DNA of 49,170 nt, from the NCBI RefSeq assembly GCF_000177675.1, contig NZ_ADGX01000059.1, forward strand, positions 1-49,170, in the 5' to 3' direction. The stretch's first letter is position 1. Every line of letters begins with the position of its first letter. This stretch comes from Parafrankia sp. EUN1f. GTDB taxonomy: Bacteria; Actinomycetota; Actinomycetes; Frankiales; Frankiaceae. Positions 1-49,170 of this stretch are shown one piece after another. The translations under genes and the position numbers were made by a program. The notes beneath the pieces were generated by a model, which was given only the letters and a program-made list of their open reading frames with translations, ran no database searches and was not told the DNA's origin.

Positions 1-122
1 CCGGCCGGGTCGCCGCGCGGCTGCCGGTCGAGCTGCCACCCGCCGGTTCCCGCCGTGAGCTGCTCGCGACGCCGGAGTTCGTCCGGCTGCGTGACGCCCT
101 GCTGGCCCACCTGGAGGGCTGA
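1..122 (+). CDS. ABC transporter ATP-binding protein, C-terminal fragment
   Basis: Only the last 39 codons are inside the window, read in the frame starting at base 3 and ending with TGA at 120-122. The residues (…RVAARLPVELPPAG… ending LLAHLEG) resemble the C-terminal tail of SsuB/TauB-type ATPases that energise import of sulfonates, nitrate or pyrimidine precursors. No Walker motifs are visible because the gene starts upstream. The permease gene begins one base after its stop, so the two are almost certainly co-transcribed. The assignment rests mainly on this context. Confidence 0.6.
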   Translation, partial: GRVAARLPVELPPAGSRRELLATPEFVRLRDALLAHLEG

Positions 123-123
123 C

Positions 124-900
124 GTGACCCGCCTCAAGGAGTCGCTGCGCCAGTACGGTCCGGCCGGCGTGATCGTTCTGGCCGTGCTCGGCGCGTGGAA
201 GCTGGCCACCTCCGTCTTCGGTGTCGAGGAGTACATCCTGCCGGCGCCGGACGAGGTGATCACCACCCTGATCGACCGCTGGGACCGCACCCTGTCCAGC
301 GCGACCTGGGTGACGCTCAAGGAGGTCGTCGTCGGCTTCGCCATCGCGGTGGCCGCCGGGCTGCTGATCGCCTGCGCGCTGCACTTCTCGGCGATCGCCC
401 GCCGCGCGATCTACCCGCTGCTGATCGGGTCGCAGACCATCCCGGTCGTGGTGATCGCGCCGATTCTCGCGATCATCTTCGGCTACTCGATCACTCCGAA
501 GCTCATCCTGGTCGCGCTGCTGTGCTTCTTCCCGATCGTCGTCGGCACGCTGGACGGGCTGGCGGCGGTCGACCCGCAGCTCACCCGGATGATGCGCACC
601 CTGTACGGCAACCGCTGGTCGATCTTCCTGCGGGTCGAGTTCCCGTCGGCGCTCCCCTCGATGTTCACCGGCCTGCGGCTGTCCGCGGCCTACGCGGCGA
701 CGGCCGCGGTGTTCGGCGAGTACTCCGGCTCCACGGACGGGCTCGGCCACGTGATGCGCCAGGCCGTCCCACAGCTGCAGAGCTCCCTCGTCTTCGCCGC
801 GATCACCCTGCTCACCGCGATGTCGGTGGCCCTGTTCGTCCTCGTCACCCTCCTGGAAAACGTCCTGGTCCCGTGGGCCAAGGAAGGCAAGAACAGATGA
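124..900 (+). CDS. ABC transporter permease, SsuC/TauC/ThiX type
   Basis: A 258-residue inner-membrane permease of the binding-protein-dependent family (BPD_transp_1). The GTG at 124 is chosen because it sits one base after the ATPase stop; an in-frame start at 55 would overlap that gene by 68 bases. About six hydrophobic segments are visible. The loop near residues 155-170, with E-x-P-x-A-L-P (VEFPSALPSMFTGLRLS), is the EAA-type site that docks the ATPase. It would form the translocation channel for the substrate delivered by the lipoprotein encoded next, whose ATG overlaps this gene's stop. The substrate cannot be told from the permease. Confidence 0.88.
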   Translation: MTRLKESLRQYGPAGVIVLAVLGAWKLATSVFGVEEYILPAPDEVITTLIDRWDRTLSSATWVTLKEVVVGFAIAVAAGLLIACALHFSAIARRAIYPLLIGSQTIPVVVIAPILAIIFGYSITPKLILVALLCFFPIVVGTLDGLAAVDPQLTRMMRTLYGNRWSIFLRVEFPSALPSMFTGLRLSAAYAATAAVFGEYSGSTDGLGHVMRQAVPQLQSSLVFAAITLLTAMSVALFVLVTLLENVLVPWAKEGKNR

Positions 901-1916
901 GAGCCAAGCGTTTGGCCGGCGGTGTGGCGGCTCTGCTCGCCGTCACCCTCCCGCTCGTCGCCTGCGGGAGCGATGACAGCTCCTCCGACGGCGAGGCACT
1001 GCGCAAGACGACGGTCCTGCTCGACTGGGACCCGAACCCCGACCACGTCGCGCTGTACACCGCCAAGGAGGCGGGCTACTTCGAGGACGCGGGCCTTGAT
1101 GTGACCTTCCAGCCGCCGTCCGACCCCTCGGACCCGACGAAGCTGGTCAGCACCGGGAAGATCGACATCGGCATCTCCTACGAGCCCGAGACGATCATCT
1201 CCGGCTCGCAGGGCCTGGACGTCGTGGCCGTCGGCGCGCTGATCCCGACGGCGCTGCTGTCGGTCATGGCGAACGGGGACTCGGAGGTCAAGTCCGTCGC
1301 CGACCTCGCCGGCCACACCATCGGCACGCCCGGCCTGCAGACCAACGACGCGTTCCTGAAGACGATCCTCGCCAGGAACAACATCGACCCGGCGTCGGTG
1401 AAGTCCGTCAACATCGGCCAGGACCTGATGGCGGCGATGGTCGCCGGCAACGTCGACGCGACGCTCGGCGCCTACCGCAACATCGAGGGCGTCATGATGA
1501 CCGACCAGGGCCTGAAGCCCACGATCATCCCGGTCACCGACGCGGGCGTGCCGGACTACGACGAGCTGGTCATCATCGCGCAGGCCAGCCGGCTGAAGTC
1601 GGACCCGGCCTACCAGAAGCTCATCCGTGACTTCCTGTCGGGGCTCGCCAGGGGCAACGCCGACGTGATCGCCGATCCGGCCGCGGCATCGGAGATCATC
1701 GCCGCCGAGGCCGAGGGCTACGACGAGGCGATGGTGCCGAAGATGATCGACGCCACCGTGCCGCTGCTGAAGAACGACAAGGGATTCGGCCAGCAGGACG
1801 TCTCCGACTGGCAGGCGTTCGCCGACTGGATGAAGTCCGAGGGGCTCATCGACAAGGCCGTCACCGCCTCGGACGTCGTCACGAACGACTACCTGCCGGC
1901 CGGCTCGGCCAGCTGA
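897..1916 (+). CDS. ABC transporter substrate-binding lipoprotein, THI5/NMT1-like
   Basis: A 339-residue exported lipoprotein. The signal peptide has a basic N-terminus (MRAKR), a hydrophobic core and the lipobox LVAC near residues 18-21. The mature start, with TVLLDWDPNPDHVALYTAKE followed by GYFEDAGLDV, is the hallmark of the NMT1/THI5-like receptor family. That family includes ThiY, which binds formylaminopyrimidine, as well as sulfonate and riboflavin receptors. It overlaps the permease by 4 bp. A pyrimidine- or pyridine-like ligand is plausible given the hydrolase genes downstream, but this is inference; the family also binds aliphatic ligands. Confidence 0.88.
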   Translation: MRAKRLAGGVAALLAVTLPLVACGSDDSSSDGEALRKTTVLLDWDPNPDHVALYTAKEAGYFEDAGLDVTFQPPSDPSDPTKLVSTGKIDIGISYEPETIISGSQGLDVVAVGALIPTALLSVMANGDSEVKSVADLAGHTIGTPGLQTNDAFLKTILARNNIDPASVKSVNIGQDLMAAMVAGNVDATLGAYRNIEGVMMTDQGLKPTIIPVTDAGVPDYDELVIIAQASRLKSDPAYQKLIRDFLSGLARGNADVIADPAAASEIIAAEAEGYDEAMVPKMIDATVPLLKNDKGFGQQDVSDWQAFADWMKSEGLIDKAVTASDVVTNDYLPAGSAS

Positions 1917-1921
1917 GGCGG

Positions 1922-1958
1922 CGGACGGGCCGGCCCGTCGACCGGGCCGGCCCGTCCG
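1922..1958 (+). terminator. Long GC hairpin after the binding-protein gene
   Basis: Bases 1923-1937 (GGACGGGCCGGCCCG) and 1943-1957 are perfect reverse complements around a 5-base loop, extended by a C-G pair at 1922/1958. The hairpin lies 6 bases after the lipoprotein stop. No T tract follows, so it could be a factor-assisted terminator, an attenuator or an mRNA-stabilising end that raises receptor levels over downstream genes. Confidence 0.6.
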
Positions 1959-1996
1959 ACCTCGACCAGCGTCAATCCAGGCCGCACCGAGCAAAT

Positions 1997-2038
1997 CCAG
2001 GCCGCGCCAACCCAGACCCAGGCCGCGCCAACCCAGAC
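1997..2038 (+). repeat. Two tandem 21-bp direct repeats, non-coding
   Basis: The 21-bp unit beginning CCAGGCCGCGCC occurs twice in a row, at 1997-2017 and 2018-2038. Partial copies containing AATCCAGGCCGC precede it. It lies between the transporter hairpin and the ribosome binding site of the next gene. No coding role is seen. Confidence 0.75.
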
Positions 2039-2108
2039 CGCCCCAGCCCCCCGCCCAGTCTCGGCCGGTGACCCTCGTCCGTCCCGCGATCGAAGGAGAT
2101 CCACCCCC

Positions 2109-3326
2109 ATGAGCACGCCCGCCGGAACGTCGGCAACAGCCCTCGCGGAGAAGGTCTCCGCGCAGATCCGCACCGACGAGCTCGTCGAGCTCGTCCAGCA
2201 GGTCTGCCGCATTCCCAGCGTGCTCGGCGAGGAGGGGGAGCTGGCCCGGTTCCTCGCGCAGACCATGAAGGAGCTCGACTTCGCGGCGGTCGACCTGCAG
2301 ACGGTGCTGCCGGACCGGCCGAACGCGGTCGGCGAGGTGTACTTCGGCCCGGGCCGGCGCGTGGTGCTCACCGGCCACCTGGACACCAAGCCCGTCGCCC
2401 ACGGCTGGACGGTGACCAGCCCGTTCTCCGGCGAGCTCCTCGACGGCAACGTCTACGGGCACGGGATCATGGACATGAAGGCGGCGCTGGTCTGCCAGAT
2501 CGTCGCGATCGCAGCGGTGCGGGCCAGCGGGCTGCCGGTCAGCGGCACGGTCGCGATGGCCGCCGTCTCCGACCACATGGGTGACCAGCTCGGCTCGATC
2601 GCCTACTTCGACGAGTACGCCGCCGACCTGTGCGTGCTCGGCGAGCTGTCCGACAACGAGATCTTCCTCGGCCACCGGGGACGGTACTACTTCGACATCA
2701 CGACCCGCGGCCGGACCGCGCACACCTGCCACAAGCCGCTCGCCGTCAACGCGAACATGCTCGCCGCGCACGCCGTGCTGGAACTGGACGCCTCCCGGCT
2801 CATCCCGTCGATCGAGGACTGGGTCGCCAACCTGTTCGGCCCGGAGACCTACATGGCACCCGGGCGGATCTACGGCGGGCTGCCACCCGGCGGCCCGTCG
2901 GCGATCCCGGACGAGTGCGTGATCCGGGTCGACTGCCGCCCGCAGCCCGGTGTCAGCGTCGAGGAGGTCCGCGCCGAGATCGACCGCTGCCTGGCCCGGG
3001 CACTCGCCCGTGAGCCGCGCTTCGCCGCCGACGTGGTGCTCGCCGACGTCAAGAACGGCTACCTGGCCGGCCCGGACGACGAGGTGGTGACGCTGATGAG
3101 CAGCGCGCTCGGCGCCGTGCGCGGCGGGGTGACGCCGAAACTGTCCGCCGCCGGCTGGCTCGGTGACACCGCGAGCTTCGGCCACAAGGTCCCCACCGTC
3201 ATCTTCGGGCCGGGCGGCGAGCCGGTGTACTGCCCCGACGAGCACCTGAGCGTTGACGACCTCGTCGAGGCGACCCGCGCCTACGCGACCTTCGTCGCGC
3301 TCGCGCTCGCGTCGGGGTCGGCGTGA
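2109..3326 (+). CDS. M20-family amidohydrolase/peptidase, ArgE/DapE-like, atypical active site
   Basis: A 405-residue cytoplasmic metallohydrolase of the M20 group, which cleaves N-acyl, N-carbamoyl or peptide amide bonds. ATG 2109 follows a strong ribosome binding site (GAAGGAG at 2092-2098). Metal-site motifs are present: GHLDTKP (near residue 94), GHGIMDMKAA, GELSD, RTAHT in the lid domain and PDEHLSVDDL near the C-terminus. The usual acidic pair of the catalytic centre (…DEE… after the third strand) is not seen; the aligned stretch reads VSDHMGDQLGS. The enzyme may therefore use a different base or have altered activity. Its stop overlaps the GTG of the B12-binding subunit, so it belongs to the same operon. 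The substrate is unknown; deformylation or deacylation of a ring-opened product is possible. Confidence 0.8.
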   Translation: MSTPAGTSATALAEKVSAQIRTDELVELVQQVCRIPSVLGEEGELARFLAQTMKELDFAAVDLQTVLPDRPNAVGEVYFGPGRRVVLTGHLDTKPVAHGWTVTSPFSGELLDGNVYGHGIMDMKAALVCQIVAIAAVRASGLPVSGTVAMAAVSDHMGDQLGSIAYFDEYAADLCVLGELSDNEIFLGHRGRYYFDITTRGRTAHTCHKPLAVNANMLAAHAVLELDASRLIPSIEDWVANLFGPETYMAPGRIYGGLPPGGPSAIPDECVIRVDCRPQPGVSVEEVRAEIDRCLARALAREPRFAADVVLADVKNGYLAGPDDEVVTLMSSALGAVRGGVTPKLSAAGWLGDTASFGHKVPTVIFGPGGEPVYCPDEHLSVDDLVEATRAYATFVALALASGSA

Positions 3327-3784
3327 GCGCAGCCGGGGCGGCGCCCGGCGGCCGGCCGGCGCGGGTGCTGCTCGCCAAGCCCGGCCTCGACGGCCACGAC
3401 CGGGGCATCAAGGTGATCGGCATGGCGCTGCGCGACGCGGGCGCCGAGGTGATCTACCTGGGGCTGCGCCGCTCCGTCACCGAGATCGTCGCCGCCGCGC
3501 GGGACGAGGACGCGGACGTCATCGGCATCTCGGTGCTCTCCGGCGCGCACCTCGCGCTGACCAGGGCGCTGCTCGCCGAACGGGACGCCGCCGGGCTCAC
3601 CGACATCCCCGTGACGGTCGGCGGCACGATCGGCGCGACGGACGCGGCGACCCTGCGCGAGCTGGGCGTCGCGGCGGTCCACGGCGTCGGCACGCCACTG
3701 CCGGAGGTCGTGGCGACGGTCCTAGGGCTCGCCGCGGCGACCAGGGAGCTCGCCGCGGCGACCAGGGCGGCGGTGGCCGGATGA
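3323..3784 (+). CDS. B12-binding small subunit of an acyl-CoA mutase
   Basis: A 153-residue cobalamin-binding subunit of the methylmalonyl-/isobutyryl-/hydroxyisobutyryl-CoA mutase family. The base-off signature D-x-H-x-x-G is DGHDRG at residues 23-28, with His25 the predicted cobalt ligand. S-x-L is at residues 70-72 (SVL), followed later by the VGGTI strand. GTG 3323 overlaps the preceding stop as GTGA, and its own TGA overlaps the ATG of the large subunit. This is the two-gene arrangement seen in Icm, Hcm and archaeal methylmalonyl-CoA mutases, not the single MutB polypeptide. The last 20 residues contain a duplicated LAAATR segment, which is probably a flexible tail. Confidence 0.93.
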   Translation: MSAAGAAPGGRPARVLLAKPGLDGHDRGIKVIGMALRDAGAEVIYLGLRRSVTEIVAAARDEDADVIGISVLSGAHLALTRALLAERDAAGLTDIPVTVGGTIGATDAATLRELGVAAVHGVGTPLPEVVATVLGLAAATRELAAATRAAVAG

Positions 3785-5403
3785 CCGCGCCGCGGCCCGA
3801 TCGCGAACAGGCGGGAGTGCTGCCTGCCCGCACCGACTCCGGCGTTCCCGTCCACCTGGTCTACGGGCAGGACGACCTCGCCCCCGGCCTGACCGAACGG
3901 CTCGGCCCGCCCGGCGGCGCCCCGTACACCCGGGGCCCGTACCCGACGATGTACCGGGAAAAGCTGTGGACGATGCGTCAGTACGCTGGCTTCGGGTCGG
4001 CCGAGGACGCCAACGCCCGCTACCGCTATCTGCTCTCCCAGGGCCAGACCGCGCTGTCGGTCGCCTTCGACCTGCCCACCCAGCTCGGCTACGACTCGAC
4101 GGACCCGATGGCCGAGGCCGAGGTGGGCCGGGTCGGGGTCGCCATCGACACCGCCGAGGACATGGTGCGGCTGTTCGACGGGCTGCCGCTGGGCGAGCTC
4201 TCGGTGAATCACACGATCAACGCGACCGCCCCGGTGATCCTCGCGTTCTTCCTGGTCGCGGCGGAACGCCAGGGCGTGCCGTTCGACCGGGTCGCCGGCA
4301 CGACGCAGAACGACCTGCTCAAGGAGTTCCTCGCCCGCAAGACCTACATCTATCCGCCGGCGGCGTCGCTGCGGCTCGTCGGTGACGTCGTCGCCTTCGC
4401 CGCCGAGCACCTGCCCCGGTTCAATCCGGTCTCCATCACCGGGTACCACGTCCGGGAGGCCGGCAGCGACGCGGTGCAGGAGCTGGGCCTGGCGCTCGCC
4501 TCCGCGATCGCCTATGCCGAGGAGATCACCCGCCGCGGCCTGCCGTTCGACCGCTTCGCCGGTCGGCTGTCCTTCCACTTCTCGGCCACCCTCGACCTGT
4601 TCGAGGAGGTGGCGAAGGTCCGGGCGGCGCGGCGGATGTGGCACCGGATCGCCACCGAACGGTTCGGCGCGACCCGGCCGGAGTCGGCCCGGATGCGCTT
4701 CTTCTCCGGCTGCTCCGGCACGGTCCTCACCGCCCAGCAGCCGCTGAACAACGTGGTCCGCTCGACGATCTCCTGCCTGGCGGCGGTGCTCGGCGGTGCC
4801 CAGTCGGTGCATGTGATGGGCTGGGACGAGGCGCTGGAGATTCCCAGCGAGGAGTCGGTGCGCCTGGCCCTGCGCACGCAGCAGATCGTCGCGCACGAGT
4901 CCGGGGTGACCCGCACCGTCGACCCGCTGGCCGGCTCCTACTACGTCGAGTCGCTCACCGACGAGCTGGAACAGCGCGCGTTCGCCCTGATCGAGCGGAT
5001 CGACGCCGGCGGCGGCATGGTAGCGATGCTGGCCGAGGGCATCCCGCAGCGCTGGGTCGCGAAGACGGCCTACCAGACCGAACGCGAGCTGGTGGACGGC
5101 ACCCGGGTCAAGGTCGGCGTGAACCGGTACACCGACGACGCGGACACCGACGCCGATCCGCGGCTGTTCGAGCCGGACCCGTCCGCCCAGGAACGCGCCC
5201 GCGACCGGCTGCGCGAGCACCTGCGCAACCGCGACGGCGCCGCCGCGGCGGCGGCCCTGGCCGGGCTGGCCGCGGTGCTGCGCTCGGACGCGAACGTGAT
5301 GCCCGCGCTGCTGGACTGCGCCCGTGCCGGCGCGACGATCGGCGAGATCAACGCCCTGATGCGGGCCGAGTTCGGCGAGTACCGGGAGCCGGCGCCATGG
5401 TGA
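3781..5403 (+). CDS. B12-dependent acyl-CoA mutase, large (catalytic) subunit
   Basis: A 540-residue TIM-barrel subunit without its own B12 domain. It catalyses a radical carbon-skeleton rearrangement of a CoA thioester together with the preceding small subunit. Aligning from memory with P. shermanii methylmalonyl-CoA mutase, residues equivalent to Arg87, Tyr89, Gln197, Arg207 and His244 are all kept (here Arg66, Tyr68, Gln176, Arg186, His223). Isobutyryl-CoA mutase has Phe and Gln at the Tyr89 and Arg207 positions, and hydroxyisobutyryl-CoA mutase has Ile at the first. The sequence therefore favours a carboxylated acyl-CoA such as methylmalonyl- or ethylmalonyl-CoA. No chaperone GTPase (MeaB) or epimerase lies nearby. 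ATG 3781 overlaps the upstream stop. Confidence 0.92.
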   Translation: MTAPRPDREQAGVLPARTDSGVPVHLVYGQDDLAPGLTERLGPPGGAPYTRGPYPTMYREKLWTMRQYAGFGSAEDANARYRYLLSQGQTALSVAFDLPTQLGYDSTDPMAEAEVGRVGVAIDTAEDMVRLFDGLPLGELSVNHTINATAPVILAFFLVAAERQGVPFDRVAGTTQNDLLKEFLARKTYIYPPAASLRLVGDVVAFAAEHLPRFNPVSITGYHVREAGSDAVQELGLALASAIAYAEEITRRGLPFDRFAGRLSFHFSATLDLFEEVAKVRAARRMWHRIATERFGATRPESARMRFFSGCSGTVLTAQQPLNNVVRSTISCLAAVLGGAQSVHVMGWDEALEIPSEESVRLALRTQQIVAHESGVTRTVDPLAGSYYVESLTDELEQRAFALIERIDAGGGMVAMLAEGIPQRWVAKTAYQTERELVDGTRVKVGVNRYTDDADTDADPRLFEPDPSAQERARDRLREHLRNRDGAAAAAALAGLAAVLRSDANVMPALLDCARAGATIGEINALMRAEFGEYREPAPW

Positions 5404-6737
5404 ACGGCGGTGTGCCGGACGGCGGTGTGCTGGACGGCGGTGTGCTGGACGGCGGTGTGCTGGACGGCGGTGTGCTGGGCGGCGGCGTCCCGGGCGGCGG
5501 TGTGCCGCCGCTCGCCGGGGTCCGGGTCGTCGACCTCACCCGGTTCGTCTCCGGCGCCTACACCACGATGATGCTCGCCGCGCTCGGCGCGGACGTCGTC
5601 AAGATCGAGCCACCGGACGGTGGCGACTCCTACCGGGCCCAGGCGACCGCCACCGTGGCCGACCGCTCCGCGCTGTTCCTCTCGCTGAACAACGGCAAGC
5701 GCAGCCTTGCCCTCGACCTGCGCGCGCCGTCCGGGCAGGCGGCACTGGAACGACTGCTCGCCGGCGCGGACGTGGTCGTCGAGAACGCCCGGCCGGGCGC
5801 GCTCGCCCGCTACGGGCTGGACGCCGCCGCGGTGCTCAGCCGGCACCCGCGGATCGTCTACGGATCGGTGTCCGGCTACGGGCAGACCGGCCCGGACGCC
5901 GCCCGCGGTGGCTTCGACCTGATCCTGCAGGCCGAGGCCGGCCTGATGAGCGTCACCGGGACAGCCGGGTCGGGACCGGTGAAGGTCGGCGCGCCGCTGC
6001 TCGACGTCGGCGCCGGCATCTGCTGCGTCACAGGGATCCTGGCCGGCCTGCTGCGCCGCGCCGGGACCGGCCGCGGGGGGCACGTCGCCTCGTCCCTGCT
6101 GGAGTTCGCGCTCGCGGGCCTGACCACCCCGGCCTCGGCGTTCTTCGCGGCGGGCGAGATCCCCTCGCGGCTGGGCACACACTCGCCGGCCTTCGCGCCC
6201 TACGGCGCGTTCCGCGCCCGCACCGGCGAGCTGGTCCTCGCCGGCGCGGGCAACGAGGGGCTGTGGCGGCGGCTGTGCTCGACGATCGGCATACCCGAGG
6301 CCGTCGACGATCCGGCGTTCGCCACCAACGCCGACCGGGTCCGCAACCGGGACGTGCTCACCGCCCGCATCGAGCAGGCGCTCGCCGCGGATGACGCGCC
6401 CGCCTGGGTGGCGCGGCTGGAGGCCGCCGGGGTACCGGCCGGCCTGGTCCGCGACGTCGGTGAGGCACTCACCTCGGCGCAGGCGGCGGCGATCGGCGCG
6501 GTGGCGACGGTCAGCGCCGGCGACGGCTCGCCCTACCAGGCGGTGACGGTGCCGGTACGGGCCCCCGGACCGCTGCCTTTCCCCTCCGGCGCGCCTGACC
6601 TCGGCCAGCACACCCGCGCGGTGCTGCGCGAGGCGGGGCTGAGCGACGCCGAGATCGACGAACTGCACGCCGCCGGCACGATCCTCGACGCCTCGATCCC
6701 GGCCGGGACGACCGGCGCGACCGGGGGTGGCGGGTGA
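5397..6737 (+). CDS. Class III CoA-transferase, CaiB/BaiF family
   Basis: A 446-residue enzyme that moves CoA between carboxylic acids through an aspartyl-CoA anhydride; Asp174 in GGFDLILQAEAG is the likely nucleophile. Family motifs are LAGVRVVDLTRF, MLAALGADVVKIE, FLSLNNGKRSLALDL, VVVENARPGA and SGYGQTGP. The start overlaps the mutase stop (ATGGTGA), so GTG 5400 is an alternative. Residues 3-37 are a degenerate five-residue repeat (GGVLD) placed before the first conserved strand. This part is absent from typical family members of about 380-410 residues. It probably makes the CoA ester fed to or received from the mutase. Confidence 0.9.
   Translation: MVNGGVPDGGVLDGGVLDGGVLDGGVLGGGVPGGGVPPLAGVRVVDLTRFVSGAYTTMMLAALGADVVKIEPPDGGDSYRAQATATVADRSALFLSLNNGKRSLALDLRAPSGQAALERLLAGADVVVENARPGALARYGLDAAAVLSRHPRIVYGSVSGYGQTGPDAARGGFDLILQAEAGLMSVTGTAGSGPVKVGAPLLDVGAGICCVTGILAGLLRRAGTGRGGHVASSLLEFALAGLTTPASAFFAAGEIPSRLGTHSPAFAPYGAFRARTGELVLAGAGNEGLWRRLCSTIGIPEAVDDPAFATNADRVRNRDVLTARIEQALAADDAPAWVARLEAAGVPAGLVRDVGEALTSAQAAAIGAVATVSAGDGSPYQAVTVPVRAPGPLPFPSGAPDLGQHTRAVLREAGLSDAEIDELHAAGTILDASIPAGTTGATGGGG
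5403..5507 (+). repeat. In-frame 15-bp tandem repeat, seven units
   Basis: Seven consecutive 15-bp units related to GACGGCGGTGTGCTG encode the GGVLD/GGVP repeats at the N-terminus of the CoA-transferase. The central four units are identical or nearly so, which suggests recent slippage. Confidence 0.92.
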
Positions 6738-8056
6738 GCGCCCACGGCACCGGGGCCGCCGCGCTCGGGCGCGCGGGCGACACGACGGAACAGCCGGCCG
6801 GTGTGCGCGAGGGGCTGGCCGGTGCGCCCGGGCTGCCGGCGGATGCGCCCGACCTGCTGTCCGGTGCGGCCGAGCGGGTGATCGTGCGGACGGAGCGGTT
6901 GTGCCTGCTGCCGGCTCCACCGTTCGGCGAGGCCGCGCGGGCGGCGGTCGTCGCCGACTGGTGGCGGGCGGACGGTCTCGCCGAGGTGCGCATCGACCCG
7001 ACCGGCAACGTGTGGGGGCTGGCCCGCCGCGGCGCGGGCCCGGCGGTGCTGGTCGCCGCCCACCTGGACACGGTGTTCGGCCCGGACGTCGAGCACGGTG
7101 CCCGCCGGCAGGACGGGCGGCTGGTCGGCCCCGGTGTCGGTGACGACACGATCGCCGTCGCCGCGCTCGCCGAGCTGCCCCGGCTGCTCGAAGCCGAGCT
7201 GGTGGGCGCCGCGCAGGCCCGTCCGGTGTGGGTGCTCGCGACGGTGGGTGAGGAGGGCGTCGGCAACCTGGCCGGCATCACCGCGGCGCTCGCGGATCCG
7301 CCGGCGCCGGTTGGAGCCGTGATCGCCGTCGAGGGCAACTATCTGGGCCGGGTGACCGTGACCGGAGTCGGCTCGGTTCGGTTCGCGGTGACGGTGACAG
7401 GACCGGGCGGGCACGCTTGGGAGCGGTCCGCGACACCGAGCGCGGTGCACGCGGCCGCGGAAATGGTTTCCCGGCTCGCCGCCCTGGCTGCGCCGCAGGC
7501 CGCCGAAGGCGCTGGCGTCGGTGGGCGGACCGCGGTGAACGTCGGGCGGATCTCCGGCGGGGAGGCGATCAACATCCGGGCGGCCAGCTGCCGTTTCGAG
7601 GTCGACCTGCGGGCCGACACCGCCGCCGGACTCGCCTGGCTGGAACGGCGGGCCCGGCCGGTCATCGAGGAGCCTGGCGCGGAGCTGGCCGTCGAGGCCA
7701 GGGAGATCGGCCGCCGGCCGGCCGGCGGGATCCCGGCCGAACACCCGCTGGCCGCGGCTGCCTTCGCCGCGCTGGCCCGCCGCGGGCTGGCGGCCCGGAC
7801 CCACGCCGCCAGCACCGACGCGAACGCCGCCTACGCCGCCGGCATCCCGGCGATAACCATCGGGATCACCCACGGCGAGCGCGAGCACACGATCGACGAA
7901 TGGATCGACCTGGCGCCGGTGGCGGACGGCCTCGCCGCTCTGGCTGACACCGCGGCGCGAGCCGCGGCCGTTGCTGACACCGCGGCGCAAGCCGCCGCCA
8001 TGGCTGACACCGCGGCGCAGGCCGCACGGACCGACGGGAGTGAGCGGGATGCGTAG
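6734..8056 (+). CDS. M20-family amidohydrolase/peptidase with complete active site
   Basis: A 440-residue M20 metallohydrolase, second in the locus but only distantly similar to the one at 2109. Motifs are complete: AAHLDTVF, GPGVGDDTIAVA, TVGEEGVGN with the catalytic Glu pair, AVEGNYLG, GPGGHAW in the dimerisation/lid domain and THGEREHTIDEW at the C-terminal metal site. GTG 6734 overlaps the CoA-transferase stop as GTGA. Residues 404-433 are three copies of a 10-residue unit beginning ADTAA, outside the catalytic fold. Likely chemistry is hydrolysis of an amide such as N-formyl, N-acetyl or N-carbamoyl; the substrate is not identifiable. Confidence 0.85.
   Translation: MSAHGTGAAALGRAGDTTEQPAGVREGLAGAPGLPADAPDLLSGAAERVIVRTERLCLLPAPPFGEAARAAVVADWWRADGLAEVRIDPTGNVWGLARRGAGPAVLVAAHLDTVFGPDVEHGARRQDGRLVGPGVGDDTIAVAALAELPRLLEAELVGAAQARPVWVLATVGEEGVGNLAGITAALADPPAPVGAVIAVEGNYLGRVTVTGVGSVRFAVTVTGPGGHAWERSATPSAVHAAAEMVSRLAALAAPQAAEGAGVGGRTAVNVGRISGGEAINIRAASCRFEVDLRADTAAGLAWLERRARPVIEEPGAELAVEAREIGRRPAGGIPAEHPLAAAAFAALARRGLAARTHAASTDANAAYAAGIPAITIGITHGEREHTIDEWIDLAPVADGLAALADTAARAAAVADTAAQAAAMADTAAQAARTDGSERDA
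7943..8032 (+). repeat. In-frame 30-bp tandem repeat, three units
   Basis: Three 30-bp units, each starting GCTGACACCGCGGCGC, begin at 7943, 7973 and 8003. They encode the repeated ADTAA-type tail of the second M20 protein. Confidence 0.92.
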
Positions 8057-9062
8057 CGGAGTGGTGCTGCAGGGAGTCGACACCCCTGCCGTCTTCGAGT
8101 CGTACGTCGCCGAGATCGAGCGCTCCCGGTTCGACCACCTGTGGTTGACGGACTCCTCGCTGCACAGCCGCAACCCGTACGCCTACCTCACCCTGGCCGC
8201 GCGGGCGAGCAGCCGGCTGCGGCTGGGCACGGCGGTGACGAACCCGCTGACCCGGCATCCGGGGATCACCGCCGTGGCGGCGGCGACCGTCGACGAGATC
8301 GCGCAGGGGCGCTTCATCCTGGGTATCGGCTCCGGCGACCGGCCGCTGGAAGCGTTCGGGATGCGCCCCGCGAAGCTGGCCGTCCTGGAGGACTCGATCG
8401 TCGCGATCCGCGCGCTGCTGCGCGGCGGGGACGTCGACCAGACCTCGGCGGGGTTCGAGCTGCACGACGCCCATCTGCGGTTCGGGGCCCGGTCCGACAT
8501 CCCGGTGTTCATCTCCGCGAGCGGGCCGAAGACCCTGGAGCTGGCCGGCCGGGTGGCCGACGGGGTGATCCTGCTCGCCGGCCTGCACACCGACGGGATC
8601 CGGTTCGCGCTGGAGCACATCGATCGCGGCGTCGAGGCGGCGGGTCGTTCGGCGCGTCCGCACGTGGCCGTGTTCGCCTACGGCCGGATTGACGAGGACG
8701 AGCAGGCGGCGCTCGCCGCCGCCCGCAGCATCGCCGCGTGGTTCCCGCAGACGGCGCCGGTGTACTGCGAGCTCGCCGGGCTGGACCGGACGCTGATCGA
8801 CGAGGTCCGCCGGCGCTACACGGGCGGGGAGTTCCAGGAGGCGGCCGCGGCGGCCGAACTGCTGCCGGACGAGTTCGTCCGGCGGATGGCGCTGTCCGGC
8901 AATCAGGAACGGACCGTGGCCCAGCTGCGCGGGCTGGCCGCCGCCGGCGTCGACTCGGTCAACGTCTTCCCGCTCGGTGCCGACCGGATGGGCACCGTCG
9001 CCCGGTTCCGGCAGGCGTTCGACGCGGCTTTCGGCGCCCGGACGGAGGCGCTGGCGCGGTGA
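8049..9062 (+). CDS. LLM-class flavin-dependent oxidoreductase
   Basis: A 337-residue bacterial luciferase-like (TIM-barrel) oxidoreductase using FMN or coenzyme F420. Family features are FDHLWLTDSSL, RLRLGTAVTNPLTRHPG, DEIAQGRFILGIGSGD, the insertion-loop region around residues 100-150, PVFISASGPKTLELAG and ADGVILLAG. It overlaps the M20 gene by 8 bp, so it is the last gene of the coupled block. The family includes RutA, which opens the uracil ring, nitrilotriacetate-type monooxygenases and F420-dependent reductases. In this context a ring or C-N oxidation is attractive, but cofactor and substrate are inference. Confidence 0.88.
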   Translation: MRSGVVLQGVDTPAVFESYVAEIERSRFDHLWLTDSSLHSRNPYAYLTLAARASSRLRLGTAVTNPLTRHPGITAVAAATVDEIAQGRFILGIGSGDRPLEAFGMRPAKLAVLEDSIVAIRALLRGGDVDQTSAGFELHDAHLRFGARSDIPVFISASGPKTLELAGRVADGVILLAGLHTDGIRFALEHIDRGVEAAGRSARPHVAVFAYGRIDEDEQAALAAARSIAAWFPQTAPVYCELAGLDRTLIDEVRRRYTGGEFQEAAAAAELLPDEFVRRMALSGNQERTVAQLRGLAAAGVDSVNVFPLGADRMGTVARFRQAFDAAFGARTEALAR

Positions 9063-9105
9063 TGACGACGAGCGGAACCGGCGTACCGGGACGGTGACGG
9101 CATCA

Positions 9106-9130
9106 TGACCGATGTCGTACAGGTCGGTCA
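9106..9130. promoter_or_regulatory. Candidate GntR operator, nested inverted repeat
   Basis: TGACCGA (9106-9112) and TCGGTCA (9124-9130) are perfect inverted arms. Between them lies TGTCGTACA (9113-9121), which fits the GT...AC core of FCD-type GntR sites. It is about 100 bp upstream of the GntR gene and just after the LLM gene. The site is predicted by symmetry and position only. Confidence 0.42.
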
Positions 9131-9231
9131 CCGCACGCGCCATCGTGCGGTCGTGGAAGGAAAGTCTTTGTCCAGGTCAGAGAGGGAACCGGCGGCGCGC
9201 CCGCGGCCGCGCCGCCGGGCAGGCGAGCGTC

Positions 9232-9954
9232 ATGGCTGAGCGTTCGGCCCAGCCGGCCGACGAGACCCCGCACCGGCAGCTCAAGGACGTCGTCTACCTG
9301 CGCCTGAAGCAGGAGATCGTCGACCTGCGGCTGCCGCCGGGCTACCCGATGCGGGAGGCGGAGCTCGCCGGCCGGCTCGGGGTGAGCAAGACCCCGCTGC
9401 GCGAGGCGCTGGTGCGGCTGCAACGGGAGCGGCTCGTCGAGATCGTGCCCTACAAGGGCGCCGCCGTCTCCGGCTACGACCGGGACGACCTCAAGGAGAT
9501 CTACGAGCTGCGGGAGCTGCTGGAGGGCGCCTGCGCGCGCGAGGCCGCGGTGCACATCAGCGCCGCCGACCTCGCCGAGCTGACCAAGGTGGTCCGCACC
9601 AGTGAGCGGGCCTGGGCGGCGGGCGAGCTGGACGGGCTGCCCGAGCTGCTGGAGGCGTTCGACCGGGTCATCTACGGACAGACCCGTAACCGGCGGATCC
9701 GCGAGATGATCGAGAACCTCGGTGATCATCTGGTTCGGATCGGCAACCTCACCGTGGCGATCCCCGGGCGGCTGGAGGTCTCCGTCCGCCAGCACAGCGC
9801 GATCCACGAGGCGATCGTGCGCCGCGACCCGGGAGGCGCCGAGCGTCTCATGCGGGAGCACGTCACCAGCGTGATGGCCGACCAGCTCGCCGCCTTCGAC
9901 CCGGATGACCCGGGCGTGTGGACCGCGCGGGCGGCCCGGCGACCCGGCACGTAA
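9232..9954 (+). CDS. GntR-family transcriptional regulator, FCD type
   Basis: A 240-residue repressor-type regulator. The winged helix (about residues 16-80) contains LKDVVYLRLKQEIVDLRLPP, REAELAGRLGVSKTPLREAL and QRERLVEIVPYKGAAV. The C-terminal all-helical FCD ligand domain has IYELRELLEGACAREAA, DRVIYGQTRNRRI and the metal-site-like QHSAIHEAIVRRD. ATG 9232 is chosen because the family fold begins shortly after it; an in-frame ATG at 9112 would add 40 low-complexity residues and would cover the candidate operator. FCD regulators usually sense an organic-acid metabolite of the pathway they control, so this is the likely local regulator. Confidence 0.92.
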   Translation: MAERSAQPADETPHRQLKDVVYLRLKQEIVDLRLPPGYPMREAELAGRLGVSKTPLREALVRLQRERLVEIVPYKGAAVSGYDRDDLKEIYELRELLEGACAREAAVHISAADLAELTKVVRTSERAWAAGELDGLPELLEAFDRVIYGQTRNRRIREMIENLGDHLVRIGNLTVAIPGRLEVSVRQHSAIHEAIVRRDPGGAERLMREHVTSVMADQLAAFDPDDPGVWTARAARRPGT

Positions 9955-9997
9955 CAGCTGATCGATTCCACGACGCAGGGAGCAGGTGGTCAAACCG

Positions 9998-11389
9998 ATG
10001 TCCGAGCGCATCCTGATCCGTAACGGAACGGTGCTCACCCTCGACGACGCCGACACCGTCCACTTCGGCGGTGACGTCCTCATCGAGGGTGACCGGATCG
10101 CCGCGGTCGGCCCGACCGGATCGTTCGACGGCGCCGCCGTCGGCAGGGGTGGGGGTGGCGGCGGGGTCGAGGCGCCCGTGACCGTGCTGGACGCGACGGA
10201 CAAGCTGGTCATGCCCGGCCTCGTCGACCTGCACTACCACACGGCGATCGCGAAGGGCTACAGCGATCACCTGCCGCTGTGGGAGTACCTGGACACCTGC
10301 TGGTACCCGATCATCCGCGCGCTCGACCCGGAGGCGGCGTACTGGGCCGCGCTGGCCAGCTACGCGGAGTCGATCAAGGGCGGGGTGACCACCGTCAACG
10401 ACATGTACCGCCAGCTGGAGGCACTGTCGAAGGCCGCCTCCGAGATCGGCATCCGGGCGGTGCTGTCGAACGACGTGGCCGACGCCGAGCACAACCTCGA
10501 CACCCTCGAGGACAACCACCGCGCCTACACCGCCTGCCACGGCGCCGCCGACGGCCGGGTCGAGGTGTACATCGGGATCGAGTGGCTGCCGATCGCCTCC
10601 CGGGAGCTGCTGCGCGACACCCGGGCGCTCGCCGACCAGCTGGGCACCGGTATCCACATCCACCTCAACGAGTCCCTGTCCGAGGTGGAGAACTCGAAGG
10701 CCCGCTTCGGCCTCCGGCCGACCGAGGTCGCCTACGAGACGGGGATCCTCGGCCGCGACACGATCGCCGCGCACTGCGTGTGGCTGTCGGACACCGAGAT
10801 CGCGCTGATGCGGGAGACGAACACGCAGATCTCCCACAACCCGAGCTCGAACGCGAAGCTCGGCAACGGCATCGCCCGGCTGCCGGAGATGCTCGCCGCC
10901 GGGCTGAACGTCGGCCTCGGCCACGACGCGGCCGAGTGCAACAACAGCCGCGACATGTTCGAGGTGATGAAGTTCGCCTCGCTGATGCACCGGGCGAGCC
11001 GGGTCGACTCCAGCCTCGGCCAGGCGCCGGACGTCGTCCGGATGGCGACCCGCAACGGGGCGGCGGCGTTGGGGCACCAGACCGGGCAGCTGGTCGCGGG
11101 ACACAAGGCCGACGTCATCCTGGTTGACCTCAACAACACGATGTTCACGCCACGCAGGGCGAACGACGTCGCCCACCTGTATTCCCACCTCGTCTACTCG
11201 GCGAACGGCTCGTGTGTCGACACGACGATCATCGACGGCCGGGTGGTGATGGCCGGCCGCGAGTTGACGCTGGTCGACGAGGACCTGATCCTGCGTGAGT
11301 CGAACAAGGCATTCGCCCGGGTGCTGGCCCGGGTGGAGGACGCCGGCGCCGAGCTCGCGATCCCGCCCACCCCGTCGGCGGCGGCATGA
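9998..11389 (+). CDS. Amidohydrolase, ATZ/TRZ (deaminase/chlorohydrolase) type
   Basis: A 463-residue metal-dependent hydrolase of the subgroup with AtzA, TrzN, guanine deaminase and S-adenosylhomocysteine deaminase. These remove NH3 or another leaving group from N-heterocycles. Ligands visible are H79-x-H81 in GLVDLHYHTA, HIHLNES, AAHCVWL and the Asp in GLGHDAAECNN. The C-terminal beta-sandwich ends with KADVILVDL and IIDGRVVMAGRELTLVDED. ATG 9998 is preferred over GTG 9986 because GGTGG at 9985-9989 gives normal ribosome spacing. It overlaps the next gene by 4 bp. A polyglycine linker (residues 51-56) is coded by a G-rich run at 10146-10165. Confidence 0.88.
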   Translation: MSERILIRNGTVLTLDDADTVHFGGDVLIEGDRIAAVGPTGSFDGAAVGRGGGGGGVEAPVTVLDATDKLVMPGLVDLHYHTAIAKGYSDHLPLWEYLDTCWYPIIRALDPEAAYWAALASYAESIKGGVTTVNDMYRQLEALSKAASEIGIRAVLSNDVADAEHNLDTLEDNHRAYTACHGAADGRVEVYIGIEWLPIASRELLRDTRALADQLGTGIHIHLNESLSEVENSKARFGLRPTEVAYETGILGRDTIAAHCVWLSDTEIALMRETNTQISHNPSSNAKLGNGIARLPEMLAAGLNVGLGHDAAECNNSRDMFEVMKFASLMHRASRVDSSLGQAPDVVRMATRNGAAALGHQTGQLVAGHKADVILVDLNNTMFTPRRANDVAHLYSHLVYSANGSCVDTTIIDGRVVMAGRELTLVDEDLILRESNKAFARVLARVEDAGAELAIPPTPSAAA

Positions 11390-12414
11390 CCCCGGCCCCG
11401 GCTACAACCGCGCCTACGACTGCGGCTGGGCCTGTGGTGCCCGTGGCCACCGTCGCCAACGTCCTGGACCGGTGCCTGGCGGTTGGCCGGGGCGAGGAGG
11501 TCGTGCTCCTCACCGACGCGGAGACCGACCCGGCGGTGGTCGCCGCCCTCGCCGCCGGCATCGAGGAACGCGACGCGGTGTGCGTGATCGCCCGGGTGCC
11601 GCGTTACCAGGTGCCCGGCAGCGAGCCGCCGAGCTCGGTCGGGGCGCTGCTCGCCGAGGCCGCCGCGGCGATCGAGCTGACGTCGACGTTCATCGGGTCG
11701 TCGACGGCGCGCCAGGAGGCGTCCCGCGCCGGGACCCGTTACCTCGCGATGCCGGCCGTACGGGCCAGCACATTCCGCACTGGGGGCCCGCTGGACGTCG
11801 ACTTCGACGAGCTGCGCCGCACGGTCGAGGTGCTCGCCGCCGCCTGGGCGGGCGCCGACACCTACCGGATCACCAGCCCGGCCGGCACCGACATCACCGG
11901 CTCCGTGCGTGGGCGCGGCGGCCGGGCGCTGCACGGCATCGCCCGCGAGCCGGGCGCCTACATGGCGCCGCCGGATGTGGAGGCCGGCACCGCGCCAGTC
12001 GAGGGCAGCACCGACGGTGTCGTCGTCATCGACGCCGACCTGCTGTTCATGGGCGTCGGGCCACTGCCCTCCCCGGTCGCGCTCACGTTCCGTGGCGGCC
12101 AGCTGGTCGACATCGCGGGGGAGCAGGCCGGCCGGCTCACGGACATGATCGACCGGGTCGCCGACCCACGGATGTCGAACCTCGCGGAGGTGTCGGTCGG
12201 GCTGAACCCGAACGGCCGGGTGTGCGGGGTCGCGATGGAGACCGAGTCGACGCTGGGTACAGCACATATAGCCCTCGGTAACTCGATCGCGTACGGCGGG
12301 ACCGTCGCCGCCGCGGCCCACCTGGACTGCGTCCTCCGCGCCGCGACGCTGTACCTCGACGGACGTCCCGTCCTGGTGGAAGGGGCACTTGCCGATGACC
12401 TCGAAGTCGGCTGA
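11386..12414 (+). CDS. M29 aminopeptidase / NicX-like metal-dependent protein
   Basis: A 342-residue member of the superfamily (COG2309) containing aminopeptidase T/AmpS and the non-haem iron enzyme NicX (2,5-dihydroxypyridine 5,6-dioxygenase). The N-terminal half has GRGEEVVLLTDAETDP and IELTSTFIGSSTARQEA. The C-terminal metal-region residues are AEV (Glu268), GTAHIALGN (His294) and AAHLD (His312-x-Asp314). The spacing between His294 and His312 is shorter than I recall for M29 peptidases. Two heterocycle-type amidohydrolases flank it with overlapping ends, which suits a ring-cleaving dioxygenase or related hydrolase better than a peptidase. That functional choice is inference. Confidence 0.72.
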   Translation: MTPAPATTAPTTAAGPVVPVATVANVLDRCLAVGRGEEVVLLTDAETDPAVVAALAAGIEERDAVCVIARVPRYQVPGSEPPSSVGALLAEAAAAIELTSTFIGSSTARQEASRAGTRYLAMPAVRASTFRTGGPLDVDFDELRRTVEVLAAAWAGADTYRITSPAGTDITGSVRGRGGRALHGIAREPGAYMAPPDVEAGTAPVEGSTDGVVVIDADLLFMGVGPLPSPVALTFRGGQLVDIAGEQAGRLTDMIDRVADPRMSNLAEVSVGLNPNGRVCGVAMETESTLGTAHIALGNSIAYGGTVAAAAHLDCVLRAATLYLDGRPVLVEGALADDLEVG

Positions 12415-13999
12415 GCGGATCCTGGTCGTCGGCGACCCGGTGGTCGCGCTCGACGAGCAGACGCTGATCCCCGACGGAGCCGTCATCGTCGAGGGCTCCA
12501 CCATCGTCGCGGTGGGCCCGCGGGAGCAGCTGGCCGCCCGCGGCCCGTTCGACCGGGTGATCGGCTCCCGTGACCACCTCGTCATGCCCGGCTTCATCAA
12601 CTGCCACTACCACTCGGAGCTCGCCGCCGGCCCCGGCCTGTACCAGTTGATCTTCGAGCGGGCCAACGTCCACATTCACTCCTCCTACGGCCCGATGGAC
12701 GAGGAGGACCTGGCCACCGTCCTGCGCTGGGGGCTGGTCCAGGCGATCAAAGGCGGGCAGACCGGCGCCGTCGACATGTTCTACGGCCGCCCCGCCATGC
12801 CCGACTTCGGCGCCGAGGTCGCGCTCTCGGTGTACGACGAGATCGGGTTCCGGGTCGCGTTCGGCCTGGTCAGCCGGGACCAGAACACCTACGTCCACGA
12901 ACCGGACGAGGCCTTCCTCGCCCGGCTGCCAGCGGACCTCGCCACCCGGGTGCGCCAGTCGCCCATGGGCTACGCCTGGCCGGTCGACGACGTGATGGCC
13001 AGCTACGACCGGCTGGTCCGCCGCTGGGACGGCCGGGGCGACCGGATCCGGGTGCTGCTCGCGCCGGACTGGACGCCGGCCTGCTCGGACGATCTCTACC
13101 GCCGCTGCCGCGCCGCCGCCGACCACTACGGCACCGGGATCACCTCACACGTGCTGGAGACCCGCGCCGAGGCGCTGTGGAACGTCCGCACGCACGGCCG
13201 CCCCGCGCTGGAGCGGCTCGCCGACCTCGGGGTGCTCGGCCCGGACCTGGTCTGCGCGCACTTCGTCTGGGTGACCGACGACGAGCTGCGGATCTTCGCC
13301 GACTCCGGTGCGGTCGCCTCGAACAACCCCGGCTCGAACCTGCGGCTGTCGTCCGGTATCTGCCGGGCCAGGGACATCCTCGCCACCGGCGGGCGGCTCG
13401 CGTTCGGCACCGACGGGATCTCGTTCACCGACCGGGAGGACTTCTTCGCCGAGCTGCGACTGGCCACCATGCTGGCGCGCGACCCGCGGGTGTTCGACGA
13501 GATCCGCCTCGACTCGGCGGGCGTGCTGCGCGCGGCAGGGGAGAACGGCTCCCGGGCGCTGCGGATGGAGGGCCGGGTCGGCCGGCTCGCGCCCGGGACG
13601 TTCGCGGACCTGCTGGTCGTCGACACCCGGCGCATCCTGTTCCCGCCCGGCCGGTACGACTCCACCCCGGTGCTGGACGTCCTCGTCGACCGGGCGAGCG
13701 CCGCGGACATCGACACCGTGCTCATCCACGGCAAGGTGGTCATGGCGGGCGGCCGGGTCACCGTCGTCGACGAGGACGCGCTCGTGGACCGGCTCGCCGA
13801 GGTGGGGGAGCGGCGCCTGTACCGGCCGACCGCGGACGAGCGGCGCTGGGCGGCGCTGGGCGCCGAGGTCGAACCGTACGTCCTGGACTTCTACCGGCCC
13901 TGGTACGAGACGCGGCACGAACCGGCGTCGGTCTACAACGCCCGCCGCCTCCAGGCCCCGCCCGATCCGGTCCCGACCGAATCGAAATCGAATCGATGA
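12395..13999 (+). CDS. Amidohydrolase, ATZ/TRZ type, second copy with long C-terminus
   Basis: A 534-residue metal-dependent hydrolase related to the one at 9998. Ligand motifs are H71-x-H73 in GFINCHYHSE, SHVLETRAEA, CAHFVWV and FGTDGISFTDRED. It overlaps the NicX-like gene by 20 bp. ATG 12395 is preferred over TTG 12389 because GGAAGGGG lies 9 bases upstream. After the usual end (IHGKVVMAGGRVTVVDED) it carries about 70 extra residues rich in Tyr, Trp and Arg (…VLDFYRPWYETRHEP…), which most family members lack. It is likely a deaminase or amide hydrolase acting on an N-heterocycle or its open form; the exact substrate is unknown. Confidence 0.86.
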   Translation: MTSKSAERILVVGDPVVALDEQTLIPDGAVIVEGSTIVAVGPREQLAARGPFDRVIGSRDHLVMPGFINCHYHSELAAGPGLYQLIFERANVHIHSSYGPMDEEDLATVLRWGLVQAIKGGQTGAVDMFYGRPAMPDFGAEVALSVYDEIGFRVAFGLVSRDQNTYVHEPDEAFLARLPADLATRVRQSPMGYAWPVDDVMASYDRLVRRWDGRGDRIRVLLAPDWTPACSDDLYRRCRAAADHYGTGITSHVLETRAEALWNVRTHGRPALERLADLGVLGPDLVCAHFVWVTDDELRIFADSGAVASNNPGSNLRLSSGICRARDILATGGRLAFGTDGISFTDREDFFAELRLATMLARDPRVFDEIRLDSAGVLRAAGENGSRALRMEGRVGRLAPGTFADLLVVDTRRILFPPGRYDSTPVLDVLVDRASAADIDTVLIHGKVVMAGGRVTVVDEDALVDRLAEVGERRLYRPTADERRWAALGAEVEPYVLDFYRPWYETRHEPASVYNARRLQAPPDPVPTESKSNR

Positions 14000-14018
14000 C
14001 GAACGGACGACGAGTGAA

Positions 14019-15029
14019 ATGATCATCGACGCGCACACGCACATCCTGAGCCTGGCCGAGGACCACGAGTTCAACACGGACTACGGCCGTGAGGGCTCGC
14101 TGTGCATCTACCGCAGCCTCGGCAAGGTCCCCTCCCACCGGATGCCGACGGAGGAGGAGTGGGAGGACAGCGGGTACTCCCGGGCCGGCTGGCCGGTGAT
14201 CGGGCCGGCGGAGAGCATCAGGGACCATCCCGGCTTCGACAAGATGATCGTTCTCGGTGTCTCGCCGCAGTTCCTCGACGGCGAGCTGATCGGGACGGTG
14301 GACACCTACGGGATCACCGACGTGCCCGGACCGCCGAGCCCGGAGAAGTGCAACGACTACATCGCGGCGGTGGTCCGTTCCGACCCGGAGCGCTTCATCG
14401 GCTTCGCGTCGGTGAACCCGGCCTACCGGGGGCCCCGGGCGGCGGTCGCCGAGCTGCGGCGATCGGTCGAGGAGCTCGGGCTGTCCGGGGTGAAGCTCTA
14501 CCCGATGTACCAGCACTGGTCACCGCAGGACCGGGAGATCGCCTTCCCGGTCTTCGCCGCCGCGGCCGACCTCGGCATTCCGGTGATGGTCCACCAGGCG
14601 GGATCCACCCGTATCGACGCGCGGATGGACTTCGCGCGCCCGGCGATGCTCGACGACGTCGGCCGGGAGTTCCGCGACCTGCGTGTGATCATCGCGCACT
14701 GCGGGATTCCGTGGATCGACGAGGCGCTGTTCATGCTCACCAAGCACCCGAACTTCCACACCGATATCTCGTACCACATCGCCACCGTGACGGACGAGGA
14801 GTTCTATCGTTTCCTCATCCATTGCGAGCAGTTCTTCGTCCCGCTGGAGAAGCTTCTTTTCGGCAGCGACTACCCGGGATTTCTCTATGATCCGGTCAAA
14901 CTGAAGGACAAGGTCCTCGGCGTGAACGAACAGGCCGACCGGCTCGGGCTGCCGAGGATTCCGCAGGAGAAGCTGGACGGCATCATGGGCGACAACGCCG
15001 CCCGCCTGCTCGGCCTCCTCCAGGCCTGA
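14019..15029 (+). CDS. Amidohydrolase family 2 protein, ACMSD/decarboxylase-like
   Basis: A 336-residue TIM-barrel metalloenzyme of the Amidohydro_2 (COG2159) family. The family holds ACMSD, resorcylate and carboxyvanillate decarboxylases, and hydrolases or hydratases of ring-fission products. Ligands are H6-x-H8 (MIIDAHTH), VMVHQAG, VIIAHCGIPW and LLFGSDYPG. ATG 14019 is 19 bp after the preceding stop, with a purine-rich GGACGACGAG upstream. Its position at the end of the amidohydrolase group suggests it decarboxylates or hydrolyses a later pathway intermediate. The exact reaction is not predictable from the sequence. Confidence 0.85.
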   Translation: MIIDAHTHILSLAEDHEFNTDYGREGSLCIYRSLGKVPSHRMPTEEEWEDSGYSRAGWPVIGPAESIRDHPGFDKMIVLGVSPQFLDGELIGTVDTYGITDVPGPPSPEKCNDYIAAVVRSDPERFIGFASVNPAYRGPRAAVAELRRSVEELGLSGVKLYPMYQHWSPQDREIAFPVFAAAADLGIPVMVHQAGSTRIDARMDFARPAMLDDVGREFRDLRVIIAHCGIPWIDEALFMLTKHPNFHTDISYHIATVTDEEFYRFLIHCEQFFVPLEKLLFGSDYPGFLYDPVKLKDKVLGVNEQADRLGLPRIPQEKLDGIMGDNAARLLGLLQA

Positions 15030-15220
15030 CCGCCGTTCCTCCATCCGGCCTCACCTCACCCCGCGTGCGTCCGTCGCACGATCGAGGGTGTACTGGGCGT
15101 CGGTATATCACCGCCCGGGCCGCGATTCATCGGCCTGGCACCCGCGGGAGACATCGCTTTTACCGGATCCGCCACCCATCCGTATACGTCTCAACTGAGG
15201 ACCTGTGGCAGACTCCGGGT

Positions 15221-15238
15221 AGATAAGATCTGATATCT
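15221..15238. promoter_or_regulatory. AT-rich palindrome ahead of the GMC oxidoreductase
   Basis: AGATA (15221-15225) and TATCT (15234-15238) form an inverted repeat around AGATCTGA in the 256-bp gap before the GMC gene. It is the most AT-rich spot nearby and contains TAGATA and TAAGAT as possible -10 hexamers. No convincing -35 is seen. It could be a promoter with an overlapping operator. Confidence 0.35.
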
Positions 15239-15285
15239 CATGTTCAGGATTCCGTCAGGTCGGGACCCGAGGAAGGCCGCTCGCC

Positions 15286-16683
15286 ATGTCAGAGAAGACC
15301 CCGAAGGTCGTCATAGTCGGAGCAGGTTCCGCCGGGCTCATGCTCGCCGACGGAATAGCGGACCGCGCCGACGTCACGATCGTGGAGGGCGGGATCGACC
15401 CGGGCAGCCCGGCACCGCGCCAGATGCTCTACGACTACATCTTCCCGGCCAGCCTCGACTGGGGTTACCGGTCGACGGCGGGCGTTCCACTGCTGCGGGG
15501 CAAGGTCGTCGGCGGCTCCTCCTCGGTCAACTCCAGTGCCGGGGTGCGCGGCCAGCAGTGGGACTTCGACCCCTGGGGCGAGGGGTGGACCTGGGCCGAC
15601 TGCCTGCCCACGCTGCGGGCCAACGAGACCGACCTCCAGTTCGGCGATGCCGACTACCACGGCGACTCCGGCCCGATCGTGATGACGCGACTCAAGCCGG
15701 GTCCGATCGACGACGCGTTCACCGCCGCCTGCCTCGCCGCGGGCCACCCCGAGGCACCGGACCACAACGCCCCGGGCACGCTCGGCATCGGCCCCTGGCC
15801 GACGAACCGGGTCGACGAGGGCCGCTGGGGCACCCTGGCCGGTGTGATGCCGGGACTGCGCGGGCGGGTCACCCTGCTCGCAGAGACGACCGCGCACCGG
15901 GTGATCATCACCGGTGGACGGGCGCGCGGTGTGGCGGTCACCGGAGCCGGGGAGAGCGGCACCCGCGTCCTGCCGGCGGACGTCGTCGTGCTGTCCGCCG
16001 GGGCGTTCGGGACACCGGAGCTGCTCGTCTCCTCCGGGGTGGACCTGCCCGGTGTCGGCGAGCATCTGCAGGACCATCCGTGGGTGATGCTGAACGCCCT
16101 GGCCGACCCGGATCTGATCGCCGAGCGCCCGGTCAGTGGTTCGCTGCTGCGCTTCGGCCTCGGTGGCGACCCCCTCGAGGAGATCCAGGTCTTCCCGTTC
16201 TCCGCGCATCTCTACGACACGTCCCGGCCGGTGGGCGAGGTGTCGTTCGCCGTCGGGCTGATGGCCCCGCGCAGCCGCGGCTCCCTGCGGGTGACGCCGG
16301 AAGGGACCGCGATCGACCTGGGCCACCTCGTCGAGGAGATCGACCGTCGGAGCCTCGCCGAGGGCGTGCGCATCGCCGCGGACCTGCTCGACCGGGTCGC
16401 CGCGACCGGCATCGTCACGATTCCCGACAGCCCGTGGTGGCGCGCGGACGATCTGGAGGAGCAGCTCGTCGCCCGGGCGGAGACCTACAACCACCCGGTC
16501 GGCACCGCCCGGCTCGGGGATGACGACGACCCGACCGCCGTGGTCGACCGCCGCCTGCGGGTGCGCGGCGTCGACGGTCTGCTGGTCGCCGACGCCTCGG
16601 TGATGCCGGCGATCACCCGGGCGAACACCAATCTCGCCACCATGATGATCGGCCGCCGGGCCGCCGACCTGATCGAGCTCTGA
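15286..16683 (+). CDS. GMC-family FAD-dependent oxidoreductase
   Basis: A 465-residue flavoenzyme of the glucose-methanol-choline family, oxidising a primary or secondary alcohol (or similar group) to carbonyl. The ADP-binding motif VGAGSAG is at residues 11-17. GMC signature regions are LRGKVVGGSSSVNSSAGVRG and LSAGAFGTPELLVSSG. The active-site region is YNHPVGTARLG, with the first catalytic His in NHP, and the C-terminus is ADASVMPAITRANTNLATMM. It has its own upstream gap and ribosome site (GAGGAAGG before ATG 15286), so it may be transcribed apart from the preceding genes. It probably acts at an upper step of the same catabolic pathway. Confidence 0.9.
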   Translation: MSEKTPKVVIVGAGSAGLMLADGIADRADVTIVEGGIDPGSPAPRQMLYDYIFPASLDWGYRSTAGVPLLRGKVVGGSSSVNSSAGVRGQQWDFDPWGEGWTWADCLPTLRANETDLQFGDADYHGDSGPIVMTRLKPGPIDDAFTAACLAAGHPEAPDHNAPGTLGIGPWPTNRVDEGRWGTLAGVMPGLRGRVTLLAETTAHRVIITGGRARGVAVTGAGESGTRVLPADVVVLSAGAFGTPELLVSSGVDLPGVGEHLQDHPWVMLNALADPDLIAERPVSGSLLRFGLGGDPLEEIQVFPFSAHLYDTSRPVGEVSFAVGLMAPRSRGSLRVTPEGTAIDLGHLVEEIDRRSLAEGVRIAADLLDRVAATGIVTIPDSPWWRADDLEEQLVARAETYNHPVGTARLGDDDDPTAVVDRRLRVRGVDGLLVADASVMPAITRANTNLATMMIGRRAADLIEL

Positions 16684-16859
16684 GCTCACCGCCGCACGAA
16701 ACGCCGGGCGGGGCCGGCAGCGCCCCCGCCCGGCGGCCCCTGAGCGCCCGGGTATCGGCCTCGCCTCGCCACATCTCGCCCGCCGGTCGGCGGGCCGGCC
16801 CGCTGGCGCGCCGGTCGTCCCGGTCAGACGGAGCAAGGTGGACGGAGCAAGATGGTGCG

Positions 16860-17855
16860 GTGAGTGGATTCGGTCTGGTCGCATCACCCGTCCTGGCTGG
16901 CGCGCCGATCGTGCGCGACGGCCTGCTCCGGCTGGACTCGGCGCGGCGGGAGGCGAGCTGGGCCGCCGCGCAGGTCGTCGTCACCGACGACCGGGGCCGG
17001 TTCCCGATCGACCAGGCCGACGGCCCGCCTCGGCTGCGCACCTACGACGCGGCGGAGATCGCCGCCGCACCACCGTCGGACGCACTGCTGCTCGGCGAGG
17101 CCGACAGCGTCGTCTACTGGGGGATACGCGCCCCAGCCCCATCCGTGGCCGACTTCGGCGGCGACGACCCCGCGCAGTGGCTGGACCTGTTCACGGTGGG
17201 CGCCGACTTCCCCGCGGTGCACGCAGCTCTGGCGGCCACCGCGACCGCCCTGCTGAACTGGCACGGCCGGGCCCGCTTCTGCGCCCGCGACGGCTCGCCC
17301 ACCCACGTCACCAACGGCGGCTGGGCCCGGGTGTGCGAGGCCGAGCAGCACGAGGAGTACCCGCGCACCGACCCGGCCGTGATCTGCCTGGTGCACGACG
17401 GCGCGGACCGGGTGCTGCTGGCCCGCCAGCGGGTCTGGCCCGCCGGTCGCTTCTCGGTCCTGGCCGGCTTCGTCGAGGCCGGGGAGTCACTGGAGGCCTG
17501 CGTCGCCCGCGAGATGGCCGAGGAGGTCGGGGTGGCCGTCCGTGACATCGGCTACCTGGGCAGCCAGACCTGGCCCTTCCCGCGATCCCTCATGATCGGG
17601 TTCCAGGCCGTCGCGGACCCCGAGGCGCCGCTGCGCCTGGACGACGAGGAGATCGTCGAAGCACAGTGGGTCACCCTGGACGAGCTGCGCCCGGCCCTGG
17701 CTCGCACCGCCTGGCCCGCCGCCGGCACCACCGCGGACGGCCAGCTGTACCTGCCCGGCCGCCTGTCCATCGCCCGAACGATGATCGATGCCTGGGCCCT
17801 GGCCCGCACAGCCCCCAGCATCCCGCCGCAGCCACCCGACCCAGCCGGCGTGTGA
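16860..17855 (+). CDS. nudC: NAD(+) diphosphatase, NudC-type Nudix hydrolase
   Basis: A 331-residue Nudix enzyme that splits NAD(H) to NMN(H) and AMP and can remove NAD caps from RNA. The Nudix box is complete (GFVEAGESLEACVAREMAEE near residues 203-222) and is followed by SQTWPFPRSLM, the NudC-specific motif. The zinc ribbon before it is degraded: Cys141 and Cys159 remain, but their partners are replaced (CARDG and CEAEQH instead of C-x-x-C pairs). GTG 16860 is the start that gives the normal N-terminal domain. It stands alone after the catabolic locus. Confidence 0.92.
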   Translation: MSGFGLVASPVLAGAPIVRDGLLRLDSARREASWAAAQVVVTDDRGRFPIDQADGPPRLRTYDAAEIAAAPPSDALLLGEADSVVYWGIRAPAPSVADFGGDDPAQWLDLFTVGADFPAVHAALAATATALLNWHGRARFCARDGSPTHVTNGGWARVCEAEQHEEYPRTDPAVICLVHDGADRVLLARQRVWPAGRFSVLAGFVEAGESLEACVAREMAEEVGVAVRDIGYLGSQTWPFPRSLMIGFQAVADPEAPLRLDDEEIVEAQWVTLDELRPALARTAWPAAGTTADGQLYLPGRLSIARTMIDAWALARTAPSIPPQPPDPAGV

Positions 17856-17936
17856 GGCCTTGGCCGTCAACCTGGCCGTCAGTCGTCCCGACGATGTCGC
17901 CTGAGCGATCTGGCGGGAGGGGAGTTTAGCGGGAGC

Positions 17937-17942
17937 TATACT
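17937..17942 (+). promoter_or_regulatory. Candidate -10 hexamer for the toxin-antitoxin pair
   Basis: TATACT lies four bases before the ATG at 17946, so transcription would begin at about 17949. This implies a leaderless message or start at GTG 17949. No clear -35 is visible. Confidence 0.4.
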
Positions 17943-17945
17943 CGC

Positions 17946-18313
17946 ATGGTGGAGGGTCGGCAGCGGGATGTCTACCTCGTCAACGAGGTCCGTGACGGAT
18001 CGACGGCCTGGACGTGGCCGCGCATGCCCGGGTTGTGCAAGCGATAGATCTTCTCGCGGAGGCTGGTCCAGGTCTGGGTAGGCCGCTCGTCGACACGATC
18101 AGCGGTTCGTCGTTGCCGAACCTGAAGGAACTCAGACCGGGCACGGTGCGGATCCTGTTCTGCTTCGATCCGTGGCGTTCGAGCATCCTGCTTGTTGCCG
18201 GGGACAAGGCGGGGCAGTGGAACGCCTGGTACGCCGAGGCGATCCCGCTTGCGGAGCAGCGCTACAAGACCTATCTGGTGAAACGCGGTCAGGAAGAGAG
18301 CGATCAGCGATGA
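17946..18313 (+). pseudogene. HigB/Gp49-like toxin gene, frameshifted
   Basis: Two adjoining frames together spell one RelE/HigB-type toxin (phage-derived Gp49-like). The first frame gives RDVYLVNEVRD from ATG 17946. From about base 17996 the frame one base back gives IDGLDVAAHARVVQAIDLL, GPGLGRPLVDTISGS, LKELRPGTVRILFCFDPWR and GDKAGQWNAWYAEAIPLAE. A single missing base (CGTGAC then GGATC, where TGGATC would restore Trp-Ile) explains the break. Intact members cleave mRNA on the ribosome. A GTG at 18014 could still give a truncated 99-residue product. Sequencing error cannot be excluded. Confidence 0.75.
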
Positions 18314-18626
18314 GCGGCTACACACGGTGGTCTGACATCCGCTCCGCACAGGTAGCCCGGGCCGGGGGGAGGAAGCGGTTGCTGCTGGCAGGCAGGAGCT
18401 CCTCGCGGTCGCGGTGGGACATCGGCTTGCCGAAGTGCGTCGGGCGCGGGGGCTGACTCAGCAGCAGGTGGCGGAGCGGATGGGGGTGACCAAGGGCAGG
18501 ATCTCGCAGATCGAACAGGGCTCGCTGTCCGGTCAGGACGTGGTCGCCCGCTACGCCGCCGCTCTCGGAGGCCGACTGCACCAGGCGATCTACTTCGACG
18601 ACGGGGACATCGCCGCGATCGCGTAG
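18310..18626 (+). pseudogene. XRE-family antitoxin gene, frameshifted
   Basis: Partner of the toxin; its ATG 18310 overlaps the toxin stop. The first frame gives MSGYTRWSDIRSAQVARAGG, and the frame one base back then gives EEAVAAGRQELLAVAVGHRL followed by EVRRARGLTQQQVAERMGVT, the helix-turn-helix, ending HQAIYFDDGDIAAIA. The switch falls in a run of six Gs near 18362-18367, so one G has been lost. As written, a 70-residue HTH protein could still start at 18414. Family antitoxins are about 105 residues. Confidence 0.75.
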
Positions 18627-18749
18627 GCTCAGCCGCGCCACGACTCTCTGATCGTTTCCAACTGCGGTACCTGCGCCCCAGTCGTCGCACTCGTCGCCTC
18701 CGCCCGGTCGCGCCGGCGCCGAATCCGATCGGCCACCGCAGCTCAGGAA

Positions 18750-18782
18750 CCCAGGGGTCGCTCGTATCGGGCGGCCCCTGGG
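18750..18782 (-). terminator. Inverted repeat downstream of the SNase-like gene
   Basis: CCCAGGGG (18750-18757) and CCCCTGGG (18775-18782) are perfect complements with a 17-base loop, 44 bases beyond the stop of the minus-strand gene at 18826. It may terminate that gene, or read-through from both sides. Nothing else is seen in the 18627-18825 gap. Confidence 0.4.
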
Positions 18783-18825
18783 CGCTGCCCGGGTCGAAGC
18801 GGGAGGTGCGTGGAAACTGCAGGCG

Positions 18826-19740
18826 TCATTCCGCGCCGACCAGCCGCGGCGCCGGTACCAGGTTGAGCCGCCCGATGGCCTCGGTCACGTCCTGCGGCCA
18901 GAACCACAGGCGGTACTGCGGCGGGATGGTGAAGTAGTCCTCCGGCCCGTGGAGCAGACGAGTGCGCATGTCGGCGCAGTAGCGTTCGCGCCAGGACGTC
19001 GCCTCACCGGCGCGCAGTGACTCGCCGTCGACCTTCTTCTTCGTGACGCGGTAGAGCTTCTCGACCGCTCGGTACTCGTAGGCCAGCAGGGTGTGCGGGT
19101 TGGCCCAGATGCCCTTGGGGGCCTGCGGGTCGGCCGCCGCCGTGGCCGCTTCCAGGAGCAGCGGCAGATCGAGCTCGCCGGGGATGGACGGATAGATCAC
19201 GAACGGGGCGGCCCATCCGGCCGCGATGAGGTCCAGGTTGAAGGTGGCACGCTGCTCGCGGGTGAGGTTGCGCCGTTCGGCCTCGGTGTAGTCGGGAGCG
19301 ACGTAGGCCAGGAGCCGGCTGTTGGTGTCGAAGGGCGGTTGCGCGGCGCGGATGAACAGGTTGCGCCTGCTGCCGTTCGGCTTGGTCAGCCGCTTCTCGA
19401 TGTTCTGCTTCGCGAAGGCCGAGGCTTCCTTGCCCTGCGCGTACTGGAGGGTGCCGGCGGTGCCGGTCTCCAGCTTCGGCAGCAGGAAGGCGGCCAGGCC
19501 CGGGGAGATCGGTGCGCGGCCGTCCTTGATCCATCCAGCGAGCTGTAGGAACTCCTGATCGATGGCCTGGGCCCGCTCCGTGGAACGGGCGGTCACCTCC
19601 GGCGTGTCGACCGAGAGCATGCGGATCGGCATGCGGACGTTCGGTGTGTCGCCGTCGGTCACATCAACCAGTTCCCGACCACCCAGCGAGGGCAGGTTCT
19701 GCCCGGCCGGTGACCACAGCACCTGCACCGCGTCGATCAT
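18826..19740 (-). CDS. Thermonuclease (SNase)-like protein
   Basis: A 304-residue protein. The start is ATG at 19740, directly preceded on the minus strand by a GGGGGGATAACC ribosome site. Near the N-terminus LVDVTDGDTPNVRMPIRMLS then VDTPEV match the staphylococcal-nuclease pattern (DGDT, R-x-x-x-x-D-T-P-E). Further on FDTNSRLLAYVAPDYTEAE resembles the second half of the fold, with the catalytic Arg in SRLLAYV. About 90 residues are inserted between the halves, and a C-terminal region rich in Trp and Tyr (YRLWFWPQDV) is unlike known nucleases. No signal peptide is seen. Nuclease activity is likely but not certain. Confidence 0.65.
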   Translation of the reverse strand: MIDAVQVLWSPAGQNLPSLGGRELVDVTDGDTPNVRMPIRMLSVDTPEVTARSTERAQAIDQEFLQLAGWIKDGRAPISPGLAAFLLPKLETGTAGTLQYAQGKEASAFAKQNIEKRLTKPNGSRRNLFIRAAQPPFDTNSRLLAYVAPDYTEAERRNLTREQRATFNLDLIAAGWAAPFVIYPSIPGELDLPLLLEAATAAADPQAPKGIWANPHTLLAYEYRAVEKLYRVTKKKVDGESLRAGEATSWRERYCADMRTRLLHGPEDYFTIPPQYRLWFWPQDVTEAIGRLNLVPAPRLVGAE

Positions 19741-19988
19741 GGTTATCCCCCCGATAAGCACAGCCTGACGGTCCGTCTGCGTGACCGGCCGGTGACCAGC
19801 CCCGCAGCGCCGCCAGTCTGTCAGAGGAGCACTGGCCGTTGCCGGGTGCGTCGTCCGCGCGACTGCGAATGGATTGTCGTCGCTGCCGCTCCTCGTCCCG
19901 GCCGGCCGGGCGAGACGGGCAGGTAGCAGGGCCGTGTGGAAGGGGCAGGGTGCGCTCGCATCCGTCCGATGGGGGTACCAGGTCTGGT

Positions 19989-21080
19989 GTGACCTTCGGG
20001 CGAGTCCGTTCACGGGCAGCGGCGCTGCTCCCGCTCGTCATCATCGTGGCGGTCTGTCTGATCGACGTGGCTGGCGGCCCTGGTTTCGTCGTCATCGCGC
20101 TCGTCCTCATAGCTCCCCTGCTGGCCGCGAGCATCGTCGGTCCGTGGTTGACCGGTATCTACGCGATCGCGGCGTTTGCCGGGGCGGGTGCGGTGTCGAT
20201 CTGGGACCAGCTCGTGGGACCGCCAGCGGAAGAGAACCGGACCGCGATGGTGGTCCGGCTTGCCGGTATCGCCCTCGGCGGCGGGATTGCCGTGGCCGCG
20301 AGTGTGGTCCGCCAGGCTCGGGAGCGCCGGATGACCGCGCTCGTCCAGGTGGCCGAGGCCGCGCGGCGTGCCATCCTGAACCCGGTCCCGGCGGTTATCG
20401 ACGGCCTACGGTTCACCGCGATGTATCGCAGCGCGGCGGTGGAAGCCGCTGTCGGCGGAGACCTCTATGAGGTGCTGGACACCTGGTGGGGGGTGCGGCT
20501 GCTCGTCGGGGACGTCCGGGGCAAGGGCCTCGACGCGGTCCGGCTCGCCAACCGGGTCCTGGGCTGCTTCCGGGCCCTGGCGGGGCGGCTTGAGGACCCC
20601 GCGGAGCTGGTCGCGGCACTCGACAGCGAGGTCGCCAAGCTTGGCCACGGGAACGGCGAGGACTTCGTCACCGCGGTCGTCGCCCAGGTCGACCATGCCG
20701 GGCGGATGCTCCTGCTCAACGCCGGCCATCCCGACCCACTGCTGGTCCGCGCGGGAAGGGTGACGGCACTCGGCGTCCCGGACCGGCAGCCACCACTCGG
20801 GCTCGGTGTCGCACCCAAGGCAGCCCCCGTCCTTCTCGTCCAGTCCGACCAGGTGCTCTTCTACACCGATGGCCTGGTTGAGGCCCGCAACCCTCGCACA
20901 CGGGAGTTCTTCCCTGTCATCCCAGCCGTGCGGGACGCCTTCACCGACGCGCGGCTGCCCGACGGGACCGCCCGCCTTGTCGACGCACTCATCGAGTGGA
21001 CGGGCGGTTCCCTCAGCGACGACATCGCACTCGTCGCCATGGAACGCCTGGTCGCGAGGGTGAGAGCGAGCACCAGCTGA
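19989..21080 (+). CDS. Membrane-anchored PP2C-type (SpoIIE/RsbU-like) serine phosphatase
   Basis: A 363-residue protein. The first 100 residues hold three or four hydrophobic segments (AALLPLVIIVAVCLIDVAGG, FVVIALVLIAPLLAASIVG, IALGGGIAVAAS). A short linker leads to the SpoIIE phosphatase domain with VGGDLYEVLD (metal-binding Asp), LLVGDVRGKGLDA, LLLNAGHPDPLL, LFYTDGLVEARN and SDDIALVAME. Such phosphatases act on anti-anti-sigma factors and so control stress sigma factors. GTG 19989 is chosen as it precedes the first membrane segment; further in-frame starts upstream would add non-conserved residues. No partner anti-sigma gene lies nearby. Confidence 0.85.
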   Translation: MTFGRVRSRAAALLPLVIIVAVCLIDVAGGPGFVVIALVLIAPLLAASIVGPWLTGIYAIAAFAGAGAVSIWDQLVGPPAEENRTAMVVRLAGIALGGGIAVAASVVRQARERRMTALVQVAEAARRAILNPVPAVIDGLRFTAMYRSAAVEAAVGGDLYEVLDTWWGVRLLVGDVRGKGLDAVRLANRVLGCFRALAGRLEDPAELVAALDSEVAKLGHGNGEDFVTAVVAQVDHAGRMLLLNAGHPDPLLVRAGRVTALGVPDRQPPLGLGVAPKAAPVLLVQSDQVLFYTDGLVEARNPRTREFFPVIPAVRDAFTDARLPDGTARLVDALIEWTGGSLSDDIALVAMERLVARVRASTS

Positions 21081-21143
21081 CGGCCTTCAAAGCTCGGCGA
21101 TCCGTGCCTACCGCCTCGCTGGTACTCCAGTCGATGGCGTCAG

Positions 21144-22394
21144 TCAGGTGGCGGCCGGTGCATGGCGGATGCTGGGGCGCGGGGTGGTCGGGGCGCAGGC
21201 GATGCGTAGGTTCGAGGTGGGGGTTCCGAGAAGGAATCCCTGCCCGTAGTCGAGGGAAGCGTCGCGGGCTGCGGTGAGTTCGGCTGTGGTCTCGATGCCT
21301 TCTGCGACGACGCGGGATCCGATTGCCTGCGCGATGGTGGTGACGCCCGCGGCGACGGCCTGGTGGGCGGGATCCGTGGGCATCCCTCGGACGATGAAAC
21401 GATCGATTTTGATCACATCGGGGCGTAGGCGCAGCACGAGTTGAAGCCCGGCGAAGCAGGTTCCCATGTCGTCGACGACGATCCGGACGTCGTGGTCGCG
21501 CAGGGTCCCGATCGAGGCGATCAGATCATGGTCGTCGTCGAGGTACTCGTTCTCGGTGATCTCGACAGCGAGTCGTTCCGGTGCCCCGGACTCGAGCAGG
21601 ACGCCGACCAGTCCGTTGAGAAGGGTCGAGGGGGAGGCGTTCACCGCGAGGCGGACACCGCCCGGCAGCTCCGGTAAGGCGGTCAGTGCTCTGCGGATGG
21701 CGGCGAGTTCCAGTTCCGGGCCGAGGCCGACGTCCGCGGCGTCGGTGAACAGGGATCCCGGGCCGTGGGGGGAGTTCTCGAGCCGGGTCAGCGCTTCGAG
21801 CGCGACGGGCCGCCCGGTTCTCAGGTCCACGATGGGCTGGTAGGCGATGGTGAAATCACCTTCGTCGATCATGCTCTGGATTCGGCTCCAGGTACGACTG
21901 CGGGCCTCCCACATCTCGCGCAGGTCGCTGACGTATCCCGTCAGGAACTCCGCCAGCAGCCACAGCAGCCGGCCGTCCCGCTCGCCGAGTGACGGCCGGG
22001 GGTGTCGGTTCAGGCAGCCGAGCAGGCCGTAGAGCCGGCCGGATGCGTCGAGGACCGGCATCGCCGCGTAGGCGCCGACACCCAGTTCGCGGACCGAGGT
22101 CGACCACTCGGTGCGGGGGTCGCGGCGGGTGTCCGGGATCAGCGGAGGAAGCGACGCGTTCCGGACCTGCCCGAACAGCCCCTCCTCGTACCGCACACTG
22201 CAGCCGGGTGACAGGCCGAAGGGGCGCGGGTTCCCGCTCATCGCCTGCAGGACCAGCAGCTGCCCGTCGAACCGGCCGAGCCAGGCCAGGTCCATGCCGG
22301 TTCGGCGCCGCAGCAGGCCGAGTAGATCGACGACGGCCGCGCTCGGCTCGGGCACCTCACTCTGCGGCCCCAGACAGACATGCCGACCTGACAC
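21144..22394 (-). CDS. GAF-EAL cyclic-di-GMP phosphodiesterase
   Basis: A 416-residue cytoplasmic protein. Residues about 15-155 form a GAF-like sensor, with LLRRRTGMDLAWLGRFDG and GAYAAMPVLDASGRLYGLLG. Residues about 175-400 form an EAL domain that hydrolyses c-di-GMP. Catalytic and metal residues are present: Glu200 in EALTRLE, VNASPST, VEITENE, the DD pair in VVDDMGTCFAG, VIKIDRF, VAEGIET and Gln in YGQGFL. Activity is therefore expected. GTG 22394 is chosen because GGGAGGGGAG lies just upstream; longer versions would run into the transposase remnant. The gene converges on the PP2C gene. Confidence 0.88.
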   Translation of the reverse strand: MSGRHVCLGPQSEVPEPSAAVVDLLGLLRRRTGMDLAWLGRFDGQLLVLQAMSGNPRPFGLSPGCSVRYEEGLFGQVRNASLPPLIPDTRRDPRTEWSTSVRELGVGAYAAMPVLDASGRLYGLLGCLNRHPRPSLGERDGRLLWLLAEFLTGYVSDLREMWEARSRTWSRIQSMIDEGDFTIAYQPIVDLRTGRPVALEALTRLENSPHGPGSLFTDAADVGLGPELELAAIRRALTALPELPGGVRLAVNASPSTLLNGLVGVLLESGAPERLAVEITENEYLDDDHDLIASIGTLRDHDVRIVVDDMGTCFAGLQLVLRLRPDVIKIDRFIVRGMPTDPAHQAVAAGVTTIAQAIGSRVVAEGIETTAELTAARDASLDYGQGFLLGTPTSNLRIACAPTTPRPSIRHAPAAT

Positions 22395-22439
22395 CAACTC
22401 CCCTCCCGGCAAGGTAACTACCCGCCTTATATGTCTACA

Positions 22440-22792
22440 CACGGCAAACCCAAGAACGGCGAGTGCCGTCAGCGGTGCCCCGTCTACTCCAGCCTGCCGA
22501 AAGCCACCCCGAACACCGAGGCCCGAACGGGCGACACCCACGACCGGGTCCGCCGCGACCGGGTCGAGGACTCCGGCATGGTCACCCTGCGCGTCGGTGG
22601 CCGCCTGCACCACATCGGTATCGGGCGAACCCACCCCGAACCCACGTCGTCCTGCTCGCCCAGGACCTCCACGTCCGCGTTGTCGACGCGACCACCGGCG
22701 AACTGCTGCGGGAGCTCACGATCGACCCCACCCGCGACTACCAGCCCACCGGTCGACCCCGCGGACCAGCCCGCAAAAGCACGACGCCCTGA
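22440..22792 (+). pseudogene. IS481-type transposase, C-terminal remnant with frameshift
   Basis: Residues LPKATPNTEARTGDTHDRVR, RRDRVEDSGMVTLRVGGRL and HHIGIGRTH match, from memory, the C-terminal beta-rich tail of actinobacterial IS481 transposases. Near 22630 the reading frame changes and continues as HVVLLAQDLHVRVVDATTG and LLRELTIDPTRDYQPTGRP to the stop at 22792. The integrase core (DDE) is missing, so this is a decayed fragment. The left limit is approximate. It fills most of the gap between the EAL gene and the tRNA. Confidence 0.72.
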
Positions 22793-22820
22793 ACCAAGAT
22801 CGTAGGTTCAGGGCTATGCC

Positions 22821-22836
22821 GATGTCCTGAGACATC
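22821..22836. terminator. Small hairpin between IS remnant and tRNA
   Basis: GATGTC-CTGA-GACATC is a perfect 6-bp stem with a four-base loop. It lies 7 bases beyond the 3' end of the minus-strand tRNA. It may end tRNA transcription, or it may be the terminal repeat of the IS element. Confidence 0.4.
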
Positions 22837-22843
22837 ACACGCG

Positions 22844-22916
22844 TACCCCGGGTGGGATTCGAACCCACACTGTCGGTGGTTTGAGCACCGTCTCTCTGCC
22901 GTTGGAGTACCGGGGC
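22844..22916 (-). tRNA. tRNA with anticodon CAA (Leu by codon), short variable loop
   Basis: A 73-base cloverleaf on the minus strand. The acceptor stem is GCCCCGG with CCGGGGU (G1-U72 wobble) and discriminator A73. The D-arm is weak (CTC/GAG around AACGGCAG). The anticodon stem is CGGTG/CACCG with loop CTCAAAC, giving CAA. The variable loop is only ACAGT, and the T-arm is GTGGG-TTCGAAT-CCCAC. CCA is not encoded. Normal bacterial leucine tRNAs have a long variable arm, so the charging identity is uncertain. Confidence 0.85.
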
Positions 22917-23115
22917 CGGCACGGAGGTCTCCGGCGCGGGATGCGCAGCGGAACCTCTCGTGGACGACTCTAGCCGGGTAGGGTGCGATTCGACCGCCCG
23001 ACCCGGTCAGATTACGGGCGGGAGGGGTCGGGGCCCGCGTTCGCCGCCTGTTCGTGGTGATCGTGGCCAGCCAACTGCAGAGCCAGTTCACCGTAGAACC
23101 CGGGAGTTCGACTCG

Positions 23116-23715
23116 ATGAGCCAGCCTTCCTCGACGCCGCGTCGGGTCTTGATCGCTGAGGACGAAGCGTTGATCCGGCTGGATCTCCGGGAGATGCTCC
23201 AGGAGGAGGGCTACGAGGTCGTCGGCGAGGCCGGCGATGGTGAGACGGCGGTTGCCCTGGCCGGCAAGCTGCGCCCTGACCTGGTGATCCTGGACGTCAA
23301 GATGCCGAAGATGGACGGTATCGACGCCGGCGCGAAGATCGCCAAGGATCGGATCGCCCCGGTGGTGATCCTCACCGCGTTCAGCCAGCGGGAGCTGGTC
23401 GAGCGGGCCCGCGAGGCGGGTGCCATGGCGTATGTGGTGAAGCCGTTCCAGAAGAAGGACCTGCTGCCGACCATCGAGATGGCGATGAGCCGGTTCACCG
23501 AGATCGTCAGCCTGGAGGCCGAGGTCGAGGACCTGCAGGGCCGCCTGGAGGCTCGCAAGATCATCGAGCGGGCGAAGGGTGTGCTGCAGACCGAGCACTC
23601 GATGACGGAGCCGGATGCGTTCCGTTGGATCCAGCGGACGTCGATGAACCAGCGCCGGACGATGCGGGCCGTCGCGGAGGCGGTTCTGTCGGGTGAGGCG
23701 CTGCCGGGCTCGTGA
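23116..23715 (+). CDS. pdtaR: ANTAR-type response regulator, PdtaR-like
   Basis: A 199-residue two-component regulator acting on RNA. The receiver domain has the acidic pair Glu15/Asp16, phospho-acceptor Asp60 (LVILDVKMPKMDG), Thr87 and Lys109 (VVKPF). The C-terminal ANTAR domain (about 135-190) contains LEARKIIERAKGVLQTEHSM and EPDAFRWIQRTSMNQRRTMR, which bind paired RNA hairpins to prevent termination. ATG 23116 with GGGAG upstream gives the usual N-terminus. The PdtaS-like kinase is not in the window. The next gene starts within its stop codon (GTGA), an unusual link to a receptor-type protein. Confidence 0.95.
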   Translation: MSQPSSTPRRVLIAEDEALIRLDLREMLQEEGYEVVGEAGDGETAVALAGKLRPDLVILDVKMPKMDGIDAGAKIAKDRIAPVVILTAFSQRELVERAREAGAMAYVVKPFQKKDLLPTIEMAMSRFTEIVSLEAEVEDLQGRLEARKIIERAKGVLQTEHSMTEPDAFRWIQRTSMNQRRTMRAVAEAVLSGEALPGS

Positions 23716-25547
23716 CCCGGGACGACCCCGAGGACGTGGCCGCCAGCCCGGGCAGTCCCCGGGTGCCGAGGCAGGGCGAGGACCAGGCATCTGGCGATCT
23801 TCAGGTGCCTGGCGACCTCCGGGAACCTGAGGACGTCCAGGCGCCGGATGAAAATCAGGTGCCGGATGACATCCAGGCGTCGGGCGAGCGGGATGCTCCG
23901 CCGGTCGGGCGTGCCCGGCAGGTCGCTGGTGCCGTCACGGCGGCAGTTCGCGCGGTTCGGCACTGGGTTGGCCGCTCGGCGCGGACCGGCCGTGGCCGGG
24001 CGTTGCTCGCGGCGGTCACGGCGGTGGCGCTGGCCATCCCGAGTGTGATCGGGTTTCTGCTGGTGTCGGCGTCGGATGACGGCGGCGGGGTCCCGGAGCG
24101 GGTCGCGTCGATCGGGGTGATGGCGCGGCTGTCCGGGGCGTCGGCGGATGCCGGGAGCAGCGTGCGCAACGCCGTCACGCTGGCGGTGGAGGAGGCCAAC
24201 CGGGACGGTACCGTTCCCGGCTGGAAGCTGGAGGTCGTCGCGAACGACGATCTGTCCCGGCCTGATGGTGGCGCGGCCGGCGCCGACCTTTTCGCCGACG
24301 ACGAGCGGATGATCGGTGTCGTCGGGCCGCTGAGCTCCAGTGTGGCGATGGTGTCGCTGGACAGGTTGGGCGAGGCCGGCCTGCCGGTGATCTCGCCGTC
24401 GAACGCGGAGCCGACGCTGACCGAGCGGCCGGAGGACCCGGACGACCGCCCGTATCCGACCTATTTTCGGCTGAGCGGCACGGATGAGCAGCTCTCCGCG
24501 GTCGCGGCCGACTACGCGGTCCACACGCTGGGCCGTTCCCGGATCAGTGTGGTCGACGGCAGCCCCGACTACGGCATGATCACCCTCGCGGAGCGGTTCG
24601 CCCGGGACGCGCGTGAGGCGGGGGCGACGGTGCCGGCAGTGCACCGGGTGGATGGCCGTTCGACCGACGACGAGATCGAGCAGACGGCGCGGGCCATCCG
24701 GGACGAGGCTCCGGACCTGGTGTACCTGGCCACGGGGGCCGCGTTCGCGGGGGAGCTGCGGCAGGCCTTCGCCGACGAGGGCGTGTCGGTGCAGGTGCTG
24801 GGCGCCGACGGGCTGCTCAGTCACGACTACGTCGAGCGCGCGAAGTCGCTCGCTGATGGTGATGTGATCACCGATCTGTCGGTTCCGGCGTCGCAGCTGC
24901 CGTCCGCCGGTGCCTTCGTGGCGGCCTACACGAAGCGGTTCGGCGCGCCCGAGGGACTGGGCAATCTGCTGCCCGACGGCAGCAGTGCCGGCTCGGCGTC
25001 GGAATCGGGCTCGACCGCCCAGAACAGCCAGAACAGCCAGAACAGCCAGAACAGCCAGAACAGCCAGAACAGCCAGACCGGTCAGAGCGGGCAGTCCGGC
25101 GGGTCGGAGACGGCGACGCCGCAGGGCAAGGTCCAGCCGAGTGCCGACACCCGTTCCAACCAGCGGCGCGGTGACGGCGCCGCCGACGGTGCGGCGGCGA
25201 GTTCGTCAGGTTCTTCGGATCTGTCCGAGCAGGAGCGTGCGGTACAGCGATCGCGGGACGCGGAGCTCGCGGTGCTGCGTGCGGACGCGATCCCGCCGGT
25301 GGCGGCGTACGCCTACGACGCCGCCCGCGCGCTGATCCGGGCCGCGGCGGCGGTGCTGCCGGGGCGTACGGAGGTGACCAAGGCCGCCCGGGCGGCCGTC
25401 GTCGACGCGGTCGGGGCCGGTGAGTACGCCGGTGTCACCGGTCCGATCGCCTTCGACGCGCGGGGTGACCTGCGTAGTCCGCGGGTGGCCCTCTACTCGG
25501 TCCTGGCGGAGAGGTTCGTCCCGTTGCAGGTTGAAGCTGGTGGTTGA
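23712..25547 (+). CDS. Membrane-anchored periplasmic-binding-like protein of the LivJ family
   Basis: A 611-residue protein. Residues 1-95 are an acidic, Pro-rich cytoplasmic tail followed by a basic patch. A single membrane helix follows (LLAAVTAVALAIPSVIGFLL, about 97-118). The rest is a type I periplasmic binding fold (VASIGVMARLSGASADAGSS, MIGVVGPLSSSVAMVSLDRL, GLPVISPSNAEPTLT, RISVVDGSPDYG). The second lobe is interrupted by a Ser/Gln/Asn-rich insert of about 120 residues with six QNS repeats. The long cytoplasmic tail and lack of lipobox set it apart from transport receptors and suggest a sensor or accessory receptor. GTG 23712 overlaps the pdtaR stop. Confidence 0.8.
   Translation: MTRDDPEDVAASPGSPRVPRQGEDQASGDLQVPGDLREPEDVQAPDENQVPDDIQASGERDAPPVGRARQVAGAVTAAVRAVRHWVGRSARTGRGRALLAAVTAVALAIPSVIGFLLVSASDDGGGVPERVASIGVMARLSGASADAGSSVRNAVTLAVEEANRDGTVPGWKLEVVANDDLSRPDGGAAGADLFADDERMIGVVGPLSSSVAMVSLDRLGEAGLPVISPSNAEPTLTERPEDPDDRPYPTYFRLSGTDEQLSAVAADYAVHTLGRSRISVVDGSPDYGMITLAERFARDAREAGATVPAVHRVDGRSTDDEIEQTARAIRDEAPDLVYLATGAAFAGELRQAFADEGVSVQVLGADGLLSHDYVERAKSLADGDVITDLSVPASQLPSAGAFVAAYTKRFGAPEGLGNLLPDGSSAGSASESGSTAQNSQNSQNSQNSQNSQNSQTGQSGQSGGSETATPQGKVQPSADTRSNQRRGDGAADGAAASSSGSSDLSEQERAVQRSRDAELAVLRADAIPPVAAYAYDAARALIRAAAAVLPGRTEVTKAARAAVVDAVGAGEYAGVTGPIAFDARGDLRSPRVALYSVLAERFVPLQVEAGG
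25020..25073 (+). repeat. In-frame 9-bp tandem repeat, six units
   Basis: CAGAACAGC is repeated six times without change, encoding QNS six times in the linker of the binding-like protein. Perfect identity suggests active slippage. Confidence 0.95.
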
Positions 25548-25592
25548 CGGTTCGAGGTCGGACGTCTGGCGGGGCAGGCGGGTAACACGTGA

Positions 25593-25661
25593 AGTCGCGA
25601 CACGCTCACTTTGAGCTTTCGCGACTGAGGGTGAGCGACTAGTTTCCGCTCCGCGGAGCGC
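25593..25661 (+). promoter_or_regulatory. Interleaved inverted repeats before the livJ-type gene
   Basis: AGTCGCGA (25593-25600) pairs with TCGCGACT (25619-25626). CGCTCAC (25603-25609) pairs with GTGAGCG (25631-25637). The two stems interleave, so they cannot form together. A further GCGACT at 25635-25640 could compete for the first arm. A 14-bp palindrome, CGCTCCGCGGAGCG, follows at 25648-25661, and the next start is at 25698. This may be an attenuator, possibly an ANTAR target, or a processing site. Confidence 0.45.
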
Positions 25662-25697
25662 ACCCGCGCGCCGTTGGAAGCAGCGGAAGGACGTTGC

Positions 25698-26906
25698 ATG
25701 ACGGCCACCCCACGGCCTCTTCGAACCAGACCCGCACGGACGGTGGCGCTGCGTCCGATGGCCGCCCTGGTCGCGGGTTTCGCGCTGGTCGGCGCGGCGC
25801 TGACCGCCTGCGGCGGCGACTCGGACGACGGCGGCAAGAAGGAATACCTGATCGGATTCCAGGGCCCGCTGTCCGGCGACAGCCAGCAGCTCGGCATCAA
25901 CGCCTACAACGGCGTCCTGACCGCCGTCGAGCAGCTGAACGGGGACAAGAGCCTTCCCTTCACGCTGCGCATCGTGGCCTCCGACGACCAGGGCCTGCCC
26001 GAGCAGGGTCCGACCGCCGCCCAGAAACTGATCGACAATCCCAAGCTGATGGCGGTCGTCGGCCCGGTGTTCTCCGGCCCGACGAAGTCCAGCGAGCCGC
26101 TTTACAGCCAGGCCGGGTTGCTGTCGGTGAGCCCGTCGGCGACGAACCCGGCCCTCACCGATCTCGGTTTCACCAGCTTCTACCGGGTGATCGCCCCGGA
26201 CACGGTCCAGGGTGCCGCCGCGGCCGAGTTCCTGGCCAAGGTCGTCAAGGCCAAGCGGGTCTACTCCCTCGACGACCGCAGCGAGTACGGGACGGGCCTG
26301 TCCGGCGCTATCGAGCGTGGCCTGGAGCAGGCCGACGTCCCGTTCACCCATGACGGGATCAACCCGACGAAGGACTACACCTCGCAGGCCACGAAGATCA
26401 TGGCCGACGGCGCGGACGCCGTCTACTACTCGGGGTACTACCCGGAGTACGCGCTGCTGACGAAGGCGCTGCGCGGCAAGGGGTACGACGGCGCGATCCT
26501 CAGCGGTGACGGGTCGAACGACGACCAGTTCATCCGCCAGGCCGGGACGGCGAACGCCGAGGGCGCGCTCATCACCTGCCCCTGCTCGGACGCGAACACC
26601 GACCCGTCCGCCGCCGCCTTCGTCGCCGAGTACAAGAAGGTCAACAGCGGTCTGAAGCCGGGGACCTACTCGGGTGAGGCCTACGACGCCACCAACGCGA
26701 TCGCGTCCGTGCTGCGCAAGCTCGGCACCGACGCGAACCGTGAGTCGGTCCGGACGGCGTTCGGGTCGGTGGACATGCCCGGCGTCACGAAGCGGATCAA
26801 GTTCGAGCGCAACGGTGACGTCCAGGGCTCGACCGTGTACGTCTACCAGGTGAAGGACGGCCAGCGGACGGTGCTCGGGCCGGTCAGCTCGCTCATCAAG
26901 CCGTGA
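25698..26906 (+). CDS. livJ: Branched-chain amino acid ABC transporter, substrate-binding lipoprotein
   Basis: A 402-residue exported receptor. The signal peptide ends with lipobox LTAC near residues 36-39, followed by GGDSDD. The mature protein is a complete type I binding fold, with KKEYLIGFQGPLSGDSQQLG, AAQKLIDNPKLMAVVGPVFS, LLSVSPSATNPALTD, YSLDDRSEYGTGLSGAIERG and GEAYDATNAIASVL. ATG 25698 follows GGAAGG by 7 bases. Family members bind Leu/Ile/Val, but many bind other amides or aromatics, so the ligand is not fixed. It heads the liv transporter genes and is separated from them by a strong hairpin. Confidence 0.9.
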   Translation: MTATPRPLRTRPARTVALRPMAALVAGFALVGAALTACGGDSDDGGKKEYLIGFQGPLSGDSQQLGINAYNGVLTAVEQLNGDKSLPFTLRIVASDDQGLPEQGPTAAQKLIDNPKLMAVVGPVFSGPTKSSEPLYSQAGLLSVSPSATNPALTDLGFTSFYRVIAPDTVQGAAAAEFLAKVVKAKRVYSLDDRSEYGTGLSGAIERGLEQADVPFTHDGINPTKDYTSQATKIMADGADAVYYSGYYPEYALLTKALRGKGYDGAILSGDGSNDDQFIRQAGTANAEGALITCPCSDANTDPSAAAFVAEYKKVNSGLKPGTYSGEAYDATNAIASVLRKLGTDANRESVRTAFGSVDMPGVTKRIKFERNGDVQGSTVYVYQVKDGQRTVLGPVSSLIKP

Positions 26907-26920
26907 TCCTTCCCGATGCG

Positions 26921-26958
26921 GCCCAGGTCCAGACCCAGCTCCGGGTCTGGACCTGGGC
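26921..26958 (+). terminator. 16-bp hairpin between livJ and livH
   Basis: GCCCAGGTCCAGACCC (26921-26936) and its exact complement (26943-26958) enclose the loop AGCTCC. Placed 14 bases after the livJ stop and without a T tract, it probably gives partial termination or protects the livJ message, so that the receptor is made in excess over the membrane parts. Confidence 0.65.
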
Positions 26959-26960
26959 TT

Positions 26961-27020
26961 CGGCCTGGGTCCGGGCGGTGACCCGGTGACCGGCCTGAGT
27001 CCGGGCGGTGACCCGGTGAC
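26961..27020 (+). repeat. 30-bp tandem direct repeat upstream of livH
   Basis: Two 30-bp copies (26961-26990 and 26991-27020), starting CGGCCTG and containing CCGGGCGGTGACCCGGTGAC, differ at one position. A third, degraded copy follows to about 27050. Each unit contains GGTGACCCGGTGACC, a direct repeat within the repeat. Confidence 0.9.
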
Positions 27021-27097
27021 CGGCCTGGTGACCGGACTGGGCCTGGTGAACGAGCCGGCCACCGATCCCGTCACCGGGCCGGGCCGGAGGGGGCCTC

Positions 27098-28030
27098 GTG
27101 GGCTCGGCTGAGCAGATCAGCCAGCTGGCCGTCGACGGGCTGATGGTCGGCGCGCTCTACGCGGTGATCGCCCTCGGCTACACGCTGGTGTACGGAGTCC
27201 TCCAGCTCATCAACTTCGCGCACAGCGAGGTCTTCATGCTCGGGGCGTTCGGCGGGCTGTTCGCGTGCCGGGCGCTGGTGCCCGGTGACGGTGCGACCCC
27301 GGCCGGCCTGGCGGCCGCCGGGCTCGTCCTCGTCGGGCTCGTGGCGGGTGCGGCCGCCGGTGGCGCGGCCGCGTACACCCTGGAGCGGTGCGCGTACCGC
27401 CCGCTGCGCCGGCGCGGAGCCCCGCGGCTGGCCTACCTGATCAGCGCGATCGGGGCGTCCCTGTTCGCGTTCAACCTGGCGGGCAAGGAGTTCGGGCGGC
27501 AGAGCGTGCCCGTCCCCGACCTGTTCGCCAACCGCACGGTGGTGACCGTCCTCGGGGCGGAGATCTCGACCCAGTCGCTGGTCATCGCCGCGACGGCGCT
27601 GCTGATGCTGCTCGCGGTCGACCACCTGGTGGCCGACACCCGCCTCGGGCTGTCCATCCGCGCCGTGGCCCAGGACGCCGAATGCGCCGGACTGATGGGC
27701 GTGGACGTCCAACGGGTCATCGTCGTGACGTTCGTGCTCGGCGGCCTGCTCGCGGGTGCCGGCGGCTTCCTCTACGCGATGACGTTCAACGCCTCGTACA
27801 CGATGGGGTTCGTCCCCGGCATCAAGGCGTTCACCGCGGCGGTGCTCGGCGGCATCGGGAACGTGCGCGGCGCGGTGCTCGGCGGGCTGCTGCTCGGCCT
27901 GGTCGAGAGCTTCGGCGGTTACCTGTTCGACGCCTCCTACAAGAACGTCATCGCGTTCACCGTGCTCGTCGGCGTGCTCCTGGTTCGACCGTCCGGCCTG
28001 CTCGGGACCCGCCTGGGCCGGCCGGCGTGA
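27098..28030 (+). CDS. livH: Branched-chain amino acid ABC transporter permease LivH
   Basis: A 310-residue inner-membrane permease with about eight hydrophobic segments. Family motifs are GALYAVIALGYTLVYGVLQL then INFAHSEVFMLGAFGG near the N-terminus, RAVAQDAECAGLMGVDVQRV in the ATPase-contact loop, and VLGGIGNVRGAVLGGLLLGL near the C-terminus. The GTG start is at 27098. Its stop overlaps the livM start (GTGA), so assembly with LivM is co-translationally coupled. Confidence 0.95.
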   Translation: MGSAEQISQLAVDGLMVGALYAVIALGYTLVYGVLQLINFAHSEVFMLGAFGGLFACRALVPGDGATPAGLAAAGLVLVGLVAGAAAGGAAAYTLERCAYRPLRRRGAPRLAYLISAIGASLFAFNLAGKEFGRQSVPVPDLFANRTVVTVLGAEISTQSLVIAATALLMLLAVDHLVADTRLGLSIRAVAQDAECAGLMGVDVQRVIVVTFVLGGLLAGAGGFLYAMTFNASYTMGFVPGIKAFTAAVLGGIGNVRGAVLGGLLLGLVESFGGYLFDASYKNVIAFTVLVGVLLVRPSGLLGTRLGRPA

Positions 28031-29436
28031 GCGGTCGGCTGCGCAGCCTGCGGACCGCCGGCCTGCTCGCCGCGCTGGCGGCGGTGATGACGGGGCCGAC
28101 GGGCGACGCGGATCATCCACTCGCCGGGATCCGCGGGTCCCTCGCGTTCCCGCGGGTGCTGTTCTTCGCCGCCGCGGCGCTGGTGCTGTGGGCGGCACTG
28201 CTGGGCCGCGACCGGCTGCGCGCCCAGGCCCGCACGCTGCGCGGGACGGCCCTCGGCCGGCTGGCGGGCCCCGCCGGTGCCGGTGCCGGCAATGGCAATG
28301 GCAATGGCAACGGTGCTGGCGCCGCCACCCGGCCCGGCGCGACCTGGTTGTCCGGGCGGCGTGGGGCGGTGCTCGGCCACGCCGCGTTGCTCGCGGTTGC
28401 CCTGGCGGTTCCGCCGGTGCTGCCGACCGCCGCGCAGCAGGCCCTGGTGAGCGAGATCGGCATCTACGCGCTGCTCGCGCTGGGCCTCAACGTCGTCGTC
28501 GGCTACGCCGGGCTGCTCGACCTCGGCTACATCGCGTTCTTCGCGATCGGTGCCTACACGACCGCCTACCTGACCTCGGCGGACGCGATGCCCTGGCACG
28601 CGCCCTGGCAGCTCAACCCGTTCTTCGTACTGCCCATCGCGCTGCTGGTGGCGGCGGTCGCCGGGGTCGTCCTCGGCGGCCCGACGCTGCGCCTGCGCGG
28701 GGACTACCTGGCCATCGTGACCCTGGGGTTCGGGGAGATCGTCCAACTGCTGGCGAACAACGCGGACGGTGTCACCGGCGGGCCCCGGGGCGTCTTCGGC
28801 CTGCCGCCGCTGTCGGTGGAGCTGCCCGGGGTCCGCTACTCCTGGGGCCTGGACCCGCTGCCGTACTACTACCTGCTGATCGCGCTGATCGTGCTGGTGA
28901 TGGTGGTGTTCGGGCGCTGGGAACGCTCGCGGACGGGACGGGCCTGGACGGCGATCCGCCAGGACGAGGTCGCCGCCGAGGCGACCGGTGTGGCGACCAT
29001 GCGGATGAAACTGCTGGCCTTCGCCGTGGGTGCGTCCGTGTCGGGATTCGCCGGCGTGGTGGTCGCGACCAAGCAGTTCTTCAACCCGCAGTCCTTCGGC
29101 CTGCAGGCCTCGCTGCTCGTGCTCACTATCGTGATCTTCGGTGGGATGGGCTCTCGGCTCGGGGTGGTGCTCGGCGCGCTGGTCCTGCAGGGAACCGCGT
29201 TCCTGCTGCGGGACACGGTGCCGCCGGCCGACCGCTTCATCTACTTCGGCGCCGTGGTGGTGCTGATGATGATCTTCCGGCCGGAGGGGCTGCTGCCACC
29301 ACGTGCGCATCGCCCCCGCGGGTCCGGGCCGTCCCGCGACAGGTCCGTCGAGTCCGTCGAGTCCGTCGATTCCGACGGGGCAGCCGGGACGTCCCGTGGC
29401 GTGGCCGACCAGGCGTCGCCGGGGGTGGTCTCTTGA
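28027..29436 (+). CDS. livM: Branched-chain amino acid ABC transporter permease LivM
   Basis: A 469-residue permease, longer than the usual 320-430. The core starts at about residue 130, with LVSEIGIYALLALGLNVVVG, YAGLLDLGYIAFFAIGAYTT, GPTLRLRGDYLAIVTLGFGE, the ATPase-contact loop AIRQDEVAAEATGV and VIFGGMGSRLGVVLGALVL. The first 125 residues contain extra hydrophobic segments and a GNGNGNGN linker. The C-terminal 50 residues are hydrophilic with VESVESVDS repeats, likely cytoplasmic. GTG 28027 overlaps the livH stop, and its own stop overlaps the livG TTG. Confidence 0.94.
   Translation: MSGRLRSLRTAGLLAALAAVMTGPTGDADHPLAGIRGSLAFPRVLFFAAAALVLWAALLGRDRLRAQARTLRGTALGRLAGPAGAGAGNGNGNGNGAGAATRPGATWLSGRRGAVLGHAALLAVALAVPPVLPTAAQQALVSEIGIYALLALGLNVVVGYAGLLDLGYIAFFAIGAYTTAYLTSADAMPWHAPWQLNPFFVLPIALLVAAVAGVVLGGPTLRLRGDYLAIVTLGFGEIVQLLANNADGVTGGPRGVFGLPPLSVELPGVRYSWGLDPLPYYYLLIALIVLVMVVFGRWERSRTGRAWTAIRQDEVAAEATGVATMRMKLLAFAVGASVSGFAGVVVATKQFFNPQSFGLQASLLVLTIVIFGGMGSRLGVVLGALVLQGTAFLLRDTVPPADRFIYFGAVVVLMMIFRPEGLLPPRAHRPRGSGPSRDRSVESVESVDSDGAAGTSRGVADQASPGVVS
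28288..28311 (+). repeat. In-frame 6-bp tandem repeat in livM
   Basis: Three GGCAAT units and one GGCAAC encode the Gly-Asn linker of LivM. This is the fastest-mutating class of repeat in the window by unit size. Confidence 0.9.
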
Positions 29437-30416
29437 GCGGCGCGACAGTTCCGCGGCCACTTCCGGCGCCGATCTCGCGGACGATTCCGCAGCCGCGGCC
29501 GTCGGTGGCCGACCCGATCCTCGACGTCCGGGACGTCACCCTGCGCTTCGGTGGGCTGACCAGCCTCGACGGGGTCTCCCTGCGGCAGGGCCGGGGAAGC
29601 GTCCTCGCTGTCATCGGCCCGAACGGGGCCGGCAAGACGTCCTTGTTCAACTGTCTCACCGGTGCCTACCGGCCGCAGCAGGGCAGCGCACGGTTCTGGC
29701 CGACAGCCCCAGCCACCTCCGCGAACCCGGCAGGCGCTTCGGCCCTGGAGGGTGTGGGGGAGGGCGGGGTCGAGCTCGTCGGCCGGTCGCCGCACCGGGT
29801 CGCGCGGGTCGGCATCGCGCGGACGTTCCAGAACATCCGGTTGTTCCCCGAGATGTCCGCGGTCGAGAACGTGCAGGTCGGTGTGGAGGTCAGGGCCCGC
29901 GCGGGCGCGCTGCGCGGGCTGGTGCCGACCAGGGCCGTGCGGCGGGAGGAACGCGAGATCCTCGAGCGCAGCCATCTCCTGCTGGACTTCGTCGGGCTTC
30001 GGCACCGGGTGCGGTGGCCGGCCGGCAGCCTGGCCTACGGGGAGCAACGGCGGCTGGAGATCGCGCGGGCGCTGGGCACGAGCCCGTCCCTGCTCCTGCT
30101 GGACGAGCCAGCCGCCGGCGCCACCGCGTCGGAACGGCGCGACCTGGTGGCGCTGATCCGCGCCATCGTCGACCAGGGTGTCTCCGTGTTGCTCATCGAG
30201 CACGACATCCGACTGGTGGCTGCGGTGGCCCGCTCGATCGTCGTGCTCAACTTCGGCCGGGTGATCGCCACGGGGTCGCCGGAGCAGATCAGGTCCGACC
30301 CCGCGGTGGTCGAGGCCTACCTCGGCGACTCCGACGGCCGGGCCGACGACCGAGCCGGAGACCGGACCGCTGGCCAGGCCGGCGACCGGGCCGACGGCAG
30401 GGAGGGCCGACGATGA
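29433..30416 (+). CDS. livG: Branched-chain amino acid ABC transporter ATPase LivG
   Basis: A 327-residue ATPase. Walker A is GPNGAGKT (residues 62-69), the Q-loop region TFQNIRLFPEMSAVENV, the signature LAYGEQRRLEIARAL (Ala where Ser is usual), Walker B LLLLDEPAAGAT and the H-loop LLIEHDIRLV. TTG 29433 overlapping the livM stop is chosen for coupling; GTG 29505 is a shorter option. About 25 residues rich in Ala, Pro and Gly (residues 88-112) are inserted between the first strands and the RVGIARTFQ helix. The tail is rich in Asp, Arg and Gly (DRADGREGRR). Confidence 0.94.
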   Translation: MSGATVPRPLPAPISRTIPQPRPSVADPILDVRDVTLRFGGLTSLDGVSLRQGRGSVLAVIGPNGAGKTSLFNCLTGAYRPQQGSARFWPTAPATSANPAGASALEGVGEGGVELVGRSPHRVARVGIARTFQNIRLFPEMSAVENVQVGVEVRARAGALRGLVPTRAVRREEREILERSHLLLDFVGLRHRVRWPAGSLAYGEQRRLEIARALGTSPSLLLLDEPAAGATASERRDLVALIRAIVDQGVSVLLIEHDIRLVAAVARSIVVLNFGRVIATGSPEQIRSDPAVVEAYLGDSDGRADDRAGDRTAGQAGDRADGREGRR

Positions 30417-31441
30417 CCGCGGCCACGACTCCGGCCAGGACCACCGACGGCGGCGACGGCGGCGACGGCGGCCATGACGTCCCGCTGCTCGACGTGCGGG
30501 ACGTCGAGGTCGCCTACGGGGCGGTCACCGCCGTCCGCGGGATCTCGCTGCGGGTCCGCTCCGGCGAGGTGGTGGCCCTGCTGGGCGCGAACGGCGCAGG
30601 GAAGACCACGACCCTGCGGATGATCTCCGGGCTGCTGGCGCCTGTGCGCGGATCGGTCTGGTTCGACGGCGCGCCGCTCGCCGGCAGCCCTCGCCCCGGC
30701 CCCAACTCCGGCCGCGGCCTTCACCGCCGCTCTCGCCGCAGTCCTCGTGGCAGCGGCCGCCCCGGCTCCGCCGCGCCGGTCCCGGGGCGCGACTCGGAGG
30801 CGAACCTGCCGGTGCATCGGGTCGCGGCGCTCGGTATCAGCCACGTCCCGGAGGGCCGGCGGATCTTTCCGGCCATGTCGGTCGCCGAGAACCTGGCGCT
30901 GGGGAGCTTCCTCGATGCCCGCCGCTCGCGCGAGAGCACGCGCCGTGAGCTGGAGCGGGTGCACACGCTGTTTCCCCGGCTCGCGGAACGGTCCAGGCAG
31001 CCGGCGGGAACCCTCTCCGGTGGGGAGCAGCAGATGCTGGCGATCGGCCGTGCGCTGATGGCGCGCCCTCGCCTCATCCTGCTGGACGAGCCGTCGCTCG
31101 GCCTGGCCCCGAAGCTGGTCGCGACGATCTTCGCGGTGATCAGGGAGATCAACGCGGACGGTGTGACCGTTCTGCTGGTCGAGCAGAACGCGGCGGCCGC
31201 GCTTCGGATAGCCCATCGGGGCTATGTCCTCGACACCGGCAGCGTGGTGCTGGAGGGCACCGCCGCGGATCTCGCGCGTGATCCCCGGGTGCGTGACGCC
31301 TACCTGGGCGGCAACCACCAGGCGGAGCAGGCGGCGCCGGAGCGGACGGTGTCGGAGGAAGTGCCGGAAGAAGAAGTGGGGAAGAGACTTGCGGCGGAGA
31401 CTGGTACGGCGGAACTGGATGTGGAGGAGTCAGCCGGCTGA
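30413..31441 (+). CDS. livF: Branched-chain amino acid ABC transporter ATPase LivF
   Basis: A 342-residue ATPase partner of LivG. Walker A is GANGAGKT (58-65), then HVPEGRRIFPAMSVAENLAL, the signature LSGGEQQMLAIGRALM, Walker B LILLDEPSLGLAP and LLVEQNAAAAL. Two extra parts stand out. One is an Arg/Ser/Pro/Gly-rich insert at about residues 92-131, placed between the first beta-sheet and the LPVHRVAALGISH helix. The other is a Glu-rich tail of about 45 residues. ATG 30413 overlaps the livG stop. It closes the transporter operon. Confidence 0.94.
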   Translation: MTAATTPARTTDGGDGGDGGHDVPLLDVRDVEVAYGAVTAVRGISLRVRSGEVVALLGANGAGKTTTLRMISGLLAPVRGSVWFDGAPLAGSPRPGPNSGRGLHRRSRRSPRGSGRPGSAAPVPGRDSEANLPVHRVAALGISHVPEGRRIFPAMSVAENLALGSFLDARRSRESTRRELERVHTLFPRLAERSRQPAGTLSGGEQQMLAIGRALMARPRLILLDEPSLGLAPKLVATIFAVIREINADGVTVLLVEQNAAAALRIAHRGYVLDTGSVVLEGTAADLARDPRVRDAYLGGNHQAEQAAPERTVSEEVPEEEVGKRLAAETGTAELDVEESAG

Positions 31442-31615
31442 CTCTGGCGGATGCCCGGGAAGGACTTTGGTGCCGTCCGAACCTTCCCCGTGCCCGGCGT
31501 TTTCTACTCGGCCGCCCCGGGCGCCCACCTGGGACGAAAGTAGCAGCACGGCCGGGCGGGCGGAACGCCGCGGGTGTGCCGAGGTGGCCTGAGTGTTCTG
31601 ACGCAGCTGTTCTCG

Positions 31616-31722
31616 CCGGGAAATCGGGGCGCTTTCCGGGAACAGTGCGGGCACTACCCGGCAGCAGCGCGAGCGCTGCCCGGGAACAGCGCGGGTGCTA
31701 CCCGGGAACCGAGCCGGAACCG
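31616..31722. repeat. Tandem 22-bp repeats, each able to fold as a hairpin
   Basis: Units starting CCGGG or CCGGC begin at 31616, 31636, 31658, 31680 and 31702 (20-22 bp each). Units two and three contain short palindromes, AGTGCGGGCACT and AGCGCGAGCGCT; unit four has a broken version. They sit in the 256-bp gap where livF and the thioesterase converge, and the thioesterase stop (31698-31700) lies inside a unit. A shared bidirectional terminator is one reading. The earlier part of the gap (31442-31615) shows nothing clear. Confidence 0.75.
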
Positions 31723-32144
31723 GGCGGGCGGTCCCGGAGCATGCAGGTCAGCCTGCAGGTGCACACCGGCCGGCCGGCCTCGTCGGTGATCCGGATGTCG
31801 TAGGTTGCCAGGGTCGATCCCGCGTGGATCCGTGTGGCGACCGCGGTCACCGTCCCGTCGGTGGCCGCGCGGTGATGCGTCGCGTTGATCTCGATGCCGA
31901 CGGCGATCCGGCCGGGCTGGGCGGTGAGCATCGAGGCGACCGAGCCCACCGTCTCCGCGAGGACCACGGAGGCGCCCCCGTGCAGCAGGCCGTAGGGCTG
32001 GCGGTTGCCGGCGACCGGCATCGTGGCGGTCACCCGCTGCGCGCTGGCCTCCGTGAGCACGATCCCCATCCGCTCGGAGAGTTCGCCCCGATGCTTGTTG
32101 AGCTCGTTGAGTAGCTCGTCTGGGTCCGTCGACGGTGTGGGCAC
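31698..32144 (-). CDS. Hotdog-fold acyl-CoA thioesterase, PaaI/YbgC type
   Basis: A 148-residue single hotdog domain. The signature YGLLHGGASVVLAETVGSVA includes the HGG motif, with Glu/Thr as likely catalytic residues. GIEINATHHRAATDGTVTAV and ATYDIRITDEAGRPVCTCRL complete the fold. Such proteins hydrolyse aromatic or medium-chain acyl-CoA. GTG 32144 is chosen because the conserved helix starts soon after; ATG at MGIVLTEAS would be too short. It is divergent from polA across about 135 bp. The last residues fall in the 22-bp repeats, so the C-terminal tail probably varies between strains. Confidence 0.88.
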   Translation of the reverse strand: MPTPSTDPDELLNELNKHRGELSERMGIVLTEASAQRVTATMPVAGNRQPYGLLHGGASVVLAETVGSVASMLTAQPGRIAVGIEINATHHRAATDGTVTAVATRIHAGSTLATYDIRITDEAGRPVCTCRLTCMLRDRPPGSGSVPG

Positions 32145-32267
32145 GACCTGAACCCTAATGCCGCGGCCGGGGCCGGAGCCGGTCGGGCGGGGCGTACGGG
32201 GGCGAACCTCGCCGGGCGCGGCAGTCGCCACCTGCCGGACGTCCGCGGACCTGTCGTACCCACGTCC

Positions 32268-32273
32268 TAGACT
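32268..32273 (+). promoter_or_regulatory. -10 hexamer of a leaderless polA promoter
   Basis: TAGACT ends six bases before the GTG start of polA, so the transcript would begin at the start codon itself. There is no ribosome site upstream of the GTG. Leaderless genes are common in actinobacteria. The -35 region (about 32245-32250) is not recognisable. Confidence 0.6.
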
Positions 32274-32279
32274 CGCCGC

Positions 32280-35000
32280 GTGCCTGCGACTACTTCGTCC
32301 CCGTCCGCCGCGTCCCCGGCTACCGTGGCGGATCGTCCCCGGCTGTTGCTGCTGGACGGGCATTCGCTGGCGTACCGCGCCTTCTTCGCGCTGCCGGTGG
32401 AGAACTTCTCGACGAGCACCGGCCAGCCGACCAACGCCGTCTACGGCTTCACCTCGATGCTGATCAACGCTCTGCGGGACGAGAAGCCCACCCACGTCGC
32501 CGTCGCGTGGGACCTGCCGACACCGACGTTCCGCCATACCCAGTACGCCGAGTACAAGGCCGGCCGGTCGGAGACCCCGGCGGACTTCGTCGGCCAGGTC
32601 GCGCTGATCCACCAGGTCTGCGAGGCCCTCGCCGTGCCCGGGGTGAGCGCCCCCGGCTACGAGGCCGACGACGTGATCGCCACCCTGGCCACCCAGGCCG
32701 CGGGCGAGGGGATGGACGTCCTGATCGTCACGGGCGACCGGGATGCGCTGCAGCTGGTCAACGAGCACGTGACCGTGCTGATGACCCGCAAGGGCATCAG
32801 CGACATGACCCGCTTCACGCCGGACGAGGTGCAGACGAAGTACGGCCTGTCCCCGACCCAGTACCCCGACTTCGCGGCGCTGCGGGGCGACCCGTCCGAC
32901 AACCTGCCCTCGGTGCCGGGGGTGGGGGAGAAGACCGCCACCAAGTGGATCCAGCAGTTCGGCTCGCTGGCCGACCTGGTCGATCGGGCCGACGAGATCG
33001 GCGGCAAGACCGGTGCCTCGCTGCGGGCGAACCTCGCGAACGTCATCCGCAACCGGTCGTTGACGGAGCTGGCGCGCGAGGTGCCGCTGGAGCTCGGGCC
33101 GGGCGACCTGCGCCTGCACCCGTGGGACAGGGAGGCCGTCCACCAGCTGTTCGACACGTTGCAGTTCCGGGTGCTGCGGGAGCGGCTGTACGCCGCGCTG
33201 GCGGTGGCGCCCCCCAGCGCCGACGAGGGCTTCGAGGTCGACCTGGCCATGCTCGGGCCGGACGACGTCGCCGCCTGGCTCGCCGCGCACGCCGCCGGCC
33301 CCGGCCGGACAGGCCTGCACCTGCGCGGCTCCTGGGGGCGCGGCACAGGCGTGATCACCGCACTGGCGCTGGCCGCCGCCGACGGTGCCGCGGCCTGGAT
33401 CGACCCGACCGCGCTGACCGCGGCGGACTCCGCGGCCCTGGGCGCCTGGCTCGCCGACCCGGACCGGGCCAAGGCCGGGCACGACCTCAAGGGCCCGATG
33501 CTGGCGCTCGCCGAGGCCGGTTTCACCCTCGCCGGCGTCACCAGCGACACCGCGCTCGCGGCCTACCTGGCCCTGCCCGGCCAGCGCTCCTTCGACCTGG
33601 CCGATCTGACCCTGCGGTACCTGCACCGCGAGCTCAAGTCGGACACGGAGACGAACGGCCAGCTCACTCTGGACGGTTCCGGCGAGGCGGACGAGGCCGA
33701 GGCGGACGCGATCCGCGCCCGCGCCGCGCTCGAGCTGGCCGCCGCGCTCGACGGCGACCTGGAACGCCGTTCGGCGGCCCGGCTGCTGCGGGAGATGGAG
33801 CTCCCGCTGGTGCACGTGCTCGCCCGGATGGAGCGCGCGGGCATCGCGGCCGACGAGGAGCACCTCACCGAGCTGCAGAAGCACTACAGCGCTGAGGTGG
33901 CGGACGTCGCCGCGCAGGCACACGGCCTCGTCGGGCGGTCGTTCAACCTCGGCTCGCCCAAGCAGCTCCAGCAGATCCTCTTCGACGAGCTGGCCCTGCC
34001 CAAGACCAAGAAGATCAAGACGGGCTACACCACGGACGCGGACGCGCTGGCGTGGCTGGCGACCCAGTCCGACCACCCGCTGATCCCCGTGCTGCTGCAC
34101 CACCGGGACGTCGCACGCCTCAAGACGGTCGTCGACTCGCTGATCCCGATGATCGACGACGCCGGCCGGATCCACACCACCTTCAACCAGATGATCGCCG
34201 CCACCGGCCGGCTGTCGTCCACGGATCCCAACCTGCAGAACATCCCGATCCGGACCCCGCAGGGCCGCCAGATCCGCCGCGCGTTCGTCGTCGGGCCGGG
34301 GTACGAGACGCTGCTGACGGCCGACTACTCGCAGATCGAGATGCGGCTGATGGCGCATCTGTCCGGCGACGCGGGGCTCATCGAGGCGTTCGCGTCCGGG
34401 GAGGACCTGCACACCTTCGTCGCCGCGCAGGCCTTCGACCTGCCGGTGTCGGAGGTCGACCCGGAGCTGCGGCGGCGCATCAAGGCGATGTCGTACGGCC
34501 TGGCGTACGGCCTGTCCGCGTTCGGGCTGGCCGGCCAGCTCGGTATCGCCCCGGACGAGGCCCGCGAGCACATGGACGCCTACTTCGCCCGGTTCGGCGG
34601 CGTACGGGACTTCCTGCGCGGCGTCGTCGACCAGGCCCGGCGCGACGGCTACACCGAGACCATCATGGGGCGTCGGCGCTACCTGCCCGACCTGACGAGC
34701 GACAACACCCAGCGCCGGCAGATGGCCGAGCGGATGGCGCTGAACGCCCCGATCCAGGGGTCCGCCGCCGACATCATCAAGATCGCGATGTTGGGTGTCG
34801 ACCGGGCGCTGCGGTCGCGGGACCTGCGCTCACGGCTGCTGCTGCAGGTTCACGACGAGCTCGTCCTGGAGATCGCGCCCGGCGAGCGGGTGGAGGTCGA
34901 GGCACTGGTCCGCGCCGAGATGGGGGCCGCCTACGAGATGTCCGTGCCGCTGGAGGTGAGCGTCGGCTCAGGGCTCACCTGGGATGACGCCGGCCACTGA
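32280..35000 (+). CDS. polA: DNA polymerase I
   Basis: A 906-residue repair and lagging-strand polymerase. Residues about 20-300 are the 5'-3' exonuclease (RLLLLDGHSLAYRAFFALP, GYEADDVIATLA, VTGDRDALQLV, LRGDPSDNLPSVPGVGEKTA). About 330-520 are the 3'-5' exonuclease-like domain, in which the D-x-E catalytic motif is not seen, as is usual in actinobacteria. The polymerase domain follows: motif A LLTADYSQIEMRLMAHLSGD, motif B RRRIKAMSYGLAYG (Tyr at the E. coli Phe762 position) and motif C LLLQVHDELVLE. GTG 32280 lies just after a -10 box. Confidence 0.97.
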   Translation: MPATTSSPSAASPATVADRPRLLLLDGHSLAYRAFFALPVENFSTSTGQPTNAVYGFTSMLINALRDEKPTHVAVAWDLPTPTFRHTQYAEYKAGRSETPADFVGQVALIHQVCEALAVPGVSAPGYEADDVIATLATQAAGEGMDVLIVTGDRDALQLVNEHVTVLMTRKGISDMTRFTPDEVQTKYGLSPTQYPDFAALRGDPSDNLPSVPGVGEKTATKWIQQFGSLADLVDRADEIGGKTGASLRANLANVIRNRSLTELAREVPLELGPGDLRLHPWDREAVHQLFDTLQFRVLRERLYAALAVAPPSADEGFEVDLAMLGPDDVAAWLAAHAAGPGRTGLHLRGSWGRGTGVITALALAAADGAAAWIDPTALTAADSAALGAWLADPDRAKAGHDLKGPMLALAEAGFTLAGVTSDTALAAYLALPGQRSFDLADLTLRYLHRELKSDTETNGQLTLDGSGEADEAEADAIRARAALELAAALDGDLERRSAARLLREMELPLVHVLARMERAGIAADEEHLTELQKHYSAEVADVAAQAHGLVGRSFNLGSPKQLQQILFDELALPKTKKIKTGYTTDADALAWLATQSDHPLIPVLLHHRDVARLKTVVDSLIPMIDDAGRIHTTFNQMIAATGRLSSTDPNLQNIPIRTPQGRQIRRAFVVGPGYETLLTADYSQIEMRLMAHLSGDAGLIEAFASGEDLHTFVAAQAFDLPVSEVDPELRRRIKAMSYGLAYGLSAFGLAGQLGIAPDEAREHMDAYFARFGGVRDFLRGVVDQARRDGYTETIMGRRRYLPDLTSDNTQRRQMAERMALNAPIQGSAADIIKIAMLGVDRALRSRDLRSRLLLQVHDELVLEIAPGERVEVEALVRAEMGAAYEMSVPLEVSVGSGLTWDDAGH

Positions 35001-35103
35001 CACCCCTGGCCCCTGACGCCCCTGCGTCGGACGTCGGACGTCCGGTGCCCCTGCGCGGGGCCACCGAGGTGTCGGGGGCGTCGGGCGCGGGAATTCTCAA
35101 GGA

Positions 35104-38100
35104 GTGCCCAGCGGTCCGATCGTGGTTGACGGTCGCCGCCTGCTCGCGGTTCTCCTGGTCGGAATGGCCGGGTTTTTCCTGATCATCGCTTTCGTGCCGG
35201 CGTCGCCGGGCTATCTCCGGCCCGGATCCTTCGCCGGGCTGGGCATCGCGCTGGTGAACGTCGCCGTGATCCGGCGCCTGGTCGGGGAGCAGGGCGACGA
35301 CCGGCCCTGGCTTCCCCTGATCTCCGCCCTGTCGATGGCGGCCGGTCTGGGCCTTGCGGCCGCGGACGCCTCTCCCCGCAGTGCAGGCGAGGTGTTTCTG
35401 CTGTGGTTCCCGTGGATCGCCAGCTTCGCCGGGCTTCTCCGGTTCCGGCACGCCGTGGCACTGGCCGGGGCACTCGTCAGCTCCATGCTGCTCGCCGCCT
35501 GGGCCAATCCCGACCTGGCCAACCCACCCGCGATGCTGCTCACGGCGATGGTCAGCACGTTCGGCGGATGCATGGTCATGTTCGGCCTCCTCCAGTGGGG
35601 TCGCCGGCAGGCCCACTCCGACCCGCTGACATCGCTCGTGGCCCGCAGCGGGCTGGCACACGTCGCAGACCCGCTGATCGCGGGTGCGCGTCAGCGGGGT
35701 GAGGAGGTCGCCTTCCTCCTGATCGACATCAACCGGTTCCGGGAGGTCAACGACGCACTCGGGCATGAGGGCGGGGACGAGCTGCTGCGCCAGTTCGCCC
35801 GTGCGCTGGCTCGGGTGAAGCCGTGCCCGTCGCTGATCGGCCGCCTGGGCAGCGACGAGTTCGCACTGGTCATCACCGGCCCGCCGGGCGGCCCCACCGG
35901 TCCGGGTGACCCAGGTGCCCCGGACACCGCCGCCGGCTCGGGCGGCCCCGGGGATCCCGCCGGCACGGTGGGGGATCAGACCCAGGCGACGCAGCGCCGG
36001 GACCGCAATCTGCGCGATCTCGCCATGTCGGTGCTGAGCCAGCTGGAGGGCCCGTTCGACGTGCGGGGCACCAGCGTCGGCGTCGAGGCGAGCGTGGGGC
36101 TGGCGGTCGCGCCGCGGGACGGGGAGACAACCGCCGCGCTGCTCCCGTGCGCCGATGTCGCGCTGTCTCGGGCGAAGCGGGAGGGTGAACGGGTCGGGCT
36201 GTGGGACGTCGGCATCGCCGGGGTGCGCTCCTGGGAGATCTCGCTCTACACCGAGCTGCGCACGGCGATCGCCCGCGATGAGCTCATCGTCTTCTACCAG
36301 CCGCAGGCCGTCGCGACCGGGAGGATCGTCGGGGTCGAGGCGCTCGTCCGCTGGCGCCATCCGACCCGTGGCCTGCTGCCGCCCGGCGCTTTCCTGCCCA
36401 TCGCGGAGCGCTCGGCGTTGATTGGTGCCATGACCCGGTGGGTCCTCGACGAGGCGCTGCGTCAGTGCGCGGTGTGGCGCGGCCAGGGGCTGCACGTGCC
36501 GGTCTCGGTGAACCTCTCTCCCCGCATGCTCGTCCTGGACGATCTTCCCGACCTGGTGACCGCGGCACTGGCCCGCCACCGGCTGCCGCCCGACCTGCTG
36601 ACCCTGGAGATCACCGAGAGCGCACTGGTCACCCAGCCCGGCCGGGCCGCGGCGATGCTGCGCGAACTGCGCAGCAAGGGCGTGAAGCTCTCGCTGGACG
36701 ACTTCGGTACCGGCTACAGCTCGATGGAGATGCTCAAGGCCCTGCCGTTCGACGAGGTCAAGATCGACAGAGGCTTCGTGGTGGACGTCCGCGGCAGTCT
36801 GCAGGACGCCGCGATCGTCCGGTCGGTGCTCGACCTTGGCCACCGCCTCGGCCTGCGGGTCGTCGGGGAGGGCGTCGAGGACGAGCGGACCCTGCGCCTG
36901 ATGACCGAGCTCGGCTGCGACATCCTGCAGGGCGACGCGATCTCCCGGCCTCGGTCACCCGACGGCCTCGCGGGCCTGCTCGCCGAGCGGGCGGCGAAGG
37001 TGAGTGACGAACCCACCGACGTCGGTGAGGTGCTCAGCGACGGCTGGGTGTCGCGGGCCGGTGTGCCACGGGGCCCCGACCGGGGCGAGCATCCGGCGCC
37101 TAGCACCGACCGGGCCGAGCAGCCGGCGCCGGGCACCATGAACGTCACCTTCACGGCGGAGCAGGCGAGCAGATTCGGGATCCCGGCTCCGCTGACCCAC
37201 CGGGAGGCCGCCCGGATCGCCGCCGTGCGCCGCTACGACATCGTGTTCCGGCAGCGGGCCTACCCGCTGGACGACGTCGCGGCGCTCGCGACCGCTATGA
37301 CCGGCTGTGACGTCGGCTCGGTCATCATGGTCGACACCGACTCGGAGGTCTACGTCGGCCGTTTCGGCCACGAGATGCCCGATGTCCCGGCCAGGGTCGG
37401 CATCGCCGCACACACCGTCGCGGCCGGCGAGATGATGGAGGTCCCGGACGCCACGCTGGACACCCGATTCGCGCACGGCACCCGCGCGTTCCGGGCACGG
37501 ATCGTGCGCTTCCTCGCGGGCGTGCCCGTGCGGACGTCCGACGGCCATGCGATCGCCGCCATCACGATCAGTGACCGCATCCCGCGGCGGCTCAGCCCGG
37601 GGCAGCGGGAGGCGCTGGAGAGCATCGCGCGGCACACCATCGCGATGATGGACACCCGCAGGGAGTGCGCGCTGCTGGAGGTGGTCACTGACACCACCCG
37701 GGCGTTGGAGCAGCTTGACGGCCGGGGAGACGTCCCGGCCGCGGTCTGGCTGCTCGCCGACGCGGTGCGTCACCTGACCGGCGCGGACGCGGCGACCGGG
37801 CTGGTCGCGGACCAGCCCGGCGCCGACTGGTTCACCGCCGTCGATTCCTCCACGGCTCCGGGGGTCAGGGCCATCATCCGACCGGGGCAGAAGTTCGGTC
37901 GCTTGGAGCAGACCGCCATCGGGGCCGTGCTGCGGACCCGCCGCCCGCTGTTCGTGCCCGATGCGCCCTCCTACGCCGGATTCAACGCCGAGACAGCCCG
38001 AGCCGAGAAGATCGCCTCGGTGCTCATCGTCCCGCTGCCAGGCCCTGGCGGGGTGGTCGGTGCGTTGTGCCTGCGCTGGTCCAGGCCGTATCCCGTGATC

Positions 38101-38748
38101 GACCCGGCGCTCGACAAGGCGATCGGGCTGCTGACGGGGCAGGCCGGCCACGGGATCGGTCGCCTGCTCACCGCCGGGCGCCCCGGCCACGGGCGCCGGA
38201 CTGACAACACCACCGGTCTCGCCACCAGATCGGCATTTCTGAGCGAGCTCGGCCACTGCCCGTCCGGCACCGCGGTCTGCCTCGTCGACGTGCCCGGCGA
38301 GGCCGGTGAGCCCGGAGAAGTCGGCGGGGGAGGGATCGGAGAGGCCGGAGAGGTCGTCGGGCCTGGGGAGGCCGGCGGGCCTGCTGGTAACGGGCACTCG
38401 ACGGCGGCCCGGCGCCCCGGCCCGGATCAGCGGCTCACCCGCTTCGCCCGTGATCTACGAGCCGTGGCGCAGGACCCGGACCATTCCACACGCTGGGCGG
38501 AGCGGCAGTTCGTGCTGGCCGTTCCAGCTGGTGGCCGCGAAGGTGCCGAAACAGTCGTCGCGGAGCTGCGCCGAGCCTGGCGGCGGGAGTCGGCCGCTCC
38601 ACTCGCGGTCGGGATCGCCATCACCAGGAGCCAGGCACCGCTGAGCAGCGCGCTCGTGGATGCCGAGAACCAGGCCCTGGCGATGGCGGCGGCACGCGAC
38701 TCGGCAGCCGCCGGCCGCCCGGCTCCGGCCTCCTTCGTGGGTGTCTGA
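35104..38748 (+). CDS. Membrane GGDEF-EAL-GAF-GAF protein with a degenerate second GGDEF domain
   Basis: A 1214-residue c-di-GMP signalling protein. Residues 1-165 hold four or five membrane segments. Residues 172-370 are a GGDEF domain with GSDEF at 249-253 and a 45-residue Gly/Pro insert (258-300) after it. Residues 378-630 are an EAL domain with Glu412 (EALVRW), VNLSPRM, LEITESAL, LDDFGTGYSS, VKIDRGF, GEGVED and LQGDAIS, so catalysis is likely. Residues about 690-850 and 860-1020 look like two GAF domains. The end (1035-1200) begins DNTTGLATRSAFLSEL and has RWAERQFVLAVP where GGDEF would be. AAGGAG at 35099-35104 overlaps the GTG start; GTG 35122 is the alternative. Confidence 0.85.
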   Translation: MPSGPIVVDGRRLLAVLLVGMAGFFLIIAFVPASPGYLRPGSFAGLGIALVNVAVIRRLVGEQGDDRPWLPLISALSMAAGLGLAAADASPRSAGEVFLLWFPWIASFAGLLRFRHAVALAGALVSSMLLAAWANPDLANPPAMLLTAMVSTFGGCMVMFGLLQWGRRQAHSDPLTSLVARSGLAHVADPLIAGARQRGEEVAFLLIDINRFREVNDALGHEGGDELLRQFARALARVKPCPSLIGRLGSDEFALVITGPPGGPTGPGDPGAPDTAAGSGGPGDPAGTVGDQTQATQRRDRNLRDLAMSVLSQLEGPFDVRGTSVGVEASVGLAVAPRDGETTAALLPCADVALSRAKREGERVGLWDVGIAGVRSWEISLYTELRTAIARDELIVFYQPQAVATGRIVGVEALVRWRHPTRGLLPPGAFLPIAERSALIGAMTRWVLDEALRQCAVWRGQGLHVPVSVNLSPRMLVLDDLPDLVTAALARHRLPPDLLTLEITESALVTQPGRAAAMLRELRSKGVKLSLDDFGTGYSSMEMLKALPFDEVKIDRGFVVDVRGSLQDAAIVRSVLDLGHRLGLRVVGEGVEDERTLRLMTELGCDILQGDAISRPRSPDGLAGLLAERAAKVSDEPTDVGEVLSDGWVSRAGVPRGPDRGEHPAPSTDRAEQPAPGTMNVTFTAEQASRFGIPAPLTHREAARIAAVRRYDIVFRQRAYPLDDVAALATAMTGCDVGSVIMVDTDSEVYVGRFGHEMPDVPARVGIAAHTVAAGEMMEVPDATLDTRFAHGTRAFRARIVRFLAGVPVRTSDGHAIAAITISDRIPRRLSPGQREALESIARHTIAMMDTRRECALLEVVTDTTRALEQLDGRGDVPAAVWLLADAVRHLTGADAATGLVADQPGADWFTAVDSSTAPGVRAIIRPGQKFGRLEQTAIGAVLRTRRPLFVPDAPSYAGFNAETARAEKIASVLIVPLPGPGGVVGALCLRWSRPYPVIDPALDKAIGLLTGQAGHGIGRLLTAGRPGHGRRTDNTTGLATRSAFLSELGHCPSGTAVCLVDVPGEAGEPGEVGGGGIGEAGEVVGPGEAGGPAGNGHSTAARRPGPDQRLTRFARDLRAVAQDPDHSTRWAERQFVLAVPAGGREGAETVVAELRRAWRRESAAPLAVGIAITRSQAPLSSALVDAENQALAMAAARDSAAAGRPAPASFVGV

Positions 38749-38762
38749 CCGACACCCACGAA
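38734..38762. terminator. Perfect 12-bp hairpin spanning the stop of the GGDEF-EAL gene
   Basis: TTCGTGGGTGTC (38734-38745) and GACACCCACGAA (38751-38762) are exact complements; the TGA stop (38746-38748) sits in the five-base loop. It lies between convergent genes and may serve both strands, although T tracts are absent. Confidence 0.6.
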
Positions 38763-38793
38763 GACCTGTGAGAGACAGCCCGCGAAAGACGGA

Positions 38794-39855
38794 TCAGACC
38801 GAGATGCCCACGGCAGCCCAGGCCTCCCGGACGGTCTTCGTCTCGTCCGCGCCGAACAGGACCTGCGCCTGCCTCGTCGTCATGGTGGCGAACGAGCGGA
38901 ACGTGGCGTTCGGGCGCAGCTGAGGGGAGCGCAACGCCTCGTACCAGATCTGACCCGCGCGCTCCCACGCGTGCCCGCCGAGCGCGATCGCCACGTTGTA
39001 GAAGGCCTTGTTCGGGATTCCCGAGTTGATGTGCACCCCACCGTTGTCAGCATTGGTGCGCACGTAGTCGTCCATGTGCGCCGGCTGGATGTCGTCGCCG
39101 AGCACAGGGTCGTCATACGCCGTTCCGGGCTCCTTCAGGGAGCGCAGCGCCACGCCGTGCACGGCATCGGTGAGCAGGCTCGCGCCGATGAGCCAGTCGG
39201 CCTGCTCGGCGGTCTCCCCCCGCTGGAACTGCCGTACCAGGGAACCGAACACGTCGCTCATCGACTCGTTGAGCGCACCCGACTGGTTCAGGTACATGAG
39301 CTGGGCCTCGTCCTCGGTGACGCCGTGGGCGAGCTCGTGGCCGATGATGTCCAGCGATACGGTGAAACGATTGAACAGCTCGCCGTCGCCATCGCCGAAC
39401 ACCATCTGTCGGCCATTCCAAAATGCATTGTCGTAATGGCTGCCGTAGTGGACCGTCGCGAGTAAGGCCATACCGTCGTCGTCGATGGAATCCCGGCCGT
39501 AGGTGGCTCGGAAGAACTCGAACGTGGCACCGAGCCCGTCATACGCCTCGTTCACGGTGGTGTCGTCGACCGGGTTGTCACCCTCGGCGCGCACCGTCAC
39601 ACCGGGCAGCTCCTCGGCTTCCTTCGCGTCGCCGACGGTGCGGCGCGGGCCGCTGGTCGGGGTGAGGCGAGGCGGTGCCGCCGTGCGCTGCGCCGCGCGC
39701 AGGAAGGCGTTGTGCACTCGCACCGTGCGATGGGACGCGTCCTGGGCCATGGTGGAAAGGGCCCAGGACCGCTGTTCGTCGTTTCCGTTACGTGCGATGC
39801 GCTCCAACACGTGCGGCGGCACGGCACAGGGTGCGCAACGACGATGAACGCTCAT
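38794..39855 (-). CDS. Thermolysin-family (M4) metalloprotease, protealysin-like
   Basis: A 353-residue zinc protease without signal peptide. Residues 1-60 (CAVPPHVLERIARNGNDEQR, WALSTMAQDASHR) resemble the short propeptide of protealysin, not the long FTP/PepSY propeptide of thermolysin. Catalytic residues are H173-E-x-x-H177 (GHELAHGVTE), Glu197 (LNESMSDVFG) and His in GVHINSGIPNKAFYNVA. ATG 39855 is chosen because GAGGAG lies 7 bases upstream; in-frame starts upstream are less likely. Relatives act inside the cell or are released without the Sec signal. The small inhibitor gene (emfourin) often paired with protealysins is not seen on either side. Confidence 0.9.
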   Translation of the reverse strand: MSVHRRCAPCAVPPHVLERIARNGNDEQRSWALSTMAQDASHRTVRVHNAFLRAAQRTAAPPRLTPTSGPRRTVGDAKEAEELPGVTVRAEGDNPVDDTTVNEAYDGLGATFEFFRATYGRDSIDDDGMALLATVHYGSHYDNAFWNGRQMVFGDGDGELFNRFTVSLDIIGHELAHGVTEDEAQLMYLNQSGALNESMSDVFGSLVRQFQRGETAEQADWLIGASLLTDAVHGVALRSLKEPGTAYDDPVLGDDIQPAHMDDYVRTNADNGGVHINSGIPNKAFYNVAIALGGHAWERAGQIWYEALRSPQLRPNATFRSFATMTTRQAQVLFGADETKTVREAWAAVGISV

Positions 39856-39962
39856 CGGGAGACTCCTCATCAGGCGACGTTCCATCGGGTGATGCCGTCG
39901 CAGTGGGCAGCGCTCGCCGGGCCGTTCGGGATGGAATGACCCGTCGCAGTCGACCTTTGTCG

Positions 39963-40778
39963 CTACGCGGGTTGATGTCCAGACTGATCGTTGTGTCCTT
40001 TTGTGCCGCCCTTGTGGAGCCGTCGGTTGATCAGCAGCGCCAGGGTGTGGACCGCGGCCACCGCGACCCCGCCGAGGATCAGCATCCCGGCATGGTCGTC
40101 CAACCAGCGGACGAGGTCCTGCGTCCAGGGAGCGAGCGCGCTGCCGGCTGACAGGTAGAGCGCGGCCGAGATGGCCGACCCGGGGACGACGAACCGCAGG
40201 AAGCGCCGTAGCGGCACGGAGCCTGTGCCCAGCGCCGCGTCGACGGCGAGGTTGGTGTTCACGAGGCAGAACCACAGGAGGCCGCGCTGCGCCCGGTGCC
40301 GTGAGAGCGCGGCCACCAGCCGGCTGGTGCCGACCCGGCGCAACAACAACGACTGCACGTTGTGGCGGGCGAGGCCGAAGTATCCGACGTCCAGCGAGGC
40401 CCGGAACACCGTCGCGACCAGCAGCGCGGGGACGAACGCGACCTCACCGCCGACGAGGAGCAGGACCGACACCGTCGGTCGCATCGCGATGAGCAGCAGT
40501 GGAGCGGAGCTCGCCAACGCGGGCAGGAACGCGAGGCCAAGCCCGCCGGCGCCCAGCAGTGCGCCGGTCAGCAACGTCGGCCAGAGCCGGGTGAGGAGCC
40601 GGGCCGACACCCGGCCGCGCCGGCCGGGGACGCCGTCCCGGCCGGTGACGCTGGTGCGGCCGGTGACGTCGTGCGGGCTGGTGACGTCATGCGGGCCGGT
40701 GACGCCGTGCCGCTGGTTGGTGACGCCGTGCCGGCTGGTCACGTCGTCCGGTGTCGTGCCGGTCGGGTGCGGCTCCAC
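39963..40778 (-). CDS. DedA/SNARE-associated-like membrane protein
   Basis: A 271-residue protein. Residues 1-58 are hydrophilic and contain repeats of HDVTG/HGVTG. The rest has four or five hydrophobic stretches (LWPTLLTGALLGAGGLGLAF, PLLLIAMRPTVSVLLLVGGE, VAFVPALLVATVFRAS, MLILGGVAVAAVHTLALLIN). GYFGLARHN and RRFLRFVVPGSAISAALYLS recall the re-entrant loops of DedA proteins, which move lipid carriers across the membrane. Similarity is weak, and the function is open. GTG 40778 is the likely start; a longer version would overlap the coaE promoter. Confidence 0.65.
   Translation of the reverse strand: MEPHPTGTTPDDVTSRHGVTNQRHGVTGPHDVTSPHDVTGRTSVTGRDGVPGRRGRVSARLLTRLWPTLLTGALLGAGGLGLAFLPALASSAPLLLIAMRPTVSVLLLVGGEVAFVPALLVATVFRASLDVGYFGLARHNVQSLLLRRVGTSRLVAALSRHRAQRGLLWFCLVNTNLAVDAALGTGSVPLRRFLRFVVPGSAISAALYLSAGSALAPWTQDLVRWLDDHAGMLILGGVAVAAVHTLALLINRRLHKGGTKGHNDQSGHQPA
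40642..40752 (-). repeat. In-frame 18-bp tandem repeats, six or so units
   Basis: On the plus strand, units such as CCGGTGACGTCGTGCGGG start at 40642, 40660 and 40678 and then continue in degraded form (spacing 16-23) to about 40752. They encode the VTxxHDVTG-type repeat at the N-terminus of the DedA-like protein. Confidence 0.85.
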
Positions 40779-40883
40779 TCGTCCAGTCTTACCCCGCGGC
40801 AGGGCCTGCCCCGGTCCGCCCCTCGGGTGGTTCTCGCCGCCTTCGGCTGACCTGCAGGACCGCCGCCGCCGTGCGCCGCCTGG

Positions 40884-40889
40884 CACACT
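40884..40889 (+). promoter_or_regulatory. Candidate -10 for leaderless coaE transcription
   Basis: CACACT ends seven bases before GTG 40897, with the same geometry as TAGACT ahead of polA. No ribosome site is seen before the start codon. The first base deviates from consensus. Confidence 0.4.
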
Positions 40890-40896
40890 CACCTAC

Positions 40897-49170: not shown

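Follow-up and report, generated by a model that had tools for sequence, protein, structure and literature searches.

Which compound is consumed by the genes at the beginning of the window, i.e. the whole stretch of 49,170 nucleotides of Parafrankia sp. EUN1f analyzed here? The original prediction saw in its first part a possible new catabolic pathway for an N-containing, perhaps heterocyclic, compound with B12 mutase chemistry, and left the compound unnamed. TenA and a ThiY-like importer, as recognized by sequence, point to the thiamine pyrimidine. Profile and PDB searches (Pfam, NCBIfam and PDB comparison of window positions 1-16,683) confirmed the 14 predicted cluster genes and their families at the same places, all on the forward strand and with tight overlaps. 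The window is a whole contig and its start falls inside the cluster; positions 3-834 repeat exactly the end of another contig of this genome, C378, which also encodes the ABC ATPase of the importer (84245-85030 on C378, just upstream of the permease, as judged from contig overlap and ATPase call), an aldehyde dehydrogenase (ALDH), TenA (thiaminase II family) and a Rieske oxygenase. The full cluster has about 15 genes, which are kept together in scattered actinobacteria.

The gene for a metalloprotein of the M29/NicX fold (M29-like protein, 11386-12414) was found in 25 loci across Actinomycetota, 24 of which also carry the ArgE/DapE-like M20 protein M20a (2109-3326); the B12 mutase, with its two subunits, and the CoA-transferase are present in 23. 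The gene set is conserved in other actinomycetes, and the possibility that these genes do not belong together is contradicted by the 25 loci. Because the core proteins, with the close Frankia relative left out, are 45-75% identical and still adjacent in distant actinobacterial lineages, the cluster is beyond chance. The amidohydrolases ATZ2 and AH2 are present in three and seven of the 25 loci, respectively, and the Demequina locus is without mutase, CoA-transferase and the second M20 protein (M20b). In a survey where few first-look candidates were scored per genome, M29 was matched at E<=1e-20 in at least 25 of 396 actinobacterial genomes, with identity above 60% only in its own genome (100%) and in G194 (67%), and M20a at E<=1e-100 only in its own genome among 296. 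A plasmid search with AH2 gave 278 records, every one below 60% identity.

The permease of the importer (124-900; BPD_transp_1, 1.1e-25) is followed by a solute-binding lipoprotein of the NMT1/THI5 type (897-1916). Its best PDB match is ThiY (3ix1, E=3.1e-44), then 4nmy and THI5, with SsuA (2x26) at only 2.9e-4, which places it closer to ThiY/THI5 than to SsuA-type proteins in this search. The binding proteins of Nocardioides and Demequina likewise have 3ix1 and 4nmy as their top PDB matches. The lipoprotein is likely ThiY-like and is predicted to bind a thiamine pyrimidine precursor. A THI5-type binding protein was found in six of the 25 loci (eight once flanks were extended), and several Acidimicrobiia-type loci have other importers.

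In the window organism the TenA gene overlaps the ALDH gene, which is divergent from the importer. In 11 of 22 genomes TenA and M29 share a contig and lie no more than 35 kb apart; of the 25 TenA matches that these 11 genomes have, 24 fall within that distance. The other 11 have TenA on other contigs in six cases (Acrocarpospora G436 and bins G442 and G444-447), weak matches only in four and none in one. Within the genus, the three genomes that carry the cluster, the window genome among them, all have TenA, and the three that lack the cluster have none. Five Nocardioides genomes each have three to four TenA copies no more than 35 kb from one cluster. In an additional genome, G693, a near relative of those with loci L070 and L074, a ThiY-like importer, the core genes and three copies of TenA lie in 35 kb. 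The gene families, their linkage, the ThiY type of the importer and the TenA linkage are read directly from the sequences. It could still be argued that the core (M20a, M29, LLM, mutase and CoA-transferase) degrades a different N-heterocycle and that in some lineages a side substrate reaches it through TenA and import of the thiamine type, given that Acrocarpospora and bins of the Acidimicrobiia type have the core but no TenA close to it, and some of them use other importers. We consider this unlikely, since the link to TenA is seen repeatedly, in Frankia, Nocardioides, Nakamurella-like, Demequina and another two bins, since linkage can be hidden by fragmented MAGs, and since in bin G444 AH2-ATZ2-TenA and TenA-ATZ2 groups lie on a contig other than that of M29.

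Proteins of the TenA and THI5 families can also function differently, and importers of this type usually belong to salvage systems. It could be that a ThiY-type importer, a YlmB-like M20 deformylase and TenA recover HMP (4-amino-5-hydroxymethyl-2-methylpyrimidine) for thiamine synthesis, the other genes being unrelated; YlmB is here taken to be of M20 type. The Table 1 note of PMC10470507 fits this type, and importer, TenA and M20 protein make up the FAMP salvage trio described in PMC5627462. The Bacillus/Paenibacillus salvage system (ThiXYZ, YlmB, TenA) shares these three components with our cluster, which, however, has a B12 mutase, a CoA-transferase, oxidoreductases and deaminases in addition. 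The identified cluster genes include no thiamine kinase, synthase or ThiD, and no TPP riboswitch over the gathering score was found in six sources (136,837 bases), which gave only a tRNA. The oxidoreductase, CoA-transferase and B12 mutase core is conserved as a block, the metal site of M20a is altered, and the TenA genes of the five Nocardioides genomes are more than salvage needs. ThiC is present in the window genome and therefore the organism can also make the pyrimidine. All this makes salvage a very improbable explanation of the cluster.

The catalytic Cys and Glu of TenA are kept in every one of 27 rows, among which two genes are listed twice, and also in an alignment to 1tyh. The Frankia TenA is over the PF03070 cutoff, and with TIGR04306 (cutoff 130 bits) the TenA of locus L073 reaches 136.6 bits and that of L077 123.1, which is below. 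Because the Frankia protein has Asn in place of Asp44 (which we take to be B. subtilis TenA numbering), its substrate may differ. Asp44 presumably acts at the 4-position of the pyrimidine, and a TenA class with this Asp-to-Asn change could fit an altered 4-position. On that reading the compound broken down or detoxified would be not the vitamin but an antimetabolite or analogue of thiamine, for example bacimethrin or oxythiamine. To this we give hardly any credence: no resistance or export gene is among the cluster genes as identified without a dedicated search, and a route that ends in CoA and mutase steps suggests that the compound serves as a carbon source.

In our opinion the locus probably serves to import and completely degrade the pyrimidine moiety of thiamine (HMP and the degradation products FAMP/AmMP), for which we infer every reaction and the order of steps as follows. 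The pyrimidine would be imported by the ThiY-type ABC importer and HMP released from aminopyrimidine or thiamine by TenA. Its 5-CH2OH group would be oxidized to a 5-carboxylate by a GMC oxidoreductase (Zn-ADH in relatives) and ALDH, the 4-amino group would be removed by ATZ1, possibly also by ATZ2, and the C5=C6 bond reduced by an LLM-class oxidoreductase of the F420-dependent, Mer-like type (8049-9062; PF00296, with Mer as the best NCBIfam model, below cutoff). The M29-like protein, AH2 and/or M20a would then open the ring and M20b would remove the acetyl group formed by C2 and its methyl. C4, C5, C6 and the hydroxymethyl carbon of HMP have the skeleton of methylmalonate. What is left, a branched C4 diacid of the 2-substituted malonate type, would be activated by the CoA-transferase, and the B12 mutase would rearrange the 2-substituted malonyl product to a linear C4 acyl-CoA. 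Against this reading count the 11 genomes where TenA is away from M29, weakly matched or missing, the small number of loci with a THI5-type binding protein, ATZ2 or AH2, the other roles that TenA and THI5 proteins can have, the genes lacking in the Demequina locus, the Asn of the Frankia TenA, the presence of ThiC and the negative TPP riboswitch search.

The putative aminopyrimidine deaminase ATZ1, an ATZ/TRZ amidohydrolase (9998-11389; PF01979, 5e-64), keeps its metal residues in 17 of 17 rows; ATZ2, the second protein of this type (12395-13999; PF01979, 3e-42), is encoded beside TenA in other genomes. Two M20 amidohydrolases had been predicted, and Pfam/NCBIfam searches place both in the family. 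Only M20b (6734-8056) is a normal M20 enzyme, with HxD, Asp, Glu-Glu and Glu kept in 19 of 19 rows and the last His in the 18 rows covering that site, because PDB and motif alignments of M20a have DHMG in place of the catalytic/ligand Glu-Glu pair (22 of 22 rows covering the site) and Tyr at the position of the last His. The M29-like protein has no Pfam or NCBIfam match; phmmer relates it to NicX (2.7e-8), and its predicted model aligns with NicX at Z 29.1 and with M29 aminopeptidases at Z 18-21 (rows with Z < 9 were left out of interpretation). The predicted likeness to NicX, the 2,5-dihydroxypyridine dioxygenase of nicotinate degradation, holds for the fold. However, of the iron ligands His265, Ser302, His318 and Asp320 two are kept in the sequence alignment, His265 and Ser302 being aligned with Glu268 and Ala296, and therefore oxidative ring cleavage of the NicX type is not to be assumed as the core step; no other nic gene is among those identified here. 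AH2 (14019-15029; PF04909, 4.4e-39), an Amidohydro_2 protein of the ACMSD superfamily and a metal-dependent hydrolase or decarboxylase, keeps its metal residues in 11 of 11 rows. Decarboxylation of a ring acid by AH2, as in isoorotate decarboxylase or ACMSD, is disfavoured because the C3 unit left would need no mutase.

The GMC oxidoreductase (15286-16683; PF00732/PF05199), a candidate for the oxidation of the HMP alcohol, had been counted as part of the locus. It is present, but forms a separate unit, because a gap of 256 bp precedes its start and Frankia sp. EI5c has it in the opposite orientation. Of the loci with ALDH, 13 in all, 12 carry Zn-ADH and one GMC, never both; GMC here takes the place that Zn-ADH has in other clusters. 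Overlaps of the GTGA/ATGA type had also been predicted. Four bp overlap at each of the four junctions from M20a through M20b and between ATZ1 and M29, but M20b/LLM (8 bp) and M29/ATZ2 (20 bp) overlap by more, so these two junctions are longer than predicted. A GntR/FCD regulator is encoded at 9232-9954 (PF00392, PF07729).

Thiamine-degrading soil bacteria were reportedly studied in the 1960s. Bacteria also feed on vitamins by means of the catabolic clusters for vitamin B6 and riboflavin, in which the ring and the enzymes are different. We know of no thymine, pyridine, pyridoxine or nicotinate pathway with TenA or a ThiY-type importer. In the Burkholderia “unique thiamine degradation pathway” (PMC4475313) thiaminase I splits thiamine to thiazole alcohol; bacterial breakdown of thiamine is common to both systems, but its passages describe this splitting only and no breakdown of the pyrimidine ring. 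Among the matches listed from open-licence literature on thiamine and HMP breakdown, we found neither a pyrimidine-catabolic gene cluster nor a characterised pathway that has this set of genes, which, together with the joint conservation of the genes, supports the prediction of a new N-heterocycle pathway with B12 mutase chemistry. If our proposal is true, the pyrimidine-consuming gene set would allow losses in the B1 cycle to be counted in metagenomes and would add a pyrimidine pathway ending in B12 chemistry; the mutase, the M29-like protein, the altered M20 and the F420 reductase may be enzymes with new specificities.

The class III CoA-transferase (5400-6737; PF02515, 5.4e-112) has as its nearest named model succinate--glutarate CoA-transferase NF052585, at 281 of 750 bits and so below cutoff. 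The mutase consists of a B12-binding small subunit (3323-3784; PF02310, TIGR00640 over cutoff) and a large subunit (3781-5403; TIGR00641 over cutoff). Like methylmalonyl-CoA mutase (MCM) it keeps the carboxylate-binding Arg207 in 24 of 24 rows, as well as Gln197, Tyr243 and His244 (24 of 24), presumably pocket sites in MCM numbering; position 89 is Tyr in 15 and Phe in nine rows. The best PDB score was obtained with 2-hydroxyisobutyryl-CoA mutase (HCM, 4r3u), which, we assume, has the same two-subunit layout, but HCM has Gln in place of the invariant Arg and Ile in place of Tyr/Phe. In PDB alignments the motifs HCQT and LHTN, common to human MCM and HCM, are both replaced in the window mutase, by FSGC and VHVM, and 33 family-invariant positions differ from two other mutases of the window genome. 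A plain MCM is a possible assignment, from which the mutase differs in its pocket motifs and in its separate small and large subunits. As a tentative idea, to which we give a rather low chance, the cluster may represent the first genetically defined mineralisation of the thiamine pyrimidine, with a new B12 mutase converting (aminomethyl)- or (acetamidomethyl)malonyl-CoA to aspartyl- or N-acetylaspartyl-CoA and so channelling the ring into aspartate. Epimerase-like genes (methylmalonyl-CoA epimerase, below the model cutoff) were found in eight and MeaB in two of the 25 loci.

The window was originally predicted to hold a catabolic pathway for an N-heterocyclic compound, and gene calls and family searches bore out the positions and families of its 14 genes; the observation stands as a whole, with genes, places and families as given. 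From M20a to LLM (2109-9062) the genes are joined by overlaps of 4-8 bp, ATZ1 (9998-11389) overlaps the M29-like gene (M29, 11386-12414) by 4 bp and M29 overlaps ATZ2 (12395-13999) by 20 bp, while gaps of 19 bp and 256 bp separate ATZ2 from the Amidohydro_2 gene (AH2, 14019-15029) and AH2 from the GMC oxidoreductase (15286-16683). The window is an entire contig and the cluster is already under way at its start; positions 3-834 match the end of C378, another contig of the same genome, at 100% identity. Beyond the window start C378 carries the importer ATPase. Running divergently from this gene are those for an aldehyde dehydrogenase (ALDH) and a TenA-family protein, which overlap by 4 bp. This TenA is the sole PF03070 match in the 9.35 Mb genome. 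A Rieske/VanA_C-type oxygenase (L095, 10630-11706) adjoins TenA after the ALDH-TenA pair, and a gene of similar size comes after TenA in genome G019. A tRNA gene (Rfam RF00005) lies on the reverse strand of the window at 22844-22916.

In a search of 35 family genomes, the M29 gene was present at ≥90% identity in three of the six genomes of the genus, the window genome included. The run from permease to AH2 is colinear in both other genus genomes with the cluster, where ALDH adjoins the importer ATPase and is followed by TenA; GMC is inverted in one of them, Frankia sp. EI5c. Within the genus, TenA accompanies the cluster in all three genomes that have one and is absent from the other three. 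It is also found elsewhere in the family in genomes without an M29 orthologue, so TenA alone is no marker of the pathway. An M29-like paralogue (30% identity; C336:17274-18272, L016) exists in the window genome, and in G019 and G021 too.

The core genes also recur together in distant actinobacterial lineages. One scan of a species-genome collection returned at least 25 loci with the M29 family, a lower bound because two exact 8-residue patterns were used. The named hosts are Frankia sp. EI5c, five Nocardioides, Acrocarpospora and Demequina, and the bins are Nakamurella, Streptosporangiaceae, actinobacterial, Acidimicrobiia and unclassified; we guess from bin names that several come from sponges. 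Counted with identity thresholds of our choosing, at loci of which L084 spans only 3.2 kb and several reach a contig end or the 10 kb flank, M20a is present at 24 of the 25, the B12-binding subunit, mutase large subunit and CoA-transferase at 23 each, LLM at 21, M20b at 17, ATZ1 at 15, ALDH at 13, Zn-ADH at 12, an epimerase-like gene at 8, AH2 at 7, ATZ2 at 3, and GMC and MeaB at 2 each. At the Demequina locus the mutase, CoA-transferase and M20b were not found and an amidase is present; M20b was not found in four Acidimicrobiia loci (L083, L085, L087, L092). A Carboxyl_trans (acyl-CoA carboxylase-type) gene adjoins ATZ1 in four bins (L088-L091, near 18150-20935). In a held-out check across 245 genomes of the N. 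caldifontis family, searches for M20a and for M29 hit one and the same pair, the query genome and the previously unexamined G693, whose cluster (747.5 to 783.0 kb) has the full core gene set together with ATZ2, three TenA genes, a ThiY-like importer, AH2, an ALO-type FAD oxidase, ALDH, and epimerase-like and rhodanese-like genes. Its ADH is 96% identical to that of the L070/L074 Nocardioides, to which it is near, so it is no independent lineage.

Importer and TenA point to thiamine, and the substrate is likely its pyrimidine. In a PDB search the window binding protein matched ThiY best (3ix1, 3.1e-44), then 4nmy and THI5, and the sulfonate protein SsuA at only 2.9e-4. For the Nocardioides protein 3ix1 is also the closest solved relative (3.9e-39), and for the Demequina protein 4nmy is closest and 3ix1 second; THI5-type binding proteins occur at 6 of the 25 loci, or 8 with extended flanks. 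A TENA/THI-4 gene lies within the Nocardioides and Nakamurella-like clusters. Against the thiaminase II model (130 bits) one cluster TenA scores above (136.6) and another just under (123.1). Of 22 genomes searched (L078, L082 and L084 omitted), 11 have TenA ≤35 kb from M29 on the same contig, and these copies make up 24 of the 25 TenA matches found there. Of the remaining 11 genomes, 6 carry TenA on a contig other than that of M29, 4 give weak matches only and 1 gives none. In bin G444 AH2-ATZ2-TenA and TenA-ATZ2 groups sit apart from the core, on another contig. The TenA Cys and Glu are kept in 27/27 aligned rows (two genes entered twice), which fall into two classes, QD..Y and QN.. (Asp44 to Asn, B. 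subtilis TenA numbering), with the Frankia copies in the Asn class; the presence of both classes in some genomes suggests different substrates. An ALO-type FAD oxidase, a second ALDH and rhodanese-like genes adjoin TenA in the Nocardioides loci L096/L097 and in G693, and L096/L097 have genes for an AMP ligase, a CoxMSL-type molybdenum hydroxylase and a RidA-like protein as well; these neighbors may serve breakdown of the thiazole half. Among the matches listed in open-licence literature there was no gene cluster for catabolism of HMP or thiamine pyrimidine; as excerpted, a report of a thiamine degradation pathway in Burkholderia (PMC4475313) deals with thiaminase I and the fate of the thiazole half alone.

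The idea of an N-heterocycle pathway with a B12 mutase therein is upheld in outline, the individual reactions being proposals. In HMP, C4 is aminated, C5 bears CH2OH and C2 a methyl group. ALDH, with Zn-ADH or GMC, would oxidize CH2OH to COOH; the ALDH loci have Zn-ADH in 12 cases, GMC in one and both together in none, and the Frankia clusters pair ALDH with GMC. ATZ1 would take the amino group off the pyrimidine, and LLM, closest among NCBIfam models to F420-dependent Mer, below cutoff, could reduce the C5=C6 bond. Once the ring is hydrolysed, C2 with its methyl would remain as an acetyl group, which is the kind of substrate that ArgE/DapE-like M20 enzymes act on. M20b (6734-8056) keeps its catalytic residues, with the Glu pair in 19/19 rows; in M20a (2109-3326) the canonical Glu-Glu motif is replaced by DHMG in all 22 rows covering the site, and the last canonical His by Tyr in 25/25. 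C4, C5, C6 and the hydroxymethyl carbon would form a branched methylmalonate skeleton, which would account for the CoA-transferase and B12 mutase, the mutase substrate being perhaps methylmalonyl-CoA or its aminomethyl or acetamidomethyl analogue.

The M29-like protein has no match in Pfam or NCBIfam. A structure predicted for it (mean pLDDT 80.6) aligns with NicX at Z 29.1, while M29 aminopeptidases reach Z 18-21. His312 and Asp314 do not vary among 42 sequences, and Glu268, Glu285 and His294 show ≥90% conservation, a pattern that fits an M29-like metal site. The NicX iron ligands His265, Ser302, His318 and Asp320, as named in an excerpt of PMC7910607, align with Glu268, Ala296, His312 and Asp314.

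The best PDB match of the cluster mutase is 2-hydroxyisobutyryl-CoA mutase (HCM, 507 bits), followed by methylmalonyl-CoA mutase (MCM, 442 bits). MCM-type Arg, Gln, Tyr243 and His are kept in 24/24 cluster mutases, and the Tyr89 position is Tyr in 15 and Phe in 9 (MCM residue numbers). Where human MCM and HCM share HCQT the cluster mutase has FSGC, and it has VHVM where their alignment has LHTN. At 33 positions invariant in the cluster mutase family, two other mutases of the window genome differ. One locus of that genome (L026, C359:5327-9399) encodes a second two-subunit acyl-CoA mutase, 48% identical to the cluster mutase and accompanied by LLM-like and CoA-transferase genes, possibly another mutase pathway.
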